Source: a virus
Length of the DNA stretch: 64,000 nt
IMG/VR virus record: IMGVR_UViG_3300017735_000003
Coordinates: 1-64,000 of that record
Direction: 5' to 3' (one strand)
Positions 1 to 64,000 of the stretch are shown here, piece by piece. The first letter of the stretch is position 1. Each line of letters starts with the position of its first letter. Below the pieces are notes generated by a model that saw only the letters and a program-made list of their open reading frames with translations, did no database searches and had not been told where the DNA came from. The translations under genes were made by a program, and so were the position numbers.

Positions 1-4
1 CAGC

Positions 5-1615
5 ATGATTAAACCATTAACACGAATTGTTGGCAAAAGTCAAGTCAAAATCAGGGCATTGACTAAAATTATTCCCGCCAAAAAAATCAAGGAAAACCTA
101 AAAAACTTTGTTAATACGGTTATACCACTCATGCCACCAGCATTGCTGGAATTTGAGGACCAACGTCAATATCTTGTACCTAAAACACTATTTGATGTCC
201 TAGTATCAGACGAAGATGTTGACGATTGGAATAACCTCCTTGCTAGATTTAATGACCTGTTAGGTAACCTTACTAAGGTTCTTAATAACATTAGGAAGAT
301 TGACTATCATAAGATAGTAACTGATAAGTTACTAGAACAGGAGATCAGTAACAGAAAAATTAAACTTACTGAGAAACTTCTTGAGAAAGATACTGAGAAG
401 GAGAAGGAAAAGAAAGATGGATTGTTATCAGATGTTAAAATAGATAATCTTACTGAAATTCTTTTAGCAGCGGGATTTGCTGCCGCTGTACCATTTACAA
501 GTAACAGAAAGAATGTTAATCCTTTAGATGCCGCTACAATTGAAAGTGCAGGTGCAAGTGGTGCTGATCTAAAAGCAGCGGCTCATCTTGCTACGCTTGA
601 GGCATCATCACCACAGGATGTTGCTGATGTCATGCAAGTTATGCTGAATAGAGCAGAAACAAATCATTCTGGATATGGTCCACTTATTCAGCAGATTATT
701 GCTCCTGAACAGTTCTCACCTTATTCTGCTGCCATTTATGGTGATAGTGCTGATAAAAATGCTGCTTCTTATTATGGATCATTAAATGTTACTCCGCAGG
801 AGATTGTTTCATTAGCATCAGAACCTGATGGTATTGAAAAACTAGTAGAGAGATTTGGTACTGGTAATGCTGCTATTGCCAAGCAAGTTCTCAATGATTT
901 TGAGAACGAAGGACCACTATCTAAGGAAGCAGCAAAGGTTATTGGTGGTATGGTTTCATTCCGAGGAATGAATAGTGAGGTTGGACCTAATTTTACTCAG
1001 AGACATAAACGTGGTAATAAATTCTTTGCTACTGGTGGTATTATATTACCCAAACTATTAAATCAGTATAATCTGTGGTATAATACTGATGATAAAACTA
1101 GTGATATTTCAAACTTTATTGTTGATAGACCAACGATTATTGATGTTCAGAGTATAGGTGAACCATTGATTGTTATTCCTACTGAGAGACCTATAGGTCA
1201 TGAGGTGCTGAGTATCTTATTCAAAGAACCATTTAGAAAGATCGAAAAGATCTTTGAACGAAGGGAGCAGGAAGCGAAACCACAAACACCTATTGAAAAT
1301 AATACCACATCAATCAATAGGACAACGATACCACAATCAGAGAAACCTAAACGTAAGTCACAGAAGTCTTCGACGCCCACACAAGATCCTTTGAAGACCT
1401 TTACACTCAACAGTGATAATTCTATTAATATGTTGAGTTTAGGCACTAAGCAAAGTGAATTTTCGTCGATAGTAACTGAGTTTAATAACGCTCTAAGTAA
1501 GTCTTCATCATCACATGGATTGGAAAGTAACATACATACAGTATCGCAAAAAACCGATAATGTTTTCGGATCAAAAACTATTTTAATGACCCAAGATATT
1601 TTTGTAGAGGAATAA
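5..1615 (+). CDS. Baseplate-hub-associated cell wall hydrolase (SleB-like)
   Basis: The 536-residue protein has a lysine-rich, coiled-coil-like N-terminal part (about residues 95-140). A domain at about 185-340 resembles SleB-type cell wall hydrolases: AAHLATLEA, where the Glu matches the family catalytic position, followed by a VADVMQVMLNRAE helix and an APEQFSP segment. The C-terminal third is Ser/Thr/Gln-rich. It directly precedes the gp27-like and gp5-like genes (ATG one base after this stop), so it probably supplies the peptidoglycan-cutting activity that T4 carries inside gp5. The ATG at position 5 is only four bases from the window edge, so the true start could lie upstream. Hydrolase function is family inference. 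Confidence 0.7.
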   Translation: MIKPLTRIVGKSQVKIRALTKIIPAKKIKENLKNFVNTVIPLMPPALLEFEDQRQYLVPKTLFDVLVSDEDVDDWNNLLARFNDLLGNLTKVLNNIRKIDYHKIVTDKLLEQEISNRKIKLTEKLLEKDTEKEKEKKDGLLSDVKIDNLTEILLAAGFAAAVPFTSNRKNVNPLDAATIESAGASGADLKAAAHLATLEASSPQDVADVMQVMLNRAETNHSGYGPLIQQIIAPEQFSPYSAAIYGDSADKNAASYYGSLNVTPQEIVSLASEPDGIEKLVERFGTGNAAIAKQVLNDFENEGPLSKEAAKVIGGMVSFRGMNSEVGPNFTQRHKRGNKFFATGGIILPKLLNQYNLWYNTDDKTSDISNFIVDRPTIIDVQSIGEPLIVIPTERPIGHEVLSILFKEPFRKIEKIFERREQEAKPQTPIENNTTSINRTTIPQSEKPKRKSQKSSTPTQDPLKTFTLNSDNSINMLSLGTKQSEFSSIVTEFNNALSKSSSSHGLESNIHTVSQKTDNVFGSKTILMTQDIFVEE

Positions 1616-2986
1616 ATGTCAGCATCAGAATCAAATAAGCAAACTATACAGGCATTTGTATATGATATACCTAGTGCCAGTAAATTAACTGATATTGCCC
1701 CCGAAGGAGATCCTCTTAACTTTCCTGAGGTGATATCATTTAATTATTATGAAAATGTGCTTGATCCATTTATTCAGGCTGATATCACAATCCTTGATTC
1801 TTCAGGTGTAATTGATAAGGCATTTGGTAACTGTGGCATCAGACAGTTCTGTCCTGTAGAGATTATTGTTAATGATCCAAGTAATGAAAAAGACTGGGAA
1901 CGTGAGAGATCAGTATTTGAATTTAGTGGTAATAATTGTTTTTATATCAACAGGGTTAAAGATCAGATAACTCAAGGAAAGAAGAAACAATATACATTAG
2001 AACTTGTGACTCGTGATGGTCTTGTGGCACTATCGCGAACAATCAAGAGTGCATGGCCACCCGATGATTCTAAAGGTATTGATTATAATACAGTTGTTTC
2101 TGATGTTCTTAATAAGTATATTAAAACATCTAAAGATTATTCATATGTCATGGATGCTATGAGTGAGAGTGTTGATAAGGTCATGGGTAATGGTAGGAAA
2201 CCTATTGAGTTAATTAATAATATCTGTACTAGGGCAACTCCTAAAGGAACTGCTACTGGAGGTGGAGTAGAAGAAACAAGACCTACTGGATATGCTTTCT
2301 ATGAAACATATGACAGTTATAAATTTGACTCAATCTATAAGTTATTAACAGAACCATCAAATATTAATGTTAATCATGGTGCTTACAATGTAAGTTTTGT
2401 GAACGATAACGAAACTAGTGAAGAACAGGCATCATATTCTATTTTAGGATATAAATTTTATGATGGGACAACTCAAACAAGTTTATTAGAAGAAATTACT
2501 GCTAAAACGCGAGGTAAGGCAAAAACTCTTGTTATAGATCAAGAAAGAAGTTCTTATAAAACAATTGAAAAACTAACTCCTGAAACTGTAGTTTCTCCTT
2601 GTCTTAAAGCATCATCAGATAATGATTTTGCGCCAGTAAAAACTGTTACTCAGAGCGAATACCAAATTGAGTATTATAATACTTGCGAACCTGATGCGTT
2701 AGACAATAGACCACCTAATCCAGAGTTATCATCAATGAATTATGGTGCTCTTTTAGATACGTTGAAGAGCAGAACATCGACTATTAAAATTAATGGCAAT
2801 CTTTCATTATCTGCAGGAAATCATATCTATATTGATTTTCCTGAAATTCAAGGTGATGGTATTAAGCAGACTGAATTGAGTGCTAAATATTCAGGATACT
2901 ATTTGATTACTAAAATCAAACATTATACGCAAGATATTCAGCATGTATACACTATCGCAGAAATTTGTAAATTAGTAACATCATGA
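1616..2986 (+). CDS. Baseplate hub protein, T4 gp27-like
   Basis: The 456-residue protein begins with a beta-rich segment (FPEVISFNYYENVLDPFIQADITI) typical of gp27/VgrG-like hub tube domains. Further on are YTLELVTRDGLVALSRT and a hub-like helix KPIELINNICTRA. It sits between the wall hydrolase and the gp5-like OB-fold gene and overlaps the latter by four bases (ATGA), which implies translational coupling. Expected role: trimeric hub joining tail tube and spike. T4 gp27 is about 390 residues, so the size fits. The assignment is from pattern and position; no alignment was run. Confidence 0.75.
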   Translation: MSASESNKQTIQAFVYDIPSASKLTDIAPEGDPLNFPEVISFNYYENVLDPFIQADITILDSSGVIDKAFGNCGIRQFCPVEIIVNDPSNEKDWERERSVFEFSGNNCFYINRVKDQITQGKKKQYTLELVTRDGLVALSRTIKSAWPPDDSKGIDYNTVVSDVLNKYIKTSKDYSYVMDAMSESVDKVMGNGRKPIELINNICTRATPKGTATGGGVEETRPTGYAFYETYDSYKFDSIYKLLTEPSNINVNHGAYNVSFVNDNETSEEQASYSILGYKFYDGTTQTSLLEEITAKTRGKAKTLVIDQERSSYKTIEKLTPETVVSPCLKASSDNDFAPVKTVTQSEYQIEYYNTCEPDALDNRPPNPELSSMNYGALLDTLKSRTSTIKINGNLSLSAGNHIYIDFPEIQGDGIKQTELSAKYSGYYLITKIKHYTQDIQHVYTIAEICKLVTS

Positions 2987-5900
2987 GCAATAGTTTTCCT
3001 ACAAATTATACCGGTGAAGAACTCACTAAAGCAGGCACCACTATGTTGGGGGTGGTTGTTTCAGTAAAGACAAAAGGTGCTCCCGGATATTATCAAGTAA
3101 GACTATTTGCAATTCATGGATATTGTGATATTAATGAAGAGAATTGTGAAGAAGATGTAGTAAAAAAAGCAGCACTTCCATGGATTGCTACTACACAATC
3201 TGATCAAGCAAATGCTGCTATCAGAAATAATAATGTCAAGCAACTTACTAAAGGTCAGTTTGTATTAGTTCGATTTGATGGACCGAATTATACTAGTCCT
3301 CTAATTATCTCCACGTATAAACTACAGCATCCTGCTTTAGGCAATAAAGAAACTTTTAATCAGTCAAAACCATATATTATTGCAGGATTAGTTAAAAAAG
3401 CAGAGAATGGCGAAATCAGTGGTTCTCGTGCTGAAGGAGATTGTCCTGCAATCGTAACTGATGCAACTGACATTCAGGATAATGGCACTAGCACTAAGTC
3501 TGCTAGTAAATGTGGCACAGGCGGAGGATTATCCAATAATATTGGTGCTGTAATTGGTGATTTCATGAAAATCATCCAAGATAGCGATGGCAAGATTGGT
3601 TCTAAGTTTGTGAATGGTATCACTGGTGAGTTATTCTCCATTACTGGATACGTTCAGAAATATCTTGCTTCCATTACATCAATTATTCGTAACGGTATTG
3701 GATGGATCAAGGCAATTATTACTAAGGAAGTTAGAAAAGCAATTGATTCACTTGTTAAGGCGATAATGGTCCCTATCAAAGGGATTACATCAACAATTAA
3801 TGAAACACTTGAGAAAGTCCTTAATATGATTTTCTGTAGTTTTGGTGATATTGAGGGTATGATCTCCAATATGATCGAAGGTCTTCTTAATACACTTGTA
3901 GATTCTGCACTCAATTCTATATTTGGTTGCTTGAATACATTAGTTGATGGAATTATGAATGAGATCATGGGAGAAATCCTAGGATTGATGAGTAATATTA
4001 TAGGTGTTTTTGAAAATATTGCTGGTATCATTGGCGGATTTGGTGATATGTTCGGTACGGCAATCAATTCTATATTAGAACTTTTGGGAATTAGTTGTGG
4101 TGGTTCTGGATCATGTTCTACTGCTGCCTCAAATGCATTGGTAACTGCTTTCAATAATCCTGGTGAATTTGGATTAACCAATGGCATTAAAGCAGGTCTT
4201 AATAATGGATTAAGTGCTCTTGATGGAGTATCAGGTTCTATCGGTAAAGAAACTTCAAAACTGAACTCTGAAGCAGCAGAATTTGCTAAGGGGGTTGACT
4301 TAGGCACAGCAAATGTTCCTGGTGTATCTACGACCAATCAAGCATTGAAGAATGCATTTACCACAGCTAATAATCTTGCTGCTAGTAAAATAGGTAATGT
4401 ATTTGATTTCTGTAATAATCTTTCCAATGGATATGATGGTTCGACTGGATCCTCAACAACACCAACAAATCCAGACATTAAAGATGACGGCACTTCAGAC
4501 CCAATACCTACAGGGACTATTACACCATCAACTACTATTGCTGTTGTAGTCGGTCCTGTTGATAATAAGTTTGATGCAGTTTATAAGATGACGCCTATTG
4601 GAACTAAAGTTTCTACAGGTGGGACACAGAAAGTTAAAATATTCAGAAACAATGGTGAAGAGAATGGTGTTATTATTTTCACCGTTCACTTGAAGTCAAC
4701 TGATACTGCTAGAGTTGTTGGTATTACTCCTGGTATTGTCAGTGGAGGTGATCTTACATTAGGTGGATCTTTAGAAGAAAATCAGTATGCTACAAACCCA
4801 TCTGGAATGAGTTCTCCTGAATTCCCCATGTCTGGTAATGTTATCACATCTAAGAAAGTTTATTTTCCTAAGAATGTCAAAGAAGTTATTGTAGATATTC
4901 CAACATTAAAAAATAATTCCCCAGAATCTGGGACAACTGAGTTAACTTATACTGCTACAATTTATAGAGCAGTTGATGATCTTGATTTAAATCAGTATCC
5001 TTATAAAAATCTTCCTACTACATCATCAATCTTACATTCATCTACGTTAAGTATTGGGTTCGTTCAAGATCCAGTCCCTGATCCAACACCCGAACCTGGA
5101 GTTATTCCTCCTCAACTAGTCTTTAAAGATATTACTTATTCTATAAGTAATATAAGCGTAACTGCTGGACAACCAGCACAGTTTAAGATTATTAGAGCAC
5201 CATTATTAGCAGAAGAAACAATAATCAGATGTGCTACATCTGATGGTACTGCTATTAATAATGTTAATTATGAAGGCGGGTTGGCTGAGATAAAATTTAA
5301 AGCAGGAGAATCTACGAAAATTTTCTCCGTAAATACTATAGAAAATGCTGCTCTTGTAAATCAATCATTATATTTTAATGTTACATTTACTGATCTTCAA
5401 TTACCTCCTGGTAGTTCTTCTAACTTAGGTGGAACAGGATCTATAAATGGAACTTCCATAGGAGCAGGAATTGTCAAGAAAGCAACTATCAATTATACAC
5501 CAGTTCAAATTCCTTCCCCAATATGTCCTGCTGAGATCTTGATTACTGAACCACCAGTAACATGTTTAGTTCAGGAAGTTAATTTCCCATTAGAGTTAGG
5601 TTTTATTGCTAAAACTAGTGTTCCTGGATATGTATTGTCGTATGAATGGCAGAGAACATATGATCCTTCTGCGACATGGACTACAGTGACTGACGGAACA
5701 AGAAACGAACTCATAGATGAACTAGTCACAACATTTGGTCCTTCTGATGTAACTTTTGTTGATGGTAATGGTGTTAGTGTAACTCTTGATGGTTGGGATA
5801 CTCAAACTGTCCAACAATCAGCATCTATTACATACACGGGTGCTACTACAAGTGAATTGAGTGTTGCTCAACCATCATACTTAATCAATGATGAAGAATA

Positions 5901-6816
5901 TTATCGCTGTATAATTACTGCTACACCAACTACTCCTTCTGTATTCACACCAACATTAACTGAGACCACTGAAAATATTTACATTGGCATGACAAAGACT
6001 GGTGTTTATCTCAGTTCAGTTAATTGTGCTCCTCCTGGAACTTTAGCAGATGGAGATCCTATCACATATGATAGTGCTCCAAAACCATTAAATCCTATCA
6101 CTGCTGATACTGCCCAGTGTGAAGTTATTACACCAAATCCAGTTGTCCCTGATGATGTAAATATAGGTGATACTGATGATGATGATGATGATGTTGATGA
6201 TGTTGATCTGCCAAGTGATCCAACTAATCCAACAACACCATTTATTGTTCCTACTATTGATGAAGAACTACCAATTCCAAAAACTCCAGTAGTTATTGAT
6301 CCAGGTGGCGGTGTAGTTTCTGTTCCTATTCCTAGTAATCTTCCTAATTATAAGTATCCTCCATTAATTCCTATTTCTGGACTAGGTACTGGTGCTGTTG
6401 CTAAAGCAGATATTGATGAAAATGGTAAATTAATCAATATTATAATTAAATCGAAAGGATTTGGATATCCACCATCAAGTTTCGATCAGTGTGGTATTAT
6501 TACATCTATCGAGGTTACTAATGCAGGAGGTTTTTATGAATCCTCTCCAACCGTATATGTCAATGATGATCCAACTATTGCTGTTGCAGCGATTGATGAA
6601 AACGGTAGAGTGGCAGAAATTAGAATAACTAATCCTCAGAGTGTTGTATATGACAGAATACCAAGTATATTCATACAGGGTGATGGCGTTGGCGCATCTG
6701 GTGTTGCCGTGGTACAATATGTACCATGCGATCAAGTTGATGATCGCTATCTCAATGTAGTCAATAAATACAACGAGAGCACACTTGGAATAGTAAACGT
6801 AGTAGACTGCCCGTAA
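2983..6816 (+). CDS. Baseplate hub/spike protein with gp5-like OB-fold and adhesin-type extensions
   Basis: This 1277-residue protein starts with an OB-fold-like region (residues about 18-115, containing GVVVSVKTKG, GYYQVRL and GQFVLVRFDG) like the N-terminus of T4 gp5/VgrG. Residues about 185-375 are a long run of hydrophobic and amphipathic helices (repeated GMISNMIEGLL-type segments). After a Thr/Pro linker comes a Calx-beta-like domain (about 715-815), an Ig-like domain with YEWQRT and a YYRCIIT cysteine strand (about 880-985), an Asp-rich stretch (about 1065), and two GxGY-type beta repeats near the C-terminus. No lysozyme domain is visible; that role seems to sit in the gene at 5-1615. 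The next gene encodes the beta-helix. The domain mixture is unusual for a hub protein. Confidence 0.7.
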   Translation: MSNSFPTNYTGEELTKAGTTMLGVVVSVKTKGAPGYYQVRLFAIHGYCDINEENCEEDVVKKAALPWIATTQSDQANAAIRNNNVKQLTKGQFVLVRFDGPNYTSPLIISTYKLQHPALGNKETFNQSKPYIIAGLVKKAENGEISGSRAEGDCPAIVTDATDIQDNGTSTKSASKCGTGGGLSNNIGAVIGDFMKIIQDSDGKIGSKFVNGITGELFSITGYVQKYLASITSIIRNGIGWIKAIITKEVRKAIDSLVKAIMVPIKGITSTINETLEKVLNMIFCSFGDIEGMISNMIEGLLNTLVDSALNSIFGCLNTLVDGIMNEIMGEILGLMSNIIGVFENIAGIIGGFGDMFGTAINSILELLGISCGGSGSCSTAASNALVTAFNNPGEFGLTNGIKAGLNNGLSALDGVSGSIGKETSKLNSEAAEFAKGVDLGTANVPGVSTTNQALKNAFTTANNLAASKIGNVFDFCNNLSNGYDGSTGSSTTPTNPDIKDDGTSDPIPTGTITPSTTIAVVVGPVDNKFDAVYKMTPIGTKVSTGGTQKVKIFRNNGEENGVIIFTVHLKSTDTARVVGITPGIVSGGDLTLGGSLEENQYATNPSGMSSPEFPMSGNVITSKKVYFPKNVKEVIVDIPTLKNNSPESGTTELTYTATIYRAVDDLDLNQYPYKNLPTTSSILHSSTLSIGFVQDPVPDPTPEPGVIPPQLVFKDITYSISNISVTAGQPAQFKIIRAPLLAEETIIRCATSDGTAINNVNYEGGLAEIKFKAGESTKIFSVNTIENAALVNQSLYFNVTFTDLQLPPGSSSNLGGTGSINGTSIGAGIVKKATINYTPVQIPSPICPAEILITEPPVTCLVQEVNFPLELGFIAKTSVPGYVLSYEWQRTYDPSATWTTVTDGTRNELIDELVTTFGPSDVTFVDGNGVSVTLDGWDTQTVQQSASITYTGATTSELSVAQPSYLINDEEYYRCIITATPTTPSVFTPTLTETTENIYIGMTKTGVYLSSVNCAPPGTLADGDPITYDSAPKPLNPITADTAQCEVITPNPVVPDDVNIGDTDDDDDDVDDVDLPSDPTNPTTPFIVPTIDEELPIPKTPVVIDPGGGVVSVPIPSNLPNYKYPPLIPISGLGTGAVAKADIDENGKLINIIIKSKGFGYPPSSFDQCGIITSIEVTNAGGFYESSPTVYVNDDPTIAVAAIDENGRVAEIRITNPQSVVYDRIPSIFIQGDGVGASGVAVVQYVPCDQVDDRYLNVVNKYNESTLGIVNVVDCP

Positions 6817-6819
6817 ATT

Positions 6820-8007
6820 ATGTCACAATCTGTAAAACAATCAGAGCTCCAAGGCTCAGTTAAAATAGAAGAAACAGTCAATGAACTCAGAGAATTTATT
6901 ACTGATGGTTCTTTTGCTTTCAGAGAAACTGTTAAACCTGGTGATAGATCATATGAGATGGCTCATTATCGCGGATCGCGAATTCGTTGGCAGGAAGATG
7001 GTTCAGTATTATTAATTGCTAGAAGTGCTGAAGCAACTCCTATCGAAGGATATCTTGATGTTAAATCATCTGGGTATATGCATTTTGTTTCAGGACATAA
7101 TATTAAGTTGATAGCTGATGGACATCAAAAAACTGGTGGCGGCGAAGCAGGATCTGATGATGAAAAGTCTGTAGAAATACGTGGTCCAGGAGATATTGTT
7201 ATCCAATCTGATGGTAAGGGTGGTGTTGTTATTAATGCTGCTAAAGATATTGAACTGATAGCTGGTGGTAGTATTAAATTAAAGGCAGCAGAACAAGTTA
7301 GTATTCAAACGGGAAGTTTAGCACCAGGATTAGGAATTCTTGGAAAGGATCTTGGTAGTGGTAAACTTACCATAGCAACTGGAATTTATGAACTTGGTTG
7401 TACGAGTTATAAGGAAACTGTAACTGGAAGTAAGACTGAAGAAAACTTTGGCGAAGTTATTAGAGACCAGAAACCAAGTATCGCTGCACCTACTTTACCA
7501 AATCAACATATTACTACAGATGAAACTACTGGAACTTTAGTTCATAAAATTGGATGTGATTATATCCTTGATGTTGGTGGTAAGATGAAGGTCAAAGTTG
7601 CTAATAATCCCTTAGCAGTAGGACCATTGACACCAGAAATGCCTCTTCATGCTGTGAAGCAAGAGATTTTTGGATCCAGAACTACAACTCTTCAAACATT
7701 AGGAACTCCTCCTTACGCTCAGGATTATCTTAGCATTCCTACGGGTAATGTATTTACTGAAATTGGTGCTGCCCTTCCTGGAACAACTGCATGGGCTGTT
7801 GAGAGTCAAACTAAAGGTGATATTGTTGCTCAGGCATCTGTTATTGGAAGTATTGGATTGCAAACAGGAGCAACACCTTCTAATGCTATTCTTCTTCAAA
7901 ATGCCGGTGGATCGATTAGATTTGAAGCAAACGGTGCTATTGGAATGATTCAAATGCTAGCAACAAAAATGATACAAGGAACAGCATTGAAAATCAATCT
8001 GAACTGA
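6820..8007 (+). CDS. Spike beta-helix protein (gp5 C-terminal/VgrG-like)
   Basis: The 395-residue protein is rich in short repeated strands such as YLDVKSSGYMHF, IKLIADG, DIVIQSDGKGGVVINAAKDIELIAGGS and IKLKAAEQV, the pattern of the triple-stranded beta-helix of T4 gp5C and VgrG needles. It follows the OB-fold gene after a three-base gap, so the spike appears split into an OB-fold protein and a separate needle; the PAAR tip is encoded at 36645. Expected role: trimeric membrane-piercing needle. The stop overlaps the speD start (TGATG). Confidence 0.7.
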   Translation: MSQSVKQSELQGSVKIEETVNELREFITDGSFAFRETVKPGDRSYEMAHYRGSRIRWQEDGSVLLIARSAEATPIEGYLDVKSSGYMHFVSGHNIKLIADGHQKTGGGEAGSDDEKSVEIRGPGDIVIQSDGKGGVVINAAKDIELIAGGSIKLKAAEQVSIQTGSLAPGLGILGKDLGSGKLTIATGIYELGCTSYKETVTGSKTEENFGEVIRDQKPSIAAPTLPNQHITTDETTGTLVHKIGCDYILDVGGKMKVKVANNPLAVGPLTPEMPLHAVKQEIFGSRTTTLQTLGTPPYAQDYLSIPTGNVFTEIGAALPGTTAWAVESQTKGDIVAQASVIGSIGLQTGATPSNAILLQNAGGSIRFEANGAIGMIQMLATKMIQGTALKINLN

Positions 8008-8339
8008 TGATACTTGGTAAACATTGTTTTACGGAAGCATATGGTTGTCCGTTTGAACTTCTAAATGACGAGCAGTATTTAAAAGACCAGATTATTCAGT
8101 CTCTAAATAAAACTAGTTTAACCTTGTTGGATATTTCTTCCTATAAGTTTGAACCACAGGGTGTCACCATTGTAGCACTATTGTCTGAAAGTCATATTAG
8201 TATTCATACTTGGCCTGAAAGAGGAAGTGCAGCACTAGATGTATTTACTTGTGGAGAAAGTAATCCAGAATTAGCAATGGAACATATGTTGATGGCACTC
8301 GAAGCAAAAGATTATAATACCAATTGCATTAGGCGTTAA
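8007..8339 (+). CDS. speD: S-adenosylmethionine decarboxylase proenzyme
   Basis: The 110-residue protein matches the prokaryotic class 1B AdoMet decarboxylase. LLSESHISIHTWPE carries the self-cleavage site between Glu61 and Ser62, where Ser62 becomes the pyruvoyl cofactor. His67 and Cys82 (FTCG) match the catalytic residues of the family. The enzyme decarboxylates AdoMet to supply aminopropyl groups for spermidine synthesis. It overlaps the preceding spike gene by one base and the next gene by one base, so it is co-transcribed with late structural genes. speD is a known cyanophage auxiliary metabolic gene. Confidence 0.95.
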   Translation: MILGKHCFTEAYGCPFELLNDEQYLKDQIIQSLNKTSLTLLDISSYKFEPQGVTIVALLSESHISIHTWPERGSAALDVFTCGESNPELAMEHMLMALEAKDYNTNCIRR

Positions 8340-8614
8340 TGTATAAAGTAACTGTTAAAAATGTAATCACAGAGGAAGAGGGCATTGTAAAAGCATATTT
8401 CCTTAACGGAATTCCATTTACATTTGATTCATTAGATGATGATGAGAAGGAACAAGAAGAAGTAGTTGCAGAAGCAATTGACCACCCATGCATTTCAATT
8501 GAACTCATTCATCAGAAATCAGCATATTTATTACAAGAAGGTTTACATCCACTGCTCAGTAGTATAACATTAGATCCAGAAAGTATTCTACCCGACATTC
8601 TCAATGAAAATTAA
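8339..8614 (+). CDS. Hypothetical protein, 91 aa, speD operon
   Basis: The small acidic protein has a run of Asp/Glu at residues 31-45. Its start shares a base with the speD stop (TAATG), which supports reality and coupling. No family was recognised. Confidence 0.7.
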   Translation: MYKVTVKNVITEEEGIVKAYFLNGIPFTFDSLDDDEKEQEEVVAEAIDHPCISIELIHQKSAYLLQEGLHPLLSSITLDPESILPDILNEN

Positions 8615-8774
8615 TTTGTGGTACTCCCAGACACAACGTCAATGGAGATGGTCGTTATGTGACGACACTGATAAAATGAGACAAGAATCCGGTCAAAGAC
8701 CATTTCTTCGTGATGCTATGGAAGATATAGCACATACTGTTGAATACATGCTTGACATTGAAGAAGATTGCTGA
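8604..8774 (+). CDS. Hypothetical protein, 56 aa
   Basis: The short ORF starts with ATG 11 bases inside the end of the preceding gene and ends at TGA just before a -10 hexamer. It encodes a Trp/Arg/Gln-rich N-terminus (WYSQTQRQWRWSL) and an acidic C-terminal helix. Overlap with the upstream gene and codon use like its neighbours support it. No family was recognised. Confidence 0.55.
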   Translation: MKINLWYSQTQRQWRWSLCDDTDKMRQESGQRPFLRDAMEDIAHTVEYMLDIEEDC

Positions 8775-8780
8775 TATAAT
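8752..8780 (+). promoter_or_regulatory. Sigma70-type promoter, perfect consensus
   Basis: TTGACA at 8752-8757, a 17-base spacer, and TATAAT at 8775-8780. It overlaps the end of the 56-aa gene. Predicted transcription starts near 8787 and meets a terminator about 40 bases later, with no ORF in between. Confidence 0.8.
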
Positions 8781-8786
8781 ATAAGT

Positions 8787-8848
8787 TCCTTCCGTGTGAA
8801 CGAAGTCACTGTGCTTCTTTAGAGATCAGGGTAACCTGATCTTTTTTT
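8787..8848 (+). ncRNA. Candidate short RNA, promoter to terminator, about 60 nt
   Basis: A consensus sigma70 promoter just upstream and an intrinsic terminator at 8823-8848 frame about 60 nt with no start codon followed by a useful ORF. Small mutually exclusive stems are possible in the 5' part (GTGA/TCAC around 8806 and GAAG/CTTC around 8812). It may be a regulatory RNA, or simply early transcription stopped before the late fibre gene. Endpoints are inferred. Confidence 0.4.
8823..8848 (+). terminator. Intrinsic terminator
   Basis: Perfect 8-bp stem AGATCAGG / CCTGATCT with loop GTAA (8831-8834), followed by a T run to 8848. It separates the speD operon from the tail fibre gene. Confidence 0.85.
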
Positions 8849-8853
8849 GTAGT

Positions 8854-8861
8854 TATAAATA
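8854..8861 (+). promoter_or_regulatory. T4-type late promoter
   Basis: TATAAATA, the exact T4 late -10 box, 33 bases before the fibre ATG and directly after the terminator. In T4-like phages this box is read by RNA polymerase carrying the gp55 sigma factor. Confidence 0.8.
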
Positions 8862-8893
8862 ACCCAGAAGAACCCTCTTGTCTATAACTACAG

Positions 8894-11800
8894 ATGGCAT
8901 TAAATAGATTAACAAATTTGATTGCTACCAGAAATGGTAGGATGCTTTATGTCAACTCTGATGATTTTAATGCATCAGATTTGATTTCTAATAATGGTAA
9001 CTCACCTACGAGACCATTCAAAACAATTCAAAGAGCATTACTAGAAGTTGCTCGCTTCTCATATGTAACGGGACAGAATAACGATAAGTACGATCAATTT
9101 ACAATTAACATATCACCTGGTGATTATGTAATCGATAATCGCCCTGGTAAGTCAAACAGTGCTGAAGTTTCTGAATTATCAGATCAGTCAAACTTTGATA
9201 TTTTAGATCCTAATAACGATCTTTATAAGTTTAATGCTACTGCTGGTGGACTTGTAATCCCTAGGGGTACTTCACTTGTAGGTATGGACTTGAGGAAAAC
9301 GAGAATTCGTCCTCGTTATGTTCCAGATCCTGCTAATAGTGCCTACGCAAGAACATCAATTTTTAATGTAACTGGTGCATGTTACTTCTGGCAGTTCTCA
9401 CTATTTGATGCTCTTCCTACATCTGATTCTTCAGGTAAGGGTGGTGTTTACAATGCACCCAACAGCACATCAATTGTAAACTCTGACTATTCTCACCATA
9501 AAGTTACATGCTTTACATATTCAGATCAAAGTGATCTGGATCTGTTCTATGCCAAGGCAGCAAGAGCATTTGCTTCAATTCCAACATCTGCTGGTGAGTT
9601 AGAATCAAGAATTCAAGAGACTAGAATTGTTGGTCCTTTGCAGCAGTCAGGACAGCAAGGTATTTCTACAGCTACTGTTAGTGGTTCATTGGTAACTATT
9701 GTAACTGCTGGTCCTCATGAAGTATTTGAAGGACAGCAGATTACAATTGAAGATATTTCGGGGGTTTATAGTTCATTAAATGGAAGTTACTATGTAACCA
9801 CAGTTACTAATGATAGTCAATTAATTATTACTGTTCCTGGTCTTGCATCAGGTTCAATTCCTGCTAATGATCTTACGAATGCTATTGTAAAGGCTGAAGT
9901 TGATACTGTTGACTCATCTTCACCTTATATCTTTAACTGTTCCTTGCGTTCTACCTATGGTCTTTGTGGACTATGGGCTGATGGTAGTAAGGTCAGTGGA
10001 TTCAAATCCATGGTTGTTGCACAGTTTACTGGAGTTTCACTTCAGAAGGATGACCGTGCGTTCGTTAAGTTCACTGAGACTACATCACCCAATCCTAGTT
10101 TCGTATTGGAAGGTGGATCATCTGATTCAGTAGCACTTCACCAAGATTCTGCTGGTTATGTTTACTACCGTGGTGATGCTACAGATGGTTGGAGACATTA
10201 TCACATTCGTGTATCTAATAATGCATTCATTCAATCAGTTTCTGTGTTCGCTGTTGGTTATGCCGAGCAGCATTTGATTGAAGCAGGTGGTGATTATTCT
10301 ATCACCAACTCTAACTCTAACTTCGGTACAATGGCACTTTGTGCTGATGGTTTCCGTCCCGATGCATTTACACTTGATAAGAAAGGATATTTCTCACACA
10401 TTGTTCCTCCACAGTCATTAGAAACACAAGAAACTGATGTTCCTTATTATCCTTTGGATGTTCAGAAGAGTAGGGATGGTATTAGTGCTAATGGTGTTGG
10501 ATCAAGGTTATACTTGTTTGAACAAACTGATCCAAATAAAACTCCAGTATTTGATATCAACCAATATAAAGTTGGTGGTAGGATAGGTGATAAAGTTTTT
10601 GCTAACCTTACTAATCCTACTAATAGTCGTATTGAAGAGTTTCAAGCAATAATTAATCCAAGTGGTATTGAAGAGCATACGATTAGTTCTGTAGATACTG
10701 CTTTTGATACATTTGTTACAGCTAGCACCAATAACTTTGAGACTGCTACACCAATTAGAATTTATAGCACTACAGGTTATCTTCCTTTGGGAATGGAATC
10801 TAATAGACTTTATTATGTCATTAAGGTTAATAATACATCATTCAAGATTGCTCCTTCTGAAGAAGATGCTAGAGCTGGTGCTGGTGGTGCTGCAAATAGT
10901 ATTGTTAATATTCGCTCTCAAATTCCTGCTGGAGCTGATCTATCGGTTAAGGCATATGTTTCTGATACCAATCCAGAACTACCAAATTTTGGCGTAGTTG
11001 TTAATGCTAACCAAGAAACAATGACTACGGGAACGTTCCCACATGGTTTCACAACTGGTGATAAGGTATTCTTCAATCGTAGTATCATTGCAGGTCAAGT
11101 GCAAACTGGTGCGCTGCCATTAATTCAGGCAGGAGGTACAGTTACATCACTGAGTTTGTCTACTGAATATTATGTTTATGTTGTAGATTCATTCACATTT
11201 AAAATTGCTGATAGTGAATCTAATGCTAATAATAACGTACCAATTCCACTTGATACGAATGGTGATGCTAATGTTCTGACTGTTTACAGAAATATTCAGA
11301 AGTCACCACTACGTTTTGATCCAGTCCATAGAGCTGGATCAACTCAGGGTAACTGGTATATTGCTGTTACCGCAGATATTACTAACACTATCCATCCAAT
11401 TCTCACTAGTAGTGATACTAATAACATCTATGGTAACCCATCACTGTCTAATACTGAGAACGTATTCTTCAGAAGACTTAGTGATAACAGAGCATTAGCG
11501 GATAGAACCTATCGTTTACGTTATGTTATTCCTAAGACTGAACTTAATGCTAGACCACCACTTATTGGTTATGTTGTTAAGAGAAAGACTGATGCTAATA
11601 ATACAATTCTTCCTTATAATACTGCTAATGCAGTTGATCAAACAGCAGACTTTGATAGAGTATATTTTGTTTATAGATCCGATACGATCTTAACACATAT
11701 TCCGGGAGAACAAGATGGCATTTATTATCTGACAATTTTGATGGGTGATGTTTCACCTAAAGGTTCTCAGTTTAATTCACCCACAGATACTTTTGCTTTC

Positions 11801-14467
11801 CTTGCTTACAGTCAAGATGTTGGTAAAATTTATCCTGACCTTGATAAAGATAACCCTGCTGCTGACCCTGCCGCGGCTGTTTCAGTTGCCGATAACATTA
11901 TTCATGGTTTTGTTTATCAGGATAATGATAGATCTTCTATCACTAAAGAAGCAGTACAAACTTTAGTTACTGAAACTGGTTTCACACCAACACTTGCTTC
12001 TCTTACCGGTAAAGCAGTATCAGGTCAAGAAAATAGACTTATTCCTTTCAGTGGTAGTCTCCCTCAAGTTGGTATTGAACTTAGAAGAACATCACAGGTT
12101 CGTGCTGGTAACCAAACGTTTGAATATACTGGTTTCGGTTCAGGTAACTACTCAACTGGTTTCCCTTCTAAGCAAGAACGAGTTCTAAATGATAAGGAAG
12201 TTCTTTATTCTCAAGCACAACGTCGCCGTGCTGGTGTTGTATTCTATTCTGGATTGAATGCATATGGTGATCTATATGTTGGTAATCAGAAGATTAATGC
12301 TGTTACAGGTGAAGTTGAGATCCTTGATAAACCAATTCTAAGAGTTGCTGGATCTACTGCCGCTGTTAATGATGAATTCGTTCCTTATGTTGCTGGAACA
12401 AAGAATGTTAACATCGAAGGAACATTAGTAACAGGTGGTGGTGCTAATCAAACTGCTAACGGATTTAACAATGAATCACTCTTTAATGAGGGTATTCAGG
12501 TATCAACCAAAGATCCTACTGCTGTTAACAGAGCACTGACAACACATGATGTTAACTATCGTCCTAAAGGTCTTGCTCTCGCATCATCATTCTCTAATGG
12601 CACAGTTAAGCAGACTGCCTTACTTAATAGTAATTTAAGACCTAATCCTGGTGTTGAGGGTGTATTCCTCGGAGATGCTTACTTCAAGAATACTATTACC
12701 ACTAATACTAGACATGAGGGTTACATCTATCTTGGATCTGATCTTAATGGTAATTTCTTAAATGGTGGTTGGAGACAAATTGGTTTAGTTGGTGTCGGTC
12801 ATCTTACATCAATTGAAGAAACTTATAACACTACTGGTGGTCTTGCTTCTCCTGAACCTTATGAAGTTACTGGTAAGTTTGGTATCAACCAAGACAATCC
12901 TACCAAATCACTTCATGTAGGTACTGGCGATGTTCTGTTTGAAAATAATCTTGAGGTCGGTATTGACGGAGTTATTCAAGGTGATCTAGCAATTAATGGC
13001 GGGGATCTTACTACAACCGCTCCTACATTTAATTATACTAATAGTTCTACAGAAGTTAATTTCGCTACTGGTGCAACAACATTAACCATTGCTGCTTCTA
13101 ATGCTGCTAATGGTGCTGGAACATCGGGAGGAACTTCTGTTGCAACACTCAGGAGTGATAACCTTGTTATTAATAGTGATATTGAATTCTCTGGTAAGTT
13201 TGATACTGGAACTACTGGTTCCAAGACATTCAATGCCACTGTGACGGCAGAAGTTGCTAACTTCATGACTACACCTAATACGGTTAATTTTGCTACTCAG
13301 GAAGTTAATGCTTTCACTGGTGCTACTAACTTAAACTTTGGTGCTTCAACTGGAACCACACAGGTCAATAATGATCTTAAAGTTATTGGTAATTTCTCGG
13401 TTCAAGGAACTACGAGTACTGTTAATTCAACAGTAACAACAATCCAAGATCCTGTAATTACACTTGGTGGGGGTGTTGATAATGCTAACTTATCATCTGA
13501 TGATAACAAAGATAGAGGTCTTGAACTTAAGTATTATGATGGATCTTCTAAACTTGCCTTCATGGGTTGGGATAATTCTGCTAATGAATTTGCCTTCCTT
13601 TATGATGCTGCAAATTCCAGTGAAGTATTCAGTGGCACAGATGCTAGATTAAGAACAGGTGCTCTTACAATTAGCACTGCTGGTGGTAGTAACTATATTA
13701 ACTATCAACCAAATCCATATTCTCCATTCAATAGTTCTGATGTAAGTTCTAACTTCCAGAGATTGATCGGAAAGTATGGTGTTCCTACAGGAACTATCGC
13801 AATGTATTCAGGAACAAGTGCTCCCGAAGGTTGGGCATTATGCAATGGTGGAAGTGCTACTACTAGAACAGGTGGTTCAGTCAGTCTTCCTGATCTGAGA
13901 AATAGATTTATTATTGGTGCTGGATCTTCTTATTCTCTTAACTCTACTGGTGGTTCAGCAAGCACTAGTATCAATCAAAATAGTGGAAATAATAATCAAG
14001 CTCCTACTGTTAGTGATAATATTTCAATTAGTGTGAGCGGTCACACACTTACCAAAGCAGAAATACCTGTCCATGTTCATGGTATCGGACACATTCATGG
14101 ATCTGCAACTGCTGCACTTCCTTCACACTCACACTCATATAATGACCGATATCTATCTGATAGTGGAGAAGGAGATTATGATAACGAAGAATCAGATAAC
14201 CAAGATGGTAAGTACACCTCACGTACTCCCCAAACAGATGCAGAACCAGCAAAAACCTTAACTGTCACAACTGGTCCTGCAAATTCCATTGATCCTAATA
14301 CTAGCGGATCAGGTAACCAGCAAGGTCTGGGTAGTGGATCTCATAGTCATGGATCAACAAAGAGTGGTGGTGTTTCAATCAGCAACACTACTCACCAACA
14401 TAATATTAACTTTACCATTCCTACGATCCCGCCATATTATGCATTAACATTCATCTACAAACTGTGA
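8894..14467 (+). CDS. Long tail fibre with C-terminal collar domain (gp12-like)
   Basis: The 1857-residue protein opens with a segment like the N-terminal cap of beta-helix proteins (SDDFNASDLISNNGNSP, then RPFKTIQRAL). The middle is beta-rich and repetitive. Near residue 1630 begins a phage tail collar domain: PTGTIAMYSGTSAPEGWALC, then SLPDLRNRFIIGAG. After a His/Ser/Gly-rich stretch the protein ends in IPPYYALTFIYKL, a usual end for collar fibres, where HxH sites may bind metal as in T4 gp12. Expected role: host recognition or attachment. It is transcribed from the late promoter at 8854. Confidence 0.85.
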   Translation: MALNRLTNLIATRNGRMLYVNSDDFNASDLISNNGNSPTRPFKTIQRALLEVARFSYVTGQNNDKYDQFTINISPGDYVIDNRPGKSNSAEVSELSDQSNFDILDPNNDLYKFNATAGGLVIPRGTSLVGMDLRKTRIRPRYVPDPANSAYARTSIFNVTGACYFWQFSLFDALPTSDSSGKGGVYNAPNSTSIVNSDYSHHKVTCFTYSDQSDLDLFYAKAARAFASIPTSAGELESRIQETRIVGPLQQSGQQGISTATVSGSLVTIVTAGPHEVFEGQQITIEDISGVYSSLNGSYYVTTVTNDSQLIITVPGLASGSIPANDLTNAIVKAEVDTVDSSSPYIFNCSLRSTYGLCGLWADGSKVSGFKSMVVAQFTGVSLQKDDRAFVKFTETTSPNPSFVLEGGSSDSVALHQDSAGYVYYRGDATDGWRHYHIRVSNNAFIQSVSVFAVGYAEQHLIEAGGDYSITNSNSNFGTMALCADGFRPDAFTLDKKGYFSHIVPPQSLETQETDVPYYPLDVQKSRDGISANGVGSRLYLFEQTDPNKTPVFDINQYKVGGRIGDKVFANLTNPTNSRIEEFQAIINPSGIEEHTISSVDTAFDTFVTASTNNFETATPIRIYSTTGYLPLGMESNRLYYVIKVNNTSFKIAPSEEDARAGAGGAANSIVNIRSQIPAGADLSVKAYVSDTNPELPNFGVVVNANQETMTTGTFPHGFTTGDKVFFNRSIIAGQVQTGALPLIQAGGTVTSLSLSTEYYVYVVDSFTFKIADSESNANNNVPIPLDTNGDANVLTVYRNIQKSPLRFDPVHRAGSTQGNWYIAVTADITNTIHPILTSSDTNNIYGNPSLSNTENVFFRRLSDNRALADRTYRLRYVIPKTELNARPPLIGYVVKRKTDANNTILPYNTANAVDQTADFDRVYFVYRSDTILTHIPGEQDGIYYLTILMGDVSPKGSQFNSPTDTFAFLAYSQDVGKIYPDLDKDNPAADPAAAVSVADNIIHGFVYQDNDRSSITKEAVQTLVTETGFTPTLASLTGKAVSGQENRLIPFSGSLPQVGIELRRTSQVRAGNQTFEYTGFGSGNYSTGFPSKQERVLNDKEVLYSQAQRRRAGVVFYSGLNAYGDLYVGNQKINAVTGEVEILDKPILRVAGSTAAVNDEFVPYVAGTKNVNIEGTLVTGGGANQTANGFNNESLFNEGIQVSTKDPTAVNRALTTHDVNYRPKGLALASSFSNGTVKQTALLNSNLRPNPGVEGVFLGDAYFKNTITTNTRHEGYIYLGSDLNGNFLNGGWRQIGLVGVGHLTSIEETYNTTGGLASPEPYEVTGKFGINQDNPTKSLHVGTGDVLFENNLEVGIDGVIQGDLAINGGDLTTTAPTFNYTNSSTEVNFATGATTLTIAASNAANGAGTSGGTSVATLRSDNLVINSDIEFSGKFDTGTTGSKTFNATVTAEVANFMTTPNTVNFATQEVNAFTGATNLNFGASTGTTQVNNDLKVIGNFSVQGTTSTVNSTVTTIQDPVITLGGGVDNANLSSDDNKDRGLELKYYDGSSKLAFMGWDNSANEFAFLYDAANSSEVFSGTDARLRTGALTISTAGGSNYINYQPNPYSPFNSSDVSSNFQRLIGKYGVPTGTIAMYSGTSAPEGWALCNGGSATTRTGGSVSLPDLRNRFIIGAGSSYSLNSTGGSASTSINQNSGNNNQAPTVSDNISISVSGHTLTKAEIPVHVHGIGHIHGSATAALPSHSHSYNDRYLSDSGEGDYDNEESDNQDGKYTSRTPQTDAEPAKTLTVTTGPANSIDPNTSGSGNQQGLGSGSHSHGSTKSGGVSISNTTHQHNINFTIPTIPPYYALTFIYKL

Positions 14468-14711
14468 TTTCATAATCGATGTATTCATTCTTCGTTCCTT
14501 CGCTGGACCACTTTCCGGCGAACTGAAAATCCCATCGTTTAGTATTACGATCTTTGACGCATACTAATTTAAATCTGCGGGTGACAAATGAATACATTTT
14601 CAACCCATATTTTCCTTCTGCTTCCTTCTCATCGTGATTGAAAGCACCAACATATAAACTTTTGGTTCTTGAATCAATCTGGAACCAATTTTTTCCTCTG
14701 GAAAGTTTCAT
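14451..14711 (-). CDS. Hypothetical protein, 86 aa, opposite strand
   Basis: This is a reverse-strand ORF in an otherwise gene-free gap. Its product is basic and Trp/Tyr-rich (KLSRGKNWFQID, FQFAGKWSSEG). Its 3' end overlaps the fibre 3' end by 17 bases, so the two genes converge. The chosen Met (14711) follows a run of ATT codons; an in-frame Met at 14750 is possible. A perfect 16-bp palindrome lies upstream. No family was recognised. Confidence 0.65.
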   Translation of the reverse strand: MKLSRGKNWFQIDSRTKSLYVGAFNHDEKEAEGKYGLKMYSFVTRRFKLVCVKDRNTKRWDFQFAGKWSSEGTKNEYIDYEITVCR

Positions 14712-14739
14712 AATAATAATAACTCTTAATGTATGTAGA

Positions 14740-14794
14740 CCAGTTTGCAAACTGGCACAGGGTGGTCTCCTCCATGGGGTCCGCCCTTTATACT
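14740..14794 (+). promoter_or_regulatory. Dyad promoter (class A) for the VWA gene
   Basis: Perfect palindrome CCAGTT-TGCA-AACTGG at 14740-14755, continuing as ACTGGCACAGGGT. The -10 TATACT (14789-14794) starts 38 bases after the A of ACTGG. No TTGACA-like -35 box is present. The same arrangement recurs before other genes in this window. Confidence 0.7.
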
Positions 14795-14815
14795 TGTGTC
14801 AGTTGAGAGGAACGC

Positions 14816-16963
14816 ATGATTAATCAGGAGATCAAAGGCAATCTTGCCAAACTGCTCGCCACGGAGAACCTTGTGGTGGAGCATCGCAATGTCTCCACAG
14901 CATCTTTTGACACGGGTCGCCGTGTTCTGACGCTGCCTGTTTGGAACAAGGCATCCTCTACAGTATATGACATGCTGGTAGGTCATGAGGTGGGACATGC
15001 CCTTTATACTCCTGATACTGACTGGACTGAGATTGTTCGTAATAGTGTACCACATGACTTCGTGAATGTTGTGGAAGATGCTCGCATCGAGAAACTTATG
15101 AAGCGTAAGTTTCCTGGTCTCTCACGTAGTTTCTATCAGGGATATGAAGAACTGAATGATCAGGACTTCTTTGAGATCCAGGAAATCGACGCTGAACGTC
15201 TGTCATTTATTGATCGTATTAACCTTCACTTCAAGGTTGGTGCTTTCGCTATGATCCCGTTCGCAAATAATACTGAAGATCAATTCATCGTTCGTATCGG
15301 TGATGCTGAAACGTTTGAAGAAGTGCTCGCTATTTGCGAGGATATTGTAGATTATCTGAAGGAGCAGGAACAACAGCAAACTCCTGTTGCCTCACAGCAA
15401 CCACAGCAGGGTCAAATTGATGAAGATGATGATAACCCTACATCAGAAGATAAGAAGGATACAGACGCTCCTCAGGGTGAATCAGAAGATCAATCTAATG
15501 ATCCTGCTGAACTTGAGACCCCTTCATATGAAGGTAACACTCCTGATATTGATGAGGAAGTATCACAAACTCAGCGTTCTTTCGATGAAAGTGCTGAAGA
15601 ACTCTCTTCAAATCAATCATACTATGGTAATGTTGAGTATGTAGAAGTCCCTAAGATCAAACTTGAAAATACTATTGTTGATTGTAAGGCACTTAACGAT
15701 TACATCAGTAAGTTTTGGTTTGATCAGGGTTTTGAACGCCAGAAGCATTGGGGAGATATCTTTGAAACAGTAGATAATGAGTATAAGAACTACAAATTAT
15801 CCGCTCAGAAAGAAGTAAACTACCTTGTAAAGGAGTTTGAGTGTAAGAAGTCTGCTGATGCTTATGCTCGCACTTCTACAGCACGTTCTGGTGTGCTTGA
15901 TACTAGCAAACTCCATACTTATAAGTATAGTGATGATATCTTTAAGAAAATCAATGTCATCCCTGATGGTAAGAACCATGGTCTGATCTTTATTCTGGAC
16001 TGGTCTGGTTCTATGGTAGATGCTCTCATGGATACTGTTAAGCAACTGCTTAATCTTTGTTGGTTCTGTAAGAAAGTACAGATCCCATTTGAAGTGTATG
16101 CATTTACACTTGAGTGGAATCCTTATGTTCTTGATGAAGAAATGGAAATTGGGGAGTTCCCATCTAAGTGTGACAATAAAGTTGGTGAGTTTAATATTCA
16201 CCGTCGTTTCTTCCTGCTGAACTTCTTGAGTTCACGTAGTAATTCCATGGAGTTTGACACACAGGCAAAGCATCTCTTCCGTATGGCATATAGTTATCGT
16301 AATCATGTTTCTTACCACTGTCCTCATGGTTGTGGTCTTAGTGGCACACCTCTGAACGAGAGTATCATCACTCTTCATCAGATCATTCCACAGTTCAAGA
16401 ATGATAACAAACTCCAGAAGGTTAACGTTGTTATTCTGACTGATGGTGAGGGTTGTGATCTGACATTTAATACTGAGAATAGTTATGCGTCAACAGGTAT
16501 CGGCACCCGCCGTGTTGCTGGTGCTGCTGCTCTTCGTGATCGTAAGACTGGTAACGTTTATCGTACATTTGGTGAATGGAATGGATCATATGATAATTCT
16601 TTGACTGCCATTCTTCTGGAAAATCTTAAGCATCGTTTCCCTGAGGTTAATCTCATCGGTTTCCGTATCGTAACAGGATCTGAATTCAATCGTTTCTATC
16701 GTTACATTAACGTTTGTCAGTGGAGTGATGAAGTTCCTGATAAAGTTACCAAGCAGTGGCGTAAGTCTAGGTCCATTGAAATGAATCCTACAGGATATGA
16801 TGCTCTGTATGCCATTGCTGCCAGTGCATTATCTGCTGATACTACCTTTGATGTTGCAGAAGATGCTAGCATCGCTGAGGTTCGTAAGGCATTCAGGACT
16901 ACCCTGAAGAAAAAATCTTCCAACAAAAAACTGCTTTCTTCTTTTGCCTCTCTTGTCTCTTGA
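14816..16963 (+). CDS. VWA-domain protein with HExxH motif (CobT-like partner of CobS)
   Basis: The 715-residue protein carries HEVGH at residues 57-61, a zinc-metallopeptidase signature. NVVEDARIE at about 84-92 could supply a third metal ligand. Residues about 185-260 form a Gln/Asp/Glu-rich linker. A von Willebrand A domain follows with the MIDAS motif DWSGS near residue 395 and a later VVILTDGEG strand. MoxR-family AAA+ ATPases commonly act with VWA proteins, and CobS works with the VWA protein CobT in cobalt chelatase; the CobS-like gene lies just downstream with the same promoter type. It may be a chelatase-like or protein-remodelling complex, or a peptidase. Which one cannot be told from sequence alone. 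Confidence 0.75.
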   Translation: MINQEIKGNLAKLLATENLVVEHRNVSTASFDTGRRVLTLPVWNKASSTVYDMLVGHEVGHALYTPDTDWTEIVRNSVPHDFVNVVEDARIEKLMKRKFPGLSRSFYQGYEELNDQDFFEIQEIDAERLSFIDRINLHFKVGAFAMIPFANNTEDQFIVRIGDAETFEEVLAICEDIVDYLKEQEQQQTPVASQQPQQGQIDEDDDNPTSEDKKDTDAPQGESEDQSNDPAELETPSYEGNTPDIDEEVSQTQRSFDESAEELSSNQSYYGNVEYVEVPKIKLENTIVDCKALNDYISKFWFDQGFERQKHWGDIFETVDNEYKNYKLSAQKEVNYLVKEFECKKSADAYARTSTARSGVLDTSKLHTYKYSDDIFKKINVIPDGKNHGLIFILDWSGSMVDALMDTVKQLLNLCWFCKKVQIPFEVYAFTLEWNPYVLDEEMEIGEFPSKCDNKVGEFNIHRRFFLLNFLSSRSNSMEFDTQAKHLFRMAYSYRNHVSYHCPHGCGLSGTPLNESIITLHQIIPQFKNDNKLQKVNVVILTDGEGCDLTFNTENSYASTGIGTRRVAGAAALRDRKTGNVYRTFGEWNGSYDNSLTAILLENLKHRFPEVNLIGFRIVTGSEFNRFYRYINVCQWSDEVPDKVTKQWRKSRSIEMNPTGYDALYAIAASALSADTTFDVAEDASIAEVRKAFRTTLKKKSSNKKLLSSFASLVS

Positions 16964-16988
16964 CAATCTTCTTTTTCTAATGTATAAT
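16960..16988 (+). promoter_or_regulatory. Sigma70-type promoter, perfect consensus
   Basis: TTGACA at 16960-16965, a 17-base spacer, TATAAT at 16983-16988. It begins at the stop codon of the VWA gene and lies 30 bases before the ATG at 17018. Confidence 0.85.
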
Positions 16989-17017
16989 TTAACAGTAAGC
17001 AATTTTTAAGAGACAAT

Positions 17018-17545
17018 ATGTTTTCCACTGCCACTAACGAACTTCGTAATGCTGTTGAGCGCAGTAACTGGGGTGTTGTATACGATGGATATGCTATCTG
17101 GGCTAAGAATAATCATCATAAGATCATGATCGGAGATAATCCTATCAGCATTCCACTCCCAAGTATGAAGCGTCCATATGGATTTCGTGACTACTTATTT
17201 ACTTTCATGGGTCGTAATGACTTAAAGGAAGTTAAGAAAGTAGAACAGAATGCATCGAAGTTTCTTTCTAAGCACCCTAGAAAGATTATGGAAGATGCAA
17301 AAATCTTTACCGAACTTCTTCCTGCTGTTCTGGAAAATAAAATTTACCAGAATGAAGTAAAGGATGCAAAGATCAATGCCACACTCAACAATTACTTTGA
17401 GGGTAAGACTGAAGAGTTTCATCAGTCATCCATTGACTTTAATGCCCCAACACAGTCATCAGAAATTATGAATGTGATTAAGATGGCATCAGAATGTGGT
17501 GTCAAGTCCCTTAAGACACCCGAGGGATACGAAATCCAATTCTGA
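17018..17545 (+). CDS. Hypothetical protein, 175 aa, between the VWA and cobS genes
   Basis: The soluble protein begins MFSTATNELRNAVERSNWG and then VVYDGYAIWAKNNHHKIMIG, a short beta-rich stretch also seen loosely in the small protein at 30043 (GYAYWEKDGNYF). The rest is helical and Lys/Glu-rich. It has its own consensus sigma70 promoter, unlike the flanking VWA and cobS genes. Its position suggests a role with that pair. No family was recognised. Confidence 0.75.
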   Translation: MFSTATNELRNAVERSNWGVVYDGYAIWAKNNHHKIMIGDNPISIPLPSMKRPYGFRDYLFTFMGRNDLKEVKKVEQNASKFLSKHPRKIMEDAKIFTELLPAVLENKIYQNEVKDAKINATLNNYFEGKTEEFHQSSIDFNAPTQSSEIMNVIKMASECGVKSLKTPEGYEIQF

Positions 17546-17590
17546 AACTGGCACAGGGTCTCACCCACGACCCCTTAAATACTGTATATT
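17536..17590 (+). promoter_or_regulatory. Dyad promoter (class A) for cobS
   Basis: CCAATT-CTGA-AACTGG at 17536-17551, continuing ACTGGCACAGGGTCTC. The -10 TATATT (17585-17590) starts 38 bases after the A of ACTGG. It overlaps the 3' end of the previous gene. No -35 box is seen. Confidence 0.7.
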
Positions 17591-17618
17591 TACATTGTTC
17601 GCAACCGAGACACACCAC

Positions 17619-18731
17619 ATGCCCCGCAAGATCAACATCGACATGAATGCTCTCACATCATTCATCGCTACCAATTACGGTAATGAATTTGGTGGTGATG
17701 CTGTTCGCGCTGCTGCTGGTTCGTTTAATGTTTCCTACCCCACCATGATGAAACGTCTCGACCAGTATAAAGTGGGTCACGGTAAGTGGAACCTGAGTAT
17801 TCAGGAGAAACTTGAGCAAACATATGAAGCACCTTCTGCTCCTACTGTAGTTGAACCGATCACACAAAACTTAGTACCAGAAAAAGATGATACCTTCGTC
17901 CCTTTTGGTAACTATGGTGATCTCAAGAAGATTATTTCTTCTAACATCTTTTACCCTGTGTTTGTCACTGGGTTATCAGGTAATGGTAAAACTTTCAGTG
18001 TAGAGCAAGCATGTGCCGCTCTTGGGCGTGAATTAATTCGTATCAATATTACCATTGAAACTGATGAAGATGATCTTGTGGGCGGTTTCCGTCTGGTTGA
18101 TGGTAATACTGTCTGGCACAATGGTCCTGTCATTGAGGCTCTTGAGCGTGGTGCTATTCTCCTTCTGGATGAAATCGATCTGGCATCCAATAAAATTATG
18201 TGTCTCCAGTCAATTCTTGAAGGTAAAGGTGTCTTCCTGAAGAAGACTGGACGTTATGTGAAACCTGCTGCTGGTTTCAATGTGATTGCTACTGCCAATA
18301 CTAAAGGTAAAGGTTCTGATGATGGACGTTTCATCGGCACTAATGTGTTGAATGAGGCATTTCTTGAGCGTTTTGCATTGACCTTCGAGCAGGATTATCC
18401 TACTCCTAAGATCGAACAACGTATTCTTGAGGGTATTTCCCTTGATCTGGGGTTGACAGATCGCGAGTTTTGTGAGAAACTTGCTTCATGGGCTGATATT
18501 ATTCGTAAGACCTTTAAAGATGGTGGCATTGATGAAGTGATCTCAACACGTCGTCTGGTCCACATCATCCGTGCTTATGCTATCTTTAACAAGCGTATGA
18601 AGTCTATCGAGGTTTGTGTCAATCGTTTTGATGATGAAACCAAGACTTCATTCATTGAACTCTATGACAAACTTGACGCCAGTGTGCATCAGGAAAGTGT
18701 CGTAGATACCGAACTCTTGACAAATTCTTGA
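17619..18731 (+). CDS. cobS: CobS-like AAA+ ATPase (MoxR family)
   Basis: The 370-residue protein has Walker A GLSGNGKT at 118-125, Walker B LLLDEID at 181-187, sensor 1 ATANT near 224-228 and a sensor 2-type region with ISTRRLVHIIRAY. The N-terminal 70 residues contain a small helix-turn-helix-like segment. Cyanophages commonly carry this gene and annotate it as cobaltochelatase subunit CobS. In bacteria, CobS with CobT and CobN inserts cobalt into the B12 precursor. The start at 17619 was chosen because the dyad promoter predicts transcription near 17597 and earlier in-frame codons lie upstream of it. A role in B12 supply or in a MoxR-VWA complex are both possible. Confidence 0.85.
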   Translation: MPRKINIDMNALTSFIATNYGNEFGGDAVRAAAGSFNVSYPTMMKRLDQYKVGHGKWNLSIQEKLEQTYEAPSAPTVVEPITQNLVPEKDDTFVPFGNYGDLKKIISSNIFYPVFVTGLSGNGKTFSVEQACAALGRELIRINITIETDEDDLVGGFRLVDGNTVWHNGPVIEALERGAILLLDEIDLASNKIMCLQSILEGKGVFLKKTGRYVKPAAGFNVIATANTKGKGSDDGRFIGTNVLNEAFLERFALTFEQDYPTPKIEQRILEGISLDLGLTDREFCEKLASWADIIRKTFKDGGIDEVISTRRLVHIIRAYAIFNKRMKSIEVCVNRFDDETKTSFIELYDKLDASVHQESVVDTELLTNS

Positions 18732-18745
18732 AATTCGGTTACACT
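18717..18745 (+). promoter_or_regulatory. Sigma70-type promoter for the beta-barrel gene
   Basis: TTGACA at 18717-18722, a 17-base spacer, TACACT at 18740-18745, overlapping the cobS stop. Transcription would start near 18752, right at a strong stem-loop, giving a leader of about 110 nt. Confidence 0.75.
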
Positions 18746-18752
18746 AAATAAG

Positions 18753-18779
18753 TATCGTAGCACACTCAGTGTTACGATA
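18753..18779 (+). promoter_or_regulatory. 5'-terminal mRNA stem-loop
   Basis: An 11-bp stem (18753-18763 with 18769-18779, one G.T pair) and a 5-base loop lie at the predicted 5' end of the transcript. A second weaker stem GAGAG/CTCTC follows near 18790-18808. Such leaders can protect mRNA from decay, as for bacterial ompA. Confidence 0.6.
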
Positions 18780-18860
18780 TATAACAAACGAGAGAACGTC
18801 GATCTCTCTTTCATCCGTAGGTTAAACTCTACGAGACATACTTAAAGGTAATTAAACAAA

Positions 18861-19232
18861 ATGATTAAATCTGTATTCGCAGCCGCTGCTGCACTTTCAA
18901 TGTCCGCTACTGCCGCACTTGCTGGACCCTACGTCAACGTAGAAGCAAACTCAGGATTCACGGGATCCGATTACAACGGCACAAATACCGACCTTCACGT
19001 AGGGTACGAAGACGCTCTGGGTGCCAATGCATCATACTACGTCCAGGTTGGCGCTACTGTAGTCGCTCCTGACAGCGGCGAAGGCGATACTGTTCCCTCT
19101 GGTAAGGCAGGACTTGGCATCGGTCTTACAGACGCTCTGGGAGCATACGGCGAAATCAGTTTCGTCGGTTCAGGTGATAGCGATATCGACCGTGGTTATG
19201 GAACCAAATTGGGTCTGAAGTATTCCTTCTGA
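18861..19232 (+). CDS. Secreted beta-barrel/porin-like protein, 123 aa
   Basis: A clear Sec signal peptide is present: positive MIKS, a hydrophobic Ala-rich core (VFAAAAALSMSATAA) and a likely cleavage after ALA (residue 21). The remainder alternates polar and hydrophobic residues in strands and ends in LGLKYSF, an aromatic C-terminal residue as in outer-membrane beta-barrels. It could be exported to the host outer membrane, or it may be a virion protein, since similar proteins occur in cyanophages. It has its own promoter, a structured leader and a UUCG terminator, so it is a monocistronic unit, unusual in this genome. Codon third positions look richer in G/C than the flanking small genes. 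Confidence 0.7.
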   Translation: MIKSVFAAAAALSMSATAALAGPYVNVEANSGFTGSDYNGTNTDLHVGYEDALGANASYYVQVGATVVAPDSGEGDTVPSGKAGLGIGLTDALGAYGEISFVGSGDSDIDRGYGTKLGLKYSF

Positions 19233-19249
19233 TATCTGCTATAATTTGG

Positions 19250-19269
19250 GGGTCTTCGGACCCTTTTTT
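19250..19269 (+). terminator. Intrinsic terminator with UUCG tetraloop
   Basis: Stem GGGTC / GACCC (19250-19254, 19259-19263) closed by TTCG, followed by six T. It ends the beta-barrel gene. Confidence 0.85.
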
Positions 19270-19272
19270 ACT

Positions 19273-19357
19273 GGAAGGTTGGCAGAGCGGTTTATTGCAC
19301 CAGTCTTGAAAACTGGAGAGGGTCACACCTCCGTGAGTTCAAATCTCACATCTTCCT
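19273..19357 (+). tRNA. tRNA-Ser (anticodon TGA)
   Basis: Acceptor stem 19273-19279 pairs with 19350-19356 (one G.T). The anticodon arm is CCAGT-CTTGAAA-ACTGG with anticodon TGA. A long variable arm and a T arm GTGAG-TTCAAAT-CTCAC follow. The CCA end is not encoded. It starts four bases after the terminator T run. Confidence 0.9.
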
Positions 19358-19397
19358 TTGGAGTTTAACTCCACCCACCCAATTACATTTTTCTCTC

Positions 19398-19583
19398 ATG
19401 AGCGATCTCAACCAAGTAGAAAACATTCTTTGCGACATTGATGGTCTTATTGGTGCTGCCATGGAGGCAGGAGACACCGAAAATGCTAGGGCATTAGCAG
19501 AAGAATTCGGTGAGTGGTTCATGGATTACAATAATGAGAAAGATATTGATGTCATGTGCCTGGAGGTATTGAGCGAGCAATGA
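19398..19583 (+). CDS. Hypothetical protein, 61 aa
   Basis: Small acidic, helical protein (MSDLNQVENILCDIDGLIG...). It is the first gene after tRNA-Ser, and its TGA overlaps the ATG of the next gene. No family was recognised. Confidence 0.7.
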   Translation: MSDLNQVENILCDIDGLIGAAMEAGDTENARALAEEFGEWFMDYNNEKDIDVMCLEVLSEQ

Positions 19584-19798
19584 TATATCAATACACCATT
19601 TTTGTGGTGGTTGCTATTTTTGTTTACTTAATTTTTACTGAACCCAACGCATCACTTTACATTGACTTACAAGTACAGGGAGCATGGATAAACATCCGTC
19701 GTCTCCTTTTTCTTGCTCGTATGTATCCACGGATTAAATTTGATACGTGGATGATTAAGCGTAGATATAAAAAAATTATGAAAGACAATGGGCAGTAA
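19580..19798 (+). CDS. Small membrane protein, 72 aa
   Basis: One N-terminal transmembrane segment (YTIFVVVAIFVYLIF, residues about 5-19) is followed by a basic, Arg-rich tail (RRLLFLARMYPRIK, KRRYKKIMK), which predicts an inner-membrane protein with a cytoplasmic basic tail. The ATG at 19580 overlaps the previous stop by four bases; a GTG/TTG-type extension upstream is possible. No family was recognised. Confidence 0.7.
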   Translation: MIYQYTIFVVVAIFVYLIFTEPNASLYIDLQVQGAWINIRRLLFLARMYPRIKFDTWMIKRRYKKIMKDNGQ

Positions 19799-20315
19799 TA
19801 TATTTTATGATTACATCTGGTCGAAAGATGTATTAGATTATTATCGTGAAATGTTTGATGACTGGAAGGGTAAACAATCAAATCCAGTTCATAAGAGTGG
19901 TGATCGTGAACTGCTAGACATTACTCACGATTGCCCTGATCCATCTCCACTAATTGATAAGTATATAAACTCCTTATCAGATAGAGTTGCCGCTGAATTA
20001 TCTAATTCTTTTTCCTCTGGGTATTCTACTGATGGAAGGTTAAGTTTGTATAATATACAACAACGTTATGATTGGCATCATGATGCTAGTCGTAAATATA
20101 AGCACCCACAAAATCCTAATTGGAGAAGGATTATTTCATCGATAACATATTTGAATGATGACTTCAAAGGTGGTGAGACAGAATTTGAAGATCAGTTAAT
20201 CATACCACAATCAGGAAAAACAGTTACATTCCCATCCACATTTACTTATCCTCACCGTGGATGTCCTATTGCAGAGGGCACCAAAAAAATCTTAGTCATG
20301 CATGTATGGGTGTAA
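19788..20315 (+). CDS. 2OG-Fe(II) oxygenase (prolyl-4-hydroxylase-like) 1
   Basis: The 175-residue protein has the iron-binding H97-x-D99 (RYDWHHD), the typical core SITYLNDDFKGGETEF, distal His156 (TYPHRG) and Lys166/167 in the place of the 2OG-binding basic residue. These enzymes couple 2-oxoglutarate decarboxylation to hydroxylation. The substrate is unknown. It is one of five such genes between 19.8 and 29.2 kb and overlaps the preceding membrane-protein gene by 11 bases. Confidence 0.85.
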   Translation: MGSNIFYDYIWSKDVLDYYREMFDDWKGKQSNPVHKSGDRELLDITHDCPDPSPLIDKYINSLSDRVAAELSNSFSSGYSTDGRLSLYNIQQRYDWHHDASRKYKHPQNPNWRRIISSITYLNDDFKGGETEFEDQLIIPQSGKTVTFPSTFTYPHRGCPIAEGTKKILVMHVWV

Positions 20316-20354
20316 AAATGTGTTATAATTAGTAGTAGTTCTTTATCATTAGTG

Positions 20355-20528
20355 ATGACTACCAATCATCTAATTAATTCGATTGTATATGAAATCCAGT
20401 GCATCAATCCAGAAGAAACACTGGATCATGCTAAAGTAAAGAAAGCATCACAAAAGATTGTAACTCTTGTAGAAGACTATCAATCTAGACAAAAAGAAAA
20501 ACCAACTCGCTGGAGAGCGTCTGACTAA
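20355..20528 (+). CDS. Hypothetical protein, 57 aa
   Basis: Short helical ORF (MTTNHLINSIVYEIQCINPEE...). Its TAA overlaps the next ATG (TAATG). A TATAAT with an extended-10 TG lies about 30 bases upstream. No family was recognised. Confidence 0.6.
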   Translation: MTTNHLINSIVYEIQCINPEETLDHAKVKKASQKIVTLVEDYQSRQKEKPTRWRASD

Positions 20529-20743
20529 TGACTAGTAACATTTACAAGAAATACTGGGAGGAACCAGACAGACAAAAACAATCATGGATCCTTCCTGTAG
20601 AGACATGTTGTAATCATCATAGTGGTGATTATGCAATCACATTTCCTGATGATCTTATCGAAGCAGTAGGATGGGAGATTGGAGATGACTTGGAATGGAT
20701 TGACAACAATGATGGATCATTCACACTAAAGAAAATTAACTAA
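20528..20743 (+). CDS. AbrB/SpoVT-like small protein, 71 aa
   Basis: Residues about 33-70 (DYAITFPDDLIEAVGWEIGD, then DLEWIDNNDGSFTLKKI) match the swapped-hairpin AbrB/MazE pattern: a beta strand, 'P..L...LGW..GD.L', then two strands. Such proteins bind DNA as dimers and act as transcription regulators or antitoxins. It lies directly before an AT-hook-type gene (one-base overlap). A regulator role is inferred from fold only. Confidence 0.6.
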   Translation: MTSNIYKKYWEEPDRQKQSWILPVETCCNHHSGDYAITFPDDLIEAVGWEIGDDLEWIDNNDGSFTLKKIN

Positions 20744-21060
20744 TGGCAATTCGTAATCATAAGGGTGAGACTGTTGGTGCTGAAGATGTAGCACCTAAGC
20801 GTAAACCAGGACGCCCTAAGAAAACTGAAGCAACATCGAATAAGAAAGTACGCGCACCTAAAGGACCAGTGATTGATCCTCCCCGTGTTACTGACGGTCC
20901 ATTTCATATGGTATTTCCTTACCATCTTCATTATAAGGATACTGATGGCAGCAATAGAAATTTCTATTTTCAATGCGAAGGTCACATGAACACACACATC
21001 GAGAGGTACAAAGTTGACAGAAGAAAAGCAACAATCAGAGCAACAGAACCAAGGAATTGA
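20743..21060 (+). CDS. Basic protein with AT-hook-like motif, 105 aa
   Basis: The N-terminal half is Lys/Arg/Pro-rich with KRKPGRPKK (residues about 20-28), an AT-hook core (GRP flanked by basic residues). The C-terminal half is a compact beta-rich segment (FHMVFPYHLHYKD, FYFQCEGHMNTHIERYK). It is likely a DNA-associated protein. It follows the AbrB-like gene with a one-base overlap. Confidence 0.65.
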   Translation: MAIRNHKGETVGAEDVAPKRKPGRPKKTEATSNKKVRAPKGPVIDPPRVTDGPFHMVFPYHLHYKDTDGSNRNFYFQCEGHMNTHIERYKVDRRKATIRATEPRN

Positions 21061-21280
21061 AATTCCTGAGGGTGCAGAACTCATCGATGAATGCTTCTAT
21101 GTCTGGGAAACTAGGTATGGATTGTATTCTACCATGACAAAGGAAGGTCGTCGGATGATGACTGGTGCTACTAAAGATGGTGTCACTGTTATGACACGTT
21201 GGCATCTTAAATGTGAACAGGAGGGCACACTACATCTATACACTAGAGTTGTCAATACTACCCAAGGCGTTAAATTATGA
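21014..21280 (+). CDS. Hypothetical protein, 88 aa, TTG start
   Basis: The ORF begins at TTG (21014), preceded by GAGAGG eight bases upstream, and overlaps the previous gene by 47 bases in another frame. The Gln/Glu-rich N-terminus is followed by GIEIPEGAELIDECFYVWET and TRWHLKCEQEGTLHLYTRV. The long hydrophobic/aromatic pattern and the four-base overlap with the next gene support it. The next in-frame ATG would remove about 40 residues. Confidence 0.65.
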   Translation: MTEEKQQSEQQNQGIEIPEGAELIDECFYVWETRYGLYSTMTKEGRRMMTGATKDGVTVMTRWHLKCEQEGTLHLYTRVVNTTQGVKL

Positions 21281-21921
21281 TCCTGACTACAACTCGTAAA
21301 GTTGAATTAGATTCCAAGTTGATTAAACAACTTGAGACTAAATTCATGACACCTGAATATAAGTTTCCAAAAGATTCTTATCTTGATGATGCTGGTCAAA
21401 AACCACCAGAAGATTTCCTAAATTCTCGAATATATTCGAGTTGGGATGAGATGACTAAACCTCATTTTCCTCCTGATGTAGAGACATGGTATCACAATTT
21501 AATTAGTGGTATTTTATCCGAGGTTGGATTACTGGGAAGAATTCATGCTGTCAATAGTAAGTGGTGTCAAATTTATACCAATAAAACTGAAGGTCATGGC
21601 GTTCACACACACTGCGGCGGTCAAGAATTTATATCATGGGTACATTTTGTGAAGACACCAACAGATCAGAAATGTTTTTTCTTTGTTGATTCTAATTCAC
21701 AGAAAGTATATCCAGAGCAGGACAGTGGAACTCTACTACTCTTTCCACCTTATATGATGCATGGTGTAGAACCTCTAGGGGACAGTCAAAATTCTAGGAT
21801 TGTCGTTGCCGGAAATATTGTTGCTCAACAATATAAACCTGTTCCATATGCAGACTTGACATTTAATATTGATAATGATAATGGAAAGGTCACATGGAAA
21901 CCTAGTGAAGATCCTAGATAG
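21277..21921 (+). CDS. 2OG-Fe(II) oxygenase-like protein 2
   Basis: The 214-residue double-stranded beta-helix protein has GHGVHTHCGGQEFISWVHF (His110 and His112 as H-x-H rather than H-x-D), LLLFPPYMMHGVEP with distal His162, and Arg174 (NSRIVV) in the 2OG position. The H-x-H pair resembles the phage/marine '2OG-FeII_Oxy_5' type rather than the prolyl hydroxylase type of its neighbours. The substrate is unknown. Confidence 0.75.
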   Translation: MILTTTRKVELDSKLIKQLETKFMTPEYKFPKDSYLDDAGQKPPEDFLNSRIYSSWDEMTKPHFPPDVETWYHNLISGILSEVGLLGRIHAVNSKWCQIYTNKTEGHGVHTHCGGQEFISWVHFVKTPTDQKCFFFVDSNSQKVYPEQDSGTLLLFPPYMMHGVEPLGDSQNSRIVVAGNIVAQQYKPVPYADLTFNIDNDNGKVTWKPSEDPR

Positions 21922-21942
21922 ATGAGTATATGATTACATGCC

Positions 21943-22161
21943 ATGTCTATGTTAGATTTCTTTAAGAGAGAAGAATATGATAATGCTTTTGCATTTGCTG
22001 ATAAACTTCTCGAACTTCAAGATCGTATAGAAGATCTTGAAAGAGCAAATTCTGAAAAAAATACCGCTTTGTTTGAATTAGAAAATCGACTATTATATGA
22101 GATTGACAGAATTCATCCGGTGCAGTATAATATAGTTGCTAAAGAAGACATCGATGCATAG
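21943..22161 (+). CDS. Coiled-coil protein, 72 aa
   Basis: Acidic helical protein with heptads in LELQDRIEDLERANSEKNTALFELENRLLYEIDRI (given in two overlapping pieces: LELQDRIEDLERANSEK and NTALFELENRLLYEIDRI). Its 3' end contains the promoter and start of the next oxygenase gene. No family was recognised. Confidence 0.65.
   Translation: MSMLDFFKREEYDNAFAFADKLLELQDRIEDLERANSEKNTALFELENRLLYEIDRIHPVQYNIVAKEDIDA
22103..22131 (+). promoter_or_regulatory. Sigma70-type promoter, perfect consensus, inside a gene end
   Basis: TTGACA at 22103-22108, a 17-base spacer, TATAAT at 22126-22131, inside the end of the coiled-coil gene. Transcription near 22138 gives a 16-nt leader to the ATG at 22154. Confidence 0.75.
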
Positions 22162-22717
22162 TATACGTGATTACATCAAATTATATGAGAATATCTTCAC
22201 TCCAGAAGATTGTGCAATAATTCTTGATGAGTATAAAGATTGTGATTGCTGGCATCCAGCAAAGGTGGGATCTAAATCTACTGAAAATTATAATATCCGC
22301 AATTGTGATATTATGAACCTATCTTTATCTTATGTTATTAATAAAAACATGCATCATCGTAAAGAGATTGATAACATGATCTATGAGAAAATAGGTGAAG
22401 TAATACGAAAATATGGTGACAAGTTTTCTCTGTGTAATGTCAGAGATGATAGTGGATATGATCTACTTAGATATAAAACAGGTGGATTTTATAGAGAACA
22501 TGTAGACAATGCTCCTGATCTGCTGAGAACAGTTGCTATGTCTATCAATTTAAACGATGATTATGTGGGCGGAGAAATGGCATTCTTTGGCAACAAAATA
22601 CATGTCAGAGGTGGTGCTGGTAGTGTAATAGTATTCCCTGCTAATTTTATGTACCCCCATCAAATTCTAGATGTCACTGAAGGAACTAGATATTCTATCG
22701 TAACTTGGCTAACTTAG
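22154..22717 (+). CDS. 2OG-Fe(II) oxygenase 3
   Basis: The 187-residue protein has YKTGGFYREHVD with H116-x-D118, the core MSINLNDDYVGGEMAFFG, distal His169 (YPHQI) and Arg179 (GTRYSIV) for 2-oxoglutarate. All catalytic positions are intact. The ATG at 22154 was preferred over an upstream TTG because of the promoter at 22103-22131. It has an independent promoter unlike the other oxygenases. Confidence 0.85.
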   Translation: MHSIRDYIKLYENIFTPEDCAIILDEYKDCDCWHPAKVGSKSTENYNIRNCDIMNLSLSYVINKNMHHRKEIDNMIYEKIGEVIRKYGDKFSLCNVRDDSGYDLLRYKTGGFYREHVDNAPDLLRTVAMSINLNDDYVGGEMAFFGNKIHVRGGAGSVIVFPANFMYPHQILDVTEGTRYSIVTWLT

Positions 22718-22764
22718 AGACTAAAGTGTTAAATAGTTAAAACATTTAATACAAAAATCTTAAA

Positions 22765-22905
22765 GTGGACTTATCCGATAAGAAAGCAATCAAAAAAATA
22801 ATCAAACGATCTAAAAAACATCCTGACTGGTATACCCAAGAGGAAGTTATATACGCTAAACTAGTAAAGAAACAATTAAAGAAACAAGAGAAGACAGATG
22901 AGTAA
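22765..22905 (+). CDS. Small basic protein, 46 aa, GTG start
   Basis: Lys-rich helical ORF (VDLSDKKAIKKIIKRSKKHP...) with no in-frame ATG, so GTG at 22765 is the likely start. It overlaps the next gene by eight bases. No family was recognised. Confidence 0.55.
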   Translation: MDLSDKKAIKKIIKRSKKHPDWYTQEEVIYAKLVKKQLKKQEKTDE

Positions 22906-23302
22906 ACTAGACGATCTTCGCGAACAGACGAGACAAAAAGAGGTAGTTATTCGTTGTAGACATTGTGGATTAAATGGTGATTGGAGAATAGATAACAAAA
23001 ATGCTAAATTATACTTATCTAAAATCATTGATTTGTTGTCTGAAACTCAAATTATAGATCATGAAGATATTGCATGGGGAATGAAAGTCGATAAACATTG
23101 GAAAGGTCCGAGATATGATAAATGTGATATTTCATATCCAGGAATAGTATGTAAAGATGCTCCAAATCCTTATGGAAAAAAATACCGACTGATAGATGGT
23201 AATCATCGAATGGCGAAGATGACTGATATGAACATAACGAAGAGTTGCTATTATGTTATTGAATATGCTATACTAAAACCATACTTTGTATACACACCCT
23301 AA
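22898..23302 (+). CDS. ParB/sulfiredoxin-fold-like protein, 134 aa
   Basis: Residues about 96-108 read KYRLIDGNHRMAK, matching the 'DGxHRxxA' box of ParB-like and related nuclease/kinase folds. An N-terminal CRHC (20-23) could be half of a metal site. There is no HTH domain of true ParB. It may be a small DNA- or nucleotide-handling enzyme; function unknown. Confidence 0.65.
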   Translation: MSKLDDLREQTRQKEVVIRCRHCGLNGDWRIDNKNAKLYLSKIIDLLSETQIIDHEDIAWGMKVDKHWKGPRYDKCDISYPGIVCKDAPNPYGKKYRLIDGNHRMAKMTDMNITKSCYYVIEYAILKPYFVYTP

Positions 23303-23312
23303 AGAAAAACTA

Positions 23313-23498
23313 ATGACTAAACCCGAAGATGATTCACTACTCGTCGAATATGACGAGGACACTGGCACAATGAAGGTTGAATGGGATGATAAAGATCCTA
23401 AATGGAACTGGTTGAATAGTCTCGATCAGCAAGAAGTTAAGGAAGTTATTAGCACCAATCTCTCACGAATGCTAGCAGAGCATGAAGGTGACGATTAG
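23313..23498 (+). CDS. Acidic hypothetical protein, 61 aa
   Basis: Strongly acidic (MTKPEDDSLLVEYDEDTGTM...) with a WDDKDPKWNWLN segment. The start at 23313 was chosen over an upstream in-frame ATG (23286) that overlaps the previous gene. No family was recognised. Confidence 0.65.
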   Translation: MTKPEDDSLLVEYDEDTGTMKVEWDDKDPKWNWLNSLDQQEVKEVISTNLSRMLAEHEGDD

Positions 23499-23521
23499 TA
23501 ACAGCAATCTAAATAAAGTGT

Positions 23522-23540
23522 TGAAAGTCACACACTTTCA
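23522..23540 (+). terminator. Hairpin, possible terminator
   Basis: Perfect 7-bp stem TGAAAGT / ACTTTCA with loop CACAC, followed by GTATTTT. The T run is interrupted, so it could be a weak terminator or an mRNA processing site. Confidence 0.4.
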
Positions 23541-23580
23541 GTATTTTCCTGCTATTATTGATAAATCACTAAGGTAACAC

Positions 23581-23736
23581 ATGACACTCTCGATGAAGGA
23601 CCAAAAACTCAGTAAAGAAGAAGTCGAAAGCATTGAAAATGCCATCGAAGATGCTGGTGTTACCGCTATTCATCCCAGTAAAATGGAAGCATTCGCCCAG
23701 TATATGGTCGAAAAAATGAAAACTCAAAATAAATAG
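23581..23736 (+). CDS. Hypothetical protein, 51 aa
   Basis: Helical acidic ORF (MTLSMKDQKLSKEEVESIEN...). It is preceded by AAGGTAAC, a weak ribosome-binding site. No family was recognised. Confidence 0.6.
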   Translation: MTLSMKDQKLSKEEVESIENAIEDAGVTAIHPSKMEAFAQYMVEKMKTQNK

Positions 23737-23756
23737 TAACAAAATTTCATACTACA

Positions 23757-23984
23757 ATGGAAAACATCGAAACTCACATCGCCAAGGACAAAGAAATCCT
23801 TGACAATCCTATGATTTCACCGAATCAACGTCGCCACATTGAAGGTGAGTTGCATGAACTGGAAGAGTATGCAGAACATCACAAGAAAGAAATTGAAGCA
23901 GGTGATCATCATGATCCAACATACTTAGAACTATTCTGTGATCAAAACCCATCCGAACCTGAATGTTTAATCTATGAAGATTAG
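23757..23984 (+). CDS. Hypothetical protein, 75 aa
   Basis: Glu/His-rich helical hairpin-like protein (HIEGELHELEEYAEHHKKEI) with a C-terminal FCDQNPSEPEC pair of cysteines. The last 11 bases overlap the next gene. No family was recognised. Confidence 0.65.
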   Translation: MENIETHIAKDKEILDNPMISPNQRRHIEGELHELEEYAEHHKKEIEAGDHHDPTYLELFCDQNPSEPECLIYED

Positions 23985-24171
23985 TGATTTTGTAAAGGGA
24001 CAACGATTTCTCTACGTTGCTAATGGTTTTGAACACGATGGTGTAGTAAATTTCATTGATGATATTGGTGGAAAGTATATTACATTAACAGTTGGTCCGA
24101 GTAACTTAGTGATCTATCCGCAATGGTGGGACAGATTAACTCCAATTGACAAGCCCCCCTGTGACAGTTAA
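23974..24171 (+). CDS. Hypothetical protein, 65 aa
   Basis: Beta-rich small protein (FVKGQRFLYVANGFEHDGVV, then KYITLTVG) that may form an SH3-like barrel. Its end overlaps the dyad of the downstream promoter. No family was recognised. Confidence 0.6.
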   Translation: MKISDFVKGQRFLYVANGFEHDGVVNFIDDIGGKYITLTVGPSNLVIYPQWWDRLTPIDKPPCDS

Positions 24172-24218
24172 TGAACTGGTTCAGCACCCTTGACGGGGTG
24201 CTTTTTTTATGCCATACT
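24164..24218 (+). promoter_or_regulatory. Dyad promoter (class A) for the restriction-like/Dam pair
   Basis: ACAGTT-AATG-AACTGG at 24164-24179. The hexamer CATACT (24213-24218) starts 38 bases after the A of ACTGG. An intrinsic terminator for the upstream operon lies between the dyad and the -10, so upstream reading stops just before the new start. Confidence 0.6.
24183..24208 (+). terminator. Intrinsic terminator
   Basis: 7-bp stem AGCACCC / GGGTGCT with loop TTGACG and then a run of T to 24208. Confidence 0.85.
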
Positions 24219-24241
24219 TACAAAGTAATCGAGACCACAGC

Positions 24242-24805
24242 ATGAACGAGTATCTAACCCGCACACTGCTTCCGTTGATTGTCACCATTGAACCTAAAAA
24301 GTCTGAGAGTGATCTTGTCGATGCACTTGGATTAGAATTAAATTCTAGTCAAAGCATTTTGATTACTACCGGTAATCGTATTGAACAATTCTGGAACATT
24401 GTTATCAGTGATAGTAAGAGTGATAATCTGATTGAAAAGGTTAACTTAGTTGCCGTCAACGGAAAAGATCGTCAGATTGATCATCACTTTAAGTGCTATC
24501 TGGATGGTCTCTTTTACTATTTGGAGAGTAAGTGCAACACAAACTTAGATAGTGAGAAAGTAAAAGCATCTAATAAGAAGGTTGGTGAGGTTAAATGTGC
24601 TCTTAATGCTAATGTTGGTGCATACTTCAAACCTGTTGTGAGTGTGCCATCAGCAGCAGATCTTACCAAGTTTAATAATAAAGGAGTTGATATCTATGGT
24701 GTTAAGTGGATGCTCTCCAAGATTGATGCACAGTTTACTGAAGAAGAATATTTCACATTCTTGCGTGAGGTTGTTGCTCCAATCTTAGTGGAAAAGGGTC
24801 TGTGA
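24242..24805 (+). CDS. Putative PD-(D/E)xK type II restriction endonuclease
   Basis: The 187-residue protein contains RQIDHHF (Asp80) followed by LFYYLESKCNTNLDSEK (Glu95-x-Lys97), an arrangement like the D...ExK catalytic site and the 'ExKxNxxLDxEK' run that I recall from several type II restriction enzymes. NRIEQFWN (about 45-52) is also like the helix before the core in such enzymes. It lies 31 bases upstream of an adenine methyltransferase, the usual arrangement of a restriction-modification pair. The ATG at 24242 was chosen because the predicted transcript starts near 24225, after the earlier ATG at 24209. It could instead be an unrelated PD-(D/E)xK nuclease. Confidence 0.55.
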   Translation: MNEYLTRTLLPLIVTIEPKKSESDLVDALGLELNSSQSILITTGNRIEQFWNIVISDSKSDNLIEKVNLVAVNGKDRQIDHHFKCYLDGLFYYLESKCNTNLDSEKVKASNKKVGEVKCALNANVGAYFKPVVSVPSAADLTKFNNKGVDIYGVKWMLSKIDAQFTEEEYFTFLREVVAPILVEKGL

Positions 24806-24836
24806 TATAATTAACTAGTAAACTGACTGAGTACAT

Positions 24837-25664
24837 ATGAAACCTGTCATTAAGTATCAAGGTGGTAAAACTCGCGAGATCAAAACTATCACGCGGATGA
24901 TGCCTAAACAATTCAATCGCATTGTGGAACCATTTTGTGGTGGTGCAGCGGTGTCATTTAACTTCGAGAAACCATCAGTATTATCTGATAGTAACTCGAT
25001 GGTAATCAATCTCTACAAAGTATTGCAGAGTGATGACTATGTGCATGTCTTAAATCATATTGACATCATCAAAAGTTATGATCATGATGCATTACAAGAG
25101 GCATTCTATGCTGCAAGAAATGTAATCAATAATCCTCAAGATTTCACGCCATTAATACAAGCAATATCATATATTATTGTGCGGCAGTTATGTTTCTCTG
25201 GCATGGAGAGGTATAATGCTAAGGGTGAATTTAATGTGCCATTCGGACACTATAAGAAGATGGGATGTAACTTAACATCAGATCATCATACATTTCTGAG
25301 TAATACTATCATTGATCATGGTGATTTTGAGGTAGCACTCAATCATGCTAACTCCGATGACTTTGTGTTCATTGATCCTCCTTATCTTGAACGTTTAGGA
25401 TATCATACTGGTGATGGTGGTGAGGTTCACTCACGTCTCGCAGAAATTCTTAAGAATGCATCATACAAGTGGATGATCGTACACTCTGATCATGAATTCT
25501 ACCGTGAGCAATACAAATCTTTTCATATTATGACTAAAGATTTTCAGTATGCTCAACGGTTTGGTAAAGATAAAGACCATGCTGGTGCTAGCGTACAGCA
25601 TCTTTACATCACCAACTACGAACCAGTTGACGAACTGGCACAGGGTCGCCTCCCACTGCCATGA
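24837..25664 (+). CDS. dam: DNA adenine methyltransferase (D12 class, Dam-like)
   Basis: The 275-residue protein has KYQGGKTREI at the start, EPFCGGAAVSF (AdoMet-binding FxGG motif, about 31-41), LSDSNSMVINLYKVL, and the catalytic DPPY at about 180-183. Order and length fit D12-class N6-adenine methyltransferases such as Dam and T4 Dam. It would methylate phage DNA, protecting it from host or phage-encoded nucleases. The 3' end of the gene carries the dyad of the next promoter. Confidence 0.9.
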   Translation: MKPVIKYQGGKTREIKTITRMMPKQFNRIVEPFCGGAAVSFNFEKPSVLSDSNSMVINLYKVLQSDDYVHVLNHIDIIKSYDHDALQEAFYAARNVINNPQDFTPLIQAISYIIVRQLCFSGMERYNAKGEFNVPFGHYKKMGCNLTSDHHTFLSNTIIDHGDFEVALNHANSDDFVFIDPPYLERLGYHTGDGGEVHSRLAEILKNASYKWMIVHSDHEFYREQYKSFHIMTKDFQYAQRFGKDKDHAGASVQHLYITNYEPVDELAQGRLPLP

Positions 25665-25677
25665 AACCGTGTATATT
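25623..25677 (+). promoter_or_regulatory. Dyad promoter (class A) for the 25751 operon
   Basis: CCAGTT-GACG-AACTGG at 25623-25638, continuing ACTGGCACAGGGTCG. The -10 TATATT (25672-25677) starts 38 bases after the A of ACTGG. The dyad lies inside the end of the dam coding sequence. Confidence 0.7.
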
Positions 25678-25683
25678 AGATGA

Positions 25684-25730
25684 GTGGAGGGGAGACCTTC
25701 CACGTCACGCGCTAGTCTCCTAGGGACTAG
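25684..25730 (+). promoter_or_regulatory. Structured mRNA leader with two stems and an alternative pairing
   Basis: Starting at the predicted 5' end, an 8-bp stem (25684-25691 with 25696-25703, one G.T) is closed by a GAGA tetraloop. A second 8-bp stem (25712-25719 with 25723-25730) follows. The segment GGGAGAC at 25690-25696 can instead pair with GTCTCCT at 25715-25721, which would break both stems. Confidence 0.5.
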
Positions 25731-25750
25731 CAAACCTTTCTTTCCTTAAC

Positions 25751-25993
25751 ATGCAAATCTCCAACAACGTCTGCACTGTTGATTTCTTTCCTGAGGCATT
25801 CATCGCTGATGAGGGCGTCAAGCGTTTCCAGAAGCGTGTCACCTTCAACAATGGTACAAAGTCCTATAGCACTGTAACCCTGCTCACAGCACGTAATGAG
25901 TGGGAGACACGCATCGCTAACGGTGCTGAGGTCACTGGTTATAACATGTCACAAATGCCACGTTCTGAGTATGCTCCGATGGCAGTCGGATGA
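25751..25993 (+). CDS. Hypothetical protein, 80 aa
   Basis: Beta-rich small protein (MQISNNVCTVDFFPEAFIAD..., VTFNNGTKSYSTVTLLTA). It is the first gene after the structured leader and overlaps the next gene by four bases. No family was recognised. Confidence 0.7.
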   Translation: MQISNNVCTVDFFPEAFIADEGVKRFQKRVTFNNGTKSYSTVTLLTARNEWETRIANGAEVTGYNMSQMPRSEYAPMAVG

Positions 25994-26412
25994 GTAATAT
26001 TCCTTTCTTTACCGTTCAAGAATGGGAGGAGCAATGGGATAATCTCTTTGCTCGCGTTGAGAACGGTGAAACACTTGGGGTGACAAATGGCACACAATGT
26101 GCTATTATGTTACCGTACACAATCTATCAATCAATCAAACCAACTTCTAAAGAAATGATCGTATCTGCTCCTATCGCTCGTATGCTGACCGCTGAACAGT
26201 CTAGTGCTGTTGCATTCATCAAGATCGAAGACAACATTGTAACTATTTCATATCAGTCTAATCCTGATAACATGTATGAGTTCACCAGTGAATCACAATC
26301 ATTTGTATCACAACTGACGCAAATTGTTGAGGCAGAAGATCTTATGGGCATGTCTCTCGGTGGTGTTATTGCTGATGCTCGCCGCGTTGGTGATTTAGTC
26401 CAGAATGGTTAG
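25990..26412 (+). CDS. Protein with Phd/YefM antitoxin-like N-terminus, 140 aa
   Basis: Residues 6-50 (FFTVQEWEEQWDNLFARVEN, GETLGVTNGTQCAIMLPYTI) follow the Phd/YefM pattern: an amphipathic helix, 'xxVExGExxxVTxxGxxxAVMxP', then a helix. Phd-type proteins bind their own operator and neutralise a toxin through the C-terminus. Here the C-terminal 80 residues form an unrelated-looking beta/alpha segment. The small downstream genes do not resemble Doc or RelE toxins. A regulator without a toxin is possible. Confidence 0.55.
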   Translation: MSNIPFFTVQEWEEQWDNLFARVENGETLGVTNGTQCAIMLPYTIYQSIKPTSKEMIVSAPIARMLTAEQSSAVAFIKIEDNIVTISYQSNPDNMYEFTSESQSFVSQLTQIVEAEDLMGMSLGGVIADARRVGDLVQNG

Positions 26413-26542
26413 TATTCCATTAGTATACGAAGAAATTGTTCTTCTTCAAGAAATCCTGATCGCTATCGATAACGCTGAACCAGTTATCATCGAGGATCAG
26501 GATTTATTTCACTCACTTTATCTCAAGGTAATGCAATCATGA
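26405..26542 (+). CDS. Hypothetical protein, 45 aa
   Basis: Short acidic/hydrophobic helical ORF (MVSIPLVYEEIVLLQEILIA...) overlapping the upstream gene by eight bases and the downstream ATG by four (ATGA). No family was recognised. Confidence 0.6.
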   Translation: MVSIPLVYEEIVLLQEILIAIDNAEPVIIEDQDLFHSLYLKVMQS

Positions 26543-26682
26543 CTTATATTGTTACCATGTATGCCGCTGGCAAAACATTCAAAGAAAAAGTAATCGCTGC
26601 TAATCCTCAAGATGCTCGCACAACTGCTGAAGCCCGTAACCCCAGTGCAACAGTCATGGGAGTTACTGTTCAATTCGACTGA
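26539..26682 (+). CDS. Hypothetical protein, 47 aa
   Basis: Small ORF (MTYIVTMYAAGKTFKEKVIA..., ending VMGVTVQFD) resembling a short ferredoxin-like beta-alpha-beta peptide. It overlaps the upstream stop (ATGA). No family was recognised. Confidence 0.6.
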   Translation: MTYIVTMYAAGKTFKEKVIAANPQDARTTAEARNPSATVMGVTVQFD

Positions 26683-26812
26683 ATATGTTGATGAAAGTGT
26701 TGATGGAGCGATTGAAGATCACCACATCAATGAATTACATAAGTTTGCTGAACTGTCAATCAACCCTGTGACAGTTCATAAACTGGTTGCTAGTACGTGG
26801 CAAACGCTCTAG
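26612..26812 (+). CDS. Possible overlapping gene, up to 66 aa
   Basis: The ORF continues past the 47-aa gene in another frame and fills the gap to the next promoter. The part after 26683 (EYVDESVDGAIEDHHINELH, then KFAELSINPVTVHKLVASTW) looks like a real helical protein, but has no in-frame ATG, GTG or TTG of its own. Possible starts are ATG 26612 or GTG 26645, both inside the other gene, or a programmed frameshift. Confidence 0.4.
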   Translation: MLAQLLKPVTPVQQSWELLFNSTEYVDESVDGAIEDHHINELHKFAELSINPVTVHKLVASTWQTL

Positions 26813-26825
26813 CATGGTCTATAAT
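26771..26825 (+). promoter_or_regulatory. Dyad promoter (class A) for the 26847 gene
   Basis: ACAGTT-CATA-AACTGG at 26771-26786. The -10 TATAAT (26820-26825) starts 38 bases after the A of ACTGG. From the -10 onward the sequence TATAATTAATTCATCA is repeated in the next promoter. Confidence 0.7.
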
Positions 26826-26846
26826 TAATTCATCAGCAAAGCACTC

Positions 26847-27098
26847 ATGACCGTCACCATCGTCAAGCACTCCTTCTACAAGATCGAGATCGACACTCAT
26901 GAGGCACCACAGCAACCGATCGTGTATTTCCGTAAGGAAGGCAAGTGTACCACTGCTAAGGGCATGGATCGTCAGCATGATCGTATTGTGATGGAGACTG
27001 TTGAGCAATGGCGTCCATTCTCACAGCAGATCCGTCGCTACACTGTCTCTCGTGTGCCAGTTGACGTAGTGGTCGGTGGCGAGATCCGCAAGGCATAA
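26847..27098 (+). CDS. Hypothetical protein, 83 aa
   Basis: Beta-rich, Arg-rich protein (MTVTIVKHSFYKIEIDTHEA..., VEQWRPFSQQIRRYTVSRVP). G+C-richer codons than the late genes. Monocistronic by promoter layout. No family was recognised. Confidence 0.7.
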   Translation: MTVTIVKHSFYKIEIDTHEAPQQPIVYFRKEGKCTTAKGMDRQHDRIVMETVEQWRPFSQQIRRYTVSRVPVDVVVGGEIRKA

Positions 27099-27111
27099 TA
27101 CCTGCTATAAT
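27057..27111 (+). promoter_or_regulatory. Dyad promoter (class A) for the 27139 gene
   Basis: CCAGTT-GACG-TAGTGG at 27057-27072, inside the upstream gene end. The -10 TATAAT (27106-27111) starts 38 bases after the A of AGTGG. The 16 bases from the -10 onward match the promoter at 26771-26825. Confidence 0.65.
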
Positions 27112-27138
27112 TAATTCATCAACCAAGGAACCCCACTC

Positions 27139-27369
27139 ATGATCGTTCTCACCTGCGAAGACCACGGATGTGCTTATTCTATTGATAGCGAGGGCACATT
27201 ATACTATAGTGTGCAATATAATGATGGATCTATTAATGTAGAAGACTGGGATGAAGTCGATCATATGGCATTGTTAGGTGAAGAGTGTGAGTATAAGACA
27301 ATCATTGATACTGTTCATGAGCAACTGATTGCCATGAGTAAGTTAATTGGAGAGTATTATCAGGCATAA
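27139..27369 (+). CDS. Hypothetical acidic protein, 76 aa
   Basis: Acidic beta-rich protein (CEDHGCAYSIDSEGTLYYSV, EDWDEVDHMALLGEECEY). Single gene behind its own promoter. No family was recognised. Confidence 0.7.
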   Translation: MIVLTCEDHGCAYSIDSEGTLYYSVQYNDGSINVEDWDEVDHMALLGEECEYKTIIDTVHEQLIAMSKLIGEYYQA

Positions 27370-27412
27370 TTAGTATAGTTCCGCATCGTTCTTCATTCTT
27401 TCCGCATTCATC

Positions 27413-27868
27413 ATGACTACTACTTTCACTGACTACGTTGCTACTCAAGATGCTCGTAATAGTATTCAACTTAAGGTACGTGAGTATGCATTAATGTTAT
27501 GTGATGCATTGGAATATGACTTCAAGCGTGATAGCATTCGCCGTGCTAACTTCTTTAATCATACTGATCCTGAGTATAAAGCACAACGTCTTGAATCTAT
27601 TGAGCGTGGTGATTGCCTGTATAAGTTTTATATTGAATCCGGTCGTAAGTATCACAAGATCATTATGGAGACTGAGAGTGGTAATCGTAGCGTACATTGC
27701 TTTATTAACATGAAGACTGGTGAGTTGCATAAAGCAGCATCATTCAAAGCACCAGTGAAAGAAGCACGTTTCGATCTGAATATCATTAAAGAGCGTGAGT
27801 TTGTCCTTGAGAAGTGTGACTGGAGTGGTGGATATCTTTATAAGAATGCATACTACCAAGGTGCCTGA
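27413..27868 (+). CDS. Hypothetical protein, 151 aa
   Basis: The protein has a helical N-terminus (DYVATQDARNSIQLKVREYA) and a beta-sheet middle (DCLYKFYIESGRKYHKIIME, SVHCFINMKTGELHKAAS) ending in SGGYLYKNAYYQGA. The beta-sheet part resembles the small DUF-type proteins common in cyanophages. Its stop is one base from the next ATG. Confidence 0.7.
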   Translation: MTTTFTDYVATQDARNSIQLKVREYALMLCDALEYDFKRDSIRRANFFNHTDPEYKAQRLESIERGDCLYKFYIESGRKYHKIIMETESGNRSVHCFINMKTGELHKAASFKAPVKEARFDLNIIKEREFVLEKCDWSGGYLYKNAYYQGA

Positions 27869-27869
27869 T

Positions 27870-28070
27870 ATGCAGTACACTAAAGAACAATTGATTGATG
27901 CACTCGTATATGAGTGGGATTACCTTTGCCATGATGATTACGATCCTGATGATGACACACCAGAAGAGTATCGTCTTAAGTTAGAGTTACTTACTACTGA
28001 AGAACTGGTAGAAGAAACATCTACTGGTGAAGGATATACTTTAGAAGAGTTTATGGAGAACTGGTTATGA
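27870..28070 (+). CDS. Hypothetical acidic protein, 66 aa
   Basis: Very acidic helical protein (DALVYEWDYLCHDDYDPDDD, EEYRLKLELLTTEELVEE). ATG 27870 was chosen because it follows the previous stop directly; the longer in-frame ORF would overlap that gene. Four-base overlap with the following oxygenase. Confidence 0.65.
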   Translation: MQYTKEQLIDALVYEWDYLCHDDYDPDDDTPEEYRLKLELLTTEELVEETSTGEGYTLEEFMENWL

Positions 28071-28600
28071 CAGTTGTTGCAGAGTATAAGGATATATTGT
28101 CACAAGAAGATTGGAATACTGTTCGTAATATCTTAAAGCGTCCACAATGGAAGTTCGGTCATACTTCTACGCATCTTGATAGTCTCGCATCAGTACTGCC
28201 AAGACCGAAATATTGGAAGATGAAGTTACATGAGGATGAATTCTTTATGTCATATATGTCAGAGATCATACTCAACCTAGTTCCAGTTAATAATCTCAAG
28301 GTCAGGAACGTATATGCTGGAGGTAATACATTCGGTACGTCTGGTGATATTCATACTGATAGTGAAGATGATAACTATTATACTTTTTTATATCATGCCT
28401 CACCTGATCTATGGAAACCAATGTATGGAGGTAAGACATCATTCTATCCAGTCAATGCTCCCCCTGAGTATTACGAGTTCACTCCTAATAGCGGTCTCTT
28501 CTTTCACTCTAATGTCCCACATCTAGGTGAACCAGTCACTAGATACTTTGATGGATTACGCATCTGCATTGCATTTAAACTTATACCCTTACTCTCATGA
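28067..28600 (+). CDS. 2OG-Fe(II) oxygenase 4
   Basis: The 177-residue protein has TSGDIHTDSED with H96-x-D98, GGKTSFYP, PNSGLFFHSNVPHLGEP with distal His152, and Arg165 (GLRICIAF) for 2-oxoglutarate. The iron and 2OG residues are all present. It overlaps both neighbours by four bases, and the following gene is another oxygenase, so the two may act in one pathway. Confidence 0.8.
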   Translation: MTVVAEYKDILSQEDWNTVRNILKRPQWKFGHTSTHLDSLASVLPRPKYWKMKLHEDEFFMSYMSEIILNLVPVNNLKVRNVYAGGNTFGTSGDIHTDSEDDNYYTFLYHASPDLWKPMYGGKTSFYPVNAPPEYYEFTPNSGLFFHSNVPHLGEPVTRYFDGLRICIAFKLIPLLS

Positions 28601-29223
28601 TTCATAATCATATCTACTATTCGGATGAACCAATCATTACATCAGAATTCTGTAATGATCTTATTAATAAGTTTGAACAAGATCCCCACCTACGTTCTGG
28701 TTCTACTGGACCAACTAATGTTATAGATGATAGGATTAAGAAGTCAACTGATCTTCATATCACATCACATCCTGGGTATGAAGAAGAACATGAAGTCCTG
28801 AAGAAAGCAACAATTAATCAATTTGCTGAGTATAAGAAAGCATTAGAAGAGTTAGTCCCAGTATATTACTTGACTACTGTTGGTATGAAGTTCCCTGGAT
28901 TTAATATGCAGAGGACATTACCAGGTGAGTATTATAATTGGCATTGTGATGAAGATAATGTAGCAGGTGGTAGAAACTATTCTAGAGGCATTACTTATAT
29001 CATATACATGAATGATATACACAATGATGGTTATACTGAGTTCTATGATGGGACACGTATTCAACCCAAGCAAGGGCATTGTTTATTGTTTCCCGCAACT
29101 TGGACTTATGTTCATCGTGGTGTTCCGCCTGTTGATGAAACGAAGTACTTATGCACTGGTTGGGCATACTATCAGGGGTTAGTTAATCCAACAGATCGGC
29201 AGGGTAATATGCGTGTTATGTGA
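28597..29223 (+). CDS. 2OG-Fe(II) oxygenase 5
   Basis: The 208-residue protein has GEYYNWHCDED with H116-x-D118, the core GITYIIYMNDIHNDGYTEFY, LFPATWTYVHRGVPP with distal His173, and Lys183 in the 2OG position. It is most like prolyl-4-hydroxylase type cyanophage oxygenases. It is the last gene before the 520-bp gene-free region. Confidence 0.85.
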   Translation: MIHNHIYYSDEPIITSEFCNDLINKFEQDPHLRSGSTGPTNVIDDRIKKSTDLHITSHPGYEEEHEVLKKATINQFAEYKKALEELVPVYYLTTVGMKFPGFNMQRTLPGEYYNWHCDEDNVAGGRNYSRGITYIIYMNDIHNDGYTEFYDGTRIQPKQGHCLLFPATWTYVHRGVPPVDETKYLCTGWAYYQGLVNPTDRQGNMRVM

Positions 29224-29265
29224 TGTTTACTGTATGAATTAAATGTTAATTAAAATATACTTTAG

Positions 29266-29310
29266 TTTTCCACAACCCTGTGGATAATGTGTGGAAAAAG
29301 GTGTGGAATA
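29266..29310 (+). repeat. Cluster of four DnaA-box-like sites
   Basis: TTTTCCACA (29266-29274), TGTGGATAA (29279-29287, exact reverse complement of the TTATCCACA consensus), TGTGGAAAA (29290-29298) and TGTGGAATA (29302-29310). The last three are in one direction with starts 11 and 12 bases apart, about one helical turn. Confidence 0.65.
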
Positions 29311-29418
29311 CTTCATAATGCCTTGTAATGGTTGATAATGTACGGAGGTCTTTCTGTCTTAGCGTGCAACGTACCGAAAGTCAAGCCGATGTATAAGATC
29401 TTCACAATTACTCCATAC

Positions 29419-29447
29419 TTGACAAAACTGCCAGAAGGCATTATAAT
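29419..29447 (+). promoter_or_regulatory. Sigma70-type promoter, perfect consensus
   Basis: TTGACA at 29419-29424, a 17-base spacer, TATAAT at 29442-29447, inside the gene-free region, reading toward tRNA-Leu. Confidence 0.8.
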
Positions 29448-29531
29448 AACTCTGTAGGGGTTCAAAGGTAGCAAACCCTATAAGATCCTCTGAATGCCCC
29501 TTAGAATGTCTTCTGAGTGCCTCTGAGAGAC

Positions 29532-29561
29532 TTGACAGAACTACAGTTCCTATGCTATTAT
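29532..29561 (+). promoter_or_regulatory. Sigma70-type promoter
   Basis: TTGACA at 29532-29537, an 18-base spacer, TATTAT at 29556-29561. Transcription near 29568 would start just before the 22-bp inverted repeat. Confidence 0.7.
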
Positions 29562-29573
29562 GAAATCTGTTGG

Positions 29574-29653
29574 TTCTGAGGTTTTTATAATTCCTGAGAA
29601 ACTTATAGAAACTCAGAAATTGAAGAAACTGAGGAATTATAAAAACCTCAGAA
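29574..29653 (+). repeat. Perfect 22-bp inverted repeat with 36-nt loop
   Basis: Arms 29574-29595 and 29632-29653 are perfectly complementary; the core arm is CTGAGGTTTTTATAATTCCT. The loop contains further GAAACT/CTCAG elements. As RNA it would form a long double-stranded stem directly at the start of the tRNA-Leu transcript. Confidence 0.85.
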
Positions 29654-29742
29654 GTTTAAAAAACTTAAAAAGTTTAAAAGTTAAGTATTTAAGTATTTCA
29701 CAGAACTGTGGAAAACTTTATAATTAAATAACTTTATTAACT

Positions 29743-29827
29743 GGGACTATGGTGAAATTGGTAAACACAACAGACTTAAAATCTGTCGAACATTAAGTTC
29801 TTGTCAGTTCAATTCTGACTAGTCCTA
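29743..29827 (+). tRNA. tRNA-Leu (anticodon TAA)
   Basis: Acceptor 29743-29749 pairs with 29820-29826 (a G.T at the first pair), discriminator A 29827. The anticodon arm is ACAGA-CTTAAAA-TCTGT with anticodon TAA. A long variable arm and a T arm GTCAG-TTCAATT-CTGAC follow. CCA is not encoded. Confidence 0.9.
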
Positions 29828-29828
29828 T

Positions 29829-29848
29829 TGATAGTATTATAACTATCA
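29829..29848 (+). terminator. Hairpin after tRNA-Leu, weak terminator or processing site
   Basis: 7-bp stem TGATAGT / ACTATCA with loop ATTATA, followed by TTTG. The short T run makes termination uncertain. Confidence 0.4.
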
Positions 29849-29872
29849 TTTGTAAACATTAAAGACTAAGAC

Positions 29873-30028
29873 ATGTCTTCAACTAAATTTGAGTATTACT
29901 TCGAGACTGACGAAGGTGACAGTCAAGAAGGTTATATTGTTGCAAACAATCACCAAACTGCTGTGAAAAAACTTAAGAAAGAGAATCGAAAACTTAAGAT
30001 CACCTATCTAGATGTACAACCAACCTAA
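29873..30028 (+). CDS. Hypothetical protein, 51 aa
   Basis: Acidic N-terminus and Lys-rich C-terminus (MSSTKFEYYFETDEGDSQEG..., AVKKLKKENRKLKITYL). First gene after tRNA-Leu. No family was recognised. Confidence 0.65.
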   Translation: MSSTKFEYYFETDEGDSQEGYIVANNHQTAVKKLKKENRKLKITYLDVQPT

Positions 30029-30042
30029 TTTATTTGAAGACA

Positions 30043-30288
30043 ATGAAAGAACAATCTGACAACTATGTGGTCTGTGAAGGGTATGCTTACTGGGAAAAGG
30101 ATGGCAACTACTTCACAACAACCGTTGACAAACGTAAGAATATCGACTGGAAGAATGCTTCTAGAATTGATATTAAATCCCCTGGTGGACTTGATATCTC
30201 TAATATACATCAACTGTATGATTGTCTCCACACAATCAAATCAGCACAGCGACAGTTACTTAACGAAACTCGTAAAATCGCCGTTTAA
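30043..30288 (+). CDS. Hypothetical protein, 81 aa
   Basis: Small protein with VVCEGYAYWEKDGNYFTTTV and a helical C-terminus (DCLHTIKSAQRQLLNETRK). The GYA-W segment loosely resembles the 17018 product. ATG 30043 was preferred over an upstream TTG. Confidence 0.65.
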   Translation: MKEQSDNYVVCEGYAYWEKDGNYFTTTVDKRKNIDWKNASRIDIKSPGGLDISNIHQLYDCLHTIKSAQRQLLNETRKIAV

Positions 30289-30292
30289 TAGT

Positions 30293-30445
30293 ATGCATGA
30301 AACAACACTAGATCTCTTCTGTGGTGATGATAACTCAGACGAAGAGAATCATATGTTCGCAGAAGAATTCGCTGCTAGTTTAGAAGAACGTGCTGCATTC
30401 TATGAAGTTACTGTAGACTACTACATGGAGGAGTTTCTAACATAA
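30293..30445 (+). CDS. Hypothetical acidic protein, 50 aa
   Basis: Acidic helical ORF (LDLFCGDDNSDEENHMFAEE...). It starts four bases after the previous stop. The region after it, to 30542, holds only the next promoter. Confidence 0.55.
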   Translation: MHETTLDLFCGDDNSDEENHMFAEEFAASLEERAAFYEVTVDYYMEEFLT

Positions 30446-30464
30446 ACTGGTCAGCCGCCCGTGG

Positions 30465-30519
30465 ACGATTGGTTAACTGTCACATGGTAGCAGGTCAGCG
30501 GTGGGGGATGCTGTAGGAT
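30465..30519 (+). promoter_or_regulatory. Dyad promoter (class B) for the 30543 gene
   Basis: ACGATT-GGTT-AACTGT at 30465-30480, then CAC. The hexamer TAGGAT (30514-30519) starts 38 bases after the A of ACTGT. The 30465 dyad is nearly the same as that at 30703. Confidence 0.55.
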
Positions 30520-30542
30520 GACTTCAGTTGAGAGAAAAACCA

Positions 30543-30710
30543 ATGTGGGACGAAATTCAGGACATGATGGGCGAAATCTTTGACTTTGGAGATGTGACCG
30601 ATGACATCCCGTCCATCCTCTCGTTTGACTGTGACATCGATGATCGGGACGCCATGCCCTTGGACATGCAGGAGGACATTGAGAAGGAAGACCCTCTGCT
30701 GGACGATTGA
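30543..30710 (+). CDS. Very acidic hypothetical protein, 55 aa
   Basis: Almost one residue in three is Asp or Glu (FDFGDVTDDIPSILSFDCDI, DDRDAMPLDMQEDIEKEDP). Such small acidic phage proteins can mimic DNA or bind host polymerase, but no family was recognised. G+C-rich codons. ATG 30543 was chosen over an upstream TTG. Confidence 0.6.
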   Translation: MWDEIQDMMGEIFDFGDVTDDIPSILSFDCDIDDRDAMPLDMQEDIEKEDPLLDD

Positions 30711-30756
30711 CTAACTGTCACCCTAGCGTGGCACAGCACTCAAAATCCTCTATTGT
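30703..30756 (+). promoter_or_regulatory. Dyad promoter (class B) for the 30763 gene
   Basis: ACGATT-GACT-AACTGT at 30703-30718, then CAC, overlapping the end of the acidic gene. The hexamer TATTGT (30751-30756) starts 37 bases after the A of ACTGT. Only six bases separate the -10 from ATG 30763. Confidence 0.6.
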
Positions 30757-30762
30757 AGACAC

Positions 30763-30996
30763 ATGAACAAATTCAAAGATCCTTGCACCATGGCACTTGA
30801 GACCGATGAGGTTCTGATGAACATCCACAACCCCTACGTGGCGAACCTGGTTGAGATGGGATACGACCGGGCAGACTGTGAGATGGTCGCTGCTGCTGGT
30901 CGTGATGCCTCCTATCCTCGCACGATCTACGGTCGGACCTTTGACACCAAGGAAGAATACGATGAGGCACTCGCAGATTATCTTAATGGTCTGTGA
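30763..30996 (+). CDS. Hypothetical protein, 77 aa
   Basis: Helical protein (TDEVLMNIHNPYVANLVEMG, YDRADCEMVAAAGRDA) with a UBA-like start and a C-terminal segment (GRTFDTKEEYDEALADYLNG) that resembles small 'tail' helices of phage regulatory proteins. G+C-rich codons. The -10 is so close that its mRNA would be leaderless. Confidence 0.7.
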   Translation: MNKFKDPCTMALETDEVLMNIHNPYVANLVEMGYDRADCEMVAAAGRDASYPRTIYGRTFDTKEEYDEALADYLNGL

Positions 30997-31031
30997 TCGC
31001 ATTCTGTCCCGTCATCCTCTACAATAGCATC

Positions 31032-31214
31032 ATGCAAACACTTCACGACAATTTTCGCGCTTGCCTCGTTGCCCTTCCAACGTTCATGAAGCACCACGAC
31101 CCAACGTTCATGGAGTCTGTTGAGTGGGTTCTTCGTCAGTGTGGTTGGTGCTATATCTCCAACACTGAATGGAAGATCTTAGAGGCACACTACGAGCACC
31201 ACTGTGCCGACTGA
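31032..31214 (+). CDS. Hypothetical protein, 60 aa
   Basis: Small ORF (MQTLHDNFRACLVALPTFMK..., VEWVLRQCGWCYISNTEW). ATG 31032 was chosen; TACAAT (31020-31025) lies six bases upstream, the same distance as for the 30763 gene. No dyad is visible at the expected place. Confidence 0.65.
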   Translation: MQTLHDNFRACLVALPTFMKHHDPTFMESVEWVLRQCGWCYISNTEWKILEAHYEHHCAD

Positions 31215-31260
31215 CTAAGTGTCACACAAAATAGGCACTGCACCCCAGATGCCTTATATT
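31207..31260 (+). promoter_or_regulatory. Dyad promoter (class B) for the 31289 gene
   Basis: CCGACT-GACT-AAGTGT at 31207-31222, then CAC. The -10 TATATT (31255-31260) starts 37 bases after the A of AGTGT. Confidence 0.6.
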
Positions 31261-31288
31261 GAACAAGTCAACCAAACCGACACCAAAC

Positions 31289-31615
31289 ATGCGTAAGATC
31301 GAAACCCAGATGAACGCCGCCATCAAAGGCAACGCCAACTGGAAACTGAAGAACACGACTGTCACCACGACCGATGGTGTCTCAGAAGTTCGCCTTCATG
31401 GTAACTTGATCGCTAAAGTGGGCGATGATTTCGTCACCGTCTTTGATGGCGGTTGGCAGTCTACCACGACAAAATCACGTTTGAACGCGATCATCAACGA
31501 ATTCTGCAACGCTTTCACCGATGGTGTTTTTCAGAAGGATTTCGCCTGGTATGTTCGCGACAACAAAGTGACTCATGATTTCGTCAATGGTTACACCTTC
31601 GCTGAGTTCGCCTGA
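31289..31615 (+). CDS. Hypothetical protein, 108 aa
   Basis: Soluble alpha/beta protein (MRKIETQMNAAIKGNANWKL..., TVTTTDGVSEVRLHGNLIAK) that resembles small cyanophage DUF proteins with a conserved GNANWKLKNT-type start. ATG 31289 was chosen because transcription should start near 31267, downstream of the first in-frame ATG at 31259. Confidence 0.7.
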   Translation: MRKIETQMNAAIKGNANWKLKNTTVTTTDGVSEVRLHGNLIAKVGDDFVTVFDGGWQSTTTKSRLNAIINEFCNAFTDGVFQKDFAWYVRDNKVTHDFVNGYTFAEFA

Positions 31616-31618
31616 GAA

Positions 31619-31662
31619 ATTGGCACATGGGGGCAAGCGTTGCCCCTCACAGCCCCTATAAT
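31619..31662 (+). promoter_or_regulatory. Dyad-type promoter, right half only
   Basis: ATTGGCACATGGG at 31619-31631 matches the right half-site. The -10 TATAAT (31657-31662) starts 38 bases after the first A. No left half-site is recognisable. GGGGGCAAGC/GTTGCCCC can form a stem between the two. Confidence 0.55.
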
Positions 31663-31686
31663 AAGGACATCAAACGAACCGACACC

Positions 31687-31968
31687 ATGCGTTTCAAAAT
31701 CAACTCTGACCAATCCAGTTCAGTTCACAGTCTCAAAGTCAATCCTATCACGGGAACCGCTCGCGTGAAATGGGGCAAGGCAACGAATTGTGAGTATCGC
31801 TGCACCAGGGTGTCCCGTCGTAAGATCCTCGCTCTGATCCTGGATTCAGATCGTTCGCTCGGTCGTTGGGTTAACCGCCATGCACAGTGGAAAGACTACG
31901 CCATCAAAGGCACCAACGTCTTTCGGAATATTTCCATTGCTCCTTCTGAACTGACGGGGTGGAACTGA
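31687..31968 (+). CDS. Hypothetical basic protein, 93 aa
   Basis: Arg/Lys-rich alpha/beta protein (VKWGKATNCEYRCTRVSRRK, SLGRWVNRHAQWKDYAIKG). KxxxI-type pattern may bind nucleic acid. ATG 31687 was chosen after the predicted start near 31669. No family was recognised. Confidence 0.65.
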   Translation: MRFKINSDQSSSVHSLKVNPITGTARVKWGKATNCEYRCTRVSRRKILALILDSDRSLGRWVNRHAQWKDYAIKGTNVFRNISIAPSELTGWN

Positions 31969-31970
31969 TC

Positions 31971-32144
31971 ATGCAACGTACAGGATTTTTCATTCACAGC
32001 GACAACCCCTCCCCTCTGATGACCAAGGTCATGGAGGACATTCAACGCCAGCACCTGGCAGAGACCGAACGCCGCCAACGCATCAGAGCAGGACTTGAGC
32101 CAGGTGGACAGTGGGGAACCTGGCACATCAGCGACAGACATTGA
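31971..32144 (+). CDS. Hypothetical protein, 57 aa
   Basis: Arg/Gln/Glu-rich helical ORF (MTKVMEDIQRQHLAETERRQ). The ATG lies two bases after the previous stop; an in-frame ATG at 31959 would overlap that gene. The 3' end contains a dyad promoter. Confidence 0.6.
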   Translation: MQRTGFFIHSDNPSPLMTKVMEDIQRQHLAETERRQRIRAGLEPGGQWGTWHISDRH

Positions 32145-32162
32145 TCGCTGACCGACTAGACT
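32108..32162 (+). promoter_or_regulatory. Dyad promoter (class A) for the 32189 gene
   Basis: ACAGTG-GGGA-ACCTGG at 32108-32123, continuing as CTGGCACA. The hexamer TAGACT (32157-32162) starts 38 bases after the position matching A of ACTGG. The dyad lies inside the preceding gene. Confidence 0.55.
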
Positions 32163-32188
32163 TTAAAAGAACAAACGAACAAAGCATC

Positions 32189-32437
32189 ATGAACGGTTGG
32201 GCAAACTACGAAACTTGGAACGCTTCCCTGTGGATCGGAAACGATGAATTCCTGTACAACACCGCTCGCGCTTGCGTCAAGTTCTGCAGTGAGGACGAGA
32301 CCCCATGGACCAAGTTCGTCCGCTGCATGACAGATGGGCAGATCGGTCGGATGCTCGGTGAGACAGCAGACGGCGTGGCATGGAATGATCCAGCGATTGA
32401 CGCCGACGAGATGAACGAAATGATGGAAGAACTTTGA
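32189..32437 (+). CDS. Small 'GWANYETWN' family protein, 82 aa
   Basis: It starts MNGWANYETWNASLWIGND, the hallmark of a family of small proteins widespread in phages and some bacteria with unknown function. The helical, acidic remainder (ADEMNEMMEEL) fits the family. G+C-rich codons. ATG 32189 follows the predicted start of transcription near 32169. Confidence 0.75.
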   Translation: MNGWANYETWNASLWIGNDEFLYNTARACVKFCSEDETPWTKFVRCMTDGQIGRMLGETADGVAWNDPAIDADEMNEMMEEL

Positions 32438-32486
32438 GGGCATCCGCCCCACACCCTGACCCCTTCGCTATCCTTCTATGTACAGC

Positions 32487-32642
32487 ATGAGCACCGACAT
32501 TCAGACACGCCGCATCGTCTGGACTATGAACAACGGCACAGCAGATCACCCGATCGGTTCGCCTTCCTTCGCTATCGCTGGACAGATGGCAGAGATCTGG
32601 CATGATGAGGCAATCGCCGCCATCCCCACCTTTGAGGACTGA
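32487..32642 (+). CDS. Hypothetical protein, 51 aa
   Basis: Short ORF (MSTDIQTRRIVWTMNNGTAD..., FAIAGQMAEIWHDEAIAA). TATCCT at 32469-32474 may be its -10. It ends three bases before the next ATG. No family was recognised. Confidence 0.55.
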   Translation: MSTDIQTRRIVWTMNNGTADHPIGSPSFAIAGQMAEIWHDEAIAAIPTFED

Positions 32643-32645
32643 GGC

Positions 32646-32837
32646 ATGGCAAAAGATCTCATTGCTCCGATCATGAGGGTCAATCAGTTCACTCTGAAGC
32701 GTAGCAGCGGCAAGCATCTGGTTTGGCATCACTTCAGCGGTGCAACCGTGACGACGGCAAAGACACCGAGCGATCACCGAGCACTCAAGAACATTCAGCG
32801 CGACATCAAACGAGAGTTGGCACGGGTGGCATCCTAG
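32646..32837 (+). CDS. Hypothetical basic protein, 63 aa
   Basis: Basic small protein (VNQFTLKRSSGKHLVWHHFS, IQRDIKRELARVAS). It is preceded by GGACTGAGG as a possible ribosome-binding site, and it ends the G+C-rich block. No family was recognised. Confidence 0.6.
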   Translation: MAKDLIAPIMRVNQFTLKRSSGKHLVWHHFSGATVTTAKTPSDHRALKNIQRDIKRELARVAS

Positions 32838-32848
32838 CACAGATCGAC

Positions 32849-32864
32849 ACCCCCTAAGGGGGGT
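32849..32864 (+). terminator. GC hairpin, probable terminator
   Basis: 6-bp stem ACCCCC / GGGGGT with loop TAAG, followed by TTAATTG. The T run is weak. It lies at the end of the small-gene block; the rest of the gap to 32953 shows nothing else. Confidence 0.5.
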
Positions 32865-32953
32865 TAATTGAAAAAACCCATACTACCCTAACCTACAAAG
32901 GTTCCCAAACGACCGAAAGAATTCCCATCCATATAAAAAATTTTTACCCCCAC

Positions 32954-33026
32954 GCTTCCTTAGCAATCTGGTGAATGCAGCAAACTCATAATTTGCCTAA
33001 GGAGAGTTCGATCCTCTCAGGAAGCA
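32954..33026 (+). tRNA. tRNA-Met (anticodon CAT)
   Basis: Acceptor GCTTCCT (32954-32960) pairs fully with AGGAAGC (33019-33025), discriminator A 33026. The anticodon arm is GCAAA-CTCATAA-TTTGC with anticodon CAT. The T arm is GAGAG-TTCGATC-CTCTC. It is an elongator Met or a modified-C Ile tRNA; sequence alone does not decide. CCA is not encoded. Confidence 0.9.
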
Positions 33027-34624
33027 TTCCAATAAATTTTTCGGAGATATTCATAGTGGTTAGTAGAAATTTTTGCGAGAGCATTCCAACGTTGTATACG
33101 GCGATCAGACTTCTCTAAGATATCGGGAAGCATAAGATGCAAGCGTTTAAGAGAAGGACCGGAACCATAGTAAGCATCTTTAGTAATTTGCCAAGGGTTG
33201 AGAGACATATGGTTCATTCCATTCATTATACAGGATGTTCCGTTATCTGACTTATCCTTACAGTCAAAGTAAGATTTTGTCAGGACTTCGGAGATATAGT
33301 AATCGTGACTGTGAAGTGGTGGCATATCTCTCTCATATGGCAGGAGGTGAGTATTATAGTCACGAGTTCTGCAATCCTTCCAATATTGTGTATCATCACG
33401 TTGAGTGAACATATAATGAGATGCAGTAAATTTTGCGAGACCATCAAAGTTTGCTCTACAGAGGATATTGAACTCATTAACTTGGAATTGATTATACCCA
33501 TCATCATTGAGAATTTCTGTAAGGCGATCAATGGTTGTGATAGTAGTAAAGAGACCAGTAGATTCTAGAGGTTCAATGAAACCCGCAGAGAGACCAACAG
33601 CGACACAGTTTTGGATCCAGAGATCTTTCTGAACACCGTTGCGAAAGTGTACATCATTATATGAAGATATTTCAGATGTCTTATAGCCTTGAGCTTTAAG
33701 GTGGGAGGTGAATTCTAACAGAGCGTCGTCTGGTGTTGTGTAGTGATCACTATACACGTAGCCTGTACCGATACGAGACCATGTAGGAGTATTCCACACC
33801 CATCCATTACCTAGAGCGGTGCAATCTGTATAATTCTTCATTTGATTATGAATATCATTATAAGGTACTCTTGCAGTCCATGCACGATTGTTAGGAATAA
33901 TATCAGAATATGATATCCACTCAGCTTTAAGTTTATTAAGTAGAAGAGATTTAAACCCAGTGCAATCAATAAAGAGATCAGCATGAACTAGATCACCATT
34001 CTTTAATTGGACAGATTCAATTCCATCATCATTTAAATTGATATCAGTAACAGTAGAGGAGATATGTTGAACATTACGAGGAATGCAGACATGATCACGA
34101 AGATAATCAGCGAACATGATGGCATCAAAATGAAATGCATATGCGCGTGAGAGATCTAGATTAGCGAACTCTTTATTTTCATTAAAATTAATTGTGTTGC
34201 TATGACATAGTGCTACTGCAGGCCAGTAAGAATCTGCAAAATAAGAGTTAGGTAATTCTGGATATTTCCACTTAAGATATTGGAAAGCGTTAATACCTAA
34301 TTCTTGAAATATTTGTTTGTCTGGAGATGATGAACCGAAGGGATAATGAAAACCCTTGTCATCTTTTTTATAGAACTGATTAAATTTAATACTAAGTTTA
34401 TATGTTCCATCACAATAACGAAATAGATCAGTAGGATTAATACCTGCTGAGTGTAACCAAAAGGTGAAATGTTCTAATGTACTTTCCCCGACACCAATTC
34501 TTGGAATGTCTGGACTTTCGATAACAGTAATTTTTTTATTAGGAAAGAATTGACTTAAAGATGATGCTGTCATCCACCCAGATGATCCACCACCCACAAT
34601 TACAATACTATCCGAACAATTCAT
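33017..34624 (-). CDS. Flavin-dependent tryptophan halogenase-like protein
   Basis: The 535-residue protein begins with the FAD-binding VIVGGGSSGWMTASSL (about 8-23) and has GVGESTLEHF. Lys76 in GTYKLSIKF aligns with the catalytic lysine of PrnA. The W-x-W-x-I-P halogenase motif is W275-V-W-N-T-P280, with Thr in place of Ile. GFIEPLESTGLF carries the catalytic Glu (354). Such enzymes make hypohalous acid from FADH2, O2 and halide. The substrate is unknown. It is the only long gene on the - strand here, and its last ten bases overlap the tRNA-Met gene. A - strand TATAAT lies about 20 bases upstream of the start. Confidence 0.85.
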   Translation of the reverse strand: MNCSDSIVIVGGGSSGWMTASSLSQFFPNKKITVIESPDIPRIGVGESTLEHFTFWLHSAGINPTDLFRYCDGTYKLSIKFNQFYKKDDKGFHYPFGSSSPDKQIFQELGINAFQYLKWKYPELPNSYFADSYWPAVALCHSNTINFNENKEFANLDLSRAYAFHFDAIMFADYLRDHVCIPRNVQHISSTVTDINLNDDGIESVQLKNGDLVHADLFIDCTGFKSLLLNKLKAEWISYSDIIPNNRAWTARVPYNDIHNQMKNYTDCTALGNGWVWNTPTWSRIGTGYVYSDHYTTPDDALLEFTSHLKAQGYKTSEISSYNDVHFRNGVQKDLWIQNCVAVGLSAGFIEPLESTGLFTTITTIDRLTEILNDDGYNQFQVNEFNILCRANFDGLAKFTASHYMFTQRDDTQYWKDCRTRDYNTHLLPYERDMPPLHSHDYYISEVLTKSYFDCKDKSDNGTSCIMNGMNHMSLNPWQITKDAYYGSGPSLKRLHLMLPDILEKSDRRIQRWNALAKISTNHYEYLRKIYWNAS

Positions 34625-34698
34625 AACAAGAGACTTTCATAACATTATACTATATATTTTCTAAAAATGCTATATAAAATTAATTAAACAAAATAGTT

Positions 34699-34866
34699 AT
34701 GGAAAGTATTCATATAGATTTGTCAGAGCATGAGATGGATGTAGTTCTGAATGCATTAGAGATTGCTGTCGATAATGCTGACGAGTATGACAGTGGTGAG
34801 TATGAGGAAGTATTGTTTGGCGTACAGCGAAAGCTTGACGAACAGTATGAGCTTGATGTAGAATAG
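34699..34866 (+). CDS. Hypothetical acidic protein, 55 aa
   Basis: Acidic helical ORF (MESIHIDLSEHEMDVVLNAL...) divergent from the halogenase. The 74-bp gap between them is AT-rich and must hold both promoters. No family was recognised. Confidence 0.6.
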   Translation: MESIHIDLSEHEMDVVLNALEIAVDNADEYDSGEYEEVLFGVQRKLDEQYELDVE

Positions 34867-34885
34867 TAGTTTACCGTTAGTAAAA

Positions 34886-35122
34886 ATGCCTTACAAGATT
34901 TACAGTAAGAGAAATTGTTCTTACTGTGCCACTATCAAGAAAGTTTTAGAACAGGTAGGGGAGAGTTATATTGAATTAACATTAGATAATAATTTTACGA
35001 AGGAAGAATTTATTAGGAAGTTTGGATATGGGGCATCGTTTCCGAAAGTAATGGAAGGGGAGCAATTAATTGGTGGAGCGAATGAAACTATCATGCATTT
35101 GCGAAAGCAAGGATTAGTATGA
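34886..35122 (+). CDS. Glutaredoxin
   Basis: The 78-residue protein has the active site C11-S-Y-C14, the cis-Pro53 (SFPKV) and the glutathione-binding LIGGANE, all in the usual order and spacing for a class I glutaredoxin. It reduces disulfides with glutathione, for example in ribonucleotide reductase. It overlaps the next gene by four bases. Confidence 0.93.
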   Translation: MPYKIYSKRNCSYCATIKKVLEQVGESYIELTLDNNFTKEEFIRKFGYGASFPKVMEGEQLIGGANETIMHLRKQGLV

Positions 35123-35265
35123 AGGTAGGAGTTCAAATTGGAGAGAATAGCGAGATCATCTTCGATAGTTATGATGAAGCAATGGATTACATTGAAGTTG
35201 TTATACCAGAGGTAGAATCGTTAAATATAAGTACCGATGACATTAAGGTAAAGTATTATGGCTAA
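35119..35265 (+). CDS. Hypothetical protein, 48 aa
   Basis: Small alpha/beta ORF (MKVGVQIGENSEIIFDSYDE...). Overlaps glutaredoxin by four bases and the next gene by eight. No family was recognised. Confidence 0.6.
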   Translation: MKVGVQIGENSEIIFDSYDEAMDYIEVVIPEVESLNISTDDIKVKYYG

Positions 35266-35440
35266 GAAATGGCATATCAGAGAAAAGAACTCTTCACGTT
35301 ATGTTGAGGGTGATTGGATCTATTACGTTCAGGGTAACGTCTGGGGTGGGTTTGAAAAAGCAAATTATTGGAGAACCAAAAAAGCAGCAACAGCTTATCT
35401 TACTGACATTTTGAAGAGAGGTGAAGTTTATGGCGAATGA
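35258..35440 (+). CDS. Hypothetical basic protein, 60 aa
   Basis: Basic, Trp/Tyr-rich (GDWIYYVQGNVWGGFEKANY). Eleven-base overlap with the next gene. No family was recognised. Confidence 0.65.
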   Translation: MAKKWHIREKNSSRYVEGDWIYYVQGNVWGGFEKANYWRTKKAATAYLTDILKRGEVYGE

Positions 35441-35627
35441 AGAATACTTTGACTTCGAGGAGGTGCTAGCCCGCCTAAATAATCTCGAAGTAGTTGTATC
35501 ACAGTTAGCTACTCCAGAGTTGAATTATAAACGACCTGGAAGCGAAGAGTATGAAAAACTTACTGATACATTAGATTATCTCCATAATAAGATAGCAGAA
35601 CTAGAAAACAAATGTCATACACCATAG
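35430..35627 (+). CDS. Hypothetical acidic coiled-coil protein, 65 aa
   Basis: Heptad-like helices in EEVLARLNNLEVVVSQLA and DTLDYLHNKIAELENK. It overlaps the start of the next gene by 16 bases. ATG 35430 was chosen over 35421, since GAGG lies just before it. No family was recognised. Confidence 0.65.
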   Translation: MANEEYFDFEEVLARLNNLEVVVSQLATPELNYKRPGSEEYEKLTDTLDYLHNKIAELENKCHTP

Positions 35628-36643
35628 TATACAGTGATTATAATGGTCTCCCTGGCGGAGCAGGTAACTACGATTATTTAAGTGGTGCTCAGGCACCAAT
35701 ACTACCTGCTGTAGATTTATTCAACAGTTTTAATTTTGAGATCAAGGCAACGACAGCAGAAGTTGCTACACCTCCGACACAGAAGACTGGTGCAGGAAAA
35801 GATGGTCGCACATATAGTAATTCAACAAACTACAGGACTAGAGGTACTAGGTATGGTTCTAGCACCGCTAAACCTCAAGGAGCATATCGCGGTGTCCATG
35901 TTGCTCGTATTCCTACCGATGTGAGATGGGTAGATACCAATGGTCCTAATGGTGATGGTATCGCACAGAATGAGAAGGGTGATTGGTTTAGTCGTGAAGT
36001 GCTATCTAAATCAGATGGAAAAGGTGGTGGTGTTACTTTTGTAAAAAATCCAACACCATCAGGTAATACTAGTTTTTCATTTGTTACGAATACAGAAGAA
36101 GAAACAGCAGCAGAATCATTTACTGTTCTTGATTGGAATAGTTTAAGTATTCAAGGTTCTTATAATGGTGGTGTATTCTGTTATAATGAATTTGCATATA
36201 TCGATGAGGATCCAAATACCTATGGAAATGCAGACTACACAACTCAGACGTATGAGGTAACTAGTTTATATGAATTACCAGAAAAGTTTGATCAACTTTA
36301 TAAATTTGTTCCTGATCAGCGAGAGAGCACAACACTTACATTTACAATTGAAGTAGATTGGCAAGTCTTCATTAGTTATGGTGCATATGCAGGATTAATT
36401 AGTGCATCAAATCAGGCAAAGATTTTAGATAGAATGGGATATACTAATGCTACTCAAACTGGAACTGATGTTCACACAATCACTCATACAATTAATAATG
36501 ATACTCGTCATTGGCCTAAGATCTTAGAAGAGATTCTAGCAACCAGGCAAAGATCACAGGAGGAACAGAATGAGCGTCTCGGACAAACATTCCCCACTAC
36601 TGAAATTGAAATTACAACATCTAAAAAAATAGGGGCAGAATAA
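35612..36643 (+). CDS. Probable virion protein, 343 aa
   Basis: The N-terminus (MSYTIVYSDYNGLPGGAGNY) is Gly/Tyr-rich. The middle has Arg-rich turns and beta-rich stretches. The C-terminus is helical (EEQNERLGQTFP). It lies immediately before the PAAR tip gene and the large adhesin, so a baseplate or tip role is likely. No family was recognised. Confidence 0.6.
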   Translation: MSYTIVYSDYNGLPGGAGNYDYLSGAQAPILPAVDLFNSFNFEIKATTAEVATPPTQKTGAGKDGRTYSNSTNYRTRGTRYGSSTAKPQGAYRGVHVARIPTDVRWVDTNGPNGDGIAQNEKGDWFSREVLSKSDGKGGGVTFVKNPTPSGNTSFSFVTNTEEETAAESFTVLDWNSLSIQGSYNGGVFCYNEFAYIDEDPNTYGNADYTTQTYEVTSLYELPEKFDQLYKFVPDQRESTTLTFTIEVDWQVFISYGAYAGLISASNQAKILDRMGYTNATQTGTDVHTITHTINNDTRHWPKILEEILATRQRSQEEQNERLGQTFPTTEIEITTSKKIGAE

Positions 36644-36644
36644 C

Positions 36645-36956
36645 ATGTCATTAAGAGCTGCTGGCAGGATCGGAGATGTTTATATAAAGAGATGTAGCAC
36701 ACCAGTGCAAGGCACAGGTTCTCCAAAAGTTTTTATGGAACAACTTGCTGCTAGTAGAATTGGTGATAAAACTCTTCCTTATCAGGAAATAGTCCCATGT
36801 CCGAAATGTTGTAAGACTCATACAGCAACTGTTCTTTCTGGTTCTCCCAAGGTCTTTGCTACGGGTTCAGCAGTAGAGGCGATTGGTGATATGGCATTGG
36901 GTATTACTGGATCATTTTCTTTACTTAAAGGTGCTCCAACAGTATTTGTAATATGA
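36645..36956 (+). CDS. PAAR-repeat spike tip protein
   Basis: The 103-residue protein has three PAAR-like repeats: RAAGRIGDV, AASRIGDKT and AVEAIGDMA, each followed by a 'GSPKVF/GAPTVF' strand, plus CPKCCKTH. PAAR proteins sharpen the end of VgrG/gp5 needles (T4 gp5.4). Its partner needle would be the product of 6820-8007. It overlaps the adhesin gene by four bases. Confidence 0.85.
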   Translation: MSLRAAGRIGDVYIKRCSTPVQGTGSPKVFMEQLAASRIGDKTLPYQEIVPCPKCCKTHTATVLSGSPKVFATGSAVEAIGDMALGITGSFSLLKGAPTVFVI

Positions 36957-39900
36957 GAATAATTCCATTTAGCAATCAAGTTAAATTTATTCCTAAAGAC
37001 AGTAAGAGTGAACGCATAACTCCTGCTGCTTGGTTTACTGTAACTCAAACTGATATTGCTATTGCTGAATCTAGTTCTGGTGCCACAACTGTCGGTATTG
37101 CTGATCCTAATAATTCTCCTGGTGGAGGAGGAGGTGCCGGTGGTGGTGGTGGTGGAACTAGTCTGGAAGATTTAATACCACTTATTAATAATGTGACGCC
37201 ATTAGAAGATACTTTTATTCAATTACTTGAACCAACAACAGTTCCATATGTATTAATAGCATCTGCTGGCACTAACTTAGCAGATCCAGCATTGCTGGAA
37301 TATCAGTGGCAACTGAAAGATTCTGGAACTAATACTTATGTTGATATTGCTGGTGCTAATTCTGCATCATATTCAGTTCCTGTCGGAATGACTGTAGCAA
37401 ATGCTGATGGTGATTGCTATCGTTGTAAAATTACTCATAGTGGTACTGCAGTAAACTCTCCTCAGTATTCATCCAAATATGAATTTGATATTCGTAGAAC
37501 AATTACGATTACAACACAACCTGAATTAGCAGGATCTGGAGTTGCTGGTGATACAGTTACATTTGCTGTAGCGGCAACAATTAGCAGTGACGTAGTTAGT
37601 TTTCAATGGCAATTAAAAGAAAATAATACTAATACTTTTATTAGTATTATTGGTGCTAATTCAGCAAGTTATACTACACCAATATTAGACACGTATGAAG
37701 ATAATGGAGATCAATATAGATGTGTTCTAACTAATCCATTTGCAAACACTGTAACATCATCTATTGTTACTCTGATTGTTGATGGTGCTGATTTTAGAGT
37801 TTCCCCTCCCATTTACAGAATTGATACTGAGGGTGTTGGATATGATACAGAATTTTGGAGTTTGGAAAGAGATGGTGCATTAATCTTAGATCCATCAATA
37901 AGTTCTGACTATACTCTTACTTCATTGGATAGTAGGAGAACTAAATTTCTTTCTCATCTATGGGGTCAGGGAACATGCGCTGGTAAAGGTGGATACACAA
38001 AAGCGGGTGTTCCTATTGCATCAACTGAAAGTGTTTCTATGAAATTGAATGCTGGGGCAGGTGCTGCCGGATCTTCTGATAGTGGACGCTATGCTGAAGC
38101 AGGCGGTGGGTATGCTGGTATTTTTGAAGGCAATGTCATATCTCATGCAACTGCTCTTGCTGTCGCAGGTGGTGCTGGGGGTTCTAGTCTTAACACAACT
38201 TCTTCTTGTACTGGATCCCAATCATCAATATCATATCCTTATACTACTACTACTTCGTATCAGCAAGCATATGATTGTTCGACAACTCAGTACAAAACTA
38301 ATTACGGAAGCATCAATCATCTTTTTGATTGGGCTGGTAATCGTACTTTATCCATAACGCATACTGGAACCCCCCTGGCGGCTCGTCTCGCCCTTGGTGG
38401 GCAAACTCAGGCAAGAAGATATTATATATTTTTTGCTCCTGGACATTATATGTTGGATAATAATTATTCTTTAAGCATTTCTAGTAGTGGATGTACTGCT
38501 GGAAGCAGACCTAGATGTCCTGGGATGTATTATACTATTGATTTAAAATACTACCACTTTTTCTCCGTTACTTTTTATAGGTATGATTTGAATGTTACTT
38601 CATTCGTATCAAGTTTTAATTATTATGCTACACAATCAAAAAGAACTCCACAAACATGCTATAGAACTGCTTATACTAGCACTACTAACTATTATTATCA
38701 TACACCAACTGCAGCAGTCTCTGGTGGGTCTGGAGGTGGTCTAACAGGAACTGATGGTGGCGATAGTTCACAATCAGTAATTTCTGCTAAGGGAGGTGAT
38801 GCTGGATCCCAGTCTGCGGGAGGTGCAGGAGGTACAACTTCATCTGCTGGATCAACTAACGGATCTGATGGTTCTGCACTGCAGGGTGGTAGTGGTGGTG
38901 CTAACAGTGGATCTTATGCTGCTCCTGGAGGCGGGGGCGGCGGCGGTGGATATTATGGCGGCGGTGGTGGTGCCGGTGGTTATGATGGATATAATGGAAG
39001 TAGTAATCCCGGAAGAGGACCGCAATCGGGTGGTGGCGGTGCTGGTGGCGCAGGTTATATTGATACCAGTGTAGTTGGAACCACCGGAGCATTTGCTAAT
39101 GAAACTAATACGAATAGAGGGACTGCAGGTGAAGAACAGCAAAATTCAAGAATTGTTATTAATGCGACATATATTGAAGTAACAGCAGATCCAGAATCTT
39201 CTGTAGTTAATGATGGGGATACAGTTACATTTACTGTAGCGGCAACTGTAGTAAATGGGGAGGGTGAATTAGTAAGTTTCCAGTGGCAGAAAAAGACATC
39301 AGGAATTTGGAATGATATTTCTGGAGCCACTAATGCTAATTACACTACGCCCACATTAACTATTTCAAATACTAATGAATCTTATCGTTGTGTTTTAAAT
39401 AATGACTACTGTTCAGAAAAGATTAGTGCAGAAGCTCTTACTGTTGTGGCAGGAGCAGCAGAAACTAATTTTGTAATTACTAATCCTGGTCAGACAAATA
39501 TACCAATACCATCTGCTGCTTCTGAGTTTACATTTAAAATCTGGGGTGCTGGTGGTGCTGGCACTGGAGAAGGTTTCCCTGTTAGAGGTGGATCTGGCGG
39601 ATTTGCAAAGGGTACTATACTCATTCCCGAATCTAATACAAATAGTATTAATGTATTTGTTGGTGCTACTGGTTTAGGTTCTCCTGTTGGTATGTCTGGT
39701 TATGGTGCTGGTCGTGGCGGTCAAAGATCAGAAATGACATTTGGATCAGATATTGTTTACGTTGGCGGTGGCGGCGGATCAGCACAAGCAGGTAATGGTG
39801 GATTTGGTGGAGGTGCTAATAGAAATGGTGGTTCTGGTGATGGCACATTTGCTCCTGGTAGTGGTGCTAGCACTGGAGGAGGCGGTGGTGGTAGTTCTAG

Positions 39901-41029
39901 TGGCACTACAGGTCGTTCTGGTGGTGGAGCAGGCGGTGGTTTCCCATATAACACTGGTAACCGTGGTGGCGGTGGCGGATCAGGATATTATGGTGGAGGC
40001 GGCGGTGGCGGCGGTAATGGCACCACAGGACAGTCTGGAGGAGGTGGTGGTGGATCAGGATATAAAACTGGGTCCAATATTACTAATTTTGTAACTGCTG
40101 ATGGGTCTAAAGGATCTACTACTGCTCCATATTCAAATGATCCAGACTATGTTTCCGGTCATGGTGCTGGTGGTCAGAATGGTCTTGCTGTGATTAATTT
40201 CCTCATAGAAAACCAATTAGTCATGACTGGTCTTAGTAGTTCTAATACAACTGATATTAGTGCTTTATCTTCGACTTTAACTCTCACCGAAAATGTCCTT
40301 TTATCACCACTTGATGGAGACTATGATGTAGTTGTAAAATGTCGTGGTGGAAGTCCATCTGGAACAGGTGCATATGTTCAGGGAACAATTCACATGACGA
40401 GTGGAAATATCTACATGCTTTATTATGATGCTAACTATGCAGCAGTTTTCTTTGGAACTTCAGTTGATGGGAATAAGTGTATAATGCTCGGTGCTCAAGG
40501 TGGGCATCAGGGTAATGGTGTATATGGTGGAGTTGGTCCCGGTGGTAATGCTGGATATCCATCTGGAAGTTCTGGAAGTAATCTCAATGCTTCTGGTGGC
40601 GGCGGTGGCGGAACCACTGCGCTTTATAGAGCAGGAACATTTAATGCCACATATCTTATGAGTTACAAATTAGGATCTGGTGGTGGTGGCGGATATCCTG
40701 GTGCTAGTGATGGATATAGTGGAGCTCCTGGAACCAGCGGTGGTTTCTTCTCTGCTGGTTCTGGTGGTGGCGGTGTTGATGGTTCTGGCGGTAACGGAGG
40801 CATGGGTTACTACGGCGGTGGCGGCGGTGGCGGCGGTTGGGACTTAGAATATAATGCTGGTGGTGAATTTGGCGGCGGAGGCGGCGGTGGATCTTCTTAT
40901 CATGGAGGTCTTCCAAAACCTTCTATTAATTCTTATAGTCCGGCAGAAGTTGTTGTCAGTAATACTTCTGAGGGGAATGAAGCAGGAGGAGTTCAACTTC
41001 AAATTATCAGTGTGACTGCTGTGCCTTGA
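36953..41029 (+). CDS. Large glycine-rich adhesin with Ig-like domains
   Basis: The 1358-residue protein has Ig-like domains near residues 85-175, 180-275 and 745-825, each with a 'YQWQLK'-type Trp strand and a 'YRCVLT'-type Cys strand. Three long glycine-rich blocks (around 350-410, 585-720 and 855-1050), plus one near 1180-1330, look like the polyglycine II helices of T-even gp38-type receptor-binding tips. A Tyr/Cys-rich segment of about 170 residues (about 415-585) interrupts the first two blocks. It is encoded directly after the PAAR gene, so it is probably a baseplate-attached host-binding protein. Confidence 0.7.
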   Translation: MRIIPFSNQVKFIPKDSKSERITPAAWFTVTQTDIAIAESSSGATTVGIADPNNSPGGGGGAGGGGGGTSLEDLIPLINNVTPLEDTFIQLLEPTTVPYVLIASAGTNLADPALLEYQWQLKDSGTNTYVDIAGANSASYSVPVGMTVANADGDCYRCKITHSGTAVNSPQYSSKYEFDIRRTITITTQPELAGSGVAGDTVTFAVAATISSDVVSFQWQLKENNTNTFISIIGANSASYTTPILDTYEDNGDQYRCVLTNPFANTVTSSIVTLIVDGADFRVSPPIYRIDTEGVGYDTEFWSLERDGALILDPSISSDYTLTSLDSRRTKFLSHLWGQGTCAGKGGYTKAGVPIASTESVSMKLNAGAGAAGSSDSGRYAEAGGGYAGIFEGNVISHATALAVAGGAGGSSLNTTSSCTGSQSSISYPYTTTTSYQQAYDCSTTQYKTNYGSINHLFDWAGNRTLSITHTGTPLAARLALGGQTQARRYYIFFAPGHYMLDNNYSLSISSSGCTAGSRPRCPGMYYTIDLKYYHFFSVTFYRYDLNVTSFVSSFNYYATQSKRTPQTCYRTAYTSTTNYYYHTPTAAVSGGSGGGLTGTDGGDSSQSVISAKGGDAGSQSAGGAGGTTSSAGSTNGSDGSALQGGSGGANSGSYAAPGGGGGGGGYYGGGGGAGGYDGYNGSSNPGRGPQSGGGGAGGAGYIDTSVVGTTGAFANETNTNRGTAGEEQQNSRIVINATYIEVTADPESSVVNDGDTVTFTVAATVVNGEGELVSFQWQKKTSGIWNDISGATNANYTTPTLTISNTNESYRCVLNNDYCSEKISAEALTVVAGAAETNFVITNPGQTNIPIPSAASEFTFKIWGAGGAGTGEGFPVRGGSGGFAKGTILIPESNTNSINVFVGATGLGSPVGMSGYGAGRGGQRSEMTFGSDIVYVGGGGGSAQAGNGGFGGGANRNGGSGDGTFAPGSGASTGGGGGGSSSGTTGRSGGGAGGGFPYNTGNRGGGGGSGYYGGGGGGGGNGTTGQSGGGGGGSGYKTGSNITNFVTADGSKGSTTAPYSNDPDYVSGHGAGGQNGLAVINFLIENQLVMTGLSSSNTTDISALSSTLTLTENVLLSPLDGDYDVVVKCRGGSPSGTGAYVQGTIHMTSGNIYMLYYDANYAAVFFGTSVDGNKCIMLGAQGGHQGNGVYGGVGPGGNAGYPSGSSGSNLNASGGGGGGTTALYRAGTFNATYLMSYKLGSGGGGGYPGASDGYSGAPGTSGGFFSAGSGGGGVDGSGGNGGMGYYGGGGGGGGWDLEYNAGGEFGGGGGGGSSYHGGLPKPSINSYSPAEVVVSNTSEGNEAGGVQLQIISVTAVP

Positions 41030-41054
41030 CAGATTTCGTTTATCTTGGTATACT
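41026..41054 (+). promoter_or_regulatory. Sigma70-type promoter
   Basis: TTGACA at 41026-41031, a 17-base spacer, TATACT at 41049-41054, overlapping the adhesin stop. Transcription near 41061 leads to the ATG at 41079. Confidence 0.8.
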
Positions 41055-41078
41055 ACTTGAGTAGTCAATGATTGAGTA

Positions 41079-41222
41079 ATGGCAAAAAGCCCAAAGTTCG
41101 GTTCAAATGAAAATATTGAGACCAAACCGAAAAGAACACGTCAGGGAACTGGTAAACATACTAAATATAGTGCAACCTCCAGTAATGGAAAGCGTAAACG
41201 TTATCGAGGACAAGGAAGATGA
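41079..41222 (+). CDS. Small very basic protein, 47 aa
   Basis: About one third Lys/Arg (MAKSPKFGSNENIETKPKRT, RQGTGKHTKYSATSSNGKRK). A ribosomal-protein-like or DNA/RNA-binding peptide. Its TGA overlaps the next ATG. It has its own sigma70 promoter. No family was recognised. Confidence 0.65.
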   Translation: MAKSPKFGSNENIETKPKRTRQGTGKHTKYSATSSNGKRKRYRGQGR

Positions 41223-41317
41223 GCGAAGAAACACCAGCACCAAAGTCTTATGGTTATGTTGTAGGCAAAAGAGCCTCTGAGCAAGATCATCCAGATAAAG
41301 AAAAGTCTGATGAGTGA
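41219..41317 (+). CDS. Hypothetical peptide, 32 aa
   Basis: Short ORF (MSEETPAPKSYGYVVGKRAS...). ATGA overlap with the gene before and an eight-base overlap with the gene after make a coupled three-gene unit, which supports it despite its size. Confidence 0.5.
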   Translation: MSEETPAPKSYGYVVGKRASEQDHPDKEKSDE

Positions 41318-41768
41318 AATTGAAGAGCACATTAAAGAGTGGATTGGCAAAATTTCTGAGTTTAGACCAGAACTAAACAATTTTGCCATCTGCCCTTTCT
41401 CTTCAACAGCAACTTATAAAATTATTGAAGCACCTATTGACGATATCATGCCTTTAAATGGGTATGATGTCGTCATTTTTGCTGTCGAAGACTATTTGGA
41501 TGTCAATGCTATTCAAATGTGGTGTGAAATTTACAATACCATCTACCCTGAATACATTTTTTTAGAGGATTGCGCTCATTCTCATACTTTCATCAATGGT
41601 ATTCAGACAAATAATGCGAAATATAACTTACTTTTATGTCAAAGTAAGGAAAAATTACGAAAAAGTCGTAAAATACTAGCAGAATCGGGATATTATCAGC
41701 ATTGGAACGATGCAATGATGAAAGAAATTCTTGGGGAAGATTTTGATATGGTAAACCACTATAAATAA
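41310..41768 (+). CDS. Hypothetical protein, 152 aa
   Basis: Soluble alpha/beta protein (NNFAICPFSSTATYKIIEAP, YDVVIFAVEDYLDVNAIQMW, YIFLEDCAHSHTFINGIQTN). The pattern hints at a small DUF1415-like fold, recalled with low certainty. Its stop overlaps the late promoter for gp25. Confidence 0.65.
   Translation: MSEIEEHIKEWIGKISEFRPELNNFAICPFSSTATYKIIEAPIDDIMPLNGYDVVIFAVEDYLDVNAIQMWCEIYNTIYPEYIFLEDCAHSHTFINGIQTNNAKYNLLLCQSKEKLRKSRKILAESGYYQHWNDAMMKEILGEDFDMVNHYK
41760..41767 (+). promoter_or_regulatory. T4-type late promoter for gp25
   Basis: TATAAATA at 41760-41767, 20 bases before ATG 41788, overlapping the end of the previous gene. Confidence 0.75.
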
Positions 41769-41787
41769 TTGAAAAAAACCATATCAA

Positions 41788-42192
41788 ATGGCATTAAAAG
41801 CATCAAGATCCTATAAGGACTTGAGTTTCACATTTAAAACCAACCCCTTACGGAAGGATTTAAACCTTTTGAAGGATGAAAATGCGATTAAGAGATCACT
41901 TCTTAATCTTTTTTCTTACAGGAAGGGTGAAAAGTTTTTTAATGCTGGTTTTGGTAGTGGAATTCCTGAATTGTTATTTGATCCATTTGATTTTGTTACT
42001 GCTGGATCAATAAAAACTGAGATAGAAAATTTAATTACTTTATATGAACCCAGAATTAATCTTATTGAGGTAGTTTTGGATTTGAATGAAGATCAATATG
42101 AGTATGATATTCAAGTAATTTATAGTATTCCTGATACAGATCCTCAGATCTTCACCACTTCGTTAACATTAACGTCATCATCAAAGATATAA
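41788..42192 (+). CDS. gp25: Baseplate wedge protein gp25
   Basis: The 134-residue protein has the gp25/TssE pattern: FKTNPLRKDLNLLKDENAIK, RSLLNLFSYRKGEKFFNAGF and the conserved GSGIPELLFDPFD. gp25 nucleates the contractile sheath at the baseplate wedge. It is followed four bases later by gp6, as in T4-like cyanophages. Confidence 0.92.
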   Translation: MALKASRSYKDLSFTFKTNPLRKDLNLLKDENAIKRSLLNLFSYRKGEKFFNAGFGSGIPELLFDPFDFVTAGSIKTEIENLITLYEPRINLIEVVLDLNEDQYEYDIQVIYSIPDTDPQIFTTSLTLTSSSKI

Positions 42193-42195
42193 TCA

Positions 42196-44046
42196 ATGGC
42201 ATTCGCACAAGTTAGTTCCCTAGATTACGCTGATATCAAATCTGCCTTGGTTGATTACCTGAGGCGAAATACTGATTTTACAGATTATGACTTTGAAGGA
42301 TCAACACTGTCTTCTATTGTTGACCTCTTAGCATACAACACTTATTATACTGCCTTCAATACTACGATGGCAGTTAATGAGAGTTTCTTGTCGTCTGCCT
42401 CTCTAAGAGACAATATTGTAAAAGTTGCCAAACAACTTGGATACAGTCCAAAGTCAACAACTTCAGCAACAGCATTTCTTAAATTAAAAGTTGATTTTAG
42501 TAGTGTTGCGGCAGTTGACCAAAGATTAGTGCCATCATTCCTTACTCTCAAGAAGGGTAACTGTTTTATTTCATCAAATCCAGAAAATAGAAACGAAACA
42601 TACCAATTTTCTATTTTAGAAGATGTTGTATCTCCGGTAACGAATAATATTGGATATATTTCAAATGTTTCATCGGATCAATTGCAAGTAACCGAAGGAA
42701 TTTACTTAAATTTTAGTTATGTCGTAGATAATACAATTTCCAATCAAAAATTTATCATTCCTACTGCTAATGTAGACACTGAAACCATTAAAGTAGTAGT
42801 AAGAGAAAATGCTGTAGCGTCAAAAACTGAAATTTTCACAAAAGTTGAAAATATCCTTGATGTAACTGCGGTTGATAAAGTATTTTTCGTCCAAGAGACT
42901 GATGATGCCAGATATGAATTAATTTTTGGTGATGATGTGCTGGGGAAGAAAGTTACTGACGGGCAAATTATTGAAGTTTCATATATTGCATCATCTGGTA
43001 AAGCAGCAAACAAATTAAAGAATTTTGTTTTCTCAGGTGAAATTTATGACGAAGATTTAAACCGAGTTTTGACAGGAATTACAACAACAGTTGTATCTGG
43101 TTCTGAAGGTGGTGATGATATTGAAGACAGTGAAATAATCAGAAAAAATGCTCCTGCATTCTATTCCTCACAAAATAGAGCAGTAACATTAGAAGATTAT
43201 AAGGTAATTACTCAAAGACTTTACTCAGCAATTGCTGATATTATTGTATATGGTGGCGAAAGTGAAGAACCACCTGAGTATGGTCGTGTAAAAATTGCTA
43301 TCAAACCAAAATTTAGCGATATTTTAAGTAATTCTACTAAAAGAGATATTATTACTAAACTTAAGAAGTATACAGTTGCTTCTGTTACTCCAATTATTGT
43401 TGATCCATCGATTGTTGATGTAGTTTTAAGAACTAAAATTTATTATAGGCAAACTGAAACTAATTTGACATCCGAACAAATTAGAAACGTTGCAATTCAA
43501 AATTTAACTGAATATAGAGATACTAATAATATTAGTAAGTTTGGTGGAGTGATTAGAAAAAGTAAAGTAACTACAGTTATTGATGCTTCCGAAAGTTCAA
43601 TTGCAGGTAATGTTACTGATTTTATATTGAGGAAAAAATTAGTACCAGCACTCGGTACTACAGCTCAATACTTGTTATGCTATGTAAATCAATTCCAAAC
43701 ATCATGTGCTGGAAAAACCACTATCACAAGTTCCAAATTTAGAACTGTAAATTATCCGAATGATGATTCATTCATGGAAAATACTGAGGATGGTGCAATT
43801 AGAATATATACTATTGATTCTGCTACTGCATCTAAGAAAATTTTAGTTGAAAATGCAGGAACTGTTGATTTTACTAATGGCAAAGTGACTATAAATTCAA
43901 TTCAATTTGTTAGCGGCAGTAATGAAAATGATGAAATTTTTATTAGTGCCATCCCATTTAATGATGATGTGAGTGCAGTGAGAGAAGTATACTTAAATCT
44001 CTCAATAGAAGATAGTATTCTCCAGGTATTCCAAGAAACAGCATAA
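42196..44046 (+). CDS. gp6: Baseplate wedge protein gp6 (gpJ-like)
   Basis: The 616-residue protein has the gp6/Baseplate_J signature at the start (SSLDYADIKSALVDYLRRNT, then YNTYYTAFNTTMAVNESFL, then LRDNIVKVAKQLGYSPKSTT), a central TDGQIIEVSYIASSGKAANK region and AVTLEDYKVITQRLY. gp6 joins wedges into the inner baseplate ring. T4 gp6 is 660 residues, so the length fits. Confidence 0.93.
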   Translation: MAFAQVSSLDYADIKSALVDYLRRNTDFTDYDFEGSTLSSIVDLLAYNTYYTAFNTTMAVNESFLSSASLRDNIVKVAKQLGYSPKSTTSATAFLKLKVDFSSVAAVDQRLVPSFLTLKKGNCFISSNPENRNETYQFSILEDVVSPVTNNIGYISNVSSDQLQVTEGIYLNFSYVVDNTISNQKFIIPTANVDTETIKVVVRENAVASKTEIFTKVENILDVTAVDKVFFVQETDDARYELIFGDDVLGKKVTDGQIIEVSYIASSGKAANKLKNFVFSGEIYDEDLNRVLTGITTTVVSGSEGGDDIEDSEIIRKNAPAFYSSQNRAVTLEDYKVITQRLYSAIADIIVYGGESEEPPEYGRVKIAIKPKFSDILSNSTKRDIITKLKKYTVASVTPIIVDPSIVDVVLRTKIYYRQTETNLTSEQIRNVAIQNLTEYRDTNNISKFGGVIRKSKVTTVIDASESSIAGNVTDFILRKKLVPALGTTAQYLLCYVNQFQTSCAGKTTITSSKFRTVNYPNDDSFMENTEDGAIRIYTIDSATASKKILVENAGTVDFTNGKVTINSIQFVSGSNENDEIFISAIPFNDDVSAVREVYLNLSIEDSILQVFQETA

Positions 44047-44047
44047 A

Positions 44048-47000
44048 ATGAATTTTAACAAGTTAACTATCTCAGACTTAGTAGATCAGCAACTACCAGA
44101 GTTTGTTGTCAACGAATTTCCTACATTTGTAAAATTCTTTGAGGAATACTATAAATCATTAGAATTATCTGGTGGTCTACTTGATATCACCAATAATTTT
44201 CTTGATTATAAAAATATTGATAATTTAAGAAAATATAATCTTGTTACTACTTATAAATTACAGCAAGCAATTTCTGCTACTGATGAAACCATTGTTTTAG
44301 ACAGTCTTGATGGACTTCCTTCGGAGAATGGTTTAATTAGCATAGGTGATGAGATTATTCTTTATGAGACCGTCAATTTATCGTCTAGAACACTCCTAAA
44401 TTGTAAAAGAGGATATTCGGCAACAACTAAGTTTGATAGCACTGCTACGACCGTAGAGAGCACTGTAGCAGCATCTCATCAATCAGACGATACTGTAACA
44501 AATTTATCAAATCTTGTTCTATTTCTTATCTTAAGAAATTACGAACATCAATACCTTGCTGGGTTCCCATTTGAGAATATTTCTTCTAATATTGATAAAG
44601 ACACCTTACTTAGAAATATTAAAGATTTCTATAATTACAAGGGAACTGATACTTCTATTGAATTTTTATTCAGAGCTTTATTTGACGAAGAAGTTACAGT
44701 AAAATATCCAAAAGATTATGTAATTAAATCTTCTTATTCGGATTTTACTGTTGATGACATTATCAAAGTAGAAGCAATTGAAGGAAACCCATATGATCTT
44801 ATCGGAAATCGATTAAGTCAAAGTGATGCTAGTGGAGTATTGACAAGTAGTGCTGTAATTGATGAAATTTTAATTAATAATATTTCAAATTATGCTTCTG
44901 CTAATAAAACTGTTTATGAATGTAGATTAAACGTTATCAATCAACAATTTTTTGAAATTCCTAGAGAAACTCTTCTTAGAGGAGTTTTGTCGTCCACAGA
45001 TTCTGTAATTACTGTTGATAGTACAATTGGATTTCCTCAGTTAAATGGAATTATCCAAATCGATGATGAAGTTATAACTTATCGATATAAAACGTTCAAT
45101 CAATTCATTGATTGTGGAAGAGGTGTTTTTGATACTGTTGCTATTAGTCATGCAAATTTAAGTGATGTTAGAACTACCGAATTTCTTTTTGGATATGCTG
45201 ATGGTATAGAACTTGAGTCAAATAAAGTAACTATGAGGTTACTTGGTGTTTCTTCTAGTGTTATTATTAATGATGGCGGTGCTTATTTTGAGGAAGCTGA
45301 AAAAGTAGAGTTATCACTTGATGGGGATATTGATTCGAGGCAACAATTTACAACATGGATTAAAAACGAAACTGGAACTCTCTCAAGTAGTTCTGATGTT
45401 CAGATAAACAATAATGTCAGCACTATTACCACTGAAATATCAAATATTTACAAAGATGAAAATTATGCTTATATTGTCTCGTCTGGACTTCCCGTACATC
45501 CAATCGGAGACTTTATTGGAGTTGGTTTTAATGTAAATAATCAAAATCTTTTAAAAACAATTCCACTTTCGACTGAAAAAAATACTCAAACTCAATTTAC
45601 TGGAAGTAACGCAGTTGGTTTGTTTATTAATGGTGTAGAAGCATTTAGTTCTCAGGATTATGAAGATGTTTCATTCGGCAATATCGAAAGTGTTGAAATT
45701 GTCCAAAAAGGATTTGGTTTCGAGACTGATATTCAACCAGTATTCAGAGTAGCAAATTCTTCCGGCGCTGGGGCTACATTTCATGCAAATATTATAGATG
45801 GAAAAGTATTTTCAATATCAGTAGTAGATGGCGGAAATGGATATACTGAAAATCAATCATTAGAAGTTACATATGGATTTGATGCCACTGCAACAATTGC
45901 AAATGATTTAGATATTATTAATGGTTCCATTAGAACAATTACAGTAACTAATCCAGGTCAAGATTATGTTGCCACACCTAATGTAGAAATTATTGATAGC
46001 ACTGGCAAAGGAACGGGAGCTTTCGCTATTGCTGAGGTAACTAATAATCAGTTGACTGGTGTAATTGTTCTCAATGGAGGTGTTGATTACAGTGATAAAG
46101 ATACTATCACTGTGAGGATTGTTTCTAAAGGTACTGGTGTTGTTGCTAATGCTATCGTTAAAAAATGGTCTTTTGATAGAATATTTAAGACAAAAAATTC
46201 TATTGATATAAATGGTAACTGGACACCTGCACAAACAATTAAATCTGATACCGGTAACGGTTATCTATATCCAAGTAGAAATATTGCGTATAATCTTCAA
46301 TATGCATATCCATCAAATCCAAAACTTCTTAGACATTCGTTATCTGATAACGTCCAGGGTGTAAATGCCAACTATGATGAAAAAACATCTGGATTTGTTC
46401 ATTCTCCTATTTTAGGATGGGCATATGATGGAAATCCAATTTATGGTCCTTATGGATATCTTACTCCAACCGTTCCTGCTAATGGTATTTCTAGACAAAC
46501 CAGTTCTTATGTATTAAAAACTACTGCAGAAGCTACTAGACCTAACGTAGTAAAATATCCTTTAGGTTCTTTTGTCAATGACTATGAGTTCATTCAAGGA
46601 TCTGGAAGTCTTGATATCAATAATGGTCGTTTTTGCATCACTCCAGAATATCCTGATGGAAGATATTGTTACTTCCTTACAGTAGACAGTTTTGGTTCTG
46701 GTGTTTATCCATATATTCTCGGAAAGACATATCATTCTGTTCCGGCAGAAAATAATTTTAATATTGAGTTTAATCAGCAAAACGAAGATAACTTACCCAA
46801 AGAAGCAAGAAGAATTAGAAGTTCTGCTACTCCAAGTAAAGGTTTTGATGCTATTTTATCAGTATCTAATGTTGAAAGAGGAACTATTGATGATTTTGTC
46901 GTTTACGAAAGTGAAAATGTATTCAAAGTATTAGATTCTTTGTATATCAACAATGATGACACCGAAGGTTCTAGAGCATTCGGTAGAGTTGAATCGGTTA

Positions 47001-50000
47001 AAGGTGAAAATGTAACTACAGTATCATATCAAGTTTCTTCTGGGTTTACGCATCCTCAATTAACTACAACTAATGGAATTCCTGACAATCCTTGGCCTGT
47101 TGAGATTAGTGCTCCATATTTAATGGCAGCAGGTCTTACATATGATATTACAGTAGAGACCTCAAATCCTCATTTATTATCTGATAATGATATAATTACA
47201 TTAGCATTAAATAGACAAGCATTATCATTAACAAAAACTTTTAAAGTAAGAGTATCTAATTATCAAACTATTAATTATGTAAAACCTGTTGTTGAGACTA
47301 CCTTAGTTGTTGATGTTGCTTTCAACCAAACGACCATTAACGTAGATAATTCTAACGATTATAGAGAAAATGATTATTTAAAAGTTAATGATGAAATTTT
47401 AAAAATTGTTTCGATTGATTATAATTCAGATCAAATTACTGTCGAAAGAACTCAGTTTGGATCTTCACTGAGATTACATGCAGCTACTAACAAAGTAGAA
47501 CTTTACATACCCGATGATCAACCAGATTATAGATTAACTGTAGGGTCGGCAATCACGAGTAGTGGTGTTTCAGGAACAATTTATAGTATCGACAAAGAAA
47601 ATTCTGTTATTGAAGTAAGAGTTGGTTCAGGCACACTTACAAATTCAAGTGTTCTTACAGATGCATCTTCGCCAACAGGAAGAACTATTAATGTAAGTAG
47701 TGTAAGTGATACTAAGATTTATTGGGAATTCGATCCTACTGGAACTGGCAATTATTATGTTCGTGATTTGTCTTTTAGATTAATTAGGGGAACTGAATAT
47801 ATTTTTGATACTAGTGATGGAAGTATTTTTGGGTACAGTTTAATTTTCTCTGAAGATTCAGCAAATATCAATACTGTCGCAGGTGTAACCTCTGTTGGAA
47901 CTCCAGGAACTTCTGGATCATCAGTAACTATCACAAAAGATGCATTGTTGAACTTTGATGTTTCTAGAATATATTATTATGAGCAAAACGGTCAAATTCT
48001 CAATAATAAAACATTTTTATCAGTCCTCACATTTCCTGATGGTGTTAAAAAAATTAAAGTGGTTGATGACAATAGGTTTAAGTTCACTATTCCTATACAA
48101 CCCGAACAGACTAGTTACACAAATTTAGTTTCATACAGCACAACTTCACAAACTAGTATTGGTGCAATTAATACTGTCACGGTAGTTGATGGGGGTGAAG
48201 GTTATAAAAAACTGCCAAATATTTCTGGAGTTATTCATACAGAATTAGATTCAGCAAAATTGGCATATTCAATTACTGGAGGTGCATTCAATGACACATT
48301 CAGTGTTTTAAATCCCGGAAATAGATATTCAAATAATACAAAAATTATTGTCAATACTCTCACTGGTAGTGGAGCAGTTTTAACACCAACGATTGTGGGT
48401 GGTAAAATTATTTCAGTAAAGGTTACTGTTGCTGGTAACGGATATGATGAGAATGATACTATCTCAATAATTGATACTGGTGCTAAAATTTTCCCAGTCA
48501 GTGATAGTATTGGCAAAATTAAAACAATTAGATTTAATAATAGTGGAAGTCAGTTTAATCCTGATAGAACATTTTCTAAATCTTTAGTATTCAAACAAAA
48601 AATAATTATTACTGGTATTTCTGGTGGTACTTATAAACTTTCTGAAAATGTAACATCTTCTGGTGGATTATCTGCTAAAATTGACAAAATAAGACAAATT
48701 GGTGTTGATGTTTTCTTACTTGATTTAAAAATCAACTCAGGAATTCCTAGAGTAGGTGATACTATCACGGGTTCTATTTTACAGGTAACATCTACAATTT
48801 ATTCTGTAACAAATCCCGATATTATTGGAAGTATTTCTGGATTTATCTCAAAAGTTGGTTTCTTTGATTCTGATTTAGGTAAGATTAGTGCTTCATCGCA
48901 AAAAATTACTGATAGTTATTACTATCAAGATTTCTCCTATGTCATCAGAAGTACAAAATCTCTAAGTGATTATAAAAAATATGTTGATGAAACAACACAT
49001 CCACTTGGATTTAAATTATTTGGTGAAGTATCTGTAGAGAATGATGTTGACTTTGATGATACTGTAACAGGAAATCCATTTAGTATCGGTCTTGCTGACG
49101 ATCATTCTGCTAATGAAGTTATTATTACATTACCTAATGTAAATGTAGAATCGGATATTGTTTTCAAAAAATATGAAATTTCTAGACTTAATACAGTTAA
49201 TATAAAAGCTTATCGTGGTATAGGAGCTGCTCGTCTTAATTTCTTAGATAACCAAATTGAAGCAGTGCAAATGGCAGATCTTTCTGCAGAACTTAATGCT
49301 AGTACTCAAACATATACCTTGACTACACAGGATGGTAATTTCCCATTAGATACATCCAATACTTCTATTCTTCTTTCATTGAATGATGTATTCCAAGAAC
49401 CATTCCAAACATCTACTGTAACTGGAATTAGTTACTCTGGTGGAATTGCGACTATTACTACTGCCGCAGATCATAATTTAGCAACTACATTAGTAGGTCA
49501 AACATATCCAAATCAAAAATATATTCATATTTCTGGTGTAACCAATACTGGCAATTTAAATTTTAACGATCAGTTTGAAGTATATGATGTGCCATCAACA
49601 ACTACAATCAGAGTTGTGTTTAATAACCCCAATGGTTATCTAACAAATAATGATCCTGCAGTTTGTGCTGATGTCAAGTCAACCATTGATAATTTAGTTA
49701 GTATTTTAACATATTATTTAAATAATCCATCTGCTGCACTACCCACAAATAACACAGGCGTTTGGTTGGATGAAGCATCATCAACCGTTGTTAGTGCTAA
49801 TAGACACAGAGATGGTGCTAATTTAATTGATATCAATAGATTTGAAATTATTGATAGAGCTAATGCAGAAATTTCTTTACAGTATCCTGATTTTTACTAT
49901 CCAAATGATACTCAAACATCTGGATATAGCAGACAGAAAGATTCTTATAGATTAATTCAGCAAAACCGTAAAGAATTAATTGATAGAGGTGCTGCTGAAA

Positions 50001-53000
50001 TTGCAGTTCAGTATCCTGATTTTGTATATCCTGGTGATCCTGCTAATGCAAGTGATTATCGCTTCAAGGATGCTTACAGACTAATTCAGCAGAATAGAAC
50101 TGAGATTATTGATAATGCATATGCTGTAGTAGCAGCAAATCCTCCTGTTCCAGCTCCGGCTGATCTTGAGAACAAATGTAAGCGTGATATTGGATTATTC
50201 ATTGATTATACATCAATTGATCTTGTCAATGGTGGTAATGAGTATGCGCGTAAGTTTGCCCTTCAGTATTTTGATGATGCTGGAAATCCTCTCACAAATG
50301 GATTACTTAATGAGGAAGTAGCATCAGTTGCTGCATTTACTTCTGCTAAGGATAATATGATCCTTGCGTTTACTAATCAACTTACAATTACTGATACTAC
50401 AATCACTGTAGATCCTAATGGTTGTGCTAACGTAACATCTGCTATTACAGTTCTTGCTGGTATTGTAAATGATGCTATCACAGCAGGATCTACTGCTGGT
50501 CTTCCAACAGAAACTATCGGTGCTGATACTACTGGTGAAGCAAAATGTAAGCGCGACCTTGGATTGTTTATTGATGCCGTATCACTAGATGTTCATACTG
50601 GCGGTAATGTATATGCTGTTAAATTCCTCAAAAAATATTTTAACGCTCAAGGAACATCATTTATCTCAAATGGTCTTTCCGGTGAAGTTCTAGAATCTAA
50701 TACTGCATTCAATAAAGTAAGAGATTTGATGAAGCAAGCAATTGTAAATCAACTTCTTGTTAAGGATCTTACTATTACTAACGGTAATGCTAGTTACTGG
50801 GGGGATGCAGTCGGAACACCAACAGATGTCACGTATGATGCTAATACTGGCGTCTCAGTTATCACGATTGCTAATCATGGATTGTCTAATGGTGAAGAGG
50901 TCAAGATTAGAGATAATGGTCTGACATTTACCTGTGAAATGGATGGGAATGTTAAAGAAAAATCTTATCCAAGACTTCTTGATGGTAATTCAAATACAGC
51001 AATGCCTGTTTCTAATGTTACTACAGATACATTTGAAATCAATGTTGGTACTTCACCAATTGTAAATTTCAATGTCAGTGATGCTACTTATACTCCTTCC
51101 ACTGGAGATGTTGAGATTAATATTGGTACTCACTCATTACGCGCAGGAACATCTATTAAACTTGCTGACGAAGCACTTACGTTCACCTGTGATTTTGACA
51201 ACAATCAAACTCAGCATAGTTACCCCAAGACTGCTATCTTAAGTGAAACTGTCACAGATGCATCTTATGATCCAATACTTGGTGTTCTCACTGTTACTGT
51301 TAAAAATCATGGATGGGAAAACGGAGATCTCGTTAAATTTGATGATGACTCTCTAGTCTTTACTTGTGGAATGGATGGAAATGCTACTAACCACCCATAC
51401 CCTCGTTCTACTGATCCATTCAGTGGTAAGTGGATACCCATTTACGCTGTAACAGGAAATACTTTTAGGGTTGCGGTAGGAGTTTCATCTAATACTTCTA
51501 CACATACATTTGTCAGTGCAGTCGAAGACGGATTGAAGAAGAAAAAAGATAAGACATACGATACTGCTGTAAATATTGTCACAGTCACAGCAGATACAAT
51601 TACGATCAATGTAGGTAGTTCAACAGATACATCAGCACATACATTTATTTCTGCTGTCCCAAATGCTGTTATTTCTGGTGGTGATTATCAGCATACATTT
51701 ATAAGAGCAGTTACTGATGCTATTGTCAAAACACAAGTTAGTTCTCCTGTTTCAAATAACAGTGATGGTGCATGTGCTGACATCAAATCAAATATTGACA
51801 CTCTCGTTGAAATTGTAACAGTATACTTAACTCAAGGATCTTTGAATTTTCCAAATCCTCTACCGGCACAATCTGTAAGAGTTCCTTCTGCTGGCGAAGC
51901 AAAATGCAAGAGAGATTTAAGTCTAATTGTTGATGCTGTTATTAGTGATATGAGAACAGGTGGTAATTCCAATATTAGAAGTTCCACTCAGAAATATTTG
52001 GATGGAGCTGCTTTATTGAGTAATGGTCTTGCAGGCGAAGTAGATGAATCTATCACTGCTTTCAATAAGGCAAGGGATCTGATGAAACTTGCAATTGCAA
52101 ACCAACTTTATATTCAAGATTTAACTATCTTACCTGATTTCCTTACTACTTCTGGAACCATTGAGGCATCGAGTCTTACCAATTCTGTTTTTACTGAAGG
52201 TCAGTTTGAATATTCTAATTCAATACTTAAACTGTATGAAACTGTAAGAGAAGGAACTGTATTCCATAGTACTTTCTTTAAATTTGTTTCTGCTGGAGAT
52301 GATGCTCGATATTCATATAAAGTAAAAAATATCTTGTTTGATGGAGTCAGTACAGATTATCCTTTATATAAAATTAATGGTTCTAATGTTACTACAGAAG
52401 CAGATGAAAATCTATTAGTGTTTATTGATGGTGTTCTTCAACTTTATGGAGAATCTTATACCATTGATAGAAGTGTAAATCCAAATATAATTAAATTTAC
52501 CCATGTAATAGAAAAAGACAGACACTTCTTCTCTTATACATTCAGTAAATATAAAGTCTTAAATAATTTTGCAGATAAATTTAATTCTAGTGCAAGATCA
52601 TTTGAATTTGCGTTTGGAGAAGACAACATTCTTCCTCCAGATGATCATCAAATGTTGGTGATGCTTGATGGTGTTCCTCAAGTAGAGGGATCTTCATATA
52701 ACATTGTTGATAACGTAATTACATTTACTGAAGCACCCACTACAGGGAAAAAATGTTTCGTATTATATTTCTATGGTAAAGTATTTGAGAAGACTATTTC
52801 AATCTGGAATGGTGAAGTATTTGAAAACTTAGAATATATTGGAGATAATAGTCCCGAAGGATGTCAGTATTTAACTAAGGTTGCAAATACTGGAGATATT
52901 ATCAAACCTGGTGATAAAATTAGAATTGATGGAGAATCCGTAAAAGAAATTATTAAAGTTGAAGAAAGGGCACTTGTCAATACTGACAATTTGATTTACA

Positions 53001-55276
53001 CAGCATTAGTATACACCGACAATTCATATATCCGTGGTAAGAATGCTGTTGCTAATGCTGTAATAGATCCTAGTGCTACTACTGTTTCAGGTGGCAATCC
53101 AGTTGGCATTGATGGAACTGTAGGTGTTGAATTTGGAATGGGTATTCCTACAGTATTTGCTCCAGGACCAATTACTGGGATTAATATAACAAACCCAGGT
53201 CTTGAATATGATGTAGCTCCTATCGTTCTGTTCAAAACAGAATGTGATAATCCAGGAACTGGTGCAGAAGCTATCGCTCAAATTACTAATGGTAAAGTAA
53301 CTAATGTCATTATCACAAATGGCGGTTCTGGATATACAGAACCACCCGAATTAATTTTTGCTAAAAAGTATGAGATCATTAGACCTCATACACCATTGTT
53401 TATGAGAAATAATACAATTGTTGATATTTCTTTAGCAAGTGCATCATTGCCCGGATTTAACGTCGTAAATGAAAGTGAATTGGAAGATATCATTCCTCTA
53501 GTTTCAACTCAACTCACCACTTCACACACTAGTGTGCTTGAAATTGAAAATAAGACTAACCGAGATACATCACGTCCTGGACTTTCTTATGTTCTGGAGA
53601 CATTTGATAATAACAAATTCTCTTATGAACCGCGTGATCTTAATGATCCATTAGCATCTTATCTTGGTACTGGTGTTACTATTGAAATGATTAACAGATA
53701 TGCCCCTGCTCTTACAGTTGGTGATTTTACTACTCATAGAGGAGCTACGCAAGGAGCAACTGAACCAAATATTATTAATATCGGACCAGAAGCGTATATG
53801 TCATATGGATTCACACTTCCTAATGGTGCTTCTAGCACAGATACTATAATTGAAATTGATGGCTCAATTAATAATGTTCCTTCCAGCGGATTTATTGAAC
53901 TTGGAGATGAGTTAATTGATGCCGAAAGAATTTCTGGACCAACAACTCCAGGAGTTCAGGCAGTAGTTGATATTACTGGAGTTGGTTATGTTGATTCAGT
54001 AAATGTTTCAAACGCTGGTAGTGGATATGAAACAACTCCAACGGTATCTGTTACATCTCCAAGTGGAACTGATGCTACAATTACTGCTAATCTAACAACT
54101 TCAGGATCATTTAAGAGATTTGATGTTACTAGTGGTGGTTCCAACTACACTTATCCACCAATCGTTACTTTGGGTGGTGGAATGACTGGTGTAAGTGCTA
54201 CTGCTGAGATTACGGCAGGAGTTCTCACAGGAATTTCTCTTGATGGAATAAGTTACAACACTACAAATAGTAATCAAATTTTTGAATTTGGTAATGGAAC
54301 TAGTATCGCTCAAAATGGTTCGGGATCTGGATCTACAGGTGGATTTGATATCGGTGGTTCCCATTTGAGATTTGGTGGTGCCAATGGAACTAGATTTGCA
54401 ACATTGAATGCAGTTGATACAACAGATGCTGATACTGTTAGAGTATATGCAATTAGAGGTACTGGTAGTAATGGCGGAGAAACACCAGATGTTGTTGGAA
54501 CAGAAGATTTAGTGCTTCAATACCAAACCACTGCTGTCGGAACAGATCCTGACAATTCATCATGGATTACTCTTGGAATTATTATTGATGCTGTTCCTAA
54601 TGGATCAGGCACTGGCGTTCTTGACAACTATGACTTTGATATTTCTTCTACACCAGGAGCAATTAATTCAAATACTTGGTTTAGATTGTATCAGGAAGGA
54701 AATAGTGGAGCAAACTTTGACCACTATGGCATCCTGAGTGTTTCATTCTTGGATACTAGCACTACCTATACAGATAGCACAGTAACTCTTTCTAATAATC
54801 CTCTTGATACTACTGGTAGTGGAGCAACCGCTGATGTTTATATGAATAAAGAAGTTGCTAGTTTGACATTAACGGATGGTGGTACTGGATATGCTCAGGC
54901 AACTACTTATAATCTCGTATTCAGCGGCGGCAATCCAACTTCTACCGCTATTGCTACTGGAGATGCTGTGTTTGAATTTAATATTAGTATTGTAAATGCT
55001 GGAGAAAGTTATGACACTGCTACTGTGACCTTCACTGGTGGTGGTGGTAGTAATCTGGCAGCACAACTTACTGTTGATCCAAACACCACTAGAATTAGTA
55101 ATGCAGTTATTACCAACCAAGGAAGTGGTTACACATCAGTTCCTTCATTCCAAGTCTCCGCTCCAGATGATGTTTGGAATTATAATCACATTAAAGTAAA
55201 AACACGCGGAGCAAATGGAACGACAGCATCTACACATGCTACTGGAAAATACGCGAGACTCGCTTGGCGAGGGTGA
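44048..55276 (+). CDS. Giant baseplate/virion protein at gp7 position, 3742 aa
   Basis: The N-terminal 200 residues resemble the wedge-binding part of cyanophage gp7-position proteins (LPEFVVNEFPTFVKFFEEYY). A YHYH-type domain lies near residues 780-920 (GWAYDGNPIYGPYGY). From about residue 1925 come three 'QQNR.E.IDRA.AEI..QYPDF' repeats, then three copies of a CKRD module (about 2040-2120, 2160-2250 and 2615-2695). Repeats with 'TFTC.MDGN' lie between the last two. The last 700 residues carry many GxGYxxxPxV beta repeats. T4 gp7 is about 1030 residues, so this protein is over three times as long. Likely a large wedge arm; exact function unknown. Confidence 0.7.
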   Translation: MNFNKLTISDLVDQQLPEFVVNEFPTFVKFFEEYYKSLELSGGLLDITNNFLDYKNIDNLRKYNLVTTYKLQQAISATDETIVLDSLDGLPSENGLISIGDEIILYETVNLSSRTLLNCKRGYSATTKFDSTATTVESTVAASHQSDDTVTNLSNLVLFLILRNYEHQYLAGFPFENISSNIDKDTLLRNIKDFYNYKGTDTSIEFLFRALFDEEVTVKYPKDYVIKSSYSDFTVDDIIKVEAIEGNPYDLIGNRLSQSDASGVLTSSAVIDEILINNISNYASANKTVYECRLNVINQQFFEIPRETLLRGVLSSTDSVITVDSTIGFPQLNGIIQIDDEVITYRYKTFNQFIDCGRGVFDTVAISHANLSDVRTTEFLFGYADGIELESNKVTMRLLGVSSSVIINDGGAYFEEAEKVELSLDGDIDSRQQFTTWIKNETGTLSSSSDVQINNNVSTITTEISNIYKDENYAYIVSSGLPVHPIGDFIGVGFNVNNQNLLKTIPLSTEKNTQTQFTGSNAVGLFINGVEAFSSQDYEDVSFGNIESVEIVQKGFGFETDIQPVFRVANSSGAGATFHANIIDGKVFSISVVDGGNGYTENQSLEVTYGFDATATIANDLDIINGSIRTITVTNPGQDYVATPNVEIIDSTGKGTGAFAIAEVTNNQLTGVIVLNGGVDYSDKDTITVRIVSKGTGVVANAIVKKWSFDRIFKTKNSIDINGNWTPAQTIKSDTGNGYLYPSRNIAYNLQYAYPSNPKLLRHSLSDNVQGVNANYDEKTSGFVHSPILGWAYDGNPIYGPYGYLTPTVPANGISRQTSSYVLKTTAEATRPNVVKYPLGSFVNDYEFIQGSGSLDINNGRFCITPEYPDGRYCYFLTVDSFGSGVYPYILGKTYHSVPAENNFNIEFNQQNEDNLPKEARRIRSSATPSKGFDAILSVSNVERGTIDDFVVYESENVFKVLDSLYINNDDTEGSRAFGRVESVKGENVTTVSYQVSSGFTHPQLTTTNGIPDNPWPVEISAPYLMAAGLTYDITVETSNPHLLSDNDIITLALNRQALSLTKTFKVRVSNYQTINYVKPVVETTLVVDVAFNQTTINVDNSNDYRENDYLKVNDEILKIVSIDYNSDQITVERTQFGSSLRLHAATNKVELYIPDDQPDYRLTVGSAITSSGVSGTIYSIDKENSVIEVRVGSGTLTNSSVLTDASSPTGRTINVSSVSDTKIYWEFDPTGTGNYYVRDLSFRLIRGTEYIFDTSDGSIFGYSLIFSEDSANINTVAGVTSVGTPGTSGSSVTITKDALLNFDVSRIYYYEQNGQILNNKTFLSVLTFPDGVKKIKVVDDNRFKFTIPIQPEQTSYTNLVSYSTTSQTSIGAINTVTVVDGGEGYKKLPNISGVIHTELDSAKLAYSITGGAFNDTFSVLNPGNRYSNNTKIIVNTLTGSGAVLTPTIVGGKIISVKVTVAGNGYDENDTISIIDTGAKIFPVSDSIGKIKTIRFNNSGSQFNPDRTFSKSLVFKQKIIITGISGGTYKLSENVTSSGGLSAKIDKIRQIGVDVFLLDLKINSGIPRVGDTITGSILQVTSTIYSVTNPDIIGSISGFISKVGFFDSDLGKISASSQKITDSYYYQDFSYVIRSTKSLSDYKKYVDETTHPLGFKLFGEVSVENDVDFDDTVTGNPFSIGLADDHSANEVIITLPNVNVESDIVFKKYEISRLNTVNIKAYRGIGAARLNFLDNQIEAVQMADLSAELNASTQTYTLTTQDGNFPLDTSNTSILLSLNDVFQEPFQTSTVTGISYSGGIATITTAADHNLATTLVGQTYPNQKYIHISGVTNTGNLNFNDQFEVYDVPSTTTIRVVFNNPNGYLTNNDPAVCADVKSTIDNLVSILTYYLNNPSAALPTNNTGVWLDEASSTVVSANRHRDGANLIDINRFEIIDRANAEISLQYPDFYYPNDTQTSGYSRQKDSYRLIQQNRKELIDRGAAEIAVQYPDFVYPGDPANASDYRFKDAYRLIQQNRTEIIDNAYAVVAANPPVPAPADLENKCKRDIGLFIDYTSIDLVNGGNEYARKFALQYFDDAGNPLTNGLLNEEVASVAAFTSAKDNMILAFTNQLTITDTTITVDPNGCANVTSAITVLAGIVNDAITAGSTAGLPTETIGADTTGEAKCKRDLGLFIDAVSLDVHTGGNVYAVKFLKKYFNAQGTSFISNGLSGEVLESNTAFNKVRDLMKQAIVNQLLVKDLTITNGNASYWGDAVGTPTDVTYDANTGVSVITIANHGLSNGEEVKIRDNGLTFTCEMDGNVKEKSYPRLLDGNSNTAMPVSNVTTDTFEINVGTSPIVNFNVSDATYTPSTGDVEINIGTHSLRAGTSIKLADEALTFTCDFDNNQTQHSYPKTAILSETVTDASYDPILGVLTVTVKNHGWENGDLVKFDDDSLVFTCGMDGNATNHPYPRSTDPFSGKWIPIYAVTGNTFRVAVGVSSNTSTHTFVSAVEDGLKKKKDKTYDTAVNIVTVTADTITINVGSSTDTSAHTFISAVPNAVISGGDYQHTFIRAVTDAIVKTQVSSPVSNNSDGACADIKSNIDTLVEIVTVYLTQGSLNFPNPLPAQSVRVPSAGEAKCKRDLSLIVDAVISDMRTGGNSNIRSSTQKYLDGAALLSNGLAGEVDESITAFNKARDLMKLAIANQLYIQDLTILPDFLTTSGTIEASSLTNSVFTEGQFEYSNSILKLYETVREGTVFHSTFFKFVSAGDDARYSYKVKNILFDGVSTDYPLYKINGSNVTTEADENLLVFIDGVLQLYGESYTIDRSVNPNIIKFTHVIEKDRHFFSYTFSKYKVLNNFADKFNSSARSFEFAFGEDNILPPDDHQMLVMLDGVPQVEGSSYNIVDNVITFTEAPTTGKKCFVLYFYGKVFEKTISIWNGEVFENLEYIGDNSPEGCQYLTKVANTGDIIKPGDKIRIDGESVKEIIKVEERALVNTDNLIYTALVYTDNSYIRGKNAVANAVIDPSATTVSGGNPVGIDGTVGVEFGMGIPTVFAPGPITGINITNPGLEYDVAPIVLFKTECDNPGTGAEAIAQITNGKVTNVIITNGGSGYTEPPELIFAKKYEIIRPHTPLFMRNNTIVDISLASASLPGFNVVNESELEDIIPLVSTQLTTSHTSVLEIENKTNRDTSRPGLSYVLETFDNNKFSYEPRDLNDPLASYLGTGVTIEMINRYAPALTVGDFTTHRGATQGATEPNIINIGPEAYMSYGFTLPNGASSTDTIIEIDGSINNVPSSGFIELGDELIDAERISGPTTPGVQAVVDITGVGYVDSVNVSNAGSGYETTPTVSVTSPSGTDATITANLTTSGSFKRFDVTSGGSNYTYPPIVTLGGGMTGVSATAEITAGVLTGISLDGISYNTTNSNQIFEFGNGTSIAQNGSGSGSTGGFDIGGSHLRFGGANGTRFATLNAVDTTDADTVRVYAIRGTGSNGGETPDVVGTEDLVLQYQTTAVGTDPDNSSWITLGIIIDAVPNGSGTGVLDNYDFDISSTPGAINSNTWFRLYQEGNSGANFDHYGILSVSFLDTSTTYTDSTVTLSNNPLDTTGSGATADVYMNKEVASLTLTDGGTGYAQATTYNLVFSGGNPTSTAIATGDAVFEFNISIVNAGESYDTATVTFTGGGGSNLAAQLTVDPNTTRISNAVITNQGSGYTSVPSFQVSAPDDVWNYNHIKVKTRGANGTTASTHATGKYARLAWRG
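49827..52140 (+). repeat. Protein-level module repeats inside the giant gene
   Basis: Three 'NR.E.IDRA.AE...QYPDF.YP' units at about 49827-50150, and CKRD-type modules beginning near 50168, 50536 and 51894. The CKRD modules share the pattern CKRD..L..D....D...GGN..., ...NGL.GEV..S..AFN..RD.M..A..NQL. The DNA copies have diverged, so they are old duplications. Confidence 0.75.
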
Positions 55277-55280
55277 TAAA

Positions 55281-55288
55281 TATAAATA
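55281..55288 (+). promoter_or_regulatory. T4-type late promoter for gp8
   Basis: TATAAATA at 55281-55288, 36 bases before ATG 55325. Confidence 0.75.
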
Positions 55289-55324
55289 ACACAAGGAAAA
55301 CCGTAAACATTAACATTTATAGAA

Positions 55325-56896
55325 ATGCCAGCACTTATTTCTGAACAGTTTAGAATTCATAATGCCCAACAGTTTGAGGAAGCATTTTCTGAGGCAGCAC
55401 CCACGAACATGTATTTCTTCATGGGCAGACCCCAAGACTGGGATACCGCTGCTGTAGCTGGTGCGACTTCATATGTCGGTCAAGCTTCAGGTAGTCAGCA
55501 CAGTGGATCTTATCTCGCAGCTCCTGATGAGAACAATCCACCCACGCCCATCGATAGTTTCAATTACGAAAAAGAAGTTTTTGATGATATGATTTCTCTT
55601 AAGAGAATTCAATCGTCAGATGTTAGATTAGTTGTCAATAGATACAACTGGACATCAGGAACGACATATTCAATGTATCGTTCTAACTACAGCGCAGACT
55701 TCAAGGCAAACTCTGCCGGAGAAAATGCACCTCATATTTACTCAGCGAAATATTATGTTGTAAGTGACTATAAGGTTTACAAGTGTATCTACAATGGATC
55801 ATCACCCGCTAACCCTAATGGTATTGCTTCGACTGTTGCTCCTAGTGGAACTGGAACTACTATTTTCACAACTGCTGATACTTACAAGTGGAAGTTCCTC
55901 TACAGTATCGGAACCGATGATGTAATTAAATTCTTCACAACCTCCTATGCCCCTGTTCCCGCTAACTGGGGCGTCGGAACTGCTGGAGACCCTGCTAATG
56001 GCGTTGATGTTAAAGCAGCTGCTGTAGACGGTGCTATCGACACTGTAGTGATTAATACTGGTGGTACAGGATATACTGATAATGCTTCAACCGGATATAC
56101 TAACGTCCCCATCCGTGGAGACTGGGCGCAAAACGGAGGTGTTCAAGCACTTGCGACAGTTAAAGTTAGTAGCGGTGCTGTAACTGAAGTAACAATCACC
56201 ACTCCTGGATCTGGTTATACTTATGGTTATATCAACGTAAACTCGACTGAAATCTCTGGTATCGGTGCCCCCGGAACAGAAGCAGTTTTAGAAGTTATCA
56301 TTCCTCCTGCAGGCGGACACGGATATAACATCTACAAGGAACTTGGCACTAAGCGTGTTATGATCAACTCCAGAGTTCAATATGATGAGAATCTTGAGTT
56401 CCCTGTTGATACTGATTTCAGAAGAATTGGTGTTCTTCGCAATCCCGAAGAATCTGGTGGTGGTAGTGCTTCTGGTTCTACCTATAATGGTTTGACTGCT
56501 ATTAAATTCCCATCTGCAACAGTTGCTTCATTTAATATTGACGAGACTGTAACGCAAACTACAACTGGCGCTACTGGTAAAGTCGTCTCTTGGGATTCTG
56601 CTACTAAAATTCTTAAAGTTTATCAGAGCAGCTACGAGCACATTGTTACTGGCAACCAAGGTGGAGATTTAACTCCTTTCTCAGGTTCAAATGCAATCAC
56701 TGGAGCACTTTCATCATCTGTTGAAACTCCAGACACTACTTACAGTTTGACTACTTCCAATCTAACTTTTGCTAATGGTTATTCAGCGCCAGAAATTAAA
56801 AAATATACTGGTGACATCATTTATGTTGAGAACAGAAGAACTGTTTCTCGTTCTATTGATCAAATTGAAGATGTCAAATTGGTCGTAGAATTCTAA
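55325..56896 (+). CDS. gp8: Baseplate wedge protein gp8
   Basis: The 523-residue protein shares T4 gp8 landmarks: FRIHNAQQFEEAFSEAAPTN, MYFFMGRPQDWD near the start, ADTYKWKFLYSIGTDD in the middle and the C-terminal TGDIIYVENRRTVSRSIDQI, matching T4's 'GEMIYMENR...DQTEEI'. It is longer than T4 gp8 (334), with extra GxGY beta repeats (about 235-330) and another insertion at about 380-470. gp8 links gp7 and gp6 in the wedge. Confidence 0.85.
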   Translation: MPALISEQFRIHNAQQFEEAFSEAAPTNMYFFMGRPQDWDTAAVAGATSYVGQASGSQHSGSYLAAPDENNPPTPIDSFNYEKEVFDDMISLKRIQSSDVRLVVNRYNWTSGTTYSMYRSNYSADFKANSAGENAPHIYSAKYYVVSDYKVYKCIYNGSSPANPNGIASTVAPSGTGTTIFTTADTYKWKFLYSIGTDDVIKFFTTSYAPVPANWGVGTAGDPANGVDVKAAAVDGAIDTVVINTGGTGYTDNASTGYTNVPIRGDWAQNGGVQALATVKVSSGAVTEVTITTPGSGYTYGYINVNSTEISGIGAPGTEAVLEVIIPPAGGHGYNIYKELGTKRVMINSRVQYDENLEFPVDTDFRRIGVLRNPEESGGGSASGSTYNGLTAIKFPSATVASFNIDETVTQTTTGATGKVVSWDSATKILKVYQSSYEHIVTGNQGGDLTPFSGSNAITGALSSSVETPDTTYSLTTSNLTFANGYSAPEIKKYTGDIIYVENRRTVSRSIDQIEDVKLVVEF

Positions 56897-56938
56897 TATA
56901 TACCATATAAGATCAAAACAACATTCTAGTCTAGTAAT

Positions 56939-59900
56939 ATGCCCCAGAGTACTAATCTAAACAAAGCTCCATACTTTGATGATTTTGATCCGAATAGTAA
57001 CTTTCATAGAGTTCTTTTCAGACCTGGATACTCAATTCAATCTAGGGAGTTAACAACTCTACAATCTATTCTACAAAATCAAGTCGAAAGTCTCGCTAAA
57101 GCAAACTTTAGGCAGGGATCTGTTGTTGTTCCTGGGGAAGTTATTGTAGATAAACAGTATAGTTATGTAAAGGTAAGTTCCTTTACAAATAACTTACAAA
57201 TTACCGATTATATCGGTAAGAAAATGACGGGTAATATTTCTGGTGTAGTTGCTACGGTATTAAATGCCACAGCTTCCACAACAACAGATTCTCCTACTTT
57301 GTTTGTTAAGTATGAAACTGGTGGTAATAGTAATACTGCAGTTACATTTAGTGAAGGTGAGACCATCACTTCTAATTCACCAGGAGCTCCTACAGCAATT
57401 GTTGGTATTACTGGAAATGTGAAACCTACTCAAAGTGCTGCCATGGGGTATGGCTCTGCTGTTTCAGTTAGAGAAGGTATCTATTTTATCAATGGATCTT
57501 TGGTAAAAAATGAGAATGCTACTATACTTTTAGACAAGTATGGCAATACTCCTACTTATAAAGTAGGTTTCATTGTATCAGAGCAACTTATTACTCCAGA
57601 AGAGGACTTCTCTCTGCTTGATAACGCTCAAGGTTATTCTAACTATGCTGCTCCTGGCGCTCACAGACTTAAGTTATCTGTAACGTTAGTAACAAGACCT
57701 ATTAACTTAGAAGCACAAAAAGATTTTGTAGAGTTACTTCAAGTAAGAAATGGAAATGTCGATGCTACTGTAGATCTTGTTTCTCCTAATGCTCTTATTG
57801 AAGATATTCTTGCTAGAAGAACATTTGACGAATCCGGTGATTATGTCGTCAAAGAGTTTCTATTAAACTTTAAAGAAAGTTTAGCAACTGCAGATAATAA
57901 TGGTGTATACTCTGCAACTCAAGGTGGATCAGAAGATAAATTTGTAGCAGTCATTGAACCTGGAAAGGCATATGTAAAGGGGTATGAAATTGAAACTACA
58001 TCAGTAAGATATGTTGAAATTGATAAAGCAAGAACAACTGAAACACAAGAAAATAATTCACTGAGCCCCGGCGAAGGATCTAATTTTACTGTAAATAATC
58101 TTTTATCATTCCCTGATGTTGAAAGTAAGTCTTCGTCATTGACTGGTACTGGATTACTTAGTACCAATGCATATCAGGAACTTAAATTATATGATAAGTA
58201 TACTGACGTTGTATTTGGAGAAACAACTGCTAATCTTGACGGCACTGCACCAGAAGCAGAAAATTTCTGGATGGTTACAATCGAGACGTTATCTTCTGCA
58301 GATGTAGTTGCATTAAATAGCAACTGGAGTAATGGTGCTCTTTCCGGTCAAGTTAGATACTACCAATTAAATGCTTCTTTAACTGAAGCAGTTGCTATTC
58401 TTACGAAACCATCATCAGTTGGATTTAGTATCGGTGAAAATATCACCATGGGGGCTGTTTCAGGAACATTGAAAACAGCAGAAAGACTTACGACACCTTA
58501 TATTGGTATTGGTAAAACTAAATCAGTTAAATTTCTTACTGGAACTTCGCAAAATGGAGTTTATGATAGATCATCACTTTACAAACTTGGTTTATTTGGT
58601 GTAGAATATTTTACTAAAATTTTATGCCAAAATCCACTAAATTTCTCGGTAGGTAAATTTATTACCGGTCAGACAAGTGGTGCTAGAGGTATTGTAGAGC
58701 AATTACTTACTGATACAAATGAACTAATTTTATCTAGAGTTTCTGGCACTTTCGCTAATGCAGAGACTTTACTTTCAGAACAAGATGGAACTACAACCCC
58801 ATATAATTTCGTAGAACCAAGAGGTTCTTTAGCGTCATTTAAAGTAGTATCTTTTGGTGCTACATATGCGGCAAATACAGATATCACTGCAATTAATATC
58901 AATGGTGTAAATAGACTTACTGAAATTGGTTCTTCAAATATCACTATTTTAAATAATGAAATTAGATCTATTGTGATCACAGATTCTGCAAGAGCAGCAA
59001 TAGGAGTATTCACAACTACTCCTACTATAGAAATTGTTGACCCAACTGGAAGTGGATGTGTTGTTTCTGCAGATTTGAATGATAGCACCATCGTAAATTA
59101 TGATTCATCTTTTGTAAAAAGTTTCTTTAACGCTACGACAGGAAATAATTTTGCTGGAGATATTTACAGCAATGATCTTTCATATTATATTGATAATGGA
59201 GCTACATTTAGTGGCACTGAAGGAAACTATTTTATTACTGCAGACAATCTTGGTTCCAGACCAGATGTAGATCTAGTAAAAGGAGATGTTATTGCTGTTG
59301 TTGATAATGCTGGTGTTACCAGAAAATATCTAGTAAAATATTCAGTACCTGATGGTGCTGGAGGTTCTGCTAAAATCTTTATCTATGGTGCTGTTCTTTC
59401 AGCATTCTCAACTAAGAAAATTTCTAGAATTCGTTCAAAACTTTCTGGTGCTGAATCCAATACTTTATTATATCCACTACCAAATAAGCATGTAAAAACA
59501 ATGGTGTTGGATCCCGATAACACCAACATTGATTATACCGTACAGCAACAATTCTTAGGAAATCTCGATAGTAGTGGTTCTATCAGTATCAGTGTAGGAA
59601 CGAACGAACAGTTCCTTGGATACACATCAGAAAATTATATAATGTCGAACCCAAATACGGGTGAATTACTTGATCTCGGTAATAGTGATCCCAATAGTCC
59701 TAAAGTATCTTTGGGTAATAGTGCTCAAAGTATCACACTTGATCTTGGTGCTACATTTGCTGACATTCCGTTTAAGTTAATTGCTCCTGTAAGAAAGGCA
59801 GATACTTCTCCCAAGACTAAAATTCTCGTAGAAAATCAAGAATACAATGTATCTACAGGATTTTCAGATCCATCAATTCCAATTCAGTATGCTGATGGAT

Positions 59901-62900
59901 TGAAATTAAAAGCAGTTTATATGTCTGCTACTGCTGCAGATGCTACCAACAATGACGTTGAGGTTACTGATCGTTTTGATTTTGACGGCGGTCAAAGAGA
60001 CACACACTACGATCTTGCTCGTATTACATTAAAACCAGGAGCAATTGCACCTACTAGTAAACTTCTTGTAGTATTTGATTACTTTAAGCATATTGGTGGT
60101 GTTAACACTGGTGATTATTTTACAGTAGACTCATATACTAATATTACTTACAGTGATATCCCATATTATAATTCAAGTGTTTATGGAAAGATTTCACTTA
60201 GAGATACAGTTGACTTTAGACCTAGAGTTTCTGACTATGATGGTCTAGACACAGCTACAGTTCTTCCTGGATATAGTGATAAAGTAACTGTAAATGCTCT
60301 TAAATTTACTGGAACAGGATCTTCACCATCCACACTTCCTATTGCAGGAACATCTTTTGATTCTGGATATGAATTCTATCTGAATAGAATTGATGCTGTT
60401 TACATTAGTAAGAGTGGTGGTTTTGTTGTTTCAAAAGGAACTCCGGCATTAAACCCACAGACACCCCAAGAAATTTCTGATGGTATTCTTTTATACCACT
60501 TAAACATCCCTGCATATACCTACAGTCTTTCTGACATCACTTCCAAGAGTTTCGATAACCGTCGTTACACGATGCGTGATATCGGTAAACTGGAGAAGAG
60601 AGTTGAGAAACTTGAATACTATACAGTATTAAGTCTCCTGGAGCAGGATACATTTAATACCCAAGTCAGAGACGAGTTTGGTAATGACAGGTTCAAGAAT
60701 GGTATTCTTGTAGATAACTTTGAAGGTCATGGAATTGGTAACACAGCATCAACAGATTATAGATGTGCTATTGACACTCAACTAGGAATTTTAAGACCTA
60801 GTTATGCTGCTTCTCAATCAAGTCTTATCGAAAAAGATTTAAATGACGCTCAAAGAGCTGTTAGTGGATATGTAAGAAAAGGTGAGCTTATCATGCTACC
60901 TTATACTGAGATAACAACAGTAGAAAATTTAGCTGCTACTAAAACCATTACAGTCAACCCAAATAAATCAGCAAAGTTTACTGGGTTGATGACATTAGAA
61001 CCTAATATCGATGAGTGGAAAGATACTTATAGAGCACCTGAGTTAATTGTAAATGAGAATTCAGTTTTTGATAATATCAAAAATAACAATCCTGAATTAT
61101 GGGGAAGTCTTTGGAATGAATGGCAGATCTCATGGACTGGAACTCCAACGTATGCTCTGAATAACTCTACTAACTTTACTGGTTCTTCCAATCAATTTGC
61201 TGCTGTACCTGATGTTGCTATTGCAAGTAAGACTAGAACGAGATCCAGAAATGGTACATTAAATAGAGTTTCACCTTATGGATCTGCTGCATTAGACAGA
61301 GGTCAAAGATCTTTAGCAACTCCTTATAATCCTTATATCAGAACTAAGAAAGTTCAATTTGTTGTCAATGGTTTAGAACCAAATACTAAGTTGTATGCTT
61401 TCTTTGATGGCATCTCAGTTTCCTCATGGGTAAATCCAGATGATGTAACTAATATCACAACACCATTTACTGGTATTGCTGGATATGCTGAAAAAGGTTT
61501 TGGTGAAGATATTGTTACTGATGATAATGGAAGCATCAGTGGTATTTTCTTAATTCCTAGTGGATATGCTCCAATCAAAAGTAAGAAGACAATTGATTTA
61601 CAAACTTCTCCTGGAACATTTTATGATACCACAAGTTCCAAGAAATCATTCGTTGTTGGCAACAAATCATTTAGATTAACATCGAGTGGTACTAATAGTG
61701 GTTCTAATTCAGATGTTTCTACTTTTGCAGAAGCATCATATAATGTAACTGGATTACCAGAAACATTTACAACTTCTATCCAATCTACTAGAGTACCATA
61801 TATCAGCAGAAGATCAACTTCAAATTCTGATACCGTTCAATATATTGGAAGTTCACTAGTTAATATCAATCAGTCTGGATTATTAGATCCTCTCGCTCAA
61901 ACATTCCGAGTTTCTGGTTTCGAGGAAGGAGTATTCCTTTCTAGTATTGATCTTTACTTTGCTAATAAAGCAACTCCAACTGAAGAAGATACTAATAGAC
62001 CTGTTAGTGTATACTTAACAGAAACTAATGGTGGTGTCCCTACAAGAACTGTTTTACCTTTTAGTGAATGCACTATGGATTCTGATACTAGACTCAGAAT
62101 TAAAATGAGTGTTGATATTCCTTCTGGTATTACACTCCTTGCTGGAGAAACAATCACTGGAAAAACTTCCGGTGCTGTAGGAACAATTAAAACTAATCTA
62201 ACTGTCACAACAGCAAACGCTAGATATAACTTAATTCTTTCAAACCATAATGGAATTGAATTCCTTGCCGGTGAAGAATTTACTGTCAACAGATCTCCTG
62301 CAATCACATCTACGGTATTCAATGTAGATGATGATTCTGGTATTGTTGAAAAAATTAAAGTTACTAGCTTTGGTTCTCAATACGAGGATTCGACTACAAC
62401 AGTTAATATCACTGGTGACATTGGTGGTTCATTTGGTTCTTCTGCTACTGCATCAGCTAAAATTTATAATGGTAAAGTATATGATGTCAATCTATCAAAC
62501 AAAGGATCCGGTTATTATACCGCACCAACAGTAATTATTTCTGGTGGTGATAATTTAGCATCCGCTACAGCGGTATTTAAAGTGACAAATCCAGCTGTTA
62601 GAATGGGTATTTCTACTTCAACTGATGCTTCAAATAGAACTAAGTTTAATTTCAAATCACCTGTTTATTTACGGAATGATGCAACATATGCTGTAGTCGT
62701 AACTACATCATCTAAAGATTATACTTTATACAGTTCTGTAGTAGGAGATGCACTTTTAAATAGTGTTATTGCTGCTGCCGCTCAACCAAATGTAGGGTCG
62801 CTGTATAAATCACAAAATTCTTCTTCATGGGTTGAAGATAAATTACAAGACCTTAAATTTGTTGCTAACAGATGTGTGTTTAATACTGCAGGAACAGCAA

Positions 62901-64000
62901 ATATTGAATTAGTGAATGATGATTTAGATGTTATAGAACTTCCTGACAATGCTATTTCCGTTGATGATACTTTAGGAACCTCTGCACTATTTGGTTCTAA
63001 TCAAAAAATTCTTCGTGTCAATCAACCCAATCATGGTATGAAAGAAGGTGATCTTGTCATAATTGATAATGCTGTTGGTGCAGGTGCAGAAAATGGTATT
63101 TTTGGAGTTCCAGTAACATTAATCAATGGTTTGCATTCTGTAAGTAATGTTGGTATCGATGAGTATTGCATTTTTATCGACACTACTCTTTGGAATGCTG
63201 CTAATGTCTCTATGACTGGAAGTGGTTCTGGAGGTGGAAATGCAATGACAGCAACCACCAATAAGTTATATCAAATCGTTTCTCCTCAAGTTGCTCTTCT
63301 AAGTTTCCCATCATCAACAGTTTCTCAGAATATAAAAACTGTTTATGGCAAACCAGTTGACTCAAATACAACTAATGAATATAAAATTTCTCCTACCTAC
63401 TTCATTACTTCTAATGATAATTATTACTTTGAAGAAAGTAGAATAATTGCCTCGGCAGTCAATGAAGTATACAGAGCTCAATCATCTTTAATGAATGGGG
63501 AAAGATCTGTAACTCAAACTATTTCGCTTCAAACATCAAAAGATAATATATCACCTGTGCTTGATGCGAACAGATGTAATTTAATTACTGTTTCTTCCCG
63601 AATGGATAATCCAACTGGTAAAGAAGATAGATTTGGTACTGTCTCACAAACTTTGAGTGTAGATGTAAATTCAGACTATACAGTATCAACTGTTAGCCCT
63701 GATGTAGTTTCTACAGGAGTGTTTACTTATTCTAGTCCTAGTGGTGGTGATTTTATTAATACTATTGATACTTCTACTAGATTAGTACAATCAGGTTCTG
63801 GTGCATCAGGTCAAATTGTTGATGTTGATTTATCAAACAGTACACTAAAATTAATTGATATTACAGGAACTTTTGTTGCAGGTAATTCTGTTACTCAAGA
63901 TGCGGTCACGGCAACATTAGATACTACCACGCTCAAATCTGGTATTGTTATTGGTTGGGATTCTGGAACTGGATCACTGAAAGTTAAAGTTACTACTGAA
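56939..64000 (+). CDS. Large virion protein with DUF4815-like N-terminus, partial
   Basis: The open reading frame starts at ATG 56939 and is still open at the window end (2354 codons). The start (KAPYFDDFDPNSNFHRVLFR, then PGYSIQSRELTTLQSILQNQ) is the DUF4815 signature of phage structural proteins. Later parts hold GYxxxPxV repeats (KGSGYYTAPTVII, nt about 62505-62540) and a repeated 'SSGASGARG/SGKTSGAVG' beta unit. Its position after gp8 matches T4 gp9/gp10, so it may anchor tail fibres. No TATAAATA box precedes it, so it is likely co-transcribed with gp8. The C-terminus is missing from the window. Confidence 0.75.
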   Translation, partial: MPQSTNLNKAPYFDDFDPNSNFHRVLFRPGYSIQSRELTTLQSILQNQVESLAKANFRQGSVVVPGEVIVDKQYSYVKVSSFTNNLQITDYIGKKMTGNISGVVATVLNATASTTTDSPTLFVKYETGGNSNTAVTFSEGETITSNSPGAPTAIVGITGNVKPTQSAAMGYGSAVSVREGIYFINGSLVKNENATILLDKYGNTPTYKVGFIVSEQLITPEEDFSLLDNAQGYSNYAAPGAHRLKLSVTLVTRPINLEAQKDFVELLQVRNGNVDATVDLVSPNALIEDILARRTFDESGDYVVKEFLLNFKESLATADNNGVYSATQGGSEDKFVAVIEPGKAYVKGYEIETTSVRYVEIDKARTTETQENNSLSPGEGSNFTVNNLLSFPDVESKSSSLTGTGLLSTNAYQELKLYDKYTDVVFGETTANLDGTAPEAENFWMVTIETLSSADVVALNSNWSNGALSGQVRYYQLNASLTEAVAILTKPSSVGFSIGENITMGAVSGTLKTAERLTTPYIGIGKTKSVKFLTGTSQNGVYDRSSLYKLGLFGVEYFTKILCQNPLNFSVGKFITGQTSGARGIVEQLLTDTNELILSRVSGTFANAETLLSEQDGTTTPYNFVEPRGSLASFKVVSFGATYAANTDITAININGVNRLTEIGSSNITILNNEIRSIVITDSARAAIGVFTTTPTIEIVDPTGSGCVVSADLNDSTIVNYDSSFVKSFFNATTGNNFAGDIYSNDLSYYIDNGATFSGTEGNYFITADNLGSRPDVDLVKGDVIAVVDNAGVTRKYLVKYSVPDGAGGSAKIFIYGAVLSAFSTKKISRIRSKLSGAESNTLLYPLPNKHVKTMVLDPDNTNIDYTVQQQFLGNLDSSGSISISVGTNEQFLGYTSENYIMSNPNTGELLDLGNSDPNSPKVSLGNSAQSITLDLGATFADIPFKLIAPVRKADTSPKTKILVENQEYNVSTGFSDPSIPIQYADGLKLKAVYMSATAADATNNDVEVTDRFDFDGGQRDTHYDLARITLKPGAIAPTSKLLVVFDYFKHIGGVNTGDYFTVDSYTNITYSDIPYYNSSVYGKISLRDTVDFRPRVSDYDGLDTATVLPGYSDKVTVNALKFTGTGSSPSTLPIAGTSFDSGYEFYLNRIDAVYISKSGGFVVSKGTPALNPQTPQEISDGILLYHLNIPAYTYSLSDITSKSFDNRRYTMRDIGKLEKRVEKLEYYTVLSLLEQDTFNTQVRDEFGNDRFKNGILVDNFEGHGIGNTASTDYRCAIDTQLGILRPSYAASQSSLIEKDLNDAQRAVSGYVRKGELIMLPYTEITTVENLAATKTITVNPNKSAKFTGLMTLEPNIDEWKDTYRAPELIVNENSVFDNIKNNNPELWGSLWNEWQISWTGTPTYALNNSTNFTGSSNQFAAVPDVAIASKTRTRSRNGTLNRVSPYGSAALDRGQRSLATPYNPYIRTKKVQFVVNGLEPNTKLYAFFDGISVSSWVNPDDVTNITTPFTGIAGYAEKGFGEDIVTDDNGSISGIFLIPSGYAPIKSKKTIDLQTSPGTFYDTTSSKKSFVVGNKSFRLTSSGTNSGSNSDVSTFAEASYNVTGLPETFTTSIQSTRVPYISRRSTSNSDTVQYIGSSLVNINQSGLLDPLAQTFRVSGFEEGVFLSSIDLYFANKATPTEEDTNRPVSVYLTETNGGVPTRTVLPFSECTMDSDTRLRIKMSVDIPSGITLLAGETITGKTSGAVGTIKTNLTVTTANARYNLILSNHNGIEFLAGEEFTVNRSPAITSTVFNVDDDSGIVEKIKVTSFGSQYEDSTTTVNITGDIGGSFGSSATASAKIYNGKVYDVNLSNKGSGYYTAPTVIISGGDNLASATAVFKVTNPAVRMGISTSTDASNRTKFNFKSPVYLRNDATYAVVVTTSSKDYTLYSSVVGDALLNSVIAAAAQPNVGSLYKSQNSSSWVEDKLQDLKFVANRCVFNTAGTANIELVNDDLDVIELPDNAISVDDTLGTSALFGSNQKILRVNQPNHGMKEGDLVIIDNAVGAGAENGIFGVPVTLINGLHSVSNVGIDEYCIFIDTTLWNAANVSMTGSGSGGGNAMTATTNKLYQIVSPQVALLSFPSSTVSQNIKTVYGKPVDSNTTNEYKISPTYFITSNDNYYFEESRIIASAVNEVYRAQSSLMNGERSVTQTISLQTSKDNISPVLDANRCNLITVSSRMDNPTGKEDRFGTVSQTLSVDVNSDYTVSTVSPDVVSTGVFTYSSPSGGDFINTIDTSTRLVQSGSGASGQIVDVDLSNSTLKLIDITGTFVAGNSVTQDAVTATLDTTTLKSGIVIGWDSGTGSLKVKVTTE

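Follow-up and report, generated by a model that had tools for sequence, protein, structure and literature searches.

T4-like cyanophages are among the commonest marine viruses, and for most of the genes with which they take over the cell no function is known. In class I and class II sigma70 activation (CRP/FNR type), a dimer-sized dyad lies upstream of the -10, and FNR sites have N4 between the inner half-sites. T4 middle promoters combine a -10 and a poor -35 with an upstream activator site, which is a single MotA box near -30. For the cyanophage Syn9, Doron et al. 2016 (ISME J 10:1437) reportedly assign early genes to a novel regulatory element and middle genes to host-like promoters. T4-like cyanophages have been reported to be without T4-like middle promoters and without motA/asiA (PMC5780444). 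Sullivan 2010 (PMC3037559) describes promoter searches covering the sigma70, T4 late, Pho, and NtcA types, and the passages on them mention no dyad like the one presented here.

The window analyzed here comprises 64,000 nucleotides of the IMG/VR virus record IMGVR_UViG_3300017735_000003. Within it we observe eleven copies of a composite element, in which a dyad is followed by a TATAAT-like -10 that starts 37 to 39 bases 3' of the A of the right half-site:

14736..14759, + strand: dyad operator TAGACCAGTTTGCAAACTGGCACA, VWA gene following at 14816; site kept before the orthologue in 9/9 Kyanoviridae cyanophages compared
14789..14794, + strand: -10 TATACT, offset 38, VWA promoter
14816..16963, + strand: target ORF named VWA gene in the initial annotation, orthologue of Syn9 gp150, annotated "peptidase"
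17532..17555, + strand: dyad operator AAATCCAATTCTGAAACTGGCACA, before cobS
17585..17590, + strand: -10 TATATT, offset 38, cobS promoter
17619..18731, + strand: cobS-like AAA ATPase, target ORF
24160..24183, + strand: dyad operator TGTGACAGTTAATGAACTGGTTCA, perfect left half
24190..24195, + strand: -35 TTGACG, 17 bp upstream of the -10 CATACT, within a terminator-like hairpin with trailing T7
24213..24218, + strand: -10 CATACT, offset 38, site 24175
25619..25642, + strand: dyad operator CGAACCAGTTGACGAACTGGCACA, within the 3' end of the dam-like ORF 24837-25664
25672..25677, + strand: -10 TATATT, offset 38, target ORF 25751
26767..26790, + strand: dyad operator TGTGACAGTTCATAAACTGGTTGC, site 26782
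26820..26825, + strand: -10 TATAAT, offset 38, target ORF 26847
27053..27076, + strand: dyad operator TGTGCCAGTTGACGTAGTGGTCGG, site 27068
27106..27111, + strand: -10 TATAAT, offset 38, target ORF 27139
30461..30484, + strand: dyad operator GTGGACGATTGGTTAACTGTCACA, site 30476
30514..30519, + strand: -10 TAGGAT, offset 38, site 30476
30699..30722, + strand: dyad operator CTGGACGATTGACTAACTGTCACC, site 30714
30751..30756, + strand: -10 TATTGT, offset 37, target ORF 30763, phrog_649
31203..31226, + strand: dyad operator TGTGCCGACTGACTAAGTGTCACA, site 31218
31255..31260, + strand: -10 TATATT, offset 37, target ORF 31289, Kyano_Gp96 family PF23790
31604..31627, + strand: weak dyad GAGTTCGCCTGAGAAATTGGCACA, right half only, site 31619
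31657..31662, + strand: -10 TATAAT, offset 38, site 31619
32104..32127, + strand: dyad operator GTGGACAGTGGGGAACCTGGCACA, site 32119
32157..32162, + strand: -10 TAGACT, offset 38, site 32119

The eleven right half-site A positions and hexamers given in the initial annotation are exact, as is the spacing of 38, or 37 at 30714 and 31218. The dyad it had described, CCAGTT-N4-AACTGG, is real but forms only the core of a 24-bp dyad (10+4+10) with the consensus TGTGMCASTT-N4-AASTGKCACA, centered at about -53. The ORF start lies mostly 20 to 30 bases beyond the -10. A single near-perfect half is the usual pattern, the left half being perfect at 24175, 26782, and 27068, and the right half at 14751, 17547, 25634, 30476, and 31218. 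Scored with a model trained on other genomes, the dyad reaches 15.6 to 26.3 at 10 of the 11 sites; the site at 31619 is weak (7.2, with 3/10 matches in the left half) and has a perfect -10.

AT-rich DNA often has -10-like hexamers and the sites had been picked by eye, so that chance or selection could in principle create such a pattern in AT-rich phage sequence. We give this reading practically no credence, and each test run here already refutes it, from held-out models, shuffles, and reversed-pattern controls to negative-control phages and conservation before orthologues. A matrix refined on ten other cyanophage genomes gives 11 composite sites in the window at a score of at least 17; 200 dinucleotide shuffles average 0.07, with no shuffle above 1, which places the pattern beyond chance. 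The same 64 kb hold no further convincing site, the next best being a weak one at 51855 on the minus strand.

The element recurs in other cyanophages. A matrix built from the 11 window sites alone (threshold 20) finds 3 to 27 composite sites per genome in ten marine and freshwater cyanophage genomes, versus 0 to 0.1 in shuffles. The same scan finds 0 composite sites in T4, in the Pelagibacter relative HTVC008M, and in the Microcystis phage Ma-LMM01, and no such site is present in the T7-like P-SSP7. The consensus of 277 sites elsewhere is symmetric, with offsets of 37, 38, and 39 at 47, 143, and 87 of them. When the offset is left free, -10 boxes peak sharply at 38 and 39 (70 and 31), versus about 2 per offset elsewhere, and the ORF starts 20 to 30 nucleotides past the -10 in 100 of the 150 sites with a start within 75 nucleotides. 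Exact-core loci in IMG/VR (134 unique sites) yield 71 -10-like matches at offsets 37 to 39. S-TIM5, a separate lineage, shows the same architecture with a diverged half-site, in which GGCCCA replaces GGCACA.

Conservation extends to the target genes. The initial annotation had proposed a matrix scan of relatives, in which dyad and spacing indeed recur before orthologous genes. In 9/9 Kyanoviridae cyanophages compared, orthologues of VWA and cobS are preceded by a matching site (a few of them weak), which lies at -19 to -41 relative to the gene start, and in related cyanophages the element precedes orthologues of the Gp96 family as well. No matching site is present before the VWA and cobS orthologues of the Pelagibacter phage HTVC008M. 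The window sites cluster in a small-ORF region, and Syn9 has nine high-confidence dyad composites, mostly within a small-ORF cluster at 44 to 53 kb. The VWA target ORF (14816..16963) has no VWA match in Pfam.

A common palindrome in the eleven sites and in ten other genomes points to one regulator, which would switch these genes on as a set. Our favored reading, which we consider probable, is that the dyad-marked promoters form one regulon of a T4-like cyanophage, activated by a dimeric, most likely phage-supplied protein acting with host RNA polymerase. We infer that such a protein would occupy the 24-bp dyad near -53 and recruit or steady the polymerase carrying the main sigma factor; the latter would read the -10, with little or no contact to a -35 at most sites. 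The initial idea of a recurring class of promoters, each with its dyad where an activator might sit, is supported. The arrangement resembles CRP/FNR-type promoters, in that a dyad large enough for a dimer precedes a sigma70 -10 and N4 separates the inner half-sites as in FNR sites, but a center at -53 is unusual for them; this position is not among the commonest for activators, which counts against the favored reading. The CRP site TGTGA-N6-TCACA is matched at only 4 to 7 of its 10 positions in the eleven sites, and the NtcA site GTA-N8-TAC shows no excess over random positions.

The -35 region bears on both this reading and a repressor alternative. At 10 of the 11 window sites there are at most 4/6 matches to a TTGACA-like -35 at a 15- to 19-bp spacer, and these are thus not consensus sigma70 promoters. 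The assertion that no TTGACA-like -35 occurs fails at 24175, where TTGACG stands exactly 17 bp before CATACT, the only such case among the eleven. Elsewhere, at least 4/6 TTGACA matches are found at 82 of 277 sites, versus 29 of 277 with shuffled spacers, so that about 30% carry a -35-like box and some may work without activation, a further point against the favored reading. Good -35 boxes at some sites would also suit a repressor, for which palindromic operators are typical: the promoters would need only the -10 and a host sigma factor, and the genes, which look early, would be shut off later, as early genes are. However, the distance of 37 to 39 bases between dyad and -10 is strictly kept and puts the dyad upstream of the -35 region, and most sites lack a -35, so that activation fits better than a steric block; we regard repression as quite improbable. 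The dyad promoters resemble T4 middle promoters in their poor -35 and in having, besides the -10, a site for an activator upstream, but the MotA box is absent, in agreement with the original distinction: WWTGCTTYA at 11 to 13 bp before the -10 is matched at 2 to 4 of its 9 positions in the eleven sites, and over 172 sites matches are fewer than random.

Host chromosomes show no corresponding regulon. In 57 CsoS2-bearing alpha-cyanobacterial genomes we find 13 sites (up to 3 mismatches) versus 17 for the reversed control, hence no enrichment, whereas nine Kyanoviridae cyanophages hold 89 sites versus 2. The host sample was defined by CsoS2, leaving out small "cyanobacterial" genomes, 25/25 of which, when checked, were without photosystem reaction-center genes. 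The lack of such a regulon in picocyanobacterial chromosomes makes a phage-encoded DNA-binding protein likelier than a host one. A borrowed picocyanobacterial activator, with which the genes would fire before any phage protein exists, would fit early timing and the way the element tracks the host, being found in Synechococcus and Prochlorococcus phages including S-TIM5 and not in the Pelagibacter-infecting relative. Such borrowing has a precedent in host PhoB, which binds promoters of S-PM2d (PMC10976474). Given the missing enrichment and an S-TIM5 half-site that differs despite the same kind of host, we consider a host factor unlikely. Large-genome cyanobacteria were also considered, since an excess of the dyad there (68 of 386 genomes) resembled a host regulon; the 20 loci examined form no single regulon and range from coding sequence through a CRISPR spacer and plasmid sites to other intergenic elements.

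Under the favored reading, the activator would most likely be made by the phage or brought in by it. If the genes are immediate-early, it must be a virion-borne phage protein or a host protein, which weighs against this reading. In a more specific version, a family of undescribed activators, encoded by the phage and possibly delivered with the virion, would act through this dyad in place of T4 MotA/AsiA. It would govern a conserved regulon in nearly all T4-like cyanophages and, by way of a diverged operator, in the separate lineage of S-TIM5; this version is conceivable but rather doubtful. Phylogenetic profiling yielded no candidate that is both exactly co-conserved with the motif and equipped with a clear DNA-binding fold. 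The gp136 family (phrog_507) was not found in S-CRM01, which carries the motif, the 48-amino-acid basic protein (phrog_516) was not found in S-SSM7, and gp147 was not found in S-TIM5. The helix-turn-helix-like N terminus of CobS was likewise rejected: the gene is present in HTVC008M, which is without the motif, and this stretch is more variable than the DNA site.

Expression in middle infection, as first suggested, is doubtful. The dyad set, which takes in VWA, cobS, and groups of small genes without known function, is probably turned on early, since its sites are concentrated in the small-ORF region and a novel element is reportedly assigned to early genes in Syn9. For the latter reason the suggestion that no described motif matches is probably wrong as well. 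That the dyad is the Syn9 early-gene element of Doron et al. 2016 we consider likely, with rather good confidence, the match being by description and not by sequence; both come from the same phage group, and Syn9 itself bears the dyad composite. The length, the symmetry, the lineage spread, the S-TIM5 variant, and the absence from host genomes come from the present analysis. Even if the element is the one reported for Syn9, the range of possible regulators is narrowed by the length and symmetry found for it, by its spread to freshwater phages and S-TIM5, and by the fact that neither the Pelagibacter relative nor host chromosomes have it. A scannable operator turns any cyanophage contig into a list of coregulated genes, and can also serve as bait for finding the regulator.

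The same phage carries other promoter-like elements. A T4-type late promoter, TATAAATA, is found at 41760 as well as at 8854 and 55281, where it precedes ORFs 8894 and 55325, and a consensus sigma70 promoter (TTGACA-17-TATAAT) lies upstream of ORF 17018 in the window; neither of these belongs to the dyad set.

The virus record appears to belong to a T4-like cyanophage: its DNA matches phages of Synechococcus and Prochlorococcus, and the gene best covered by these matches is cobS. All eleven dyad sites (named by the A of the right half-site) lie on the plus strand, within 14.7-32.2 kb of the 66,290-base record, and the A positions, hexamers and spacings given in the initial annotation were all correct on re-reading. 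The proposed motif CCAGTT-N4-AACTGG is only part of a longer element. Alignment of 277 sites from ten genomes other than the window gives the consensus TGTGMCASTT-N4-AASTGKCACA, two mirror-image half-sites of ten bases each, M being mirrored by K, with four free bases between them. The half-site nearer the -10 is better conserved (8.95 of 10 matches, versus 7.84 for the other), and in the window most sites combine one near-perfect half with a poorer one. The -10 starts 37-39 bases past the A of the right half-site; with its first base taken as -12, the dyad centre falls at -52.5 to -54.5, a position that would point to activation rather than repression. Among 155 strong dyads in the ten genomes, a correctly spaced -10 stands on one side of 112, on neither side of 36 and on both sides of 7, too few to carry weight as divergent use.

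The composite of dyad and -10 exceeds chance, and three controls agree on this. A matrix built from the window's eleven sites only and run on the other genomes (threshold, 20) finds 3-27 sites per genome in ten cyanophages versus 0-0.1 in dinucleotide shuffles, which carry no gene structure, a gap that reversed-pattern and negative-phage controls partly fill. The same matrix and threshold yield zero sites in T4, HTVC008M (Pelagibacter) and Ma-LMM01 (Microcystis). When the matrix was refined on other genomes, with the window serving as first seed only, 11 window sites scored at least 17, compared with 0.07 per shuffle (200 shuffles). Finally, IMG/VR was scanned for the exact core with a pattern lacking any -10 requirement; among the 134 matches listed, -10-like hexamers (≤1 mismatch) occur 41 times at offset 38 and 24 times at offset 39, and in single figures at every other offset.

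An ORF starts within 75 nt downstream of 150 of the 172 high-confidence sites, in 100 of these 20-30 nt past the -10, and 63% of sites precede an ORF of at least 60 aa, versus 26% of random positions. Recurring downstream genes are cobS (7 genomes, among them the window and also S-TIM5, the latter assigned by protein similarity), the VWA gene (6), and the Gp96 family, a helicase and a gp183-type gene (5 each). As anticipated for orthologous genes, at a lower cut-off than that of the high-confidence set, matching sites were found in the window and all nine Kyanoviridae cyanophages, 19-41 bases upstream of the cobS start and 25-39 bases upstream of the VWA gene start. Some cobS sites are weak (dyad score, 6.0 in Syn9 and 10.6 in S-ShM2; -10 score, 1.1 in S-CRM01). 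The HTVC008M orthologues of cobS and the VWA gene (60% and 32% protein identity) have no matching site upstream. The VWA label stems from the initial annotation; the product has no Pfam match to a VWA domain, and the Syn9 orthologue, gp150, is annotated "peptidase". By eye, and comparing cyanophage copies, the N-terminus of the cobS-like protein (17619-17790) looks helix-turn-helix-like, ahead of the ATPase domain.

The statement that no TTGACA-like -35 occurs fails at site 24175, where TTGACG lies 17 bp upstream of CATACT. Because of this site, and because a match of at least 4/6 to TTGACA at 16-18 bp is seen at 82 of 277 sites versus 29 with shuffled spacers, the class is one in which the -35 is weak or optional, not one that is -35-less. 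The TTGACG falls within a hairpin resembling a terminator (24181-24206; AGCACCC-ttga-CGGGGTGCT, then seven T), between the dyad and the -10. Stable hairpins occupy the same gap at 14751, 31619 and 32119, and thus a terminator and the next promoter may share it. Other promoter types in the window are as follows.

16960-16988, host-type consensus promoter TTGACA-17-TATAAT, upstream of ORF 17018, between the VWA and cobS genes
8854, late box TATAAATA, ahead of large ORF 8894
55281, late box TATAAATA, ahead of large ORF 55325

In Syn9, nine high-confidence sites lie in a small-ORF cluster at 44-53 kb, at 127.5 kb (VWA gene) and at 148.8 kb. Early genes of this phage are reportedly under a novel regulatory element, and its middle genes are said to be driven by host-like promoters. 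The dyad set fits the early-gene element, and the promoter upstream of ORF 17018 fits the host-like middle type. We consider it probable that the dyad is the Syn9 element of Doron et al. 2016. The literature searched, which did not include that paper, gave no description of the dyad.

Were a host factor the binder, host chromosomes should contain dyad sites. Across 57 genomes that encode csoS2 of the alpha-carboxysome, taken to be Prochlorococcus, Synechococcus and Cyanobium relatives, no enrichment was seen at ≤3 mismatches (13 sites versus 17 for the reversed control), a test that covers near-matches and would miss a host protein whose natural site is looser. Near one of these few host matches lies another site that has a good -10, and this match may be phage DNA. 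The nine Kyanoviridae cyanophages (approximately 1.8 Mb in total) hold 89 sites versus 2 for the reversed control, and these paired counts speak against a host protein that governs an ordinary regulon. If every phage lineage encoded a distinct form of the binding protein, a common architecture with a diverged operator would be expected. S-TIM5, a myovirus placed outside Kyanoviridae by the taxonomy line of its record, has the same dyad/-10 architecture, mostly at offset 39, with an altered outer half-site (...GCCAGTY-N4-AACTGGCCCA); its site count is less secure than elsewhere, as some of the sites were called with a model that had been re-fitted on that genome. A phylogenetic profile of phage proteins gave no convincing candidate for the dyad-binding protein. 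Separately, the window encodes at 41076-41219 a highly conserved, very basic 48-aa protein (phrog_516, no known function), found in 9 of the 10 cyanophages compared, S-TIM5 included, and not in T4, HTVC008M or Ma-LMM01.

Proteins of the 2OG-Fe(II) oxygenase type are common in cyanophages, and window ORFs 19788, 21277, 22136, 28067 and 28597 (19788-29223 range) look like candidate members. In cyanobacterial genome G105, one spacer of a CRISPR-like array on contig C1 (locus L292, near 2514) includes TGTGACACTTTGAGAATTGGCACT, and contig C2 carries a dyad of identical sequence; on small contigs (L293 and L294), similar dyads adjoin an integrase-like ORF. A TGTG-type dyad followed by conserved CTTGTGTGTGAG is common to three cyanobacterial genomes (L296, 2473; L297, 2475; L298, 2497) and looks like another conserved cyanobacterial element.
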